Shown: positions 1-64,000, counted from the stretch's first letter. The stretch is DNA of 64,000 nucleotides from Watersipora subatra (GCF_963576615.1 NC_088715.1:62507981-62571980); one strand, 5' to 3'. A program made the numbers and translations. The notes: a model not told the origin generated them from the sequence alone.

Positions 1-1560
1 TCTCTTAGGCAGTCCGTTCTCTTTTGTCTGATCGACCGGAATCGTTGGTAGGTTTATCGAGCAGGCTTGCATTGGTCCTGGTCGTAGTGGAGTATACAAT
101 TGGTGCCTCTGGCTAGTCTCTAGCGGAGGGCCACCCTGGAGTGGTTTACCTCTGCTCCTGACTTGGAAACTCTGGCCCTCAGAATTTTGCCTGGCTTGTT
201 TTGGCTTGGCTTTGTCCTGGGGCGTCCTGTTCCCTACCATTTGCACCATCCTGGTATTGGTTATCGCCGGTTCTACTGGCCTCTCTCCCTTATAGGCAAT
301 GGGTGCGATATTTCTCTTGGCTACGTTATTCCCAGGCAATTTTACCTGATCGACTTCTTGTTTTCCTGCCGTTATCTCGGTTTCTTCCAGGATCTCATCT
401 AATTCTGTCAATAATTCTTGCAGTTCTTGGTCCTCGATGGCTCCGGTTTCATCTGAAGTTGGTCTCATATTTAATTTCGCGATATAGGTTTGTGGAGAGA
501 GCTGGTTACTCGTTAGCGTACAACAGTTGAAGTGACTGGAGGCAGTCTCAATTTCAGAAGATGGCCGCTTTCCGGTCCCGCCGTGCTCTTGTTCCTGAAT
601 TTTTCTGCCGTTCGGAGTCTGCTGTCGAAAGCCTTCATTGCCGGACGGTTCCTCTCCTGCTTGATTTTCTTCGTCTGCCTCCGTCTCCGCCCCCTTTTCC
701 GAGATGTTTCGGTTAGGTATGATTAATTCTGGTTGCTTTTCTCCGTGGTGGCTCGCGGCCATCATCTCTTCTAGCTCGGCAACTGACTCTTTTAAAATTG
801 TGTATTGAGACATCAGTTCTAGATTCGTCCTCAGGCCTTCCCTCTCTATCAAGGTCTCCAGTTGTTCCACCATAACTTTGGTAGACTGGTACCGTTCCCT
901 GAGTTTGGCTTGTCTTTCTCTGGCTTCCGATCCTTCTTCTTCAGGGTCGATTTGGTGGCACACAGTCTGGCCGTATCTGATGGGAGGACCCACCATTCGC
1001 CGTGGTCTCCCGTCTCGTCTTTCTCCCATACTATTTTCTATTCTCCTTGATTCTGAGTTTATTGGCACCTCTTCTTCAGCTGGTGCTGGTATAGAAACTT
1101 CGGGTTGGGGCGGATCCCTTTGCTCGGTGACCCCGGAGTCGGAGGTCTCATCGACTGCGGTATTGTCTGCCTCTCCTTCTGTCAGATCCTGTCCGGAAGG
1201 CTCCACCGGGGGTTCGGAACAGGGCCCGAGACTCGGTTCCTCTGGTTCTGTGTTGGATATACCGGGTTGCTCTGTTGCCTCTCCAACCCCCTCAGTCGGA
1301 TCGTGACTGCCCGAGGCAGACCTTCTTTCTCTGGCCAGGACCTCCAGAAGTCGTCTCCTGAACGTGTCACTGTCCATATCCGGGGGAGGTTCCATCCTCT
1401 CCTGCCACGTTGGCGGAGGGGGCTCCCTTCTAGTGTACTCTACTGTGGGCAGCATCTCTCCTAGCCCTTCCAGCCTCCTCTCTCTTCGTCCAGTGGCACC
1501 TCTCATGTTTGGCCTTCTGGAGGGTTCCTTGGTGGCTGGGGCCCTCCCATCCGCCTCTGG
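1..1560 (-). mobile_element. Post-integrase charged tail region (fossil, runs off window)
   Basis: Minus-strand sequence after integrase reads as Pro-, Glu- and Arg-rich with a PPIRYG-like motif, then Glu-rich helical sequence. No envelope signature (signal peptide, furin site or fusion peptide) was recognised. It may be an extended integrase tail or an additional open frame of unknown role. The 3' LTR must lie further left, outside the window. Confidence 0.5.
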
Positions 1561-1599
1561 ACACGCATAGTATGGTTTTAATCTCTCTTTGTTTTGTAC

Positions 1600-2500
1600 T
1601 GATATTTGTCCTTGTCTCTCTACTTGGTACGTATGGTTGGGATTACACCTAGTGACTGTATAGGGTCCCACATATTTGGGCTGTAACTTGGGGTTTTCTC
1701 CTCGTCGACGTCTCTTGTTGACCAGCAGTACCAAATCACCTGCCTCAAACAACGGGGGCTCCTCTTCGTCCTCCACTCGGATCTTCATCTGGCGTTCTCG
1801 GAGAATTTCATACGTTTCCTCCAGTCGGCTGGCCAGTTCCAGTATGTAGGTTTGTACCGCCTGGCCAGTGACTGCAACGGGTTCTGAGAGCTGGTCTGGC
1901 AATCGCAGTTCCCTGCCCATCATCATGTAATTCGCGGTTTCTCGCGTGGCGGAGTGGGGAGTGCCTCGGAAAGCCCTCATTATCTGTGGCAGCAACAAGT
2001 CCCATTCTGTAGGTCCACGGCGCAGGAGCAAGGCTCTTAGGGAATCTCCTAGGCTCCGATTGTTCCTTTCTACAACGCCATTCCCCTGGGGGTGGTATGG
2101 TGTAGTCCGTGTTTTGTCTATGTTCCATAGACTACATAATTCTCCCATGAGTTTAGACTCAAATTGGGCCCCTTGGTCGGAGTGTAATTCCTTGGGTAGG
2201 CCAAAATAACAGAACACCCTTTCATCCAGGGTCGTGGCTACCACCGGGGCAGTTGCATCCGGAATCGCTATTGCATCCTGCCATCTAGAGAAATGGTCGC
2301 TAATCACTAGGATCTACTTGTTCCCCCGGTTAGTCACTGGCATTGGTCCCACCGGGTCGACCGCTAACTTCTGCCACGGTCGCCCGGCGTATAATCGGTG
2401 TCTGCTCCTGGTTGCGTGATTCCCACCGGTTTTTGCCACCTGACAGATCTCACACGTCTTGATGAGTCGTCTCACGTCGGCATTCAGTCCCGGCCAGTAC
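1600..2500 (-). mobile_element. Integrase region of pol (fossil)
   Basis: On the minus strand a zinc-binding CEICQ-type motif (about 2430-2480) precedes a DDE core. The core includes HSDQGAQFES (about 2170) and the YHPQGNGVVERNNR motif carrying the catalytic Glu (about 2060-2105). A basic segment and an LKPYY end follow near 1570. The order and motifs match Gypsy integrases. Broken. Confidence 0.85.
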
Positions 2501-2899
2501 CAATTGAGCAGTAGTCTTTTTACGGTCTTGTGAACCCCCGCGTGGGCAAGCCTGTGCGTGTCCTACATCACCCGGTTCCGGTCCACCCGAGGACATAGGG
2601 TACACCATCTGGGGTGGCCGTCCGTCATTAGTCTGACCTCCAGGACGCCGTTGGGGGACAACCTCAGAGCTTCCCGTCTTTTGTGTAGGATTCGGAGCTC
2701 ATTACTCCCTAGAGTCAGCTCCTCCTCTGGTAGCTCTTGATCATTTTTTATTGCCCAGTACATCCTGGGCACGGCTTGTGTCCCTTCCATTTGGCTCTGT
2801 ACCAGCTGTCGGAAATTTTGGTCTCCTGGTAGCTTAATTGCGGCCACGGTGTCAGACTCTCCTTCCAGCAATGCCTGTTTGCTAGGGCCCCCGTCTCGC

Positions 2900-3420
2900 T
2901 CCTCTATTTGGATACACTGTCGAGAGTCGAATGGGCAGACCTGTCGACTCAGGCCGTCGGCATTCCCGTGCTTGACCCCTGATCGGTGTTCCAGTAGGTA
3001 CGAGAATTCCGACAGAATCTCCAGCCACCGAGCTACTTGAGCCGACGGCTCCCTCCTCCTACACAGCCATCTCAGGGAGGCATGGTCCGTGCGGAGCACA
3101 AACTGTTGACCATACAAGTAGGGCCGAAAGTGTTTGACGGCTTTTACTACTGCCAGGAGCTCTCGGCGCGTCACACAGTAATTTTGTTCTGCTGGGCTGA
3201 GGGTCTTGCTGTAGTATGCCACCACGGTCTCCCTACCCCCCTGGTTCTGAGACAGGACGGCCCCCACTCCCACATTACTGGCATCGGTGTCCAGAGTATA
3301 TTGACTCTTTGAGTTGGGATACCCCAGCACTGGTGCCGAAATCAGGCCTTGTCGGAGGGTCTCGAATGCCTGCTGTTCTTCTTCTCCCCACTTCCAAGGC
3401 TTCCCTTTGCTAGTCAAGAT
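2900..3420 (-). mobile_element. RNase H domain of pol (fossil)
   Basis: Minus-strand sequence with LDTDASNVGVGAVLSQ (near 3290), then YYSKTLSPAEQNY, RRELLAVVKAVKHFRPYLYG and FVLRTDHASLRWL. This is the typical Gypsy RNase H that follows RT and degrades the RNA strand of the hybrid. Confidence 0.9.
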
Positions 3421-3429
3421 CGTGAGTGG

Positions 3430-4300
3430 TTTGGCATTAGTGGCGTAATCTCTCAGGTACTGCCGGTAGTACCCTGTGGTCCCCAGGAAGGCCTGCAGTT
3501 CCTTTATATTTCGAGGGGTCTGTCATTCGGCCACTACTTTTACCTTTTCTGGGTTTGTGGACACTCCTTCCGGGCTCACCACATGGCCAAGATACCTCAC
3601 TTTCCTCTGGAGGAGCTCGCATTTAGAGGGCTTCAGTTTCAGCTGCGCGGCGGCGAGTCTCTGGAAGACTTCTCCCAAACGGGCCAAGTGGGTCTCGAAG
3701 TCCGGAGCTATTACGATGATGTCGTCCAAGTATAACAAGAGGGTTTTTCAATGGAGCCCGTGAAATACAGACTCCATCAGTCTTTGGAAGGTGGCAGGGG
3801 CCGACGTCAATCCGAAGGGCAGTACCTTCCACTTCCACAACCCACTTCTCGTGGCAAAGGCGGATTTCTCTTGGGCGTCCGGATCTAACGGTACTTGCCA
3901 GTATCCACTGGTCAGATCCAACGTACTAAAATATCGGCTTCTTGCCAGGGCGTCCAGGCTCTCATCAATCCTAGGGATGGGGTATGCATCCTGTTGGGTG
4001 ACCGCATTTAGTTGTCGATAGTCAATACAAAATCTCCACCCACCATCCTTCTTCCTCACCATGACGACCGGGGAACTCCATGCTCCATTGGCAGGCTCGA
4101 TCAAACCCTTTTCCAGCAGTTCCTGTACTTGCTTATCCGCTTCTGCCTCTTTGAGGGGTCCCAACCGGTGGGGGGGTTGTCTGACCGGCCTGGCACCCTC
4201 CATCAGGGGTATGCTGTGGGCTATTCGGTCGGTCCTTCCTACGTTGCCATCATACTTGCTGAACACGTCCTGGTACCTGGTCAGAAGATAGGCCAAGCTC
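3430..4300 (-). mobile_element. Reverse transcriptase domain of pol (fossil)
   Basis: Minus-strand motifs in order are PVRQPPHR, SSPVVMVRKKDG, FCIDYRQLN, YPIPRIDESLDAL, FSTLDLTSGYWQV, LPFGLTSAPATFQ and the catalytic YLDD box near 3730. This set is diagnostic of Ty3/Gypsy RT. Broken. Confidence 0.92.
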
Positions 4301-4899
4301 TGCTTCTCTCCTTCGTGCCGGCATCCTGGAAGGGCCTGCCGATATAGCTCAACCAGGTGACCCGGGACGGCTTCCCCCGTCCTTACAGCGGCACACCCCA
4401 CTCCTGATTCGTCGAGGCTCCCGTGTTCCGGCCCAGACCAGAGATCCGTCTGTATGTCCTCTTCTTCAACAGCCGTGTATGAGCCAATGACGTGTCTGGC
4501 GCCCAACTCTATAGGTTGATGTCCGGGGTTCAGGCATCGTATGGTGACATCACTCCCCTCTCCAGGCCGGTTCAGGCTGCAGGCTACGGGTATGTGTGGA
4601 TCAGAGCCCTCTATCAAGACCACCGGAACGTAATTTCTGGCGGAAATCTTCCCCGTCACTATTACCTCCGACAAGGGAGGGATAGTAACTTTCTTCCAGG
4701 CGTGAAAGTTGGACACCATTATCCTCCCGTACTTGTCGGTGCAAGTAAGTTGCCTATTCCCTAGGGAAATGACGGGTCGGCCAAATTCAATCTGACACTT
4801 GTGGGAGATCAGGAAAGGCATACCCAGAATAGCATCTTTGCTGATCTGGCTTACAAGGAAGTTCTCTTCTATAGCCACGTCCCTGATCCTTCCGGTTAG

Positions 4900-5160
4900 C
4901 CTTATCAGTCCATAAAACTGGAGCTTGCTACTATCTGCCATGAGTCCGTACCGGTCATTCTCTTCCAACTGCACCCTCACCCGCTCCGGCATTCTGTCGA
5001 ACACCTTTTTGGATAGTAGGTTAGTGTTGCAGCCGGTGTCTATGAGGAACAGTAGGTCTTGCCTCTCTACCTTTCCAGGTAGGAAGTAGCTTGACTTATG
5101 GGGTTTTTCCAAGGCCCCAACCCTTGGCAACCCTTCCTCCGCTGCGGCGGTATCGTGCAT
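4900..5160 (-). mobile_element. Retropepsin (protease) domain of pol (fossil)
   Basis: The active-site motif L-F-L-I-D-T-G-C is encoded on the minus strand with DTG at 5032-5040. It is preceded by a Lys/Glu-rich linker and followed by hydrophobic strand-like sequence. It lies directly upstream of reverse transcriptase in the same reading direction, the normal place for the protease that matures Gag-Pol. Confidence 0.8.
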
Positions 5161-5599
5161 CTCTTCCGATTTTTTCCTCAGACGTCCCCTAGGCCTGTCC
5201 GGTGGTAGACTCTTTTCGAGCTGGTCCTCCAGGCTTTCCTCGGGAGTAGCTGGCCTTGTGCTCTCCCCGTACCAGCCTGTCGGACCCGACACCGGACTCA
5301 TGGGTTGGCCTAGATTGCCTCCTCGGAGATGGCTGCCTCGGTTCGGGCCCCCGTCCCTTTTTGGGTACCTGCCTCCTAGGGGGTTCGGCTTCATTCCAGC
5401 CCTTTTCGTCTCTGGGTCCATGGTACTCCGGTCTCTGGAGATGCTCCGCCATTGCTGGGTCCTCGTTCCATCCCGATCCGGTTAATACGGATCTCCTGAA
5501 CGGATCAGCGCCGGTGGGGCCATCTCTCTCCGACCTAACCTGTCTAGGCTTAAGGCGGTGTTCCATCTGGGTCGCAAGCTCCCTCCTTCCTGACCTGTA

Positions 5600-7011
5600 C
5601 AGCGTTGGTCTCTCGAGAGCTTCAGTTACCACTGAATCCGCTCTCTGTCCCGACCCTTGCTGTCCAGATCGCTCGGGGTGCTCGGCCCTAGTCGGACCTC
5701 CCTTCCGCCCTGGCCTCTTCGGTTCTTCGGTACGTCCATAAACTCTTCGTCTCTCGCCCTGTCTCTGGATCTGGTGGAGGTACTGCCGCTGCGCCTGTTT
5801 GGCTGCCTGCGGCGAGTCCCGGGGGCTCGCCTCACATTCCTCTTCTCCCTCGTCCAGTTCCCATAGACTTTGGTATGGGTTGTAGACGGGAATCGTCTCT
5901 GCCGGGGGTCTCTTGACCGGTGCCGCCGTTCTAGCAGGATGCTGCCAACCCTCCGGATCAACCCCAGATTCCCTTCGACTTGTTTTGTTAAGTTGTCTGT
6001 GTTTTTCGTGTCCGGGTGCCCTTGTGCAGCCAGCAGGTAGACCTACTGCTGCGGGCCGTAAGCGTTTCCCTGGTCCTGCCTATAGGGCGTTCCCTGAGTT
6101 GCCTGCCTCCGCGGACAACTTCTCCTCCGGTGGCCTTCCTGGTTGCACCCCCAGCATCTCGCCATTTCCTTTTTCTTGGCCCCGCTTTCCGGAATAGACT
6201 GCGGTCGATGGATGTACAATTTTAACTTGGCCACTTCTTTGGCTAGGTCCGTCACCGAGGTCAACAACAGCTCGAGGGTATTCGGGATAGTCCTAGCCAC
6301 CACAACCGGCTCTTCGGAGGCCCGTTCTCCTTCGCCCTGCCCTGTCTCGTCCGGCTGGACTGCCCTGACGTCTGACCTGAAAGGTTGGGCTTGGTGAGAC
6401 GCTATACTAGGTCGAACCTGTAAGTACTCATTCCCTGCTCTCACGGCTGCCTCTAACGTAGGGGTAGGCACAGCTAGCAGATGTCTCTGTAAATAAACAT
6501 TGCCCAGCGAACCACAGAACGTGTCCACGGCCATCTCTTTTTTCAGGCGATCCAACATTTCCCCAAACGCGATGTCGGTCAGCTTCTCTATTTGGGTGGC
6601 GTGCTCAAATAGTGTGGCGTGCTGGTCCTTTTTCAGGCCCTGCAGTTTGGTTCTGGCTTCTTTGGGCGTCAGTCCAAACCTGGCCCGGAGGTTGTTAAAT
6701 ACTGTGTGTATGGTCTACTCGTGTCCACAGTCCTTAGCCTGCCCTCGCAGTCTCTCTCGGATGTGTAGCAGCGCGGACCCTGGCCCCCAGTCATTTGCAA
6801 CGGCTACATCGTTGAACTGCCTGATGAAGGCCTCTACATCGCTATTCCCGTCATATTCTGGGGCTCTGAATGTTTCTCTGGGTGCAGGGGGTCCCTGTGT
6901 TCCCTGGTTGACGAGCAGTCTTTCCAAGACACCTGTCAGTTGCTCTAGACCTCCTAGTCCCTCCGTTCGGAGAGCTTCCGGTCTTTCCGCGCTGCGAGTC
7001 CGTCTGGTCAT
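5600..7011 (-). mobile_element. gag region of the Gypsy-type element (fossil)
   Basis: Minus-strand coding starting near a Met at 7011. It has a capsid-like helical region rich in Leu and Glu, then a CCHC zinc knuckle (C-x2-C-x4-H-x4-C; CWGC...GH...C) at 6115-6156, then an Arg/Pro/Gly-rich stretch. The knuckle binds RNA in this family. The end of gag and start of pol are not sharply defined. Broken. Confidence 0.75.
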
Positions 7012-7061
7012 ACCTGCGTCGTCTTTAGTCCCTGTTAGTTGTCCTGTTGTGGGTTCAGCAT

Positions 7062-7079
7062 ATCCCACCGCTGCCACCA
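7062..7079 (-). promoter_or_regulatory. Primer-binding site matching tRNA-Leu 3' end
   Basis: The plus strand here reads as the 3' end of an animal tRNA-Leu including CCA (…CCGCTGCCACCA), so the minus-strand element RNA would pair with it for about 18 nt. It starts one base inside the LTR. The primer is therefore leucine tRNA, not the arginine tRNAs of the surrounding array. Confidence 0.8.
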
Positions 7080-7080
7080 G

Positions 7081-7812
7081 TGTAAAAGATCTGACTCCGG
7101 TAGCTGAGTCAGCTTTACTTCCTAACAAGGGAGTCGCAACCTGGGCTACTGGCCGGCCTTGTCCGAGGCCTGATTGACCTGCCCGCGGCGGTCAAGTCAG
7201 TCCAAGACAAGGACCTAGTAGTCAGGCCTGCTCCGAAGCCAAACCCCCGGCCTGCCTCTGGATCTCTATCTCAGGCTAGTCTAGATCCGCTAATGGCTGG
7301 TCTTAGGACTAGATCTCTTGTGCCATAGCACACCCGATCGAGTCTAGACAAAGCCGTGGATCGCCTCCTAGCCTTCTTAGAGTCACCCTGGCAGTTCCGT
7401 TTGATGGTTGCAATGAGCCTGCTTGTACAATCGGTGAGCCAACCAGGCAGGCATCAATAGAATCAGTTCGTATGAGTATATAGCAGTTTATTAACGATAT
7501 CTTCAATACAAGTGTTCGCAAGTATGAGTGGAATCAAGCACACCTTGCCTATCTACCGCGCTGGCTTATATAGCCAGCGTCTATAGTTTAGCTCCGCCTA
7601 CCGATCTATTTATATCACAAAGGATATGCAAGATATAACAGGATTAGTATGGTTATGTAACAAAAAGGCAGTTCAGTAATATAGTTATATAATAATAAAA
7701 AGGCAGTTCAAGTATGCGATAAAGGAAGTTCGAGAGGTTCGGGTAATTGCTAGTGCGGATATATATATATAAGTGCAATAAATAATATACATGTATGTCC
7801 CGGTCCTCCACA
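7081..7812 (-). repeat. 5' LTR of the Gypsy-type element
   Basis: This 732-bp segment is bounded by TGT...ACA inverted ends. It has the primer-binding site immediately inside it and array sequence immediately outside (from 7813). On the minus strand it holds a TATATAA box (7566-7572) and, about 75 bp downstream, an AATAAA signal (7487-7492), as expected for a U3-R-U5 LTR. The partner LTR is outside the window, so the boundaries rest on the TG/CA ends, the primer-binding site and the abrupt switch to array sequence. Confidence 0.85.
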
Positions 7813-7973
7813 ATAAAGCATTTCAAGTCTTCGAAAATAAATGAATGGTGAATTTACGAAAAAGTATTTTACTTTGCGTGTTTTAGCTTACTAGCTAATG
7901 ATGTTGTGTTGATTGTTTTCAAGCTTTTTCTTTAAGACCGAGATTATAAAAGCTCTTGATGTTATGTGTATCT
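7813..7973 (+). repeat. Truncated array unit at retroelement junction
   Basis: Array spacer resumes in mid-unit directly after the LTR. Other units read ...gaagttataaagcatttc... where this one has LTR followed by ataaagcatttc. This shows that the element inserted into an existing unit. Confidence 0.85.
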
Positions 7974-8046
7974 GGCCCTGTCGCCTAATGGATAAGGCGT
8001 CTGAGTTCGAATCAGAAAATTGTGGGTTCGAGTCCCGTCAGAGTCA
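7974..8046 (+). tRNA. tRNA-Arg(TCG), diverged edge copy
   Basis: Class A cloverleaf with anticodon TCG but several changes. C4 faces A69, position 9 is C, loop position 32 is G, and T50 pairs with G64. C9 and A45 are shared with 31613 and 50578, marking a sublineage. First tRNA after the retroelement; function doubtful. Confidence 0.7.
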
Positions 8047-8627
8047 ACACATCATTTTGACAACCTTTTCAATCATTTTAAAAAATCGATCGAAAGGTTG
8101 AGTAGGTATATCTTTACTGTTGCTCAACGTGCCTGGAAAAAACACCGCTCCACTGTCTACCAACCGATTACCCTGCGTTTATTAATCTTAACGAAATATT
8201 TAACACTTTTTTTAACATTCAAAACTAGTAGTTGCTCACTTTTTATATTTTCGAATGTTGTTGTTAACGAAGTTAAGAAGAAAAAGCAACTCGGAGAAAA
8301 CTCTGACTAGGTGGATTCAATATAAACTGACTGTATAATCATAATTTTTAAATCAAAAAATGAGTTCGGCTGTTTTAAATTCAATAAATCAATAAAGTAA
8401 AAAAAAGAAATTATTGCATTACTTTTCCATATATAAACTTGTTAATGAACTACTTGAAAGTTTCAGTATTTTTTGTAAACATTTAGTTTTAATTGTAATC
8501 AAATAAGATTACACTTTTCAGTTCGATGAGAATTTATTGATTTATAGTTAAACAACGGTGATCTTGTAACAAATCTTCATAAGGTTAAGGTTAAATTCAA
8601 ACAAGTAATACAGAGCTTTTAGCATCC

Positions 8628-8700
8628 GGCCTTGTGGCCCAATGGATAAGGCGTCTGATTACGAATCAGAAGATTGTGGGTTCGAGTCCCATCAAGGTCA
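8628..8700 (+). tRNA. tRNA-Arg(ACG)
   Basis: Class B gene with anticodon ACG and T at loop position 32 (TTACGAA). All stems and both internal promoter boxes are intact. Confidence 0.87.
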
Positions 8701-9322
8701 ATATGTCATGTTTTGTGTTGATAAAAGAGTAGATAGTACTTACAATAATGATATTAATGCATGGATTTTTTAGATTTAACAGCTCAAATTGTAAAACTTA
8801 AAATCTTCAAATTAAAAGAAATAGAATAATTTACTGAAATGTATGGTTTTAGCAACTGTCGAAACAATTACAACCAGTTTTATATTATTTAACTGAATAT
8901 AATAGATAAATGTAAGCTTCTAGATACAAATTATTTTAAGAACATGTCAGAACAAAAACAAAAACGTTTTGGAAAAAGTATGTAATCCAGTTATGTATTG
9001 AAGAGAAAAAGTTATGATTGCTACAAAACTTTGGATGTATCAGATTTAGCATTTCTAGCTCTGAATAAATAAAAATATATCCATGTCAAAATATAGTTTA
9101 CCTATTTGGTGCGTTTTCAAAATCAGCGTGACATAGTTTTAATATTGCTATTTCTGAAGTTATAGAGCATTTCAACTCCTCGAAAATAAATGAATGGTGA
9201 ATTTACAAAAAAGTATTTTACTTTGTGTGTTTTAGCTTACTAGCTAATGATGTTGTGTTGATTGTTTTCAAACTTTTTCTTTAGGACCGAGATTATAAAA
9301 GCTCATGATGTTATGTGTATTC

Positions 9323-9395
9323 GGCTCTGTGGCCTAATGGATAAGGCGTCTGACTTTGAATCAGAAGATTGTGGGTTCGAGTCCCATCAGAGTCA
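9323..9395 (+). tRNA. Arg-type tRNA body with Gln anticodon TTG
   Basis: Identical to class A consensus except C35 to T, turning TCG into TTG, which would read the Gln codon CAA. All stems pair. The box A-like tRNA D-arm and perfect box B (GGTTCGAGTCC) remain, and A20, an arginine identity base, is kept. Charging specificity is unknown. Confidence 0.85.
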
Positions 9396-9977
9396 ACAGA
9401 TGATTTTAACAACCTTTTCAATCATTTTATAAAATTGATCGAAAGTTTGAGTAGGTATATCTTTACTGTTGCTCAACATGTCTAGAAAAACCACTGCTCC
9501 ACTGTCTACCAACCAATAACCCTGCTTTTGTTAGTTTTAGTAAAATATTTAACACTTTTTTAAACATTCAAAACTAGTAGTTGCTCACCCTTTATCTTTT
9601 CGAATGTTGTTTTTAACGAAGTCAAGCAGAAAAAGCAACTCGGGCAAAACTCTGATTAGGTGGATTCAATATAAACTGACCGTATACTCATAATTTTTAA
9701 ATCAGAAAATGATTTCGGCTGTTTTACATTCAAGAAATCGATAAAGTAAAAAAAACAAGTTATTACATCAGTTTTCCATATATAAACTTGTTGATGAACT
9801 ACTTGAAAGTTTCAGTACATTTTGTAAACTTTTAGTTTTAATTTGCAATCAAATAAGATTTCACTTTTTGGTTCGATGAGAACTTATCGATTTATAGTTG
9901 AACAACGGTGATCTTGTAACAATTCTTCATAAGTTTAAGGTCAAATTCAAACAAGTAATAGAGAGTTTTTAGCATCC
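9396..9977 (+). repeat. Representative A-to-B spacer (582 bp), no gene
   Basis: Typical of every class A to class B/C spacer. It begins with the A-gene T4 terminator and ends with a conserved block just before agcatccgg at the B tRNA start. No RNA gene or credible ORF is seen. A short frame that starts at TTG inside the A tRNA and runs into this spacer recurs only because the DNA recurs. Confidence 0.8.
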
Positions 9978-10050
9978 GGCCTTGTGGCCCAATGGATAAG
10001 GCGTCTGACTACGAATCAGAAGATTGTGGGTTCGAGTCCCATCAAGGTCA
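9978..10050 (+). tRNA. tRNA-Arg(ACG), consensus class B
   Basis: Reference class B gene. Acceptor GGCCTTG pairs with CAAGGTC, anticodon loop is CTACGAA, and T arm is GTGGG/CCCAT with loop TTCGAGT. No intron. A34 would be edited to inosine, reading CGT, CGC and CGA. Discriminator A73; no encoded CCA. Confidence 0.92.
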
Positions 10051-10060
10051 ATATGTCATG

Positions 10061-10064
10061 TTTT
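10061..10064 (+). terminator. Pol III T4 terminator after class B tRNA (representative)
   Basis: TTTT begins about 10 bp after the tRNA end (10050), inside a conserved tcatgttttgtg block that follows nearly every class B, C and hybrid gene. Confidence 0.65.
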
Positions 10065-10643
10065 GTGTTGATAAAAGAGTAGTTAGTACTTACAATAATG
10101 ATATCGACGCATGGATTTTTGAGATTTAACAGCTCAAATTGTAAAACTTAAACTCTTTAAATTAAAAGAAATAGAATAAATTATTGAAATGGATGGTTTT
10201 AACAGCTGTCGAAACAATTACACTCAGTATCATATTATTTAACTGAATATTATAGATAAATGTAAGCTTGTAGATCCAAATTATTTTAAGAACATGTCAG
10301 AACAAAAACCAAAAAGTTTTGAAAAAGTATGTAATCCAGTTATGTATTGAATAGAAAAAAGTTATAATTCCTACATAACTTTGGAGGTCCTACAATTAGT
10401 ATTTCTAGCTCTGAATAAACAAAAAGTTATTCTTGTCAAATTATTGTTGTACATATTTGGTGTGTTTTCAAAATCAGCGTGACATAGTTTTAATATTGCT
10501 ATTTCTGAAGTTATAAAGCATTTCAAGTCTTCGAAAATAAATGAATGGTGAATTTACAAAAAAGTATTTTACTTTGCGTGTTTTAGCTTACTAACTAATG
10601 ATGTTGTGCTGATTGTTTTCAAGTTTTTTTTTAAGACCGACAT

Positions 10644-10650
10644 TATAAAA
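10644..10650 (+). promoter_or_regulatory. TATA-like element upstream of class A tRNA (representative)
   Basis: TATAAAA starts 29 bp upstream of the tRNA at 10673, where TFIIIB's TBP would bind. The same TATAAAA at the same distance precedes nearly every class A gene. It reads TACAAAA before 20099, and TATCAAT before 34300 and 53267. Class B and C genes lack an equivalent TATAAAA. Confidence 0.6.
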
Positions 10651-10672
10651 GCTCTTGATGTTATGTGTATCC

Positions 10673-10745
10673 GGCTCTGTGGCCTAATGGATAAGGCGTC
10701 TGACTTCGAATCAGAAGATTGTGGGTTCGAGTCCCATCAGAGTCA
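10673..10745 (+). tRNA. tRNA-Arg(TCG), consensus class A
   Basis: Reference class A gene. Acceptor GGCTCTG pairs with CAGAGTC, D arm is GCCT/AGGC, anticodon stem TCTGA/TCAGA with loop CTTCGAA, and T arm GTGGG/CCCAT. Box A matches TGGCCTAATGG and box B GGTTCGAGTCC. It delivers arginine to CGA (and CGG by wobble). No intron and no encoded CCA. Confidence 0.94.
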
Positions 10746-10753
10746 ACAGATCA

Positions 10754-10757
10754 TTTT
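10754..10757 (+). terminator. Pol III T4 terminator after class A tRNA (representative)
   Basis: TTTT begins 9 bp after the tRNA end (10745). The same placement occurs after almost every class A copy and suits RNA polymerase III termination. Confidence 0.7.
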
Positions 10758-11326
10758 AACAACCTTTTCAATCATTTTATAAAATTGATCGAAAGTTTGA
10801 GTAGGTGTATCTTTACTGTTGCTCAACATGTCTGGAAAAACCACTGCTCCACTGTCTACCAACCAATAACCCTGCTTTTGTTAGTTTTTGTAAAATATTT
10901 AACACTTTTTTAAACATTCAAAACTAGTAGTTGCTCACCCTTTATATTTTCGAATGTTGTTTTTAACGAAGTCAAGCAGAAAATGCAACTCGGGCAAAAC
11001 TCTGACTTGGTGTATTCAATATAAACTGATTGTATACTCATAATCTTTAAATAAAGAAATGAGTTCGACTGTTTTAAATTAAAAAAATCGATAAATTTAA
11101 AAAATAAATTTATTACATCAGTTTTCCATATATAAACTTGTTGATGAACTATTTGAAAGTTTCAGTACTTTTTGTAAACTTTTAGTTTTAATTGGAATCC
11201 AATAAGATTACACTTTTTCGTTCGATGAGAACTTATCGATTTATAGTTAAACCACAGTGATCTTGTAACAAAACTTCATAAGTTTAAGGTTAAATTCAAA
11301 CCAATAATACAATATTTTCAGCATCT

Positions 11327-11399
11327 GGCCTTGTGACCCAATGGTAAAGGCATTTGACTACGAATCAGAAATTTGTGGTTTCGAGCCCCATCAAGGTCA
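11327..11399 (+). pseudogene. Decayed tRNA-Arg(ACG)-like, class C
   Basis: Class C has A10 opposite C25, A20a, A26 and T28. This copy also has T20 instead of the arginine-identity A20, and T53 facing C61. Box A and box B are both altered, so transcription is doubtful. Confidence 0.75.
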
Positions 11400-12020
11400 A
11401 TATGTCATGTTTTGTGTCGATAAAAGAGTAATTAGTACTTACAATAATGATATCGTCACATGGATTTTTGAGATTTAACAGCTCAAATTGTAAAACTTAA
11501 ACTCTTTAAATTAAAAGAAATAGAATAATTTACTGAAATGGATGGTTTTAACAGCCGTCGAAACAATTACACTCAGTATCATATTATTTAACTGAATATA
11601 ATAGATAAATGTAAGCTTGTAGATCCAAATTATGTTAAGAACATGTCAGAACAACAGCCAAAAAGTTATGAAAAAGTATGTAATCCAGTTATGTATTGAA
11701 TAGAAAAAAGTTATAATTCCTACATAACTTTGGAGGTCCTACAATTAGTATTTCTAGCTCTGAATAAACAAAAAGTTATTCTTGTCAAATTATTGTTGTA
11801 CATATTTGGTGTGTTTTCAAGGTCAGTGTGACGAAGTTTTAATAATGCTATTTCTGAAGTTATTAAGCATTTCAAATCTTTGAAAATAAATGAATGGTGA
11901 ATTTACAAAAAAGTATTTTACTTTGCGTGTTTTAGCTTACTAACTAATGATGTTGTGCTGATTGTTTTCAAGTTTTTTTTAGGACCGAGATTATAAAAGC
12001 TCATGATGTTATGTGTATCC

Positions 12021-12093
12021 GGCTCTGTGGCCTAATGGATAAGGCGTCTGACTTCGAATCAGAAGATTGTGGGTTCGAGTCCCATCAGAGTCA
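12021..12093 (+). tRNA. tRNA-Arg(TCG)
   Basis: Exact match to the class A reference at 10673, with TATAAAA upstream and T4 downstream. Confidence 0.94.
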
Positions 12094-12674
12094 ACAGATG
12101 ATTTTAACAACCTTTTCAATCATTTTATAAAATTGATCGAAAGTTTGAGTAGGTATATCTTTACTGTTGCTCAACATGTCTGAAAAAACCACTGCTCCAC
12201 TGTCTACCAACCAATAACCCTGCTTTTGTTAGTTTTAGTAAAATATTTAACACTTTGTTAAACATTCAAAACTAGTAGTTGCTCACCCTTTATGTTTTCG
12301 AATGTTGTTTTTAACGAAGTCAAGCAGAAAAAGCAACTCGGGCAAAACTCTGATTAGGTGGATTCAATATAAACTGACCGTATTCTCATAATTTTTAAAT
12401 CAGAAAATGAGTTCGGCTGTTTTACATTCAAGAAATCGATAAAGTAAAAAAAACAAGTTATTACATCAGTTTTCCATATATAAACTTGTTAATGAACTAC
12501 TTGAAAGTTTCAGTACTTTTTTTAAACTTTTAGTTTTAATTGCAATCAAATAAGATTACACTTTTTGGTTCGATGAGAACTTATCGATTTATAGTTAAAC
12601 AACGGTGATCTTGTAAAAATTCTTCATAAGTTTAAGGTTAAATTCAAACAAGTAATAGAGAGTTTTTAGCATCC

Positions 12675-12747
12675 GGCCTTGTGGCCCAATGGATAAGGCG
12701 TCTGACTACGAATCAGAAGATTGTGGGTTCGAGTCCCATCAAGGTCA
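12675..12747 (+). tRNA. tRNA-Arg(ACG)
   Basis: Exact match to the class B reference at 9978. Confidence 0.92.
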
Positions 12748-13368
12748 ATATGTCATGTTTTGTGTTGATAAAAGAGTAGTTAGTACTTACAATAATGATA
12801 TCGACGCATGGATTTTTGAGATTTAACAGCTCAAATTGTAAAACTTAAACTCTTTAAATTAAAAGAAATAGAATAAATTATTGAAATGGATGGTTTTAAC
12901 AGCTGTCGAAACAATAACACTCAGTATCATATTATTTAACTGAATATTATAGATAAATGTAAGCTTGTAGATCCAAATTATTTTAAGAACATGTCAGAAC
13001 AAAAACCAAAAAGTTTTGAAAAAGTATGTAATCCAGTTATGTATTGAATAGAAAAAAGTTATAATTCCTACATAACTTTGGAGGTCCTACAATTAGTATT
13101 TCTAGCTCTGAATAAACAAAAAGTTATCCATGTCAAAATATAGTTTACCTAATTGGTGTGTTTTCAAAATCAGCGTGACATAGTTTTAATATTGCTATTT
13201 CTGAAGTTATAAAGCATTTCAAGTCTTCGAAAATAAATGAATGGTGAATTTACAAAAAAGTATTTTACTTTGCGTGTTTTAGCTTACTAACTAATGATGT
13301 TGTGCTGATTGTTTTCAAGTTTTTTTTTAAGACCGACATTATAAAAGCTCTTGATGTTATGTGTATCC

Positions 13369-13441
13369 GGCTCTGTGGCCTAATGGATAAGGCGTCTGAC
13401 TTTGAATCAGAAGATTGTGGGTTCGAGTCCCATCAGAGTCA
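13369..13441 (+). tRNA. Arg-type tRNA body with Gln anticodon TTG
   Basis: Class A consensus apart from C35 to T (TTG), the same single change as the copy at 9323, with which it shares its position in a roughly 4.04-kb three-unit period. Confidence 0.85.
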
Positions 13442-14022
13442 ACAGATCATTTTAACAACCTTTTCAATCATTTTATAAAATTGATCGAAAGTTTGAGTAG
13501 GTATATCTTTACTGTTGCTCAACATGTCTGGAAAAACCACTGCTCCACTGTCTACCAACCAATAACCCTGCTTTTGTTAGTTTTAGTAAAATATTTAACA
13601 CTTTGTTAAACATTCAAAACTAGTAGTTGCTCACCCTTTATGTTTTCGAATGTTGTTTTTAACGAAGTCAAGCAGAAAAAGCAACTCGGGCAAAACTCTG
13701 ATTAGGTGGATTCAATATAAACTGACGGTATACTCATAACTTTTAAATCAGAAAATGAGTTCGGCTGTTTTACATTCAAGAAGTCGATAAATTAAAAAAA
13801 ACCAATTATTACATTACTTTTCCATATATAAACTTGTTAATGAACTACTTGAAAGTTTCAGTACTTTTTGTAAACTTTTAGTTTTAATTGCAATCAAATA
13901 AGATTACACTTTTTGGTTCGATGAGAACTTATCGATTTATAGTTAAACAACGGTGATCTTGTAACAATTCTTCATAAGTTTAAGGTTAAATTCAAACAAG
14001 TAATAGAGATTTTTTAGCATCC

Positions 14023-14095
14023 GGCCTTGTGGCCCAATGGATAAGGCGTCTGACTACGAATCAGAAGATTGTGGTTTCGAGTCCCATCAAGGTCA
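14023..14095 (+). tRNA. tRNA-Arg(ACG), T-stem variant
   Basis: Class B with T53 facing C61 at the top of the T stem. The 3' flank lacks the usual caatatgtcat words and goes straight to tgttttgtg, placing the T4 run closer. Confidence 0.78.
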
Positions 14096-14710
14096 TGTTT
14101 TGTGTTGAGAAAAGAGTAATTAGTACTTACAATAATGATATCGACGCATGGATTTTTGAGATTTAGCAGCTCACATTGTAAAACTTAAAATCTTTAAATT
14201 AAAAGGAATAGAATAAATTATTGAAATGGATGGTTTTAACTGCTGTCGAAACAGTTACATTCAGTATCATATTATTTAACTGAATATAATAGATAAATGT
14301 AAGCTTGTAGATCCAAATTATTTTAAGAACATGTCAGAACAAAAACCAAAAAGTTTTGAAAAAGTATGTAATCCAGTTATGTATTGAATAGAAAAAAGTT
14401 ATAATTCCTACATAACTTTGGAGGTCCTACAATTAGTATTTCTAGCTCTGAATAAACAAAAAGTTATTCTTGTCAAATTATTGTTGTACATATTTGGTGT
14501 GTTTTCAAGGTCAGCGTGACGAAGTTTTAATAATGCTATTTCTGAAGTTATAAAGCATTTCAAGTCTTTGAAAATAAATGAATGGTGAATTTACAAAAAA
14601 AGTATTTTACTTTGCGTGTTTTAGCTTACTAGCTAATGATGTTCTGTTGATTGTTTTCAAATTTTTTTTTAGGACCGAGATTATAAAAGCTCATGATGTT
14701 ATGTGTATCC

Positions 14711-14783
14711 GGCTCTGTGGCCTAATGGATAAGGCGTCTGACTTCGAATCAGAAGATTGTGGGTTCGAGTCCCATCAGAGTCA
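14711..14783 (+). tRNA. tRNA-Arg(TCG)
   Basis: Exact class A consensus with intact upstream TATAAAA. Confidence 0.94.
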
Positions 14784-15363
14784 ACAGATCATTTTAACAA
14801 CCTTTTCAATCATTTTATAAAATTGATCGAAAGTTTGAGTAGGTGTATCTTTACTGTTGCTCAACATGTCTGGAAAAACCACTGCTCCACTGTCTACCAA
14901 CCAATAACCCTGCTTTTGTTAGTTTTAGTAAAATATTTAACACTTTTTTAAACATTCAAAACTAGTAGTTGCTCACCCTTTATATTTTCGAATGTTGTTT
15001 TTAACGAAGTCAAGCAGAAAATGCAACTCGGGCAAAACTCTGACTTGGTGTATTCAATATAAACTGATTGTATACTCATAATCTTTAAATAAAGAAATGA
15101 GTTCGACTGTTTTAAATTAAAAAAATCGATAAATTTAAAAAATAAATTTATTACATCAGTTTTCCATATATAAACTTGTTGATGAACTATTTGAAAGTTT
15201 CAGTATTTTTGTAAACTTTTAGTTTTAATTGGAATCCAATAAGATTACACTTTTTCGTTCGATGAGAACTTATCGATTTATAGTTAAACCACAGTGATCT
15301 TGTAACAAAACTTCATAAGTTTAAGGTTAAATTCAAACCAATAATACAAAATTTTCAGCATCT

Positions 15364-15436
15364 GGCCTTGTGACCCAATGGAAAAGGCATTTGACTACGA
15401 ATCAGAAATTTGTGGTTTCGAGCCCCATCAAGGTCA
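15364..15436 (+). pseudogene. Decayed tRNA-Arg(ACG)-like, class C
   Basis: Class C with T53-C61 mismatch and C60 in the T loop. Anticodon ACG is retained. Closely related to the copy at 16712. Confidence 0.75.
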
Positions 15437-16057
15437 ATATGTCATGTTTTGTGTCGATAAAAGAGTAATTAGTACTTACAATAATGATATCGTCACATGG
15501 ATTTTTGAGATTTAACAGCTCAAATTGTAAAACTTAAACTCTTTAAATTAAAAGAAATAGAATAATTTACTGAAATGGATGGTTTTAACAGCTGTCGAAA
15601 CAATTACATTCAGTATCATATTATTTAACTGAATATTATAGATAAATGTAAGCTTGTAGATGCAAATTATTTTAAGAACATGTCAGAACCAAAACCAAAC
15701 ATTTTTGAAAATTTATGTAATCCAGTTATGTTTTGAATAGAAAAAAGTTATAATTCCTACATAACTTTGGAGGTCTTACAACTAGTACTTCTAGCTCTGA
15801 ATAAACAAAAAGTTATTCTTGTCAAATTATTGTTGTACATATTTGGTGTGTTTTCAAAGTCAGCGTGACATAATTTTATTAATGCTATTTCTGAAGTTAT
15901 TAAGCATTTCAAATCTTTGAAAATAAATGAATGTTGAATTTACAAAAAGGTATTTTACTTTGTGTGTTTTAGCTTACTAACTAATGATGTTGTGCTGATT
16001 GTTTTCAAGTTTTTTTAAGGACCGAGATTATAAAAGCTCTTGATGTTATGTGTATCT

Positions 16058-16130
16058 GGCTCTGTGGCCTAATGGATAAGGCGTCTGACTTTGAATCAGA
16101 AGATTGCGGGTTCGAGTCCCATCAGAGTCA
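16058..16130 (+). tRNA. Arg-type tRNA body with Gln anticodon TTG
   Basis: Class A with anticodon TTG and T50 to C, which puts C50 opposite A64 in the T stem. The C50 change is shared with 17406, whose anticodon is still TCG, so the anticodon change arose or was exchanged independently of C50. Confidence 0.78.
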
Positions 16131-16711
16131 ACAGATCATTTTAACAACCTTTTCAATCATTTTATAAAATTGATCGAAAGTTTGAGTAGGTGTATCTTTA
16201 CTGTTGCTCAACATGTCTGGAAAAACCACTGCTCGCCTGTCTACCAACCAATAACCCTGCTTTTGTTAGTTTTAGTAAAATATTTAACACTTTTTTAAAC
16301 ATTCAAAACTAGTAGTTGCTCACCCTTTATCTTTTCGAATGTTGTTTTTAACGAAGTCAAGCAGAAAATGCAACTCGGGCAAAACTCTGACTTGGTGTAT
16401 TCAATATAAACTGATTGTATACTCATAATCTTTAAATAAAGAAATGAGTTCGACTGTTTTAAATTAAAAAAATCGATAAACTTAAAAAATAAATTTATTA
16501 CATCAGTTTTCCATATATAAACTTGTTGATGAACTATTTGAAAGTTTCAGTACTTTTTGTAAACTTTTAGTTTTAATTGGAATCCAATAAGATTACACTT
16601 TTTCGTTCGATGAGAACTTATCGATTTATAGTTAAACCACGGTGATCTTGTGACAAAACGTCATAAGTTTAAGGTTAAATTCAAACCAATTGTACAATAT
16701 TTTCAGCATCT

Positions 16712-16784
16712 GGCCTTGTGACCCAATGGAAAAGGCATTTGACTACGAATCAGAAATTTGTGGTTTCGAGCCCCATCAAGGTCA
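16712..16784 (+). pseudogene. Decayed tRNA-Arg(ACG)-like, class C
   Basis: Class C with A10-C25 and T53-C61 mismatches. The upstream flank carries a private change (caattgtaca for caataataca). Confidence 0.75.
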
Positions 16785-17405
16785 ATATGTCATGTTTTGT
16801 GTCGATAAAAGAGTAATTAGTACTTACAATAATGATATCGTCACATGGATTTTTGAGATTTAACAGCTCAAATTGTAAAACTTAAACTCTTTAAATTAAA
16901 AGAAATAGAATAATTTACTGAAATGGATGGTTTTAACAGCTGTCGAAACAATTACATTCAGTATCATATTATTTAACTGAATATTATAGATAAATGTAAG
17001 CTTGTAGATGCAAATTATTTTAAGAACATGTCAGAACCAAAACCAAACACTTTTGAAAATTTATGTAATCCAGTTATGTTTTGAATAGAAAAAAGTTATA
17101 ATTCCTACATAACTTTGGAGGTCTTACAACTAGTACTTCTAGCTCTGAATAAACAAAAAGTTATTCTTGTCAAATTATTGTTGTACATATTTGGTGTGTT
17201 TTCAAAGTCAGCGTGACATAATTTTATTAATGCTATTTCTGAAGTTATTAAGCATTTCAAATCTTTGAAAATAAATGAATGTTGAATTTACAAAAAAGTA
17301 TTTTACTTTGCGTGTTTTAGCTTACTAACTAATGATGTTGTGCTGATTGTTTTCAAGTTTTTTTTAGGACCGAGATTATAAAAGCTCTTGATGTTATGTG
17401 TATCT

Positions 17406-17478
17406 GGCTCTGTGGCCTAATGGATAAGGCGTCTGACTTCGAATCAGAAGATTGCGGGTTCGAGTCCCATCAGAGTCA
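17406..17478 (+). tRNA. tRNA-Arg(TCG), T-stem variant
   Basis: Class A with T50 to C (C50 opposite A64). Anticodon TCG. Otherwise consensus. Confidence 0.85.
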
Positions 17479-18059
17479 ACAGATCATTTTAACAACCTTT
17501 TCAATCATTTTATAAAATTGATCGAAAGTTTGAGTAGGTATATTTTTACTGTTGCTCAACATGTCTGGAAAAACCACTGCTCCACTGTCTACCAACCAAT
17601 AACCCTGCTTTTGTTAGTTTTAGTAAAATATTTAACACTTCGTTAAACATTCAAAACTAGTAGTTGCTCACCCTTTATCTTTTCGAATGTTGTTTTTAAC
17701 GAAGTCAAGCAGAAAAAGCAACTCGGGCAAAACTCTGATTAGGTGGATTCAATATAAACTGACCGTATACTCATAATTTTTAAATCAGAAAATGAGTTCG
17801 GCTGTTTTACATTCAAGAAATCGATAAAGTAAAAAAAACAAGTTATTACATGAGTTTTCCATATATAAACTTGTTAATGAACTACTTGAAAGTTTCAGTA
17901 CTTTTTTTAAACTTTTAGTTTTAATTGCAATCAAATAAGATTACACTTTTTTGTTCGATGAGAACTTATCGATTTATAGTTAAACAACGGTGATCTTGTA
18001 ACAATTCTTTATAAGTTTAAGGTTAAATTCAAACAAGTAATAGAGAGTTTTTAGCATCC

Positions 18060-18132
18060 GGCCTTGTGGCCCAATGGATAAGGCGTCTGACTACGAATCA
18101 GAAGATTGTGGGTTCGAGTCCCATCAAGGTCA
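18060..18132 (+). tRNA. tRNA-Arg(ACG)
   Basis: Exact class B consensus. Confidence 0.92.
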
Positions 18133-18754
18133 ATATGTCATGTTTTGTGTTGATAAAAGAGTAGTTAGTACTTACAATAATGATATCGACGCATGGATTT
18201 TTGAGATTTAACAGCTCAAATTGTAAAACTTAAACTCTTTAAATTAAAAGAAATAGAATAAATTATTGAAATGGATGGTTTTAACAACTGTCGAAACAAT
18301 TACACTCAGTATCATATCATTTAACTGAATATTATAGATAAATGTAAGCTTGTAGATCCAAATTATTTTAAGAACATGTCAGAACAACAGCCAAAAAGTC
18401 TTGAAAAAGTATGTAATCCAGTTATGTATTGAATAGAAAAAAGTTATAAATCCTACATAACTTTGGAGGTCCTACAATTAGTATTTCTAGCTCTGAATAA
18501 ACAAAAAGTTATTTTTGTCAAATTATTGTTGTACATATTTGGTGTGTTTTCAAGGTCAGCGTGACGAAGTTTTAATAATGCTATTTCTGAAGTTATAAAG
18601 CATTTCAAGTCTTTGAAAATAAATGAATGGTGAATTTACAAAAAAGTATTTTACTTTGCGTGTTTTAGCTTACTAGCTAATGATGTTCTGTTGATTGTTT
18701 TCAAATTTTTTTTTAGGACCGACATTATAAAAGCTCATGATGTTATGTGTATCC

Positions 18755-18827
18755 GGCTCTGTGGTCTAATGGATAAGGTGTCTGACTTCGAATCAGAAGA
18801 TTGTGGGTTCGAGTCCCATCAGAGTCA
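18755..18827 (+). tRNA. tRNA-Arg(TCG), D-stem wobble variant
   Basis: Class A with T11 and T25, turning two D-stem pairs into G-T wobbles (10-25 and 11-24) but keeping the fold. The same pair of changes recurs at 36985. Confidence 0.85.
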
Positions 18828-19408
18828 ACAGATCATTTTAACAACCTTTTCTATCATTTTATAAAATTGATCGAAAGTTTGAGTAGGTATATCTTCACTG
18901 TTGCTCAACATGTCTGGAAAAATCACTGCTCCACTGTCTACCAACCAATAACCCTGCTTTTGTTAGTTTTAGTAAAATATTTAACACTTTTTTAAACATT
19001 CAAAACTAGTAGTTGCTCACCCTTTATATTTTCGAATGTTGTTTTTAACGAAGTCAAGCAGAAAAAGCAACTCGGGCTAAACTCTGATTAGGCGGATTCA
19101 ATATAAACTGACTGTATACTCATAAATTTTAAATCATAAAATGAGTTCGGCTGTTTTACATTCAAGAAATCGATAAATTAAAAAAAACAAGTTATTACAT
19201 TATTTTTCCATATATAAACTTGTTAATGAACTACTTGAAAGTTTCAGTACTTTTTGTAAACTTTTAGTTTTAATTGCAATCAAATAAGATTACACTTTTT
19301 GGTTCGATGAGAACTTATCGATTTATAGTTAAACAACGGTGATCTTGTAACAATTCTTTATAAGTTTAAGGTTAAATTCAAACAAGTAATAGAGAGTTTT
19401 TAGCATCC

Positions 19409-19481
19409 GGCCTTGTGGCCCAATGGATAAGGCGTCTGACTACGAATCAGAAGATTGTGGGTTAGAGTCCCATCAAGGTCA
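19409..19481 (+). tRNA. tRNA-Arg(ACG), T-loop C56A variant
   Basis: Class B except C56 to A. C56 normally pairs with G19 to join the D and T loops and is central to box B, so both folding and TFIIIC binding should suffer. First of seven copies with this change. Confidence 0.75.
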
Positions 19482-20098
19482 ATATGTCATGTTTTGTGTT
19501 GATAAAAGAATAATTAGTACTTACAATAATGATATCGACGCATGGATTTTTGAGATTTAACAGCTCAAATTGTAAAACTTAAACTCTTTAAATTAAAAGG
19601 AATAGAATAAATTATTGAAATGTATGGTTTTAACAGCTGTCGAAACAATTACATTCAGTATTATATTATTTAACTGAGTATGATAGATAAAGGTAAGCTT
19701 GTAGATGCAAATTATTTTAAGAACATGTCAGAACCAAAACCAAACAGTTTTGAAAATTTATGTAATCCAGTTATGTTTTGAATAGAAAAAAGTTATAATT
19801 CCTACATAACTTTGGAGGTCTTACAATTAGTATTTCTAGCTCTGAATAAACAAAAAGTTATTCTTGTCAAATTATTGTTGTACATATTTGGTGTGTTTTC
19901 AAAGTCAGCGTGACGAAATTTTATTAATGCTATTTCTGAAGTTATTAAGCATTTCAAATCTTTGAAAATAAATGAATGGTGAATTTACAAAAAAGTATTT
20001 TACTTTGCGTGTTTTAGCTTACTAATGATGTTGTGCTGATTGTTTTCAAGTTTTTTTTAGGACCGAGATTACAAAAGCTCTTGATGTTATGTGTATCT

Positions 20099-20171
20099 GG
20101 CTCTGTGGCCTAATGGATAAGGCGTCTGACTTCGAATCAGAAGATTGTGGGTTTGAGTCCCATCAGAGTCA
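20099..20171 (+). tRNA. tRNA-Arg(TCG), T-loop C56T variant
   Basis: Class A with C56 to T in the T loop, a CpG transition at the invariant C. Its upstream TATA element is also changed (TACAAAA), so two promoter parts are weakened in one copy. Confidence 0.78.
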
Positions 20172-20752
20172 ACAGATAATTTTAACAACCTTTTCAATCA
20201 TTTTATAAAATTGATCGAAAGTTTGAGTAGGTGTATCTTTACTGTTACTCAACTTGTCTGGAAAAACCACTGCTCCACTGTCTACCAACCAATAACCCTG
20301 CTTTTGTTAGTTTTAGTAAAATATTTAACACTTTTTTAAACATTCAAAACTAGTAGTTGCTCACCCTTTATATTTTCGAATGTTGTTTTTAACAAAGTCA
20401 AGCAGAAAAAGCAACTCGAAGAAAACTCTGATTAGGTGGATTCAATATAAACTGACTGTATACTCATAACTTTTAAATCAGAAAATGAGTTCGGCTGTTT
20501 TACATTCAAGAAATCGATAAATTAAAAAAAACAAAATATTTCATTACTTTTCCATATAGAAACTTGTTAATGAACTACTTGAAAGTTTCAGTACTTTTTG
20601 TAAACTTTTAGTTTTAATTGCAATCAAATAAGATTACACTTTTTCGTTCGATGAGAACTTATCGATTTATAGTTAAACAACGGTGATCTTGTAACAATTC
20701 TTCATAAGTTTAAGGTTAAATTCAAACAAGTAATAGAGAGTTTTTAGCATCC

Positions 20753-20825
20753 GGCCTTGTGGCCCAATGGATAAGGCGTCTGATTATGAATCAGAAGATT
20801 GTGGTTTCAAGTCCCATCAAGGTCA
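20753..20825 (+). tRNA. Arg-type tRNA body with His anticodon ATG
   Basis: Class B with loop TTATGAA: T32 and C35 to T give anticodon ATG. The T arm also has T53 and A57, both disturbing box B. One of six copies sharing this exact set. Probably weakly transcribed or a pseudogene. Confidence 0.72.
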
Positions 20826-21438
20826 TGTTTTGTGTTGATAAAAGAGTAGTTAGTACTTACAATAATGATATCGACGCATGGATTTTTGAGATTTAACAGC
20901 TCAAATTGTAAAACTTAAACTCTTTAAATTAAAAGGAATAGAATAATTTATTGAAATGGATGCTTTTAACAGCTGTCGAAACAACCACACTGAGTGTTAT
21001 ATTATTTAACTTAATATAATAGATAAATGTTAGCTTCTAGATGCAAAATATCTTAAGAACGTGTCAGAACAAAAACAAAAATGTTTTGAAAAAAGTGTGT
21101 AATCCAGTTATGTATTGAAGAGAAAAAGTAATAATTCTTACAAAACTTTGGATGTCTTAGATTTAGTATTTCTAGCTCTGAATAAACAAAAAGTTATCCA
21201 TGTCAAAATATAGTTTACCTAATTGGTGTGTTTTCAAAATCAGCGTGACATAGTTTTAATATTGCTATTTCTGAAGTTATAAAGCATTTCAAGTCTTCAA
21301 AAATAAATGAATGGTGAATTTACAAAAAAGTATTTTACTTTGCGTGTTTTAGCTTACTAGCTAATGATGTTCTGTTGATTGTTTTCAAATTTTTTTTTAG
21401 GACCGACATTATAAAAGCTCATGATGTTATGTGTATCC

Positions 21439-21511
21439 GGCTCTGTGGCCTAATGGATAAGGTGTCTGACTTCGAATCAGAAGATTGTGGGTTCGAGTCC
21501 CATCAGAGTCA
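21439..21511 (+). tRNA. tRNA-Arg(TCG), G10-T25 variant
   Basis: Class A with C25 to T, a CpG transition making a tolerated G10-T25 wobble. Otherwise consensus. Confidence 0.9.
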
Positions 21512-22092
21512 ACAGATCATTTTAACAACCTTTTCAATCATTTTATAAAATTGATCGAAAGTTTGAGTAGGTGTATCTTTACTGTTGCTCAACATGTCTG
21601 GAAAAACCACTGCTCCACTGTCTACCAACCAATAACCCTGCTTTTGTTAGTTTTAGTAAAATATTTAACACTTTTTTAAACATTCAAAACTAGTAGTTGC
21701 TCACCCTTTATATTTTCGAATGTTGTTTTTAACGAAGTCAAGCAGAAAATGCAACTCGGGCAAAACTCTGACTTGGTGTATTCAATATAAACTGATTGTA
21801 TACTCATAATCTTTAAATAAAAAAATGAGTTCGACTGTTTTAAATTAAAAAAATCGATAAATTTAAAAAATACATTTATTACATCAGTTTTCCATATATA
21901 AACTTGTTAATGAACTTCTTGAAAGTTTCAGTACTTTTTGTAAACCTTTAGTTTTAATTGCAATCAAATAAGATTACACTTTTTGGTTCGATGAGAACTT
22001 ATCGATTTATAGTTAAACCACAGTGATCTTGTAACAAAACTTCATAAGTTTAAGGTTAAATTCAAACCAATAATACAATATTTTCAGCATCT

Positions 22093-22165
22093 GGCCTTGT
22101 GACCCAATGGAAAAGGCATTTGACTACGAATCAGAAATTTGTGGGTTCGAGCCCCATCAAGGTCA
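22093..22165 (+). pseudogene. Decayed tRNA-Arg(ACG)-like, class C with intact T stem
   Basis: Class C form that keeps G53-C61, so only A10-C25 and loop changes separate it from class B. The least damaged form of class C and possibly still folded. Confidence 0.65.
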
Positions 22166-22787
22166 ATATGTCATGTTTTGTGTCGATAAAAGAGTAATTA
22201 GTACTTACAATATTGATATCGTCACATGGATTTTTGAGATTTAACAGCTCAAATTGTAAAACTTAAACTCTTTAAAATAAAAGGAATAGAATAATTTATT
22301 GAAATGGATGGTTTTAACAGCCGTCGAAACAATTACATTCAGTATCATATTATTTAACTGAATATTATAGATAAATGTAAGCTTGTAGATCCAAATTATG
22401 TTAAGAACATGTCAGAACAAAAACCAAAAAGTTTTGAAAAAGTATGTAATCCAGTTATGTATTGAATAGAAAAAAGTTATAATTCCTACATAACTTTGGA
22501 GGTCCTACAGTTGGTATTTCTAGCTCTGAATAAACAAAAAGTTATTCTTGTCAAATTATTGTTGTACATATTTGGTGCGTTTTTCAGGTCAGCGAGACAA
22601 AGTTTTAATAATGCTATTTCTGAAGTTATAAAGCATTTCAAGTCTTTGAAAATAAATGAATGGTGAATTTACAAAAAAGTATTTTACTTTGCGTGTTTTA
22701 GCTTACTAACTAATGATGTTGTGCTGATTGTTTTCAAGTTTTTTTTTAGGACTGAGATTATAAAAGCTCTTGATGTTATGTGTATCC

Positions 22788-22860
22788 GGCTCTGTGGCCT
22801 AATGGATAAGGCGTTTGACTTTGAATCAGAAGATTGTGGGTTCGAGTCCCATCAGAGTCA
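22788..22860 (+). tRNA. Arg-type tRNA body with Gln anticodon TTG
   Basis: Class A with TTG anticodon and C28 to T, giving a T28-G42 wobble in the anticodon stem. This is the commonest TTG haplotype in the array. Confidence 0.83.
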
Positions 22861-23441
22861 ACAAATGATTTTAACAACCTTTTCTATCATTTTATAAAAT
22901 TGATCGAAAGTTTGAGTAGGTATATCTTCACTGTTGCTCAACATGTCTGGAAAAATCACTGCTCCACTGTCTACCAACCAATAACCCTGCTTTTGTTAGT
23001 TTTAGTAAAATATTTAACACTTTTTTAAACATTCAAAACTAGTAGTTGCTCACCCTTTATATTTTCGAATGTTGTTTTTAACGAAGTCAAGCAGAAAAAG
23101 CAACTCGGGCAAAACTCTGATTAGGTGGATTCAATATAAACTGACTGTATACTCATAAATTTTAAATCATAAAATGAGTTCGGCTGTGTTACATTCAAGA
23201 AATCGATAAATTAAAAAAAACAAGTTATTACATTACTTTTCCATATATAAACTTGTTAATGAACTACTTGAAAGTTTCAGTACTTTTTGTAAACTTTTAG
23301 TTTTAATTGCAATCAAATAAGATTACACTTTTTCGTTCGATGAGAACTTATCGATTTATAGTTAAACAACGGTGATCTTGTAACAATTCTTTATAAGTTT
23401 AAGGTTAAATTCAAACAAGTAATAGAGAGTTTTTAGCATCC

Positions 23442-23514
23442 GGCCTTGTGGCCCAATGGATAAGGCGTCTGACTATGAATCAGAAGATTGTGGGTTCGAG
23501 TCCCATCAAGGTCA
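23442..23514 (+). tRNA. Arg-type tRNA body with His anticodon ATG
   Basis: Class B consensus except C35 to T (CTATGAA). All stems and box B are intact, so this is the cleanest type of ATG copy. Eukaryotic tRNA-His normally uses GTG, not ATG, and has an extra G at -1 that is not evident here. Confidence 0.85.
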
Positions 23515-24132
23515 ATATGTCATGTTTTGTGTTGATAAAAGAGTAGTTAGTACTTACAATAATGATATCGACGCATGGATTTTTGAGATTTAACAGCTCA
23601 AATTGTAAAACTTAAACTCTTTAAATTAAAAGAAATAGAATAAATTATTGAAATGGATGGTTTTAACAGCTGTCGAACCAATTACACTCAGTATCATATT
23701 ATTTAACTGAATATTATAGATAAATGTAAGCTTGTAGATGCAAATTATTTTAAGAACATGTCAGAACAACAACCAAAAAGTTTTGAAAATTTATGTAATC
23801 CAGTTATGTTTTGAATAGAAAAAAGTTATAATTCCTACATAACTTTGGAGGTCTTACAATTAGTATTTCTAGCTCTGAATAAACAAAAAGTTATTCTTGT
23901 CAAATTATTGTTGTACATATTTGGTGTGTTTTCAAAGTCAGCGTGACGAAATTTTATTAATGCTATTTCTGAAGTTATTAAGCATTTCAAATCTTTGAAA
24001 ATAAATGAATGGTGAATTTACAAAAAAGTATTTTACTTTGCGTGTTTTAGCTTACTAATGATGTTGTGCTGATTGTTTTCAAGTTTTTTTTTAGGACTGA
24101 GATTATAAAAGCTCTTGATGTTATGTGTATCC

Positions 24133-24205
24133 GGCTCTGTGGTCTAATGGATAAGGCGTTTGACTTTGAATCAGAAGATTGTGGGTTCGAGTCCCATCAG
24201 AGTCA
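24133..24205 (+). tRNA. Arg-type tRNA body with Gln anticodon TTG
   Basis: Class A with TTG, T28 and additionally T11 (T11-G24 wobble). A mosaic of the 22788 TTG haplotype and the 18755 D-stem haplotype, suggesting gene conversion. Confidence 0.82.
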
Positions 24206-24786
24206 ACAAATGATTTTAACAACCTTTTCAATCATTTTATAAAATTGATCGAAAGTTTGAGTAGGTGTATCTTTACTGTTGCTCAACATGTCTGGAAAAA
24301 CCACTGCTCCACTGTCTACCAACCAATAACCCTGCTTTTGTTAGTTTTAGTAAAATATTTAACACTTTTTTAAACATTCAAAACTAGTAGTTGCTCACCC
24401 TTTATATTTTCGAATGTTGTTTTTAACGAAGTCAAGCAGAAAAAGCAACTCGGGCAAAACTCTGATCAAGTGGATTCAATATAAACTGACTGTATACTCA
24501 TTATTTTTAAATCAAAAAATGAGTTCGGCTGTTTTAAATTAAAAAAATCGATAAATTTTGAAAATAAATTTATTACATCAGTTTTCCATATATAAACTTG
24601 TTGATGAACTACTTGAAAGTTTCAGTACTTTTTGTAAACTTTTAGTTTTAATTGCAATCAAATAAGATTACACTTTTTCGTTCGATGAGAACTTATCGAT
24701 TTATAGTTAAACAAGGGTGATCTTGTAACAATTCTTTATAAGTTTAAGGTTAAATTCAAACAAGTAATACAGAGTTTTTAGCATCC

Positions 24787-24859
24787 GGCCTTGTGGCCCA
24801 ATGGATAAGGCGTCTGACTACGAATCAGAAGATTGTGGGTTAGAGTCCCATCAAGGTCA
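24787..24859 (+). tRNA. tRNA-Arg(ACG), T-loop C56A variant
   Basis: Class B with C56 to A. Tandem neighbour of the same variant at 26135, produced by duplication of a single unit. Confidence 0.75.
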
Positions 24860-25480
24860 ATATGTCATGTTTTGTGTTGATAAAAGAATAATTAGTACTT
24901 ACAATAATGATATCGACGCATGGATTTTTGAGATTTAACAGCTCAAATTGTAAAACTTAAACTCTTTAAATTAAAAGGAATAGAATAAATTATTGAAATG
25001 TATGGTTTTAACAGCTGTCGAAACAATTACATTCAGTATCATATTATTTAACTGAGTATGATAGATAAAGGTAAGCTTGTAGATGCAAATTATTTTAAGA
25101 ACATGTCAGAACCAAAACCAAACAGTTTTGAAAATTTATGTAATCCAGTTATGTTTTGAATAGAAAAAAGTTATAATTCCTGCATAACTTTGGAGGTCCT
25201 ACAATTAGTATTTCTGGCTCTGAATAAACAAAAAATAATCCATGCCAAAATATAGTTTACCTAATTGGTGTGTTTTCAAAATCAGCGTGACATAGTTTTA
25301 ATATTGCTATTTCTGAAGTTATAAAGCATTTCAAGTCTTCGAAAATAAATGAATGGTGAATTTACAAAAAAGTATTTTCCTTTGCGTGTTTTAGCTTACT
25401 AACTAATGATGTTGTGTTGATTGTTTTCAAATTTTTTTTTAGGACCGAGATTATAAAAGCTCATGATGTTATGTGTATCC

Positions 25481-25553
25481 GGCTCTGTGGCCTAATGGAT
25501 AAGGCGTCTGACTTCGAATCAGAAGATTGTGGGTTCGAGTCCCATCAGAGTCA
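25481..25553 (+). tRNA. tRNA-Arg(TCG)
   Basis: Exact class A consensus, with T4 and further T-rich sequence downstream. Confidence 0.94.
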
Positions 25554-26134
25554 ACAGATCATTTTAACAACCTTTTCTATCATTTTATAAAATTGATCGA
25601 AAGTTTGAGTAGGTATATCTTCACTGTTGCTCAACATGTCTGGAAAAATCACTGCTCCACTGTCTACCAACCAATAACCCTGCTTTTGTTAGTTTTAGTA
25701 AAATATTTAACACTTTTTTAAACATTCAAAACTAGTAGTTGCTCACCCTTTATATTTTCGAATGTTGTTTTTAACGAAGTCAAGCAGAAAAAGCAACTCG
25801 GGCAAAACTCTGATTAGGTGGATTCAATATAAACTGACTGTATACTCATAAATTTTAAATCATAAAATGAGTTCGGCTGTGTTACATTCAAGAAATCGAT
25901 AAATTAAAAAAAACAAGTTATTACATTACTTTTCCATATATAAACTTGTTAATGAACTACTTGAAAGTTTCAGTACTTTTTGTAAACTTTTAGTTTTAAT
26001 TGCAATCAAATAAGATTACACTTTTTCGTTCGATGAGAACTTATCGATTTATAGTTAAACAACGGTGATCTTGTAACAATTCTTTATAAGTTTAAGGTTA
26101 AATTCAAACAAGTAATACAGAGTTTTTAGCATCC

Positions 26135-26207
26135 GGCCTTGTGGCCCAATGGATAAGGCGTCTGACTACGAATCAGAAGATTGTGGGTTAGAGTCCCATC
26201 AAGGTCA
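26135..26207 (+). tRNA. tRNA-Arg(ACG), T-loop C56A variant
   Basis: Class B with C56 to A, identical to 24787 one unit (1,348 bp) to the left. Confidence 0.75.
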
Positions 26208-26828
26208 ATATGTCATGTTTTGTGTTGATAAAAGAATAATTAGTACTTACAATAATGATATCGACGCATGGATTTTTGAGATTTAACAGCTCAAATTGTA
26301 AAACTTAAACTCTTTAAATTAAAAGGAATAGAATAAATTATTGAAATGTATGGTTTTAACAGCTGTCGAAACAATTACATTCAGTATCATATTATTTAAC
26401 TGAGTATGATAGATAAAGGTAAGCTTGTAGATGCAAATTATTTTAAGAACATGTCAGAACCAAAACCAAACAGTTTTGAAAATTTATGTAATCCAGTTAT
26501 GTTTTGAATAGAAAAAAGTTATAATTCCTGCATAACTTTGGAGGTCCTACAATTAGTATTTCTGGCTCTGAATAAACAAAAAATTATCCATGCCAAAATA
26601 TAGTTTACCTAATTGGTGTGTTTTCAAAATCAGCGTGACATAGTTTTAATATTGCTATTTCTGAAGTTATAAAGCATTTCAAGTCTTCGAAAATAAATGA
26701 ATGGTGAATTTACAAAAAAGTATTTTCCTTTGCATGTTTTAGCTTACTAACTAATGATGTTGTGTTGATTGTTTTCAAATTTTTTTTTAGGACCGAGATT
26801 ATAAAAGCTCATGATGTTATGTGTATCC

Positions 26829-26901
26829 GGCTCTGTGGCCTAATGGATAAGGCGTCTGACTTCGAATCAGAAGATTGTGGGTTCGAGTCCCATCAGAGTC
26901 A
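26829..26901 (+). tRNA. tRNA-Arg(TCG)
   Basis: Exact class A consensus. Its 5' flank matches that of 25481 almost base for base. Confidence 0.94.
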
Positions 26902-27482
26902 ACAGATCATTTTAACAACCTTTTCTATCATTTTATAAAATTGATCGAAAGTTTGAGTAGGTATATCTTCACTGTTGCTCAACATGTCTGGAAAAATCAC
27001 TGCTCCACTGTCTACCAACCAATAACCCTGCTTTTGTTAGTTTTAGTAAAATATTTAACACTTTTTTAAACATTCAAAACTAGTAGTTGCTCACCCTTTA
27101 TCTTTTCGAATGTTGTTGTTAACGAAGTCAAGCAGAAAAAGCAACTCGAAGAAAACTCTGATTAGGTGGATTCAATATAAACTGACTGTATACTCATAAT
27201 TTTTAAATCAAAAAATGAGTTTGGCTGTTTTACATTCAAGAAATCGACAAAGTAAAAAAAACAAGTTATTACATTACTTTTCCATATATAAACTTGTTAA
27301 TGAACTACTTGAAAGTTTCAGTACTTTTTGTAAACTTTTAGTTTTAATTGCAATCAAATAAGATTACACTTTTTGGTTCGATGAGAACTTATCGATTTAT
27401 AGTTAAACAACGGTGATCTTGTAACAATTCTTTATAAGTTTAAGGTTAAATTCAAACAAGTAATAGATAGTTTTTAGCATCC

Positions 27483-27555
27483 GGCCTTGTGGCCCAATGG
27501 ATAAGGCGTCTGACTATGAATCAGAAGATTGTGGGTTCGAGTCCCATCAAGGTCA
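27483..27555 (+). tRNA. Arg-type tRNA body with His anticodon ATG
   Basis: Class B with only C35 to T. Folds fully, with intact box A and box B. Lies upstream of the first hybrid tRNA. Confidence 0.85.
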
Positions 27556-28178
27556 ATATGTCATGTTTTGTGTTGATAAAAGAGTAGTTAGTACTTACAA
27601 TAATGATATCGACGCATGGATTTTTGAGATTTAACAGCTCAAATTGCAAAACTTAAACTCTTTAAACTAAAAGGAATAGAATAAATTATTGAAATGGATG
27701 GTTTTAACAGTTGTTGAAACAATTACATTCAGTATCATATTATTTAACTGAGTATGATAGATAAATGTAAGCTTGTAGATCCAAATTACTTTAAGAACAT
27801 GTCAGAACAAAAAACCAAAAAGTTTTGAAAAAGTATCTAATCCAGTTATGTATTGAATAGAAAAAAGTTATAATTCCTACATTACTTTGGAGGTCTTACA
27901 ATTAGTATTTCTAGCTCTGAATAAACAAAAAGTTATTCTTGTCAAATTATTGTTGTACATATTTGGTGTGTTTTCAAGGTCAGCATAAAGAAGTTTTAAT
28001 AATGCTATTTCTGAAGTTATAAAGCATTTCAAGTCTTTGAAAATAAATGAATGGTGAATTTACAAAAAAGTATTTTACTTTGCGTGTTTTAGCTTACTAG
28101 CTAATGATGTTGTGTTGATTGTTCTCAAATTTTTTTTTAGGACCGAGATTATAAAAGCTCATGATGTTATGTGTATCC

Positions 28179-28251
28179 GGCTCTGTGGCCTAATGGATAA
28201 GGCGTCTGACTTCGAATCAGAAGATTGTGGGTTCGAGTCCCATCAAGGTCA
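28179..28251 (+). tRNA. Hybrid A/B tRNA-Arg(TCG)
   Basis: The 5' part through anticodon TCG is class A and the 3' acceptor strand (CAAGGTC) and flank are class B. The acceptor stem therefore has C5 opposite A68 and a T4-G69 wobble. The next A gene follows after only 695 bp, so 654 bp between an A and a B gene was lost by exchange within the tRNAs. Confidence 0.85.
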
Positions 28252-28873
28252 ATATGTCATGTTTTGTGTTGATAAAAGAGTAGTTAGTACTTACAATAAT
28301 GATATCGACGCATGGATTTTTGAGATTTAACAACTCAAATTGTAAAACTTGAACTCTTTAAATTAAAAGAAATAGAATAAATTATTGAAATGGATGGTTT
28401 TAACAGCTGTCGAAACAATTACACTCAGTATCATATTATTTAACCGAATATTATAGATAAATGTAAGCTTGTAGATCCAAATTATTTTAAGAACATGTCA
28501 GAACAAAAACCAAAAAAGTTTTGAAAAATTATGTAATCCAGTTATGTATTAAATAGAAAAAAGTTATAATTCCTACATAACTTTGGAGGTCCTACAATTA
28601 GTATTTCTAGCTCTGAATAAACAAAAAATTATCCATGCCAAAATATAGTTTACCTAATTGGTGTGTTTTCAAAATCAGCGTGACATAGTTTTAATATTGC
28701 TATTTCTGAAGTTATAAAGCATTTCAAGTCATCGAAAATAAATGAATGGTGAATTTACAAAAAAGTATTTTACTTTGCGTGTTTTAGCTTACTAACTAAT
28801 GATGTTGTGTTGATTGTTTTCAATTTTTTTTTTAGGACCGACATTATAAAAGCTCATGATGTTATGTGTATCC

Positions 28874-28946
28874 GGCTCTGTGGCCTAATGGATAAGGTGT
28901 CTGACTTCGAATCAGAAGATTGTGGGTTCGAGTCCCATCAGAGTCA
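28874..28946 (+). tRNA. tRNA-Arg(TCG), G10-T25 variant
   Basis: Class A with C25 to T. Directly follows a hybrid gene with no B gene between. Confidence 0.9.
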
Positions 28947-29527
28947 ACAGATCATTTTAACAACCTTTTCAATCATTTTATAAAATTGATCGAAAGTTTG
29001 AGTAGGTATATCTTTACTGTTGCTCAACATGTCTGGAAAAACCACTGCTCCACTGTCTACCAACCAATAACCCTGCTTTTGTTAGTTTTAGTAAAATATT
29101 TAACACTTTTTTAAACATTCAAAACTAGTAGTTGCTCACCCTTTATATTTTCGAATGTTGTTTTTAACGAAGTCAAGCAGAAAAAGCAACTCGGGCAAAA
29201 CTCTGATCAAGTGGATTCAATATAAACTGACTGTATACTCATAAATTTTAAATCAAAAAATGAGTTCGGCTGTTTTACATTCAAGAAATCGATAAAGTAA
29301 AAAAAACAAGTTATTACACTACTTTTCCATATATAAACTTGTTAATGAACTTCTTGAAAGTTTCAGTACTTTTTGTGAACTTTTAGTTTTAATTGCAATC
29401 AATTAAGATTACACTTTTTGGTTCTACGAGAACTTATCGATTTATAGTTAAACAACGGTGATCTTGTAACAAATCTTCATAAGTTTAAGGTTAAATTCAA
29501 ACAAGTAATACAGAGTTTTTAGCATCC

Positions 29528-29600
29528 GGCCTTGTGGCCCAATGGATAAGGCGTCTGACTATGAATCAGAAGATTGTGGGTTCGAGTCCTATCAAGGTCA
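29528..29600 (+). tRNA. Arg-type tRNA body with His anticodon ATG
   Basis: Class B with ATG anticodon and C63 to T (G51-T63 wobble). Part of a 2,045-bp duplication of the 27483-28251 segment. Confidence 0.83.
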
Positions 29601-30223
29601 ATATGTCATGTTTTGTGTTGATAAAAGAGTAGTTAGTACTTACAATAATGATATCGACGCATGGATTTTTGAGATTTAACAGCTCAAATTGCAAAACTTA
29701 AACTCTTTAAACTAAAAGGAATAGAATAAATTATTGAAATGGATGGTTTTAACAGTTGTCGAAACAATTACATTCAGTATCATATTATTTAACTGAGTAT
29801 GATAGATAAATGTAAGCTTGTAGATCCAAATTACTTTAAGAACATGTCAGAACAAAAAACCAAAAAGTTTTGAAAAAGTATCTAATCCAGTTATGTATTG
29901 AATAGAAAAAAGTTATAATTCCTACATTACTTTGGAGGTCTTACAATTAGTATTTCTAGCTCTGAATAAACAAAAAGTTATTCTTGTCAAATTATTGTTG
30001 TACATATTTGGTGTGTTTTCAAGGTCAGCGTAAAGAAGTTTTAATAATGGTATTTCTGAAGTTATAAAGCATTTCAAGTCTTTGAAAATAAATGAATGGT
30101 GAATTTACAAAAAAGTATTTTACTTTGCGTGTTTTAGCTTACTAGCTAATGATGTTGTGTTGATCGTTCTCAAATTTTTTTTTAGGACCGAGATTATAAA
30201 AGCTCATGATGTTATGTGTATCC

Positions 30224-30296
30224 GGCTCTGTGGCCTAATGGATAAGGCGTCTGACTTCGAATCAGAAGATTGTGGGTTCGAGTCCCTTCAAGGTCA
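30224..30296 (+). tRNA. Hybrid A/B tRNA-Arg(TCG)
   Basis: Hybrid as at 28179 with an added T64 facing T50. Lies 2,045 bp from 28179 in a duplicated block, so probably the same recombination event copied. Two mismatches make function unlikely. Confidence 0.78.
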
Positions 30297-30918
30297 ATAT
30301 GTCATGTTTTGTGTTGATAAAAGAGTACTTAGTACTTACAATAATGATATCGACGCATAGATTTTTTAGATTTAACAGCTCAAATTGTAAAACTTAAAAT
30401 TTTCAAATTAAAAGAAATAGAATAATTTACTGAAACGTATGGTTTTAACAACTGTCGAAACAATTACGACCAGTGTTATATTATTTAACCGAATATAATA
30501 GATAAATGTAAGCTTCTAGATGCAAATTGTTTTAAGAACGTGTCAGAACAAAAACAAAAATGTTTTGGAAAAAGTGTGTAACCCAGTGATGTATTGAAGA
30601 GAAAAAGTTATGATTCCTACAAAACTTTGGATGTCTCAGATTTAGTATTTCTAGCTCTGATTAAACAAAAAGTTATCTATGTCAAAATATAGTTTACCTA
30701 TTTGGTGTGTTTTCAAAATCAGCGTGACATAGTTTTAATATTGCTATTTCTGAAGTTATAAAGCATTTCAAGTCTTCGAAAATAAATGAATGGTGAATTT
30801 ACAAAGAAGTATTTTACTTTGCGTGTTTTAGCTTACTAGCTAATGATGTTGTGTTGATTGTTTTCAAGTTTTTTCTTTAGGACCGACATTATAAAAGCTC
30901 ATGATTTTATGTGTATCC

Positions 30919-30991
30919 GGTTCTGTGGCTTAATGGATAAGGCGTCTGACTTCGAATTAGAAGATTGTGGGTTCGAGTCCCATCAAGGTCA
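30919..30991 (+). tRNA. Hybrid A/B tRNA-Arg(TCG), diverged
   Basis: Second hybrid lineage: A-type 5' half with T3 and T12, B-type 3' end. T40 opposite G30 weakens the anticodon stem. Spaced 695 bp from the preceding hybrid. Confidence 0.75.
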
Positions 30992-31612
30992 ATACGTCAT
31001 GTTTTGTGTTGATAAAAGAGTAGTTAGTACTTACAATAATGATATCGACACATGGTTTTTTGAGATTTAACAGCTCAAATTGTAAAACTTAAACTCTTTA
31101 AATTAAAAGAAATAGAATAAATTAATGAAATGGATGGTTTTAACAGCTCTCCAAACAATTACATTCAGTATCATATTATTTAACCGAGTATGATAGATAA
31201 ATGTAAGCTTGTAGGTGCAAATTATTTTAAGAACATGTCAGAACCATAACCAAACAGTTTTGAAAATGTATGTATTCCAGTTATGTTTTGAATAGAAAAA
31301 AGTTATAACTCCTACATAACTTTGGAGGTCTTACAACTAGTTTTTCTAGCTCTGAATAAACAAAAAGTTATCTATGTCAAAATATAGTTTACCTATTTGG
31401 TGTGTTTTCAAAATCAGTGTGACATAGTTTTAATACTGCTATTTCTGAAGTTATAAAGCATTTCAAATTTTCGAAAATAAATGAATGGTGAATTTACAAA
31501 AAAGTATTTTACTTTGCGTGTTTTAGCTTACTAGCTAATGATGTTCTGTTGATTGTTTTCAAATTTTTTTTTAGGACCAAGATTATAAAAGCTCATGATG
31601 TTATGTGTATCC

Positions 31613-31685
31613 GGCTCTGTCGCTTAATGGATAAGGCGTCTGACTTCGAATCAGAAAATTGTGGGTTCGAGTCCCATCAGAATCA
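31613..31685 (+). tRNA. tRNA-Arg(TCG), diverged class A
   Basis: Class A sublineage with C9, T12, A45 and A70. A70 opposes C3 in the acceptor stem. The 3' flank differs from usual (acacatcatt and aaaaaactgatcgaaagg), resembling the edge copy at 7974. Confidence 0.75.
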
Positions 31686-32265
31686 ACACATCATTTTAAC
31701 AACCTTTTCAATCATTTTAAAAAACTGATCGAAAGGTTGAGCAGGTATATCGTTATTGTTGCCCAACGTGCCTGGAAAAACCACCGCTCCACTGTCTACC
31801 AACCAATAACCCTGCTTTTGTTAGTTTTAGTAAAATTTTTAACACGTTTTTAAACATTCAAAACTAGTAGTTGCTCACCCTTTATATTTTCGAATGTTGT
31901 TTTTAACGAAGTCAAGCAGAAAAAGCAACTCGGGCAAAACTCTGACTAGGTGTATTCAATATAAGCTGATTGTATACTCATAATCTTTGAATAAAGAAAT
32001 GAGTTCGACTGTTTTAAATTAAAAAATCGATAAATTTAAAAAATAAATTTATTACATCGGTTTTCCATATATAAACTTGTTAATGAACTATTTGAAAGAT
32101 TCAGTACTTTTTGTAAACTTTTAGTTTTAATTGCAATCAAATAAGATTACACTTTTTGGTTCGATGAGAACTTATCGATTTATAGTCAAACCACAGTGAT
32201 CTTGTAACAAAACTTCATAAGTTTAAGGTTAAATTCAAACCAATAATACAATATTTTCAGCATCT

Positions 32266-32338
32266 GGCCTTGTGACCCAATGGAAAAGGCATTTGACTAC
32301 GAATCAGAAGTTTGTGGTTTCGAGCCCCATCAAGGTCA
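32266..32338 (+). pseudogene. Decayed tRNA-Arg(ACG)-like, class C
   Basis: Class C with T53-C61 mismatch and G45, a subtype shared with 37728, 39070, 43104 and 51232. Confidence 0.75.
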
Positions 32339-32960
32339 ATGTGTCATGTTTTGTGTCGATAAAAGAGTAATTAGTACTTACAATATTGATATCGTCACAT
32401 GGATTTTTGAGATTTAACAGCTCAAATTGTAAAACGTAAACTCTTTAAATTAAAAGGAATAGAATAATTTATTGAAATGGATGGTTTTAACAGCCGTCGA
32501 AACAATTACATTCAGTATCATATTATTTAACTGAATATTATAGATAAATGTAAGCTTGTAGATCCAAATTATTTTAAGAACATGTCAGAACAAAAACCAA
32601 AAAGTTTTGAAAAAGTATGTAATCCAGTTATGTATTGAATAGAAAAAAGTTATAATTCCTACATAACTTTGGAGGTCCTACAGTTAGTATTTCTAGCTCT
32701 GAATAAACAAAAAGTTATTCTTGTCAAATTATTGTTGTACATATTTGGTGTGTTTTTCAGGTCAGCGAGACAAAGTTTTAATAATGCTATTTCTGAAGTT
32801 ATAAAGCATTTCAAGTCTTTGAAAATAAATGAATGGTGAATTTACAAAAAAGTATTTTACTTTGCGTGTTTTAGCTTACTAACTAATGATGTTGTGCTGA
32901 TTGTTTTCAAGTTTTTTTTTAGGACTGAGATTATAAAAGCTCTTGATGTTATGTGTATCC

Positions 32961-33033
32961 GGCTCTGTGGCCTAATGGATAAGGCGTTTGACTTTGAATC
33001 AGAAGATTGTGGGTTCGAGTCCCATCAGAGTCA
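32961..33033 (+). tRNA. Arg-type tRNA body with Gln anticodon TTG
   Basis: TTG plus T28 haplotype, as at 22788. Box A, box B and TATAAAA intact. Confidence 0.83.
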
Positions 33034-33614
33034 ACAAATGATTTTAACAACCTTTTCAATCATTTTAAAAAACTGATCGAAAGGTTGAGTAGGTATATCT
33101 TTATTGTTGCCCAACGTGCCTGGAAAAACCACCGCCCCAATGTCTACCAACCAATAACCCTGCGTTTATTAATCTTAACAAAACATTTAACACTTTTTTA
33201 AACATTCAAAACTAGTAGTTGGTCACCCTTTATATTTTCGAATGTTGTTTTTAACGAAGTCAAGCAAGAAAAGCAACTCTGGCAAAACTCTGATCAGGTG
33301 GATTCAATATAAACTGACTGTATACTCATAACTTTTAAATCAGAAAATGAGTTCGGCTGTTTTACATTCAAGAAATCGATAAATTAAAAAAAACAAAATA
33401 TTTCATTACTTTTCCATATAGAAACTTGTTAATGAACTACTTGAAAGTTTCAGTACTTTTTGTAAACTTTTAGTTTTAATTGCAATCAAATAAGATTACA
33501 CTTTCTGGTTCGATGAGAACTTATCGATTTATAGTTAAACAACGGTGATCTTGTAACAATTCTTCATAAGTTTAAGGTTAAATTCAAACAAGTAATACAG
33601 AGTTTTTAGCATCC

Positions 33615-33687
33615 GGCCTTGTGGCCCAATGGATAAGGCGTCTGATTATGAATCAGAAGATTGTGGTTTCAAGTCCCATCAAGGTCA
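33615..33687 (+). tRNA. Arg-type tRNA body with His anticodon ATG
   Basis: T32/ATG/T53/A57 subtype of class B, as at 20753, with the shortened 3' flank. Confidence 0.72.
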
Positions 33688-34299
33688 TGTTTTGTGTTGA
33701 TAAAAGAGTAGTTAGTACTTACAATAATGATATCGACGCATGGATTTTTGAGATTTAACAGCTCAAATTGTAAAACTTAAACTCTTTAAATTAAAAGGAA
33801 TAGAATAATTTATTGAAATGGATGCTTTTAACAGCTGTCGAAACAACCACACTGAGTGTTATATTATTTAACTTAATATAATAGATAAATGTTAGCTTCT
33901 AGATGCAAAATATCTTAAGAACGTGTCAGAACAAAAACAAAAATGTTTTGAAAAAAGTATGTAATCCAGTTATGTATTGAAGAGAAAAAGTAATAATTCT
34001 TACAAAACTTTGGATGTCTTAGATTTAGTATTTCTAGCTCTGAATAAACAAAAAGTTATCCATGTCAAAATATAGTTTACCTAATTGGTGTGTTTTCAAA
34101 ATCAGCGTGACATAGTTTTAATATTGCTATTTCTGAAGTTATAAAGCATTTCAAGTCTTCAAAAATAAATGAATGGTGAATTTACAAAAAAGTATTTTAC
34201 TTTGCGTGTTTTAGCTTACTAACTAATGATGTTGTGCTGATTGTTTTCAAGTTTTTTTTAGGACCGACATTATCAATGCACATGATGTTATGTGTATCC

Positions 34300-34372
34300 G
34301 GTTCTGTGGCCTAATGGATAATTCGTCTGACTTTGAATCAGAAGATTGTGGGTTCGAGTCCCATCAGAGTCA
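34300..34372 (+). pseudogene. Arg-type tRNA with TTG anticodon and broken D stem
   Basis: Class A with T3, TTG anticodon and G23-G24 replaced by TT, so two of four D-stem pairs are lost. The upstream TATA is also changed (TATCAAT). Likely non-functional. Confidence 0.72.
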
Positions 34373-34944
34373 ACAGATCATTTTAACAATCATTTTATAA
34401 AATTGATCGAAAGTTTGAGTAGGTGTATCTTTACTGTTGCTCAACATGTCTGGAAAAACCACTGCTCCACTGTCTACCAACCAATAACCCTGCTTTTGTT
34501 AGTTTTAGTAAAATATTTAACACTTTTTTAAACATTCAAAACTAGTAGTTGCTCACCCTTTATATTTTCGAATGTTGTTTTTAACGAAGTCAAGCAGAAA
34601 ATGCAACTCGGGCAAAACTCTGACTTGGTGTATTCAATATAAACTGATTGTATACTCATAATCTTTAAATAAAGAAATGAGAACGACTGTTTTAAATTAA
34701 AAAAATCGATAAATTTAAAAAATAAATTTATTACATCAGTTTTCCATATATAAACTTGTTAATGAACTTCTTGAAAGTTTCAGTACTTTTTGTAAACTTT
34801 TAGTTTTAATTGCAATCAAATAAGATTACACTTTTTGGTTCGATGAGAACTTATCGATTTATAGTTAAACCACAGTGATCTTGTAACAAAACTTCATAAG
34901 TTTAAGGTTAAATTCAAACCAATAATACAATATTTTCAGCATCT

Positions 34945-35017
34945 GGCCTTGTGACCCAATGGAAAAGGCATTTGACTACGAATCAGAAATTTGTGGGTTC
35001 GAGCCCCATCAAGGTCA
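34945..35017 (+). pseudogene. Decayed tRNA-Arg(ACG)-like, class C with intact T stem
   Basis: Class C keeping G53-C61. Same form as 22093. Start of a unit copied at 56599 and 60636. Confidence 0.65.
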
Positions 35018-35640
35018 ATATGTCATGTTTTGTGTCGATAAAAGAGTAATTAGTACTTACAATATTGATATCGTCACATGGATTTTTGAGATTTAACAGC
35101 TCAAATTGTAAAACTTAAACTCTTTAAATTAAAAGGAATAGAATAATTTATTGAAATGGATGGTTTTAACAGCCGTCGAAACAATTACATTCAGTATCAT
35201 ATTATTTAACTGAATATTATAGATAAATGTAAGCTTGTAGATCCAAATTATGTTAAGAACATGTCAGAACAAAAACCAAAAAGTTTTGAAAAAGTATGTA
35301 ATCCAGTTATGTATTGAATAGAAAAAAGTTATAATTCCTACATAACTTTGGAGGTCCTACAGTTAGTATTTCTAGCTCTGAATAAACAAAAAGTTATTCT
35401 TGTCAAATTATTGTTGTACATATTTGGTGTGTTTTTCAGGTCAGCGAGACAAAGTTTTAATAATGCTATTTCTGAAGTTATAAAGCATTTCAAGTCTTTG
35501 AAAATAAATGAATGGTGAATTTACAAAAAAGTATTTTACTTTGCGTGTTTTAGCTTACTAACTAATGATGTTGTGCTGATTGTTTTCAAGTTTTTTTTTA
35601 GGACTGAGATTATAAAAGCTCTTGATGTTATGTGTATCCG

Positions 35641-35713
35641 GGTTCTGTGGCCTAATGGATAAGGCGTTTGACTTTGAATCAGAAGATTGTGGGTTCGAGT
35701 CCCATCAGAGTCA
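35641..35713 (+). tRNA. Arg-type tRNA body with Gln anticodon TTG
   Basis: TTG with T3 (T3-G70 wobble) and T28. One extra G precedes the gene (ccgggttctg). The haplotype recurs at 57295 and 61332. Confidence 0.8.
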
Positions 35714-36294
35714 ACAAATGATTTTAACAACCTTTTCAATCATTTTAAAAAACTGATCGAAAGGTTGAGTAGGTATATTTTTATTGTTGCGCAACATGTC
35801 TGGAAAAACCACTGCTCCACTGTCTACCAACCGCTAACCCTGCTTTTGTTAGTTTTAGTAAAATATTTAACACTTTTTTAAACATTCAAAACTAGTAGTT
35901 GCTCACCCTTTATATTTTCGAATGTTGTTTTTAACGAAGTCAAGCAGAAAATGCAACTCGGGCAAAACTCTGACTTGGTGTATTCAATATAAACTGATTG
36001 TATACTCATAATCTTTAAATAAAGAAATGAGAACGACTGTTTTAAATTAAAAAAATCGATAAATTTAAAAAATAAATTTATTACATCAGTTTTCCATATA
36101 TAAACTTGTTAATGAACTTCTTGAAAGTTTCAGTACTTTTTGTAAACTTTTAGTTTTAATTGCAATCAAATAAGATTACACTTTTTGGTTCGATGAGAAC
36201 TTATCGATTTATAGTTAAACAACGGTGATCTTGTAACAAAACTTCATAAGTTTAAGGTTAAATTCAAACCAATAATACAATATTTTCAGCATCT

Positions 36295-36367
36295 GGCCTT
36301 GTGACCCAATGGAAAAGGCATTTGACTACGAATCAGAAATTTGTGGGTTCGAGCCCCATCAAGGTCA
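36295..36367 (+). pseudogene. Decayed tRNA-Arg(ACG)-like, class C with intact T stem
   Basis: Class C with G53 kept; A10-C25 mismatch and A20a. Second class C in consecutive units. Confidence 0.65.
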
Positions 36368-36984
36368 ATATGTCATGTTTTGTGTCGATAAAAGAGTAAT
36401 TAGTACTTACAATATTGATATCGTCACATGGATTTTTGAGATTTAACAGCTCAAATTGTAAAACTTAAACTCTTTAAATTAAAAGGAATAGAATAATTTA
36501 TTGAAATGGATGGTTTTAACAGCCGTCGAAACAATTACATTCAGTATCATATTATTTAACTGAATATTATAGATAAATGTAAGCTTGTAGATCCAAATTA
36601 TTTTAAGAACATGTCAGAACAACAACCAAAAAGTTTTGAAAATTTATGTAATCCAGTTATGTTTTGAATAGAAAAAAGTTATAATTCCTACATAACTTTG
36701 GAGGTCTTACAATTAGTATTTCTAGCTCTGAATAAACAAAAAGTTATTCTTGTCAAATTATTGTTGTACATATTTGGTGTGTTTTCAAAGTCAGCGTGAC
36801 GAAATTTTATTAATGCTATTTCTGAAGTTATTAAGCATTTCAAATCTTTGAAAATAAATGAATGGTGAATTTACAAAAAAGTATTTTACTTTGCGTGTTT
36901 TAGCTTACTAATGATGTTGTGCTGATTGTTTTCAAGTTTTTTTTAGGACCGACATTATAAAAGCTCATGATGTTATGTGTATCC

Positions 36985-37057
36985 GGCTCTGTGGTCTAAT
37001 GGATAAGGTGTCTGACTTCGAATCAGAAGATTGTGGGTTCGAGTCCCATCAGAGTCA
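36985..37057 (+). tRNA. tRNA-Arg(TCG), D-stem wobble variant
   Basis: Class A with T11 and T25, as at 18755. Its unit is enlarged to 1,437 bp by an 89-bp tandem duplication in the downstream spacer. Confidence 0.85.
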
Positions 37058-37304
37058 ACAGATCATTTTAACAACCTTTTCAATCATTTTATAAAATTGA
37101 TCGAAAGTTTGAGTAGGTATATCTTTACTGTTGCTCAACATGTCTGGAAAAACCACTGCTCCACTGTCTACCAACCAATAACCCTGCTTTTGTTAGTTTG
37201 AGTAAAATATTTAACACTTTGTTAAACATTCAAAACTAGTAGTTGCTCACCCTTTATCTTTTCGAATGTTGTTGTTAACGAAGTCAAGCAGAAAAAGCAA
37301 CTCG

Positions 37305-37482
37305 AAGAAAACTCTGATTAGGTGGATTCAATATAAACTGATTGTATACTCATAATTTTTAAATCAAAAAATGAGTTTGGCTGTTTTACATTCAAGAAAA
37401 CTCTGATTAGGTGTATTCAATATAAGCTGATTGTATACTCATAATCTTTTAATAAAGAAATGAGTTCGACTGTTTTAAATTA
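37305..37482 (+). repeat. 89-bp tandem duplication in a spacer
   Basis: Two adjacent copies (about 37305-37393 and 37394-37482) both start with aagaaaactctgattaggtg. They belong to different spacer haplotypes (ggattcaatataaact versus gtattcaatataagct), so the event joined two non-identical units out of register. It accounts for the 1,437-bp unit. Confidence 0.75.
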
Positions 37483-37727
37483 AAAAAATCGATAAATTTA
37501 AAAAATAAATTTATTACATCGGTTTTCCATATATAAACTTGTTAATGAACTATTTGAAAGATTCAGTACTTTTTGTAAACTTTTAGTTTTAATTGCAATC
37601 AAATAAGATTACACTTTTTGGTTCGATGAGAACTTATCGATTTATAGTTAAACCACAGTGATCTTGTAACAAAACTTCATAAGTTTAAGGTTAAATTCAA
37701 ACCAATAATACAATATTTTCAGCATCT

Positions 37728-37800
37728 GGCCTTGTGACCCAATGGAAAAGGCATTTGACTACGAATCAGAAGTTTGTGGTTTCGAGCCCCATCAAGGTCA
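37728..37800 (+). pseudogene. Decayed tRNA-Arg(ACG)-like, class C
   Basis: Class C, T53 and G45 subtype. Third class C in a row. Confidence 0.75.
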
Positions 37801-38421
37801 ATATGTCATGTTTTGTGTCGATAAAAGAGTAATTAGTACTTACAATATTGATATCGTCACATGGATTTTTGAGATTTAACAGCTCAAATTGTAAAACTTA
37901 AACTCTTTAAATTAAAAGGACTAGAATAAAGTATTGAAATGGATGGTTTTAACAGCTGTCGAAACAATTAAATTCAGTATCATATTATTTAACTGAGTAT
38001 GATAGTTAAATGTAAGCTTGTAGATGCAAATTATTTTAAGAACATGTCAGAACAAAAACCAAAAAGTTTTGAAAAAGTATGTAATCCAGTTATGTATTGA
38101 ATAGAAAAAAGTTATAATTCCTGCATAACTTTGGAGGTCCTACAATTAGTATTTCTAGCTCTGAATAAACAAAAAATTATCCATGCCAAAATATAGTTTA
38201 CCTAATTGGTGTGTTTTCAAAATCAGCGTGACATAGTTTTAATATTGCTATTTCTGAAGTTATAAAGCATTTCAAGTCTTCGAAAATAAATGAATGGTGA
38301 ATTTACAAAAAAGTATTTTACTTTGCGTGTTTTAGCTTACTAACTAATGATGTTGTGTTGATTGTTTTCAATTTTTTTTTTAGGACCGAGATTATAAAAG
38401 CTCATGATGTTATGTGTATCC

Positions 38422-38488
38422 GGCTCTGTGGCCTAATGGATAAGGCGTCTGACTTTGAATCAGAAGATTGTGGGTCCCATCAGAGTCA
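38422..38488 (+). pseudogene. TTG Arg-type tRNA lacking the T loop
   Basis: Only 67 bp. Six bases (TTCGAG) that make up most of the T loop and box B are missing between GGG and TCCC. Anticodon TTG. Cannot form a T arm, so a pseudogene, yet copied intact to 42456. Confidence 0.85.
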
Positions 38489-39069
38489 ACAGATCATTTT
38501 AACAACCTTTTCAATCATTTTATAAAATTGATCGAAAGTTTGAGTAGGTATATCTTTACTGTTGCTCAACATGTCTGGAAAAACCACCGCTCCACTGTCT
38601 ACCAACCAATAACCCTGCTTTTGTTAGTTTTAGTAAAATTTTTAACACGTTTTTAAACATTCAAAACTAGTAGTTGCTCACCCTTTATATTTTCGAATGT
38701 TGTTTTTAACGAAGTCAAGCAGAAAAAGCAACTCGGGCAAAACTCTGACTAGGTGTATTCAATATAAGCTGATTGTATACTCATAATCTTTGAATAAAGA
38801 AATGAGTTCGACTGTTTTAAATTAAAAAAATCGATAAATTTAAAAAATAAATTTATTACATCGGTTTTCCATATATAAACTTGTTAATGAACTATTTGAA
38901 AGATTCAGTACTTTTTGTAAACTTTTAGTTTTAATTGCAATCAAATAAGATTACACTTTTTGGTTCGATGAGAACTTATCGATTTATAGTTAAACCACAG
39001 TGATCTTGTAACAAAACTTCATAAGTTTAAGGTTAAATTCAAACCAATAATACAATATTTTCAGCATCT

Positions 39070-39142
39070 GGCCTTGTGACCCAATGGAAAAGGCATTTGA
39101 CTACGAATCAGAAGTTTGTGGTTTCGAGCCCCATCAAGGTCA
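39070..39142 (+). pseudogene. Decayed tRNA-Arg(ACG)-like, class C
   Basis: Class C, T53 and G45 subtype, in the left copy of a 4,034-bp duplicated block. Confidence 0.75.
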
Positions 39143-39766
39143 ATATGTCATGTTTTGTGTCGATAAAAGAGTAATTAGTACTTACAATATTGATATCGTC
39201 ACATGGATTTTTGAGATTTAACAGCTCAAATTGTAAAACTTAAACTCTTTAAATTAAAAGGACTAGAATAAAGTATTGAAATGGATGGTTTTAACAGCTG
39301 TCGAAACAATTAAATTCAGTATCATATTATTTAACTGAGTATGATAGTTAAATGTAAGCTTGTAGATGCAAATTATTTTAAGAACATGTCAGAACAAAAA
39401 CCAAAAAGTTTTGAAAAAGTATGTAATCCAGTTATGTATTGAATAGAAAAAAGTTATAATTTCTACATAACTTTGGAGGTCTTACAATTAGTATTTCTAG
39501 CTCTGAATAAACAAAAAGTTATTCTTGTCAAATTATTGTTGTACATGTTTGGTGTGTTTTCAAGGTCAGCGTGACAAAGTTTTAATAATGCTATTTCTGA
39601 AGTTATAAAGCATTTCAAGTCTTTGAAAATAAATGAATGGTGAATTTACAAAAAAAGTAGTTTACTTTGCGTGTTTTAGCTTACTAACTAATGAGGTTGT
39701 GCTGATTGTTTTCAAGTTTTTTCTTTAGGACCGAGATTATAAAAGCTCATAATGTTATGTGTATCC

Positions 39767-39839
39767 GGCTCTGTGGCCTAATGGATAAGGCGTCTGACTT
39801 CGAATCAGAAGATTGTGGGCTCGAGTCCCATCAGAGCCA
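39767..39839 (+). tRNA. tRNA-Arg(TCG), T54C and C71 variant
   Basis: Class A with T71 to C, turning the usual G2-T71 wobble into G2-C71, and T54 to C in the T loop, which breaks the T54-A58 contact. The same pair occurs at 43801. Confidence 0.8.
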
Positions 39840-40421
39840 ACAGATGATTTTAACAACCTTTTCAATCATTTTATAAAATTGATCGAAAGTTTGAGTAGGT
39901 GTATCTTTACTGTTGCTCAACTTGTCTGGAAAAACCACTGCTCCACTGTCTACCAACCGCTAATTCTGCTTTTGTTAGTTTTAGTAAAATATTTAACACT
40001 TTTTTAAACATTCAAAACTAGTAGTTGCTCACCCTTTATATTTTCGAATGTTGTTTTTAACAAAGTCAAGCAGAAAAAGCAACTCGAAGAAAACTCTGAT
40101 TAGGTGGATTCAATATAAACTGACTGTATACTCATAACTTTTAAATCAGAAAATGAGTTCGGCTGTTTTACATTCAAGAAATCGATAAATAAAAAAAAAA
40201 AAAAATATTTCATTACTTTTCCATATAGAAACTTGTTAATGAACTACTTGAAAGTTTCAGTACTTTTTGTAAACTTTTAGTTTTAATTGCAATCAAATAA
40301 GATTACACTTTCTGGTTCGATGAGAACTTATCGATTTATAGTTAAACAACGGTGATCTTGTAACAATTCTTCATAAGTTTAAGGTTAAATTCAAACAAGT
40401 AATACAGAGTTTTTAGCATCC

Positions 40422-40494
40422 GGCCTTGTGGCCCAATGGATAAGGCGTCTGATTATGAATCAGAAGATTGTGGTTTCAAGTCCCATCAAGGTCA
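40422..40494 (+). tRNA. Arg-type tRNA body with His anticodon ATG
   Basis: T32/ATG/T53/A57 subtype. Unit preceded by an unusually long A tract near 40190. Confidence 0.72.
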
Positions 40495-41107
40495 TGTTTT
40501 GTGTTGATAAAAGAGTAGTTAGTACTTACAATAATGATATCGACGCATGGATTTTTGAGATTTAACAGCTCAAATTGTAAAACTTAAACTCTTTAAATTA
40601 AAAGGAATAGAATAATTTATTGAAATGGATGCTTTTAACAGCTGTCGAAACAACCACACTGAGTGTTATATTATTTAACTTAATATAATAGATAAATGTT
40701 AGCTTCTAGATGCAAAATATCTTAAGAACGTGTCAGAACAAAAACAAAAATGTTTTGAAAAAAGTGTGTAATCCAGTTATGTATTGAAGAGAAAAAGTAA
40801 TAATTCTTACAAAACTTTGGATGTCTTAGATTTAGTATTTCTAGCTCTGAATAAACAAAAAGTTATCCATGTCAAAATATAGTTTACCTAATTGGTGTGT
40901 TTTCAAAATCAGCGTGACATAGTTTTAATATTGCTATTTCTGAAGTTATAAAGCATTTCAAGTCTTCAAAAATAAATGAATGGTGAATTTACAAAAAAGT
41001 ATTTTACTTTGCGTGTTTTAGCTTACTAGCTAATGATGTTCTGTTGATTGTTTTCAAATTTTTTTTTAGGACCGAGATTATAAAAGCTCATGATGTTATG
41101 TGTATCC

Positions 41108-41180
41108 GGCTCTGTGGCCTAATGGATAAGGTGTCTGACTTCGAATCAGAAGATTGTGGGTTCGAGTCCCATCAGAGTCA
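41108..41180 (+). tRNA. tRNA-Arg(TCG), G10-T25 variant
   Basis: Class A with C25 to T. Identical to 45142 in the right copy of the 4,034-bp block. Confidence 0.9.
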
Positions 41181-41761
41181 ACAGATCATTTTAACAACCT
41201 TTTCAATCATTTTATAAAATTGATCGAAAGTTTGAGTAGGTGTATCTTTACTATTGCTCAACATGTCTGGAAAAACCACTGCTCCACTGTCTACCAACCA
41301 ATAACCCTGCTTTTGTTAGTTTTAGTAAAATATTTAACACTTTGTTAAACATTCAAAACTAGTAGTTGCTCACCCTTTATATTTTCGAATGTTGTTTTTA
41401 ACGAAGTCAAGCAGAAAAAGCAACTCGGGCAAAACTCTGATCAAGTGGATTCAATATAAACTGACTGTATACTCATTATTTTTAAATCAAAAAATGAGTT
41501 CGGCTGTTTTAAATTAAAAAAATCGATAAATTTTGAAAATAAATTTATTACATCAGTTTTCCATATATAAACTTGTTGATGAACTACTTGAAAGTTTCAG
41601 TACTTTTTGTAAACTTTTAGTTTTAATTGCAATCAAATAAGATTACACTTTTTCGTTCGATGAGAACTTATCGATTTATAGTTAAACAAGGGTGATCTTG
41701 TAACAATTCTTTATAAGTTTAAGGTTAAATTCAAACAAGTAATACAGAGTTTTTAGCATCC

Positions 41762-41834
41762 GGCCTTGTGGCCCAATGGATAAGGCGTCTGACTACGAAT
41801 CAGAAGATTGTGGGTTAGAGTCCCATCAAGGTCA
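41762..41834 (+). tRNA. tRNA-Arg(ACG), T-loop C56A variant
   Basis: Class B with C56 to A. Ends the left copy of the duplicated trimer. Confidence 0.75.
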
Positions 41835-42455
41835 ATATGTCATGTTTTGTGTTGATAAGAGAATAATTAGTACTTACAATAATGATATCGACGCATGGAT
41901 TTTTGAGATTTAACAGCTCAAATTGTAAAACTTAAACTCTTTAAATTAAAAGGAATAGAATAAATTATTGAAATGTATGGTTTTAACAGCTGTCGAAACA
42001 ATTACATTCAGTATCATATTATTTAACTGAGTATGATAGATAAAGGTAAGCTTGTAGATGCAAATTATTTTAAGAACATGTCAGAACCAAAACCAAACAG
42101 TTTTGAAAATTTATGTAATCCAGTTATGTATTGAATAGAAAAAAGTTATAATTCCTGCATAACTTTGGAGGTCCTACAATTAGTATTTCTAGCTCTGAAT
42201 AAACAAAAAATTATCCATGCCAAAATATAGTTTACCTAATTGGTGTGTTTTCAAAATCAGCGTGACATAGTTTTAATATTGCTATTTCTGAAGTTATAAA
42301 GCATTTCAAGTCTTCGAAAATAAATGAATGGTGAATTTACAAAAAAGTATTTTACTTTGCGTGTTTTAGCTTACTAACTAATGATGTTGTGTTGATTGTT
42401 TTCAATTTTTTTTTTAGGACCGAGATTATAAAAGCTCATGATGTTATGTGTATCC

Positions 42456-42522
42456 GGCTCTGTGGCCTAATGGATAAGGCGTCTGACTTTGAATCAGAAG
42501 ATTGTGGGTCCCATCAGAGTCA
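42456..42522 (+). pseudogene. TTG Arg-type tRNA lacking the T loop
   Basis: Same 67-bp, T-loop-deleted gene as 38422, exactly 4,034 bp away. A copy of the deletion, not a second event. Confidence 0.85.
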
Positions 42523-43103
42523 ACAGATCATTTTAACAACCTTTTCAATCATTTTATAAAATTGATCGAAAGTTTGAGTAGGTATATCTTTACTGTTGCT
42601 CAACATGTCTGGAAAAACCACCGCTCCACTGTCTACCAACCAATAACCCTGCTTTTGTTAGTTTTAGTAAAATTTTTAACACGTTTTTAAACATTCAAAA
42701 CTAGTAGTTGCTCACCCTTTATATTTTCGAATGTTGTTTTTAACGAAGTCAAGCAGAAAAAGCAACTCGGGCAAAACTCTGACTAGGTGTATTCAATATA
42801 AGCTGATTGTATACTCATAATCTTTGAATAAAGAAATGAGTTCGACTGTTTTAAATTAAAAAAATCGATAAATTTAAAAAATAAATTTATTACATCGGTT
42901 TTCCATATATAAACTTGTTAATGAACTATTTGAAAGATTCAGTACTTTTTGTAAACTTTTAGTTTTAATTGCAATCAAATAAGATTACACTTTTTGGTTC
43001 GATGAGAACTTATCGATTTATAGTTAAACCACAGTGATCTTGTAACAAAACTTCATAAGTTTAAGGTTAAATTCAAACCAATAATACAATATTTTCAGCA
43101 TCT

Positions 43104-43176
43104 GGCCTTGTGACCCAATGGAAAAGGCATTTGACTACGAATCAGAAGTTTGTGGTTTCGAGCCCCATCAAGGTCA
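43104..43176 (+). pseudogene. Decayed tRNA-Arg(ACG)-like, class C
   Basis: Copy of 39070 in the right half of the trimer duplication. Confidence 0.75.
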
Positions 43177-43800
43177 ATATGTCATGTTTTGTGTCGATAA
43201 AAGAGTAATTAGTACTTACAATATTGATATCGTCACATGGATTTTTGAGATTTAACAGCTCAAATTGTAAAACTTAAACTCTTTAAATTAAAAGGACTAG
43301 AATAAAGTATTGAAATGGATGGTTTTAACAGCTGTCGAAACAATTAAATTCAGTATCATATTATTTAACTGAGTATGATAGTTAAATGTAAGCTTGTAGA
43401 TGCAAATTATTTTAAGAACATGTCAGAACAAAAACCAAAAAGTTTTGAAAAAGTATGTAATCCAGTTATGTATTGAATAGAAAAAAGTTATAATTTCTAC
43501 ATAACTTTGGAGGTCTTACAATTAGTATTTCTAGCTCTGAATAAACAAAAAGTTATTCTTGTCAAATTATTGTTGTACATGTTTGGTGTGTTTTCAAGGT
43601 CAGCGTGACAAAGTTTTAATAATGCTATTTCTGAAGTTATAAAGCATTTCAAGTCTTTGAAAATAAATGAATGGTGAATTTACAAAAAAAGTAGTTTACT
43701 TTGCGTGTTTTAGCTTACTAACTAATGAGGTTGTGCTGATTGTTTTCAAGTTTTTTCTTTAGGACCGAGATTATAAAAGCTCATAATGTTATGTGTATCC

Positions 43801-43873
43801 GGCTCTGTGGCCTAATGGATAAGGCGTCTGACTTCGAATCAGAAGATTGTGGGCTCGAGTCCCATCAGAGCCA
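43801..43873 (+). tRNA. tRNA-Arg(TCG), T54C and C71 variant
   Basis: Copy of 39767. Compare 54615, which has C54 but keeps T71, showing the two changes arose in steps. Confidence 0.8.
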
Positions 43874-44455
43874 ACAGATGATTTTAACAACCTTTTCAAT
43901 CATTTTATAAAATTGATCGAAAGTTTGAGTAGGTGTATCTTTACTGTTGCTCAACTTGTCTGGAAAAACCACTGCTCCACTGTCTACCAACCGCTAATTC
44001 TGCTTTTGTTAGTTTTAGTAAAATATTTAACACTTTTTTAAACATTCAAAACTAGTAGTTGCTCACCCTTTATATTTTCGAATGTTGTTTTTAACAAAGT
44101 CAAGCAGAAAAAGCAACTCGAAGAAAACTCTGATTAGGTGGATTCAATATAAACTGACTGTATACTCATAACTTTTAAATCAGAAAATGAGTTCGGCTGT
44201 TTTACATTCAAGAAATCGATAAATAAAAAAAAAAAAAAATATTTCATTACTTTTCCATATAGAAACTTGTTAATGAACTACTTGAAAGTTTCAGTACTTT
44301 TTGTAAACTTTTAGTTTTAATTGCAATCAAATAAGATTACACTTTCTGGTTCGATGAGAACTTATCGATTTATAGTTAAACAACGGTGATCTTGTAACAA
44401 TTCTTCATAAGTTTAAGGTTAAATTCAAACAAGTAATACAGAGTTTTTAGCATCC

Positions 44456-44528
44456 GGCCTTGTGGCCCAATGGATAAGGCGTCTGATTATGAATCAGAAG
44501 ATTGTGGTTTCAAGTCCCATCAAGGTCA
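44456..44528 (+). tRNA. Arg-type tRNA body with His anticodon ATG
   Basis: Copy of 40422 (T32/ATG/T53/A57). Confidence 0.72.
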
Positions 44529-45141
44529 TGTTTTGTGTTGATAAAAGAGTAGTTAGTACTTACAATAATGATATCGACGCATGGATTTTTGAGATTTAAC
44601 AGCTCAAATTGTAAAACTTAAACTCTTTAAATTAAAAGGAATAGAATAATTTATTGAAATGGATGCTTTTAACAGCTGTCGAAACAACCACACTGAGTGT
44701 TATATTATTTAACTTAATATAATAGATAAATGTTAGCTTCTAGATGCAAAATATCTTAAGAACGTGTCAGAACAAAAACAAAAATGTTTTGAAAAAAGTG
44801 TGTAATCCAGTTATGTATTGAAGAGAAAAAGTAATAATTCTTACAAAACTTTGGATGTCTTAGATTTAGTATTTCTAGCTCTGAATAAACAAAAAGTTAT
44901 CCATGTCAAAATATAGTTTACCTAATTGGTGTGTTTTCAAAATCAGCGTGACATAGTTTTAATATTGCTATTTCTGAAGTTATAAAGCATTTCAAGTCTT
45001 CAAAAATAAATGAATGGTGAATTTACAAAAAAGTATTTTACTTTGCGTGTTTTAGCTTACTAGCTAATGATGTTCTGTTGATTGTTTTCAAATTTTTTTT
45101 TAGGACCAAGATTATAAAAGCTCATGATGTTATGTGTATCC

Positions 45142-45214
45142 GGCTCTGTGGCCTAATGGATAAGGTGTCTGACTTCGAATCAGAAGATTGTGGGTTCGAG
45201 TCCCATCAGAGTCA
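45142..45214 (+). tRNA. tRNA-Arg(TCG), G10-T25 variant
   Basis: Copy of 41108. The upstream flank has one base different (accaag for accgag), one of few differences seen between the two trimers. Confidence 0.9.
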
Positions 45215-45795
45215 ACAGATCATTTTAACAACCTTTTCAATCATTTTATAAAATTGATCGAAAGTTTGAGTAGGTGTATCTTTACTATTGCTCAACATGT
45301 CTGGAAAAACCACTGCTCCACTGTCTACCAACCAATAACCCTGCTTTTGTTAGTTTTAGTAAAATATTTAACACTTTGTTAAACATTCAAAACTAGTAGT
45401 TGCTCACCCTTTATATTTTCGAATGTTGTTTTTAACGAAGTCAAGCAGAAAAAGCAACTCGGGCAAAACTCTGATCAAGTGGATTCAATATAAACTGACT
45501 GTATACTCATTATTTTTAAATCAAAAAATGAGTTCGGCTGTTTTAAATTAAAAAAATCGATAAATTTTGAAAATAAATTTATTACATCAGTTTTCCATAT
45601 ATAAACTTGTTGATGAACTACTTGAAAGTTTCAGTACTTTTTGTAAACTTTTAGTTTTAATTGCAATCAAATAAGATTACACTTTTTCGTTCGATGAGAA
45701 CTTATCGATTTATAGTTAAACAAGGGTGATCTTGTAACAATTCTTTATAAGTTTAAGGTTAAATTCAAACAAGTAATACAGAGTTTTTAGCATCC

Positions 45796-45868
45796 GGCCT
45801 TGTGGCCCAATGGATAAGGCGTCTGACTACGAATCAGAAGATTGTGGGTTAGAGTCCCATCAAGGTCA
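45796..45868 (+). tRNA. tRNA-Arg(ACG), T-loop C56A variant
   Basis: Copy of 41762 with C56 to A. Confidence 0.75.
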
Positions 45869-46489
45869 ATATGTCATGTTTTGTGTTGATAAGAGAATAA
45901 TTAGTACTTACAATAATGATATCGACGCATGGATTTTTGAGATTTAACAGCTCAAATTGTAAAACTTAAACTCTTTAAATTAAAAGGAATAGAATAAATT
46001 ATTGAAATGTATGGTTTTAACAGCTGTCGAAACAATTACATTCAGTATCATATTATTTAACTGAGTATGATAGATAAAGGTAAGCTTGTAGATGCAAATT
46101 ATTTTAAGAACATGTCAGAACCAAAACCAAACAGTTTTGAAAATTTATGTAATCCAGTTATGTTTTGAATAGAAAAAAGTTATAATTCCTGCATAACTTT
46201 GGAGGTCCTACAATTAGTATTTCTGGCTCTGAATAAACAAAAAATTATCCATGCCAAAATATAGTTTACCTAATTGGTGTGTTTTCAAAATCAGCGTGAC
46301 ATAGTTTTAATATTGCTATTTCTGAAGTTATAAAGCATTTCAAGTCTTCGAAAATAAATGAATGGTGAATTTACAAAAAAGTATTTTCCTTTGCGTGTTT
46401 TAGCTTACTAACTAATGATGTTGTGTTGATTGTTTTCAAATTTTTTTTTAGGACCGAGATTATAAAAGCTCATGATGTTATGTGTATCC

Positions 46490-46562
46490 GGCTCTGTGGC
46501 CTAATGGATAATTCGTCTGACTTCGAATCAGAAGATTGTGGGTTCGAGTCACATCAGAGTCA
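46490..46562 (+). pseudogene. Arg(TCG)-type tRNA with broken D stem
   Basis: Class A with G23-G24 to TT, as at 34300 and 53267, but with anticodon TCG and acceptor C3. A62 also breaks a T-stem pair. Shared D-stem damage on a different backbone suggests conversion. Confidence 0.75.
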
Positions 46563-47143
46563 ACAGATCATTTTAACAACCTTTTCTATCATTTTATAAA
46601 ATTGATCGAAAGTTTGAGTAGGTATATCTTCACTGTTGCTCAACATGTCTGGAAAAACCACTGCTCCACTGTCTACCAACCAATAACCCTGCTTTTGTTA
46701 GTTTTAGTAAAATATTTAACACTTTTTTAAACATTCAAAACTAGTAGTTGCTCACCCTTTATATTTTCGAATGTTGTTTTTAACGAAGTCAAGCAGAAAA
46801 TGCAACTCGGGCAAAACTCTGACTTGGTGTATTCAATATAAACTGATTGTATACTCATAATCTTTAAATAAAGAAATGAGTTCGACTGTTTTAAATTAAA
46901 AAAGTCGATAAATTTAAAAAATAAATTTATTACATCAGTTTTCCATATATAAACTTGTTAATGAACTTCTTGAAAGTTTCAGTACTTTTTGTAAACTTTT
47001 AGTTTTAATTGCAATCAAATAAGATTACACTTTTTGGTTCGATGAGAACTTATCGATTTATAGTTAAACCACAGTGATCTTGTAACAAAACTTCATACGT
47101 TTAAGGTTAAATTCAAACCAATAATACAATATTTTCAGCATCT

Positions 47144-47216
47144 GGCCTTGTGACCCAATGGAAAAGGCATTTGACTACGAATCAGAAATTTGTGGGTTCG
47201 AGCCCCATCAAGGTCA
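47144..47216 (+). pseudogene. Decayed tRNA-Arg(ACG)-like, class C with intact T stem
   Basis: Class C with G53. Its 5' flank reads cttcatacg, as does that of 48493. Confidence 0.65.
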
Positions 47217-47838
47217 ATATGTCATGTTTTGTGTCGATAAAAGAGTAATTAGTACTTACAATATTGATATCGTCACATGGATTTTTGAGATTTAACAGCT
47301 CAAATTGTAAAACTTAAACTCTTTAAATTAAAAGGAATAGAATAATTTATTGAAATGGATGGTTTTAACAGCCGTCGAAACAATTACATTCAGTATCATA
47401 TTATTTAACTGAATATTATAGATAAATGTAAGCTTGTAGATCCAAATTATGTTAAGAACATGTCAGAACAAAAACCAAAAAGTTTTGAAAAAGTATGTAA
47501 TCCAGTTATGTATTGAATAGAAAAAAGTTATAATTCCTACATAACTTTGGAGGTCCTACAGTTAGTATTTCTAGCTCTGAATAAACAAAAAGTTATTCTT
47601 GTCAAATTATTGTTGTACATATTTGGTGTGTTTTTCAGGTCAGCGAGACAAAGTTTTAATAATGCTATTTCTGAATTTATAAAGCATTTCAAGTCTTTGA
47701 AAATAAATGAATGGTGAATTTACAAAAAAGTATTTTACTTTGCGTGTTTTAGCTTACTAACTAAAGATGTTGTGCTGATTGTTTTCAAGTTTTTTTTTAG
47801 GACTGAGATTATAAAAGCTCTTGATGTTATGTGTATCC

Positions 47839-47911
47839 GGCTCTGTGGCCTAATGGATAAGGCGTTTGACTTTGAATCAGAAGATTGTGGGTTCGAGTCC
47901 CATCAGAGTCA
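47839..47911 (+). tRNA. Arg-type tRNA body with Gln anticodon TTG
   Basis: TTG plus T28 haplotype. Flanked on both sides by class C genes. Confidence 0.83.
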
Positions 47912-48492
47912 ACAAATGATTTTAACAACCTTTTCAATCATTTTATAAAATTGATCGAAAGTTTGAGTAGGTGTATCTTTACTGTTGCTCAACATGTCTG
48001 GAAAAACCACTGCTCCACTGTCTACCAACCAATAACCCTGCTTTTGTTAGTTTTAGTAAAATATTTAACACTTTTTTAAACATTCAAAACTAGTAGTTGC
48101 TCACCCTTTATATTTTCGAATGTTGTTTTTAACGAAGTCAAGCAGAAAATGCAACTCGGGCAAAACTCTGACTTGGTGTATTCAATATAAACTGATTGTA
48201 TACTCATAATCTTTAAATAAAGAAATGAGTTCGACTGTTTTAAATTAAAAAAATCGATAAATTTAAAAAATAAATTTATTACATCAGTTTTCTATATATA
48301 AACTTGTTAATGAACTTCTTGAAAGTTTCAGTACTTTTTGTAAACTTTTAGTTTTAATTGCAATCAAATAAGATTACACTTTTTGGTTCGATGAGAACTT
48401 ATCGATTTATAGTTAAACCACAGTGATCTTGTAACAAAACTTCATACGTTTAAGGTTAAATTCAAACCAATAATACAATATTTTCAGCATCT

Positions 48493-48565
48493 GGCCTTGT
48501 GACCCAATGGAAAAGGCATTTGACTACGAATCAGAAATTTGTGGGTTCGAGCCCCATCAAGGTCA
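48493..48565 (+). pseudogene. Decayed tRNA-Arg(ACG)-like, class C with intact T stem
   Basis: Class C with G53, nearly identical to 47144 one unit upstream. Confidence 0.65.
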
Positions 48566-49188
48566 ATATGTCATGTTTTGTGTCGATAAAAGAGTAATTA
48601 GTACTTACAATATTGATATCGTCACATGGATTTTTGAGATTTAACAGCTCAAATTGTAAAACTTAAACTCTTTAAATTAAAAGGAATAGAATAATTTATT
48701 GAAATGGATGGTTTTAACAGCCGTCGAAACAATTACATTCAGTATCATATTATTTAACTGAATATTATAGATAAATGTAAGCTTGTAGATCCAAACTATG
48801 TTAAGAACATGTCAGAACAAAAACCAAAAAGTTTTGAAAAAGTATCTAATCCAGTTATGTATTGAATAGAAAAAAGTTATAATTCCTACATTACTTTGGA
48901 GGTCTTACAATTAGTATTTCTAGCTCTGAATAAACAAAAAGTTATTCTTGTCAAATTATTGTTGTACATATTTGGTGTGTTTTCAAGGTCAGCGTAAAGA
49001 AGTTTTAATAATGCTATTTCTGAAGTTATAAAGCATTTCAAGTCTTTGAAAATAAATGAATGGTGAATTTACAAAAAAGTATTTTACTTTGCGTGTTTTA
49101 GCTTACTAGCTAATGATGTTGTGTTGATTGTTTTCAAATTTTTTCTTTAGGACCGACATTATAAAAGCTCATGATGTTATGTGTATCC

Positions 49189-49261
49189 GGCTCTGTGGCC
49201 TAATGGATAAGGCGTCTGACTTTGAATCAGAAGATTGTGGGTTCGAGTCCCTTTAAGGTCA
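49189..49261 (+). pseudogene. Hybrid A/B tRNA with TTG anticodon
   Basis: A-type 5' half with TTG, B-type 3' end, plus T64 and T66, which break the T stem and the G7-C66 pair. Positional copy of 30224 (18,965 bp away), which still has TCG, so the anticodon differs between duplicates. Confidence 0.75.
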
Positions 49262-49883
49262 ATATGTCATGTTTTGTGTTGATAAAAGAGTACTTAGTAC
49301 TTACAATAATGATATCGACGCATGGTTTTTTGAGATTTAACAGCTCAAATTGTAAAACTTAAAATTTTCAAATTAAAAGAAATAGAATAATTTACTGAAA
49401 CGTATGGTTTTAACAACTGTCGAAACAATTACGACCAGTGTTATATTATTTAACCGAATATAATAGATAAATGTAAGCTTCTAGATGCAAATTATTTTAA
49501 GAACGTGTCAGAACAAAAACAAAAATGTTTTGGAAAAAGTGTGTAATCCAGTGATGTATTGAAGAGAAAAAGTTATGATTCTTACAAAACTTTGGATGTC
49601 TCAGATTTAGTATTTCTAGCTCTGATTAAACAAAAAGTTATCTATGTCAAAATATAGTTTACCTATTTGGTGTGTTTTCAAAATCAGCGTGACATAGTTT
49701 TAATATTGCTATTTCTGAAGTTATAAAGCATTTCAAGTCTTCGAAAATAAATGAATGGTGAATTTACAAAGAAGTATTTTACTTTGCGTGTTTTAGCTTA
49801 CTAGCTAATGATGTTGTGTTGATTGTTTTCAAGTTTTTTCTTTAGGACCGACATTATAAAAGCTCATGATTTTATGTGTATCC

Positions 49884-49956
49884 GGTTCTGTGGCTTAATG
49901 GATAAGGCGTCTGACTTCGAATCAGAAGATTGTGGGTTCGAGTCCCATCAAGGTCA
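49884..49956 (+). tRNA. Hybrid A/B tRNA-Arg(TCG)
   Basis: Copy of the second hybrid lineage (30919) with T3 and T12 but a normal C40. The acceptor stem carries C5 opposite A68. Confidence 0.75.
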
Positions 49957-50577
49957 ATACGTCATGTTTTGTGTTGATAAAAGAGTAGTTAGTACTTACA
50001 ATAATGATATCGACGCATGGTTTTTTGAGATTTAACAGCTCAAATTGTAAAACTTAAACTCTTTAAATTAAAAGAAATAGAATAAATTATTGAAATGGAT
50101 GGTTTTAACAGCTCTCCAAACAATTACATTCAGTATCATATTATTTTACCGAGTATGATAGATAAATGTAAGCTTGTAGGTGCAAATTATTTTAAGAACA
50201 TGTCAGAACCATAACCAAACAGTTTTGAAAATGTATGTAATCCAGTTATGTTTTGAATAGAAAAAAGTTATAACTCCTACATAACTTTGGAGGTCTTACA
50301 ACTAGTTTTTCTAGCTCTGAATAAACAAAAAGTTATCTATGTCAAAATATAGTTTACCTATTTGGTGTGTTTTCAAAATCAGTGTGACATAGTTTTAATA
50401 CTGCTATTTCTGAAGTTATAAAGCATTTCAAGTCTTCAAAAATAAATGAATGGTGAATTTACAAAGAAGTATTTTACTTTGCGTGTTTTAGCTTACTAGC
50501 TAATGATGTTCTGTTGATTGTTTTCAAATTTTTTTTTAGGACCAAGATTATAAAAGCTCATGATGTTATGTGTATCC

Positions 50578-50650
50578 GGCTATGTCGCTTAATGGATAAG
50601 GCGTCTGACTTCGAATCAGAAAATTGTGGGTTCGAGTCCCATCAGAATCA
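50578..50650 (+). tRNA. tRNA-Arg(TCG), diverged class A
   Basis: Copy of 31613 (C9, T12, A45, A70) with A5 added, so two acceptor pairs (3-70 and 5-68) are mismatched. Function doubtful. Confidence 0.7.
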
Positions 50651-51231
50651 ACACATCATTTTAACAACCTTTTCAATCATTTTAAAAAACTGATCGAAAG
50701 GTTGAGCAGGTATATCGTTATTGTTGCCCAACGTGCCTGGAAAAACCACTGCTCCACTGTCTACCAACCAATAACCCTGCTTTTGTTAGTTTTAGTAAAA
50801 TTTTTAACACGTTTTTAAACATTCAAAACTAGTAGTTGCTCACCCTTTATATTTTCGAATGTTGTTTTTAATGAAGTCAAGCAGAAAAAGCAACTCGGGC
50901 AAAACTCTGACTAGGTGTATTCAATATAAGCTGATTGTATACTCATAATCTTTGAATAAAGAAATGAGTTCGACTGTTTTAAATTAAAAAAATCGATAAA
51001 TTTAAAAAATAAATTTATTACATCGGTTTTCCATATATAAACTTGTTAATGAACTATTTGAAAGATTCAGTACTTTTTGTAAACTTTTAGTTTTAATTGC
51101 AATCAAATAAGATTACACTTTTTGGTTCGATGAGAACTTATCGATTTATAGTTAAACCACAGTGATCTTGTAACAAAACTTCATAAGTTTAAGGTTAAAT
51201 TCAAACCAATAATACAATATTTTCAGCATCT

Positions 51232-51304
51232 GGCCTTGTGACCCAATGGAAAAGGCATTTGACTACGAATCAGAAGTTTGTGGTTTCGAGCCCCATCAAG
51301 GTCA
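51232..51304 (+). pseudogene. Decayed tRNA-Arg(ACG)-like, class C
   Basis: Class C, T53 and G45 subtype. Partner of 32266 in the duplicated 4.5-kb block. Confidence 0.75.
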
Positions 51305-51926
51305 ATGTGTCATGTTTTGTGTCGATAAAAGAGTAATTAGTACTTACAATATTGATATCGTCACATGGATTTTTGAGATTTAACAGCTCAAATTGTAAAA
51401 CTTAAACTCTTTAAATTAAAAGGAATAGAATAATTTATTGAAATGGATGGTTTTAACAGCCGTCGAAACAATTACATTCAGTATCATATTATTTAACTGA
51501 ATATTATAGATAAATGTAAGCTTGTAGATCCAAATTATTTTAAGAACATGTCAGAACAAAAACCAAAAAGTTTTGAAAAAGTATGTAATCCAGTTATGTA
51601 TTGAATAGAAAAAAGTTATAATTCCTACATAACTTTGGAGGTCCTACAGTTAGTATTTCTAGCTCTGAATAAACAAAAAGTTATTCTTGTCAAATTATTG
51701 TTGTACATATTTGGTGTGTTTTTCAGGTCAGCGAGACAAAAATTTAATAATGCTATTTCTGAAGTTATAAAGCATTTCAAGTCTTTGAAAATAAATGAAT
51801 GGTGAATTTACAAAAAAGTATTTTACTTTGCGTGTTTTAGCTTACTAACTAATGATGTTGTGCTGATTGTTTTCAAGTTTTTTTTTAGGACTGAGATTAT
51901 AAAAGCTCTTGATGTTATGTGTATCC

Positions 51927-51999
51927 GGCTCTGTGGCCTAATGGATAAGGCGTTTGACTTTGAATCAGAAGATTGTGGGTTCGAGTCCCATCAGAGTCA
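51927..51999 (+). tRNA. Arg-type tRNA body with Gln anticodon TTG
   Basis: TTG plus T28 haplotype. Partner of 32961 in the duplicated block. Confidence 0.83.
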
Positions 52000-52580
52000 A
52001 CAAATGATTTTAACAACCTTTTCAATCATTTTAAAAAACTGATCGAAAGGTTGAGTAGGTATATCTTTATTGTTGCCCAACGTGCCTGGAAAAACCACCG
52101 CCCCAATGTCTACCAACCAATAACCCTGCGTTTATTAATCTTAACAAAACATTTAACACTTTTTTAAACATTCAAAACTAGTAGTTGCTCACCCTTTATA
52201 TTTTCGAATGTTGTTTTTAACGAAGTCAAGCAAGAAAAGCAACTCTGGCAAAACTCTGATCAGGTGGATTCAATATAAACTGACTGTATACTCATAACTT
52301 TTAAATCAGAAAATGAGTTCGGTTTTTTACATTCATGAAATCGATAAATTAAAAAAAAACAAAATATTTCATTACTTTTCCATATAGAAACTTGTTAATG
52401 AACTACTTGAAAGTTTCAGTACTTTTTGTAAACTTTTAGTTTTAATTGCAATCAAATAAGATTACACTTTCTGGTTCGATGAGAACTTATCGATTTATAG
52501 TTAAACAACGGTGATCTTGTAACAATTCTTCATAAGTTTAAGGTTAAATTCAAACAAGTAATACAGAGTTTTTAGCATCC

Positions 52581-52653
52581 GGCCTTGTGGCCCAATGGAT
52601 AAGGCGTCTGATTATGAATCAGAAGATTGTGGTTTCAAGTCCCATCAAGGTCA
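52581..52653 (+). tRNA. Arg-type tRNA body with His anticodon ATG
   Basis: T32/ATG/T53/A57 subtype. Partner of 33615. Confidence 0.72.
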
Positions 52654-53266
52654 TGTTTTGTGTTGATAAAAGAGTAGTTAGTACTTACAATAATGATATC
52701 GACGCATGGATTTTTGAGATTTAACAGCTCAAATTGTAAAACTTAAACTCTTTAAATTAAAAGGAATAGAATAATTTATTGAAATGGATGCTTTTAACAG
52801 CTGTCGAAACAACCACACTGAGTGTTATATTATTTAACTTAATATAATAGATAAATGTTAGCTTCTAGATGCAACTCATTTTAAGAACGTGTCAGAACAA
52901 AAACAAAAATGTTTTGAAAAAAGTGTGTAATCCAGTTATGTATTGAAGAGAAAAAGTAATAATTCTTACAAAACTTTGGATGTCTTAGATTTAGTATTTC
53001 TAGCTCTGAATAAACAAAAAGTTATCCATGTCAAAATATAGTTTACCTAATTGGTGTGTTTTCAAAATCAGCGTGACATAGTTTTAATATTGCTATTTCT
53101 GAAGTTATAAAGCATTTCAAGTCTTCAAAAATAAATGAATGGTGAATTTACAAAAAAGTATTTTACTTTGCGTGTTTTAGCTTACTAACTAATGATGTTG
53201 TGCTGATTGTTTTCAAGTTTTTTTTTAGGACCGACATTATCAATGCACATGATGTTATGTGTATCC

Positions 53267-53339
53267 GGTTCTGTGGCCTAATGGATAATTCGTCTGACTT
53301 TGAATCAGAAGATTGTGGGTTCGAGTCCCATCAGAGTCA
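53267..53339 (+). pseudogene. Arg-type tRNA with TTG anticodon and broken D stem
   Basis: Partner of 34300: T3, TTG, D-stem G23-G24 to TT and upstream TATCAAT are all shared. Homology to the left block ends just downstream of this gene. Confidence 0.72.
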
Positions 53340-53917
53340 ACAGATCATTTTAACTATCTTTTCAATCATTTTATAAAATTGATCGAAAGTTTGAGTAGGT
53401 ATATCTTTACTGTTGCTCAACATGTCTGGAAAAACCACTGCTCCACTGTCTACCAACCAATAACCCTGCTTTTGTTAGTTTTAGTAAAATATTTAACACT
53501 TTTTTAAACATTCAAAACTAGTAGTTGCTCACCCTTTATATTTTCGAATGTTGTTTTTAACGAAGTCAAGCAGAAAAAGCAACTCGGGCAAAACTCTGAT
53601 TAGGTGGATTCAATATAAACTGACTGTATACTCATGAATTCTAAATCAAAAAATGAGTTCGGCTGTGGTAAATTTAAGAAATCGATAAATTAAAATACAA
53701 CTTATTACATTACTTTTCCATATATAAACTTTTAATGAACTACTTGAAAGTTTCAGTACTTTTTGTAAACTTTTAGTTTTAATTGCAATCAAATAAGATT
53801 ACACTTTTTGGTTCGATGAGAACTTATCGATTTATAGTTAAACAACGGTGATCTTGTAACAAATCTTCATATGTTTAAGGTTAAATTCAAACAAGTAATA
53901 CAGAGTTTTTAGCATCC

Positions 53918-53990
53918 GGCCTTGTGGCCCAATGGATAAGGCATCTGACTACGAATCAGAAGATTGTGGGTTCGAGTCCTATCAAGGTCA
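53918..53990 (+). tRNA. tRNA-Arg(ACG), A26 variant
   Basis: Class B with G26 to A (CpG transition) and C63 to T (wobble with G51). Anticodon ACG; fold intact. Confidence 0.87.
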
Positions 53991-54614
53991 ATATGTCATG
54001 TTTTGTGTTGATAAAAGAGTAGTTAGTACTTACAATTATGATATCGACGCATGGATTTTTGAGATTTAAGAGCTCAAACTGTAAAACTTAAACTCTTTAA
54101 ATTAAAAGGACTAGAATAAAGTATTGAAATGGATGGTTTTAACAGCTGTCGAAACAATTAAATTCAGTATCATATTATTTAACTGAGTATGATAGTTAAA
54201 TGTAAGCTTGTAGATCCAAATTATTTTAAGAACATGTCAGAACAAAAACCAAAAAGTTTTGAAAAAGTATGTAATCCAGTTATGTATTGAATAGCAAAAA
54301 GTTATAATTTCTACATATCTTTGGAGGTCCTACAATTAGTATTTCTAGCTCTGAATAAACAAAAAGTTATTCTTGTCAAATTATTGTTGTACATGTTTGG
54401 TGTGTTTTCAAGGTCAGCGTGACAAAGTTTTAATAATGCTATTTCTGAAGTTATAAAGCATTTCAAGTCTTTGAAAATAAATGAATGGTGAATTTACAAA
54501 AAAAGTAGTTTACTTTGCGTGTTTTAGCTTACTAACTAATGAGGTTGTGCTGATTGTTTTCAAGTTTTTTCTTTAGGACCGAGATTATAAAAGCTCATGA
54601 TGTTATGTGTATCC

Positions 54615-54687
54615 GGCTCTGTGGCCTAATGGATAAGGCGTCTGACTTCGAATCAGAAGATTGTGGGCTCGAGTCCCATCAGAGTCA
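54615..54687 (+). tRNA. tRNA-Arg(TCG), T54C variant
   Basis: Class A with T54 to C only. An intermediate toward the 39767/43801 form. Confidence 0.83.
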
Positions 54688-55268
54688 ACAGATGATTTTA
54701 ACAACCTTTTCAATCATTTTATAAAATTGATCGAAAGTTTGAGTAGGTGTATCTTTACTGTTGCTCAACTTGTCTGGAAAAACCACTGCTCCACTGTCTA
54801 CCAACCGCTAACCCTGCTTTTGTTAGTTTTAGTAAAATATTTAACACTTTTTTAAACATTCAAAACTAGTAGTTGCTCACCCTTTATATTTTCGAATGTT
54901 GTTTTTAACAAAGTCAAGCAGAAAAAGCAACTCGAAGAAAACTCTGATTAGGTGGATTCAATATAAACCTACTGTATACTCATAACTTTTAAATCAGAAA
55001 ATGAGTTCGGCTGTTTTACATTCAAGAAATCGATAAATTAAAAAAAACAAAATATTTCATTACTTTTCCATATAGAAACTTGTTAATGAACTACTTGAAA
55101 GTTTCAGTACTTTTTGTAAACTTTTAGTTTTAATTGCAATCAAATAAGATTACACTTTTTCGTTCGATGAGAACTTATCGATTTATAGTTAAACAACGGT
55201 GATCTTGTAACAATTCTTCATAAGTTTAAGGTTAAATTCAAACAAGTAATACAGAGTTTTTAGCATCC

Positions 55269-55341
55269 GGCCTTGTGGCCCAATGGATAAGGCGTCTGAT
55301 TATGAATCAGAAGATTGTGGTTTCAAGTCCCATCAAGGTCA
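55269..55341 (+). tRNA. Arg-type tRNA body with His anticodon ATG
   Basis: T32/ATG/T53/A57 subtype, the last ATG copy in the window. Confidence 0.72.
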
Positions 55342-55953
55342 TGTTTTGTGTTGATAAAAGAGTAGTTAGTACTTACAATAATGATATCGACGCATGGATT
55401 TTTGAGATTTAACAGCTCAAATTGTAAAACTTAAACTCTTTAAATTAAAAGGAATAGAATAATTTATTGAAATGGATGCTTTTAACAGCTGTCGAAACAA
55501 CCACACTGAGTGTTATATTATTTAACTTAATATAATAGATAAATGTAATCTTCTAGATGCAAATTATTTTAAGAACATGTCAGAAAAAAACAAAAATGTT
55601 TTGAAAAAAGTGTGTAATCCAGTTATGTATTGAAGAGAAAAAGTAATAATTCTTACAAAACTTTGGATGTCTTAGATTTAGTATTTCTAGCTCTGAATAA
55701 ACAAAAAGTTATCCATGTCAAAATATAGTTTACCTAATTGGTGTGTTTTCAAAATCAGCGTGACATAGTTTTAATATTGCTATTTCTGAAGTTATAAAGC
55801 ATTTCAAGTCTTCAAAAATAAATGAATGGTGAATTTACAAAAAAGTATTTTACTTTGCGTGTTTTAGCTTACTAGCTAATGATGTTCTGTTGATTGTTTT
55901 CAAATTTTTTTTTAGGACCGACATTATAAAAGCTCATGATGTTATGTGTATCC

Positions 55954-56026
55954 GGCTCTGTGGCCTAATGGATAAGGTGTCTGACTTCGAATCAGAAGAT
56001 TGTGGGTTCGAGTCCCATCAGAGTCA
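55954..56026 (+). tRNA. tRNA-Arg(TCG), G10-T25 variant
   Basis: Class A with C25 to T. The 3' flank has a 9-bp deletion relative to consensus (aacaatcatttt), shared with 34300 and 59991. First gene of the right-hand trimer duplication. Confidence 0.9.
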
Positions 56027-56598
56027 ACAGATCATTTTAACAATCATTTTATAAAATTGATCGAAAGTTTGAGTAGGTGTATCTTTACTGTTGCTCAACA
56101 TGTCTGGAAAAACCACTGCTCCACTGTCTACCAACCAATAACCCTGCTTTTGTTAGTTTTAGTAAAATATTTAACACTTTTTTAAACATTCAAAACTAGT
56201 AGTTGCTCACCCTTTATATTTTCGAATGTTGTTTTTAACGAAGTCAAGCAGAAAATGCAACTCGGGCAAAACTCTGACTTGGTGTATTCAATATAAACTG
56301 ATTGTATACTCATAATCTTTAAATAAAGAAATGAGAACGACTGTTTTAAATTAAAAAAATCGATAAATTTAAAAAATAAATTTATTACATCAGTTTTCCA
56401 TATATAAACTTGTTAATGAACTTCTTGAAAGTTTCAGTACTTTTTGTAAACTTTTAGTTTTAATTGCAATCAAATAAGATTACACTTTTTGGTTCGATGA
56501 GAACTTATCGATTTATAGTTAAACCACAGTGATCTTGTAACAAAACTTCATAAGTTTAAGGTTAAATTCAAACCAATAATACAATATTTTCAGCATCT

Positions 56599-56671
56599 GG
56601 CCTTGTGACCCAATGGAAAAGGCATTTAACTACGAATCAGAAATTTGTGGGTTCGAGCCCCATCAAGGTCA
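56599..56671 (+). pseudogene. Decayed tRNA-Arg(ACG)-like, class C
   Basis: Class C with G53 but A30 opposite C40, breaking the anticodon stem. Its duplicate at 60636 keeps G30, so this change is newer than the duplication or was repaired in the other copy. Confidence 0.7.
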
Positions 56672-57294
56672 ATATGTCATGTTTTGTGTCGATAAAAGAG
56701 TAATTAGTACTTACAATATTGATATCGTCACATGGATTTTTGAGATTTAACAGCTCAAATTGTAAAACTTAAACTCTTTAAATTAAAAGGAATAGAATAA
56801 TTTATTGAAATGGATGGTTTTAACAGCCGTCGAAACAATTACATTCAGTATCATATTATTTAACTGAATATTACAGATAAATGTAAGCTTGTAGATCCAA
56901 ATTATGTTAAGAACATGTCAGAACAAAAACCAAAAAGTTTTGAAAAAGTATGTAATCCAGTTATGTATTGAATAGAAAAAAGTTATAATTCCTACATAAC
57001 TTTGGAGGTCCTACAGTTAGTATTTCTAGCTCTGAATAAACAAAAAGTTATTCTTGTCAAATTATTGTTGTACATATTTGGTGTGTTTTTCAGGTCAGCG
57101 AGACAAAGTTTTAATAATGCTATTTCTGAAGTTATAAAGCATTTCAAGTCTTTGAAAATAAATGAATGGTGAATTTACAAAAAAGTATTTTACTTTGCGT
57201 GTTTTAGCTTACTAACTAATGATGTTGTGCTGATTGTTTTCAAGTTTTTTTTTAGGACTGAGATTATAAAAGCTCTTGATGTTATGTGTATCCG

Positions 57295-57367
57295 GGTTCT
57301 GTGGCCTAATGGATAAGGCGTTTGACTTTGAATCAGAAGATTGTGGGTTCGAGTCCCATCAGAGTCA
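57295..57367 (+). tRNA. Arg-type tRNA body with Gln anticodon TTG
   Basis: T3/TTG/T28 haplotype with the extra upstream G, matching 35641 and 61332. Confidence 0.8.
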
Positions 57368-57948
57368 ACAAATGATTTTAACAACCTTTTCAATCATTTT
57401 AAAAAACTGATCGAAAGGTTGAGTAGGTATATTTTTATTGTTGCGCAACATGTCTGGAAAAACCACTGCTCCACTGTCTACCAACCGCTAACCCTGCTTT
57501 TGTTAGTTTTAGTAAAATATTTAACACTTTTTTAAACATTCAAAACTAGTAGTTGCTCACCCTTTATATTTTCGAATGTTGTTTTTAACGAAGTCAAGCA
57601 GAAAAAGCAACTCGGGCAAAACTCTGATCAAGTGGATTCAATATAAACTGACTGTATACTCATTATTTTTAAATCAAAAAATGAGTTCGGCTGTTTTAAA
57701 TTAAAAAAATCGATAAATTTTGAAAATAAATTTATTACATCAGTTTTCCATATATAAACTTGTTGATGAACTACTTGAAAGTTTCAGTACTTTTTGTAAA
57801 CTTTTAGTTTTAATTGCAATCAAATAAGATTACACTTTTTCGTTCGATGAGAACTTATCGATTTATAGTTAAACAAGGGTGATCTTGTAACAATTCTTTA
57901 TAAGTTTAAGGTTAAATTCAAACAAGTAATACAGAGTTTTTAGCATCC

Positions 57949-58021
57949 GGCCTTGTGGCCCAATGGATAAGGCGTCTGACTACGAATCAGAAGATTGTGG
58001 GTTAGAGTCCCATCAAGGTCA
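57949..58021 (+). tRNA. tRNA-Arg(ACG), T-loop C56A variant
   Basis: Class B with C56 to A. Identical to 61986, 4,037 bp away. Confidence 0.75.
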
Positions 58022-58642
58022 ATATGTCATGTTTTGTGTTGATAAAAGAATAATTAGTACTTACAATAATGATATCGATGCATGGATTTTTGAGATTTAA
58101 CAGCTCAAATTGTAAAACTTAAACTCTTTAAATTAAAAGGAATAGAATAAATTATTGAAATGTATGGTTTTAACAGCTGTCGAAACAATTACATTCAGTA
58201 TCATATTATTTAACTGAGTATGATAGATAAAGGTAAGCTTGTAGATGCAAATTATTTTAAGAACATGTCAGAACCAAAACCAAACAGTTTTGAAAATTTA
58301 TGTAATCCAGTTATGTTTTGAATAGAAAAAAGTTATAATTCCTGCATAACTTTGGAGGTCCTACAATTAGTATTTCTGGCTCTGAATAAACAAAAAATTA
58401 TCCATGCCAAAATATAGTTTACCTAATTGGTGTGTTTTCAAAATCAGCGTGACATAGTTTTAATATTGCTATTTCTGAAGTTATAAAGCATTTCAAGTCT
58501 TCGAAAATAAATGAATGGTGAATTTACAAAAAAGTATTTTCCTTTGCGTGTTTTAGCTTACTAACTAATGATGTTGTGTTGATTGTTTTCAAATTTTTTT
58601 TTAGGACCGAGATTATAAAAGCTCATGATGTTATGTGTATCC

Positions 58643-58715
58643 GGCTCTGTGGCCTAATGGATAAGGCGTCTGACTTCGAATCAGAAGATTGTGGGTTCGA
58701 GTCCCATCAGAGTCA
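58643..58715 (+). tRNA. tRNA-Arg(TCG)
   Basis: Exact class A consensus and the only unaltered tRNA in its three-unit block. Confidence 0.94.
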
Positions 58716-59296
58716 ACAGATCATTTTAACAACCTTTTCTATCATTTTATAAAATTGATCGAAAGTTTGAGTAGGTATATCTTCACTGTTGCTCAACATG
58801 TCTGGAAAAATCACTGCTCCACTGTCTACCAACCAATAACCCTGCTTTTGTTAGTTTTAGTAAAATATTTAACACTTTTTTAAACATTCAAAACTAGTAG
58901 TTGCTCACCCTTTATATTTTCGAATGTTGTTTTTAACGAAGTCAAGCAGAAAAAGCAACTCGGGCAAAACTCTGATTAGGTGGATTCAATATAAACTGAC
59001 TGTATACTCATAATTTTTAAATCAAAAAATTAGTTTGGCTGTTTTACATTCGAGAAATCGATAAAGTAAAAAAAACAAGTTATTACATTACTTTTCCATA
59101 TATATACTTGTTAATGAACTACTTGAAAGTTTCAGTACTTTTTGTAAACTTTTAGTTTTAATTGCAATCAAATAAGACTACACTTTCTGGTTCGATGAGA
59201 ATTTATCGCTTTATAGTTAAACCACAGTGATCTTGTAACAAAACTTCATAAGTTTAAGGTTAAATTCAAACCAATAATACAATATTTTCAGCATCT

Positions 59297-59369
59297 GGCC
59301 TTGTGACCCAATAGAAAAGGCATTTGACTACGAATCAGAAATTTGTGGTCTCGAGCCCCATCAAGGTCA
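59297..59369 (+). pseudogene. Decayed tRNA-Arg(ACG)-like, class C
   Basis: Class C with T53 and C54, and G18 to A in the D loop, which removes an invariant base. The most decayed class C copy in the window. Confidence 0.75.
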
Positions 59370-59990
59370 ATATGTCATGTTTTGTGTCGATAAAAGAGTA
59401 ATTAGTACTTACAATAATGATATCGTCACATGGATTTTTGAGATTTAACAGCTCAAATTGTAAAACTTAAACTCTTTAAATTAAAAGAAATAGAATAATT
59501 TACTGAAATGGATGGTTTTAACAACTGTCGAAACAATTACAACCAGTGTTATATTATTTAACCGAATATAATAGATAAATGTAAGCTTCTAGATGCAAAA
59601 TATCTTAAGAACGTGTCAGAACAAAAACAAAAACGTTTTGAAAAAAGTGTGTAATCCAGTTATGTATTGAAGAGAAAAAGTAATAATTCCTACAAAACTT
59701 TGGATGTCTTAGATTTAGTATTTCTAGCTCTGAATAAACAAAAAGTTATCCATGTCAAAATATAGTTTACCTAATTGGTGTGTTTTCAAAATCAGCGTCA
59801 CATAGTTTTAATATTGCTATTTCTGAAGTTATGAAGCATTTCAAGTCTTCGAAAATAAATGAATGGTGAATTTACAAAAAAGTATTTTACTTTGCGTGTT
59901 TTAGCTTACTAACTAATGATGTTCTGTTGATTGTTTTCAAATTTTTTTTTAGGACCGACATTATAAAAGCTCATGATGTTATGTGTATCC

Positions 59991-60063
59991 GGCTCTGTGG
60001 CCTAATGGATAAGGTGTCTGACTTCGAATCAGAAGATTGTGGGTTCGAGTCCCATCAGAGTCA
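59991..60063 (+). tRNA. tRNA-Arg(TCG), G10-T25 variant
   Basis: Copy of 55954, 4,037 bp away, including the 9-bp flank deletion. Confidence 0.9.
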
Positions 60064-60635
60064 ACAGATCATTTTAACAATCATTTTATAAAATTGATCG
60101 AAAGTTTGAGTAGGTGTATCTTTACTGTTGCTCAACATGTCTGGAAAAACCACTGCTCCACTGTCTACCAACCAATAACCCTGCTTTTGTTAGTTTTAGT
60201 AAAATATTTAACACTTTTTTAAACATTCAAAACTAGTAGTTGCTCACCCTTTATATTTTCGAATGTTGTTTTTAACGAAGTCAAGCAGAAAATGCAACTC
60301 GGGCAAAACTCTGACTTGGTGTATTCAATATAAACTGATTGTATACTCATAATCTTTAAATAAAGAAATGAGAACGACTGTTTTAAATTAAAAAAATCGA
60401 TAAATTTAAAAAATAAATTTATTACATCAGTTTTCCATATATAAACTTGTTAATGAACTTCTTGAAAGTTTCAGTACTTTTTGTAAACTTTTAGTTTTAA
60501 TTGCAATCAAATAAGATTACACTTTTTGGTTCGATGAGAACTTATCGATTTATAGTTAAACCACAGTGATCTTGTAACAAAACTTCATAAGTTTAAGGTT
60601 AAATTCAAACCAATAATACAATATTTTCAGCATCT

Positions 60636-60708
60636 GGCCTTGTGACCCAATGGAAAAGGCATTTGACTACGAATCAGAAATTTGTGGGTTCGAGCCCCAT
60701 CAAGGTCA
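60636..60708 (+). pseudogene. Decayed tRNA-Arg(ACG)-like, class C with intact T stem
   Basis: Class C with G53 and normal anticodon stem. Partner of 56599. Confidence 0.65.
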
Positions 60709-61331
60709 ATATGTCATGTTTTGTGTCGATAAAAGAGTAATTAGTACTTACAATATTGATATCGTCACATGGATTTTTGAGATTTAACAGCTCAAATTGT
60801 AAAACTTAAACTCTTTAAATTAAAAGGAATAGAATAATTTATTGAAATGGATGGTTTTAACAGCCGTCGAAACAATTACATTCAGTATCATATTATTTAA
60901 CTGAATATTATAGATAAATGTAAGCTTGTAGATCCAAATTATGTTAAGAACATGTCAGAACAAAAACCAAAAAGTTTTGAAAAAGTATGTAATCCAGTTA
61001 TGTATTGAATAGAAAAAAGTTATAATTCCTACATAACTTTGGAGGTCCTACAGTTAGTATTTCTAGCTCTGAATAAACAAAAAGTTATTCTTGTCAAATT
61101 ATTGTTGTACATATTTGGTGTGTTTTTCAGGTCAGCGAGACAAAGTTTTAATAATGCTATTTCTGAAGTTATAAAGCATTTCAAGTCTTTGAAAATAAAT
61201 GAATGGTGAATTTACAAAAAAGTATTTTACTTTGCGTGTTTTAGCTTACTAACTAATGATGTTGTGCTGATTGTTTTCAAGTTTTTTTTTAGGACTGAGA
61301 TTATAAAAGCTCTTGATGTTATGTGTATCCG

Positions 61332-61404
61332 GGTTCTGTGGCCTAATGGATAAGGCGTTTGACTTTGAATCAGAAGATTGTGGGTTCGAGTCCCATCAGA
61401 GTCA
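61332..61404 (+). tRNA. Arg-type tRNA body with Gln anticodon TTG
   Basis: Copy of 57295 (T3/TTG/T28, extra upstream G). Confidence 0.8.
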
Positions 61405-61985
61405 ACAAATGATTTTAACAACCTTTTCAATCATTTTAAAAAACTGATCGAAAGGTTGAGTAGGTATATTTTTATTGTTGCGCAACATGTCTGGAAAAAC
61501 CACTGCTCCACTGTCTACCAACCGCTAACCCTGCTTTTGTTAGTTTTAGTAAAATATTTAACACTTTTTTAAACATTCAAAACTAGTAGTTGCTCACCCT
61601 TTATATTTTCGAATGTTGTTTTTAACGAAGTCAAGCAGAAAAAGCAACTCGGGCAAAACTCTGATCAAGTGGATTCAATATAAACTGACTGTATACTCAT
61701 TATTTTTAAATCAAAAAATGAGTTCGGCTGTTTTAAATTAAAAAAATCGATAAATTTTGAAAATAAATTTATTACATCAGTTTTCCATATATAAACTTGT
61801 TGATGAACTACTTGAAAGTTTCAGTACTTTTTGTAAACTTTTAGTTTTAATTGCAATCAAATAAGATTACACTTTTTCGTTCGATGAGAACTTATCGATT
61901 TATAGTTAAACAAGGGTGATCTTGTAACAATTCTTTATAAGTTTAAGGTTAAATTCAAACAAGTAATACAGAGTTTTTAGCATCC

Positions 61986-62058
61986 GGCCTTGTGGCCCAA
62001 TGGATAAGGCGTCTGACTACGAATCAGAAGATTGTGGGTTAGAGTCCCATCAAGGTCA
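61986..62058 (+). tRNA. tRNA-Arg(ACG), T-loop C56A variant
   Basis: Copy of 57949 with C56 to A. Confidence 0.75.
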
Positions 62059-62679
62059 ATATGTCATGTTTTGTGTTGATAAAAGAATAATTAGTACTTA
62101 CAATAATGATATCGATGCATGGATTTTTGAGATTTAACAGCTCAAATTGTAAAACTTAAACTCTTTAAATTAAAAGGAATAGAATAAATTATTGAAATGT
62201 ATGGTTTTAACAGCTGTCGAAACAATTACATTCAGTATCATATTATTTAACTGAGTATGATAGATAAAGGTAAGCTTGTAGATGCAAATTATTTTAAGAA
62301 CATGTCAGAACCAAAACCAAACAGTTTTGAAAATTTATGTAATCCAGTTATGTTTTGAATAGAAAAAAGTTATAATTCCTGCATAACTTTGGAGGTCCTA
62401 CAATTAGTATTTCTGGCTCTGAATAAACAAAAAATTATCCATGCCAAAATATAGTTTACCTAATTGGTGTGTTTTCAAAATCAGCGTGACATAGTTTTAA
62501 TATTGCTATTTCTGAAGTTATAAAGCATTTCAAGTCTTCGAAAATAAATGAATGGTGAATTTACAAAAAAGTATTTTCCTTTGCGTGTTTTAGCTTACTA
62601 ACTAATGATGTTGTGTTGATTGTTTTCAAATTTTTTTTTAGGACCGAGATTATAAAAGCTCATGATGTTATGTGTATCC

Positions 62680-62752
62680 GGCTCTGTGGCCTAATGGATA
62701 AGGCGTCTGACTTCGAATCAGAAGATTGTGGGTTCGAGTCCCATCAGAGTCA
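62680..62752 (+). tRNA. tRNA-Arg(TCG)
   Basis: Exact class A consensus; copy of 58643. Last intact tRNA in the window. Confidence 0.94.
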
Positions 62753-63333
62753 ACAGATCATTTTAACAACCTTTTCTATCATTTTATAAAATTGATCGAA
62801 AGTTTGAGTAGGTATATCTTCACTGTTGCTCAACATGTCTGGAAAAATCACTGCTCCACTGTCTACCAACCAATAACCCTGCTTTTGTTAGTTTTAGTAA
62901 AATATTTAACACTTTTTTAAACATTCAAAACTAGTAGTTGCTCACCCTTTATATTTTCGAATGTTGTTTTTAACGAAGTCAAGCAGAAAAAGCAACTCGG
63001 GCAAAACTCTGATTAGGTGGATTCAATATAAACTGACTGTATACTCATAATTTTTAAATCAAAAAATTAGTTTGGCTGTTTTACATTCGAGAAATCGATA
63101 AAGTAAAAAAAACAAGTTATTACATTACTTTTCCATATATATACTTGTTAATGAACTACTTGAAAGTTTCAGTACTTTTTGTAAACTTTTAGTTTTAATT
63201 GCAATCAAATAAGACTACACTTTCTGGTTCGATGAGAATTTATCGCTTTATAGTTAAACCACAGTGATCTTGTAACAAAACTTCATAAGTTTAAGGTTAA
63301 ATTCAAACCAATAATACAATATTTTCAGCATCT

Positions 63334-63406
63334 GGCCTTGTGACCCAATGGAAAAGGCATTTGACTACGAATCAGAAATTTGTGGTCTCGAGCCCCATCA
63401 AGGTCA
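63334..63406 (+). pseudogene. Decayed tRNA-Arg(ACG)-like, class C
   Basis: Partner of 59297 with T53 and C54 but a normal G18. The window ends 594 bp later at the promoter region of the next class A unit. Confidence 0.75.
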
Positions 63407-64000
63407 ATATGTCATGTTTTGTGTCGATAAAAGAGTAATTAGTACTTACAATAATGATATCGTCACATGAATTTTTGAGATTTAACAGCTCAAATTGTAA
63501 AACTTAAACTCTTTAAATTAAAAGAAATAGAATAATTTACTGAAATGGATGGTTTTAACAACTGTCGAAACAATTACAACCAGTGTTATATTATTTAACC
63601 GAATATAATAGATAAATGTAAGCTTCTAGATGCAAAATATCTTAAGAACGTGTCAGAACAAAAACAAAAACGTTTTGAAAAAAGTGTGTAATCCAGTTAT
63701 GTATTGAAGAGAAAAAGTAATAATTCCTACAAAACTTTGGATGTCTTAGATTTAGTATTTCTAGCTCTGAATAAACAAAAAGTTATCCATGTCAAAATAT
63801 AGTTTACCTAATTGGTGTGTTTTCAAAATCAGCGTCACATAGTTTTAATATTGCTATTTCTGAAGTTATGAAGCATTTCAAGTCTTCGAAAATAAATGAA
63901 TGGTGAATTTACAAAAAAGTATTTTACTTTGCGTGTTTTAGCTTACTAACTAATGATGTTGTGCTGATTGTTTTCAAGTTTTTTTTTAGGACCGACATTA

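Follow-up and report, generated by a model that had tools for sequence, protein, structure and literature searches.

A tandem array of paired arginine tRNA genes that is probably a mostly decaying tDNA satellite

The window, the 64,000-nucleotide stretch of DNA analyzed here, contains a head-to-tail array of tRNA-Arg genes that is at least 56 kb long, with the right end open at the edge of the window (Table 1). A cmscan search of the window against Rfam returned exactly 83 matches to RF00005 above the gathering score, all on the positive strand between 7,974 and 63,406. Since the best match had an E value of 5e-14 and the 83 matches lie in order, chance is excluded as an explanation for these loci. 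The genes were assigned by their flanking sequence to a UCG lineage (T type) or an ACG lineage (A type): 39 loci have T-type sequence on both sides, 39 have A-type sequence on both sides, and 5 are hybrids, with T-type sequence upstream and A-type sequence downstream. T and A genes alternate throughout the array, mostly with a spacing of 654 bp from T to A and 694 or 695 bp from A to T, and the resulting unit is 1,348 to 1,349 bp long. Mean identity between units is 93.4 to 93.6%. The locus thus has the organization of a tandem tDNA array, a unit of several genes and spacers repeated head to tail, with tRNA loci recognized by a covariance model. An earlier note on this DNA had described units of about 1,348 bp with two genes each, 83 tRNA loci on one strand, and an array that starts at 7,813 and continues beyond the window. 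The Rfam/Infernal count and strand agree with it exactly, the spacing of 654 plus 694/695 bp reproduces its unit, and the right end is indeed open.

The GC content of the array is about 30%, compared with 50 to 56% in the left flank. The two spacers are unrelated to each other; what aligns between them is the tRNA gene itself with a few adjoining bases (80 bp at 90%), and a common origin of the spacers was rejected because nothing outside this part could be aligned. We also rejected protein-coding spacers, the longest stop-free stretch of the consensus being 76 codons, and, within the window, a tRNA-derived SINE, given the strict one-strand tandem spacing and the placement of the genes between constant spacers. 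No exact match to the T-gene body was found in the viral or prokaryote contigs scanned. The tRNA bodies and the retrotransposon to the left of the array suggest a eukaryotic, probably animal, host. One T spacer carries a local tandem duplication of 89 bp (37,305-37,488), which extends the spacing there from 654 to 743 bp. Two 30-bp spacer stretches, located approximately 237 to 266 bp past the T gene starts and 556 to 585 bp past the A gene starts, have very low diversity between copies (pi of 0.005), which may be due to chance or to a conserved element.

To the left of the array lies an LTR retrotransposon with the features of the Ty3 type: domains in the order RT-RNaseH-IN, an LTR bounded by TG..CA, and a neighboring PBS-like sequence. 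Its second LTR lies beyond the window. The region from 1 to 7,812 has a GC content of 54% and several in-frame stops. Reassigned stop codons in the retroelement were considered and dropped, as eight stops in one frame of more than 2,300 codons fit ordinary decay. The array halts at exactly 7,813 because the 732-bp LTR occupies positions 7,081 to 7,812. Thus, 7,813 is not the natural end of the array but the point where it meets the outer end of the LTR of a decayed element of the Ty3 type. The boundary falls in an A spacer, with the T gene at 7,974 starting 161 bp farther downstream, and since the leftmost bases of the array are spacer sequence, the retrotransposon was inserted into a pre-existing array. 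This insertion had been overlooked in the earlier note, whose left edge is exact as an LTR boundary.

Table 1. Features of the window, with coordinates counted from its first nucleotide
Feature	Coordinates	Strand	Remarks
Ty3-type retrotransposon body	1..7080	-	RT-RNaseH-IN order by domain matches; stop-interrupted; runs off the window
5' LTR, 732 bp	7081..7812	-	TGTGGAGG...TTTTACA; TG..CA ends; PBS-like sequence adjoins
Tandem array of tRNA-Arg units	7813..64000	+	Two-gene units of ~1,348 bp, ~41 units, 83 tRNA loci; continues past the right end
First T-type (UCG) locus	7974..8046	+	One acceptor mismatch, C4-A69
Clean body with anticodon UUG (C35>T)	9323..9395	+	Representative of 10 clean T-type copies
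Clean A-type tRNA-Arg(ACG)	9978..10050	+	Representative
Clean T-type tRNA-Arg(UCG)	10673..10745	+	Representative; identical sequence x7
Divergent A-type lineage	11327..11399	+	Representative of 17 copies; stem mismatch; B box mostly broken
A-type pseudogene, anticodon AUG	20753..20825	+	Representative; B box broken (G53>T, G57>A); 6 identical copies
Hybrid tRNA gene	28179..28251	+	T-type 5' part, A-type 3' part; acceptor mismatch C5-A68; without T spacer
Hybrid tRNA gene	30224..30296	+	
Duplicated segment	30224..33687		Copy at ~49189-52653, offset +18,965/18,966; half-units 98.7-99.6% identical
Hybrid tRNA gene	30919..30991	+	
Higher-order repeat	38078..41073		2,996-bp exact match to 42112-45107; offset 4,034 = three units
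Hybrid tRNA gene	49189..49261	+	Copy of 30224 at +18,965
Hybrid tRNA gene	49884..49956	+	Copy of 30919 at +18,965
Higher-order repeat	56875..59312		2,438-bp exact match to 60912-63349; offset 4,037 = three units

In all five hybrid genes, the switch from T-type to A-type sequence falls within positions 34 to 68, a stretch over which T and A genes do not differ; all five lack a T spacer and have the acceptor mismatch C5-A68. Such genes are what an unequal crossover joining a T gene to an A gene would be expected to produce. Duplications were located by scanning the array against itself for exact runs, and the runs of 2,996 and 2,438 bp mark recent duplications of three units. By the four-gamete test, 38 to 39 copies contain a minimum of 55 to 56 recombination intervals per 1.2 kb, a count that recurrent mutation would inflate. 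These intervals are evenly distributed across genes and spacers; this even spread, together with high linkage across A genes, led us to reject the tRNA genes as special hotspots of recombination. When the state of base 35 in T genes was placed on the spacer tree, it required 11 changes versus 11.9 with shuffled labels, and the histories of genes and spacers are therefore unlinked. A separate recurrent origin of each UUG anticodon is unneeded, since gene conversion fits the unlinked pattern equally well. The array displays concerted evolution, with recombination between copies and a homogenization that is incomplete at 93.5% identity.

The condition of the tRNA genes was assessed by a strict structural check, in which wobble pairs and the C13-A22 mismatch, common in the A type, were allowed. 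An Arg anticodon, an intact cloverleaf, and the invariant bases were present in only 20 of the 83 copies: 15 with UCG, scattered over the array, and 5 with ACG, which start at 8,628, 9,978, 12,675, 18,060, and 53,918. A clean body with a C35>U change in the anticodon was found in 13 copies, 10 of the T type (UUG) and 3 of the A type (AUG). The other 50 loci carry a stem mismatch, an altered invariant base, or a T-loop deletion; this number is an upper bound on dead copies because a lone mismatch may in some cases be tolerated in the living cell. In total, the array contains 38 distinct tRNA gene sequences. These structural checks and the flank assignments bear out the earlier description of an array in which intact, anticodon-altered, hybrid, and decayed genes occur together. 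ARAGORN reported 71 tRNAs (48 Arg, 14 Gln-TTG, and 9 His-ATG), and its Gln and His genes are Arg genes with a single C>T change. High tRNA gene counts from annotation pipelines can thus be satellite noise.

A divergent lineage makes up 17 of the 39 A-type genes (11,327-63,406). It is distinguished by A10, A26, T28, T46, and C60, mostly with A20a and often with T53, about six or seven changes that are strongly linked across the gene, and it appears to be an old second allele that spread across the array. A T-type gene with a 6-base deletion that removes most of the T loop occurs twice (38,422-38,488 and 42,456-42,522), owing to the 4,034-bp duplication.

TATAAAA is found at -29/-30 in 41 of the 44 genes with a T upstream region, hybrids included, and TTTT occurs no more than 25 nt downstream of all 83 genes. 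The B box is canonical in 37 of the 44 T-promoter genes. Both the A and B boxes are canonical in 29 of 39 T genes versus 8 of 39 A genes (P = 3e-6), a difference that could reflect residual selection on the UCG genes. All but one of these eight A genes are located in the left half, from 8,628 to 29,600 (P = 0.02).

Every anticodon shift is a C>T change at a CpG, and the CpG o/e is 0.75. In the genes, C>T at consensus CpG reaches 10% versus 2% (T) and 14% versus 5% (A); in the spacers, it is raised in the A spacer (8% versus 3%) and not in the T spacer. Because these figures count copies rather than events, the C>T excess at CpG is a weak suggestion of methylation. The array might be a reservoir that yields anticodon-shifted tRNA-Arg genes (the 10 clean UUG and 3 clean AUG copies with Arg bodies), some of them expressed and charged, although we regard this as highly improbable. 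If true, the host would have a constant supply of new tRNA identities or a lasting cause of Arg/Gln mistranslation.

We compared the genes with their spacers in three respects: diversity, damaging changes, and the B box. Pi was 0.041 in T genes versus a spacer mean of 0.063, with 30% of the spacer windows lower, and 0.076 in A genes versus a spacer mean of 0.060, with 65% of the spacer windows lower. Under random placement, 10.6 distinct damaging substitutions were expected in T genes and 10 were observed (P = 0.48); the corresponding numbers for A genes were 9.6 and 7 (P = 0.12). Among spacer 11-mers, the conservation of the B-box segment ranked at the 60th percentile in T and at the 2nd percentile (worse) in A. 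Within their power, which is set by one array in one genome and by few independent events (20 and 17), the three tests detected no array-wide constraint on the tRNAs. Gene bodies conserved relative to spacers, as in a functional family, were not found in the array. Gene conversion between copies blurs these tests and, given the few events, weak selection may act on a subset of the genes.

Together, we consider it probable that the array is a tDNA satellite that grew from a functional UCG/ACG pair and is now mostly decaying, with its length set by recombination and a minority of its copies possibly still transcribable. Initially, one UCG and one ACG gene for tRNA-Arg, together with two AT-rich spacers unrelated to each other, would have been amplified head to tail. 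Unequal crossing over and gene conversion, as read from the sequence, now reshuffle the array, with no array-wide selection on the tRNA sequences that our tests, within their power, could detect. The majority of copies are structurally damaged or shifted in their anticodons. For a minority, chiefly UCG genes in which TATA lies at -29, both the A and B boxes are intact, and a T-run follows the gene, Pol III transcription may continue and contribute to the tRNA-Arg pool of the cell. The length of the array would be set by recombination and not by the demand for arginine tRNA.

The earlier note had offered two purposes for the array, a bulk supply of CGN-reading tRNA or a selfish or structural satellite. 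Bulk supply predicts conserved genes in variable spacers; the genes are not detectably more conserved than the spacers and only 20 of 83 are clean Arg, so this idea is unsupported. A related reading, in which the array was amplified for function and supplies CGN-reading tRNA-Arg, perhaps in certain tissues as SYY does, is unlikely, even though it can draw on the 20 clean genes (15 UCG and 5 ACG), on the intact promoters and T-runs of many copies, and on the precedent of the SYY cluster, a pseudogene-bearing array with transcription in root cap cells and an effect there when it is deleted (PMC12308677). Purifying selection was undetectable in gene bodies, damaging changes, and the B box, 34 of the 39 A-type genes are not clean ACG, and 63 of the 83 loci are not clean Arg tRNAs. 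The satellite part of the second proposal stands, whereas its "selfish" and "structural" parts are indistinguishable from simple neutral satellite behavior.

A structural role could still be exerted through the binding of TFIIIC and Pol III, as a boundary, an insulator, or an element of chromosome organization, in which case promoters would matter and anticodons would not. In T-promoter genes, the B box (37/44) and TATA (41/44) have survived more often than a body and anticodon that are both clean for Arg, and a tDNA array with boundary features has been described in human and mouse (PMC4041453). However, in T genes the B-box segment has fared no better than spacer 11-mers, and in A genes it ranks among the worst kept; we judge this role quite unlikely. 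Finally, misassembly might have inflated the copy number, arrays being error-prone to assemble and two 4.03-kb blocks being exact or near-exact tandem copies. The 38 distinct tRNA sequences and the mean unit identity of 93.5% make nearly all units distinguishable, and the hybrids and segment copies give a consistent history of recombination. Misassembly cannot explain 38 distinct gene sequences, and a copy number inflated in this way is very improbable; the exact duplicates could be affected. A decaying satellite remains our preferred reading.

A classical tDNA repeat exists in Xenopus. The closest precedent for the present array is SYY, a tandem tRNA-Ser/Tyr/Tyr cluster on chromosome 1 of Arabidopsis thaliana, in which a small multi-tRNA unit is likewise repeated head to tail; tandem duplication has enlarged the cluster, along which major variants, minor variants, and pseudogenes are distributed unevenly (PMC12308677). 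The cluster of A genes with intact boxes in the left half of our array resembles the core/variable zoning reported for SYY. The two differ in isotype, Ser/Tyr/Tyr there and Arg/Arg here, and in the hybrids and anticodon shifts of the Arg array. The damaged share is larger here (50 of 83 defective) than in SYY, where 13 of 54 Tyr genes yield only tRNA-like RNAs (PMC12308677). Silenced clusters of the SYY type are characterized by heterochromatin, methylation, and silence in most tissues; SYY itself is mostly silent, with reactivation in root tips (PMC12308677). The earlier note missed this precedent, and since SYY likewise repeats a multi-tRNA unit and contains pseudogenes, the array is less unusual than the note claimed. 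A limited search of the open-access literature found no description of an Arg/Arg dimer array. Many plants carry tandem tRNA clusters (PMC12652284), and anticodon shifts have been reported in Drosophila tRNA genes (PMC7919458).

In Entamoeba, too, tRNA genes form tandem arrays, whose units hold as many as five of them; these arrays are mostly uniform, contain nearly all of its tRNA genes, and have no clear pseudogenes, in contrast to the heterogeneous and decayed Arg array (PMC2652664). The human tDNA VNTR at 1q23.3 and its mouse counterpart are likewise large animal tRNA tandem repeats with LTR elements at their edges (PMC4041453). The human units, however, are 7.3 kb long and GC rich, with a CTCF site and Leu/Gly/Glu/Asp tRNAs (PMC4041453), whereas ours are 1.35 kb long and AT rich, at 30% GC. 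Zebrafish, Nematostella, and Xenopus have high-copy clustered tDNAs, nearly all parallel in Xenopus and zebrafish, although mostly of mixed isotypes, unlike the Arg/Arg dimer (PMC2888827). What the present locus adds is a sequence-resolved multi-tRNA array in decay, in which intact, shifted, hybrid, and dead copies adjoin one another and recombination is measurable. It offers a test of the birth and loss of tDNA arrays such as SYY, and it appears to be of the same kind as the tRNA arrays of Arabidopsis, Entamoeba, and human, spread in a satellite-like manner by unequal recombination.
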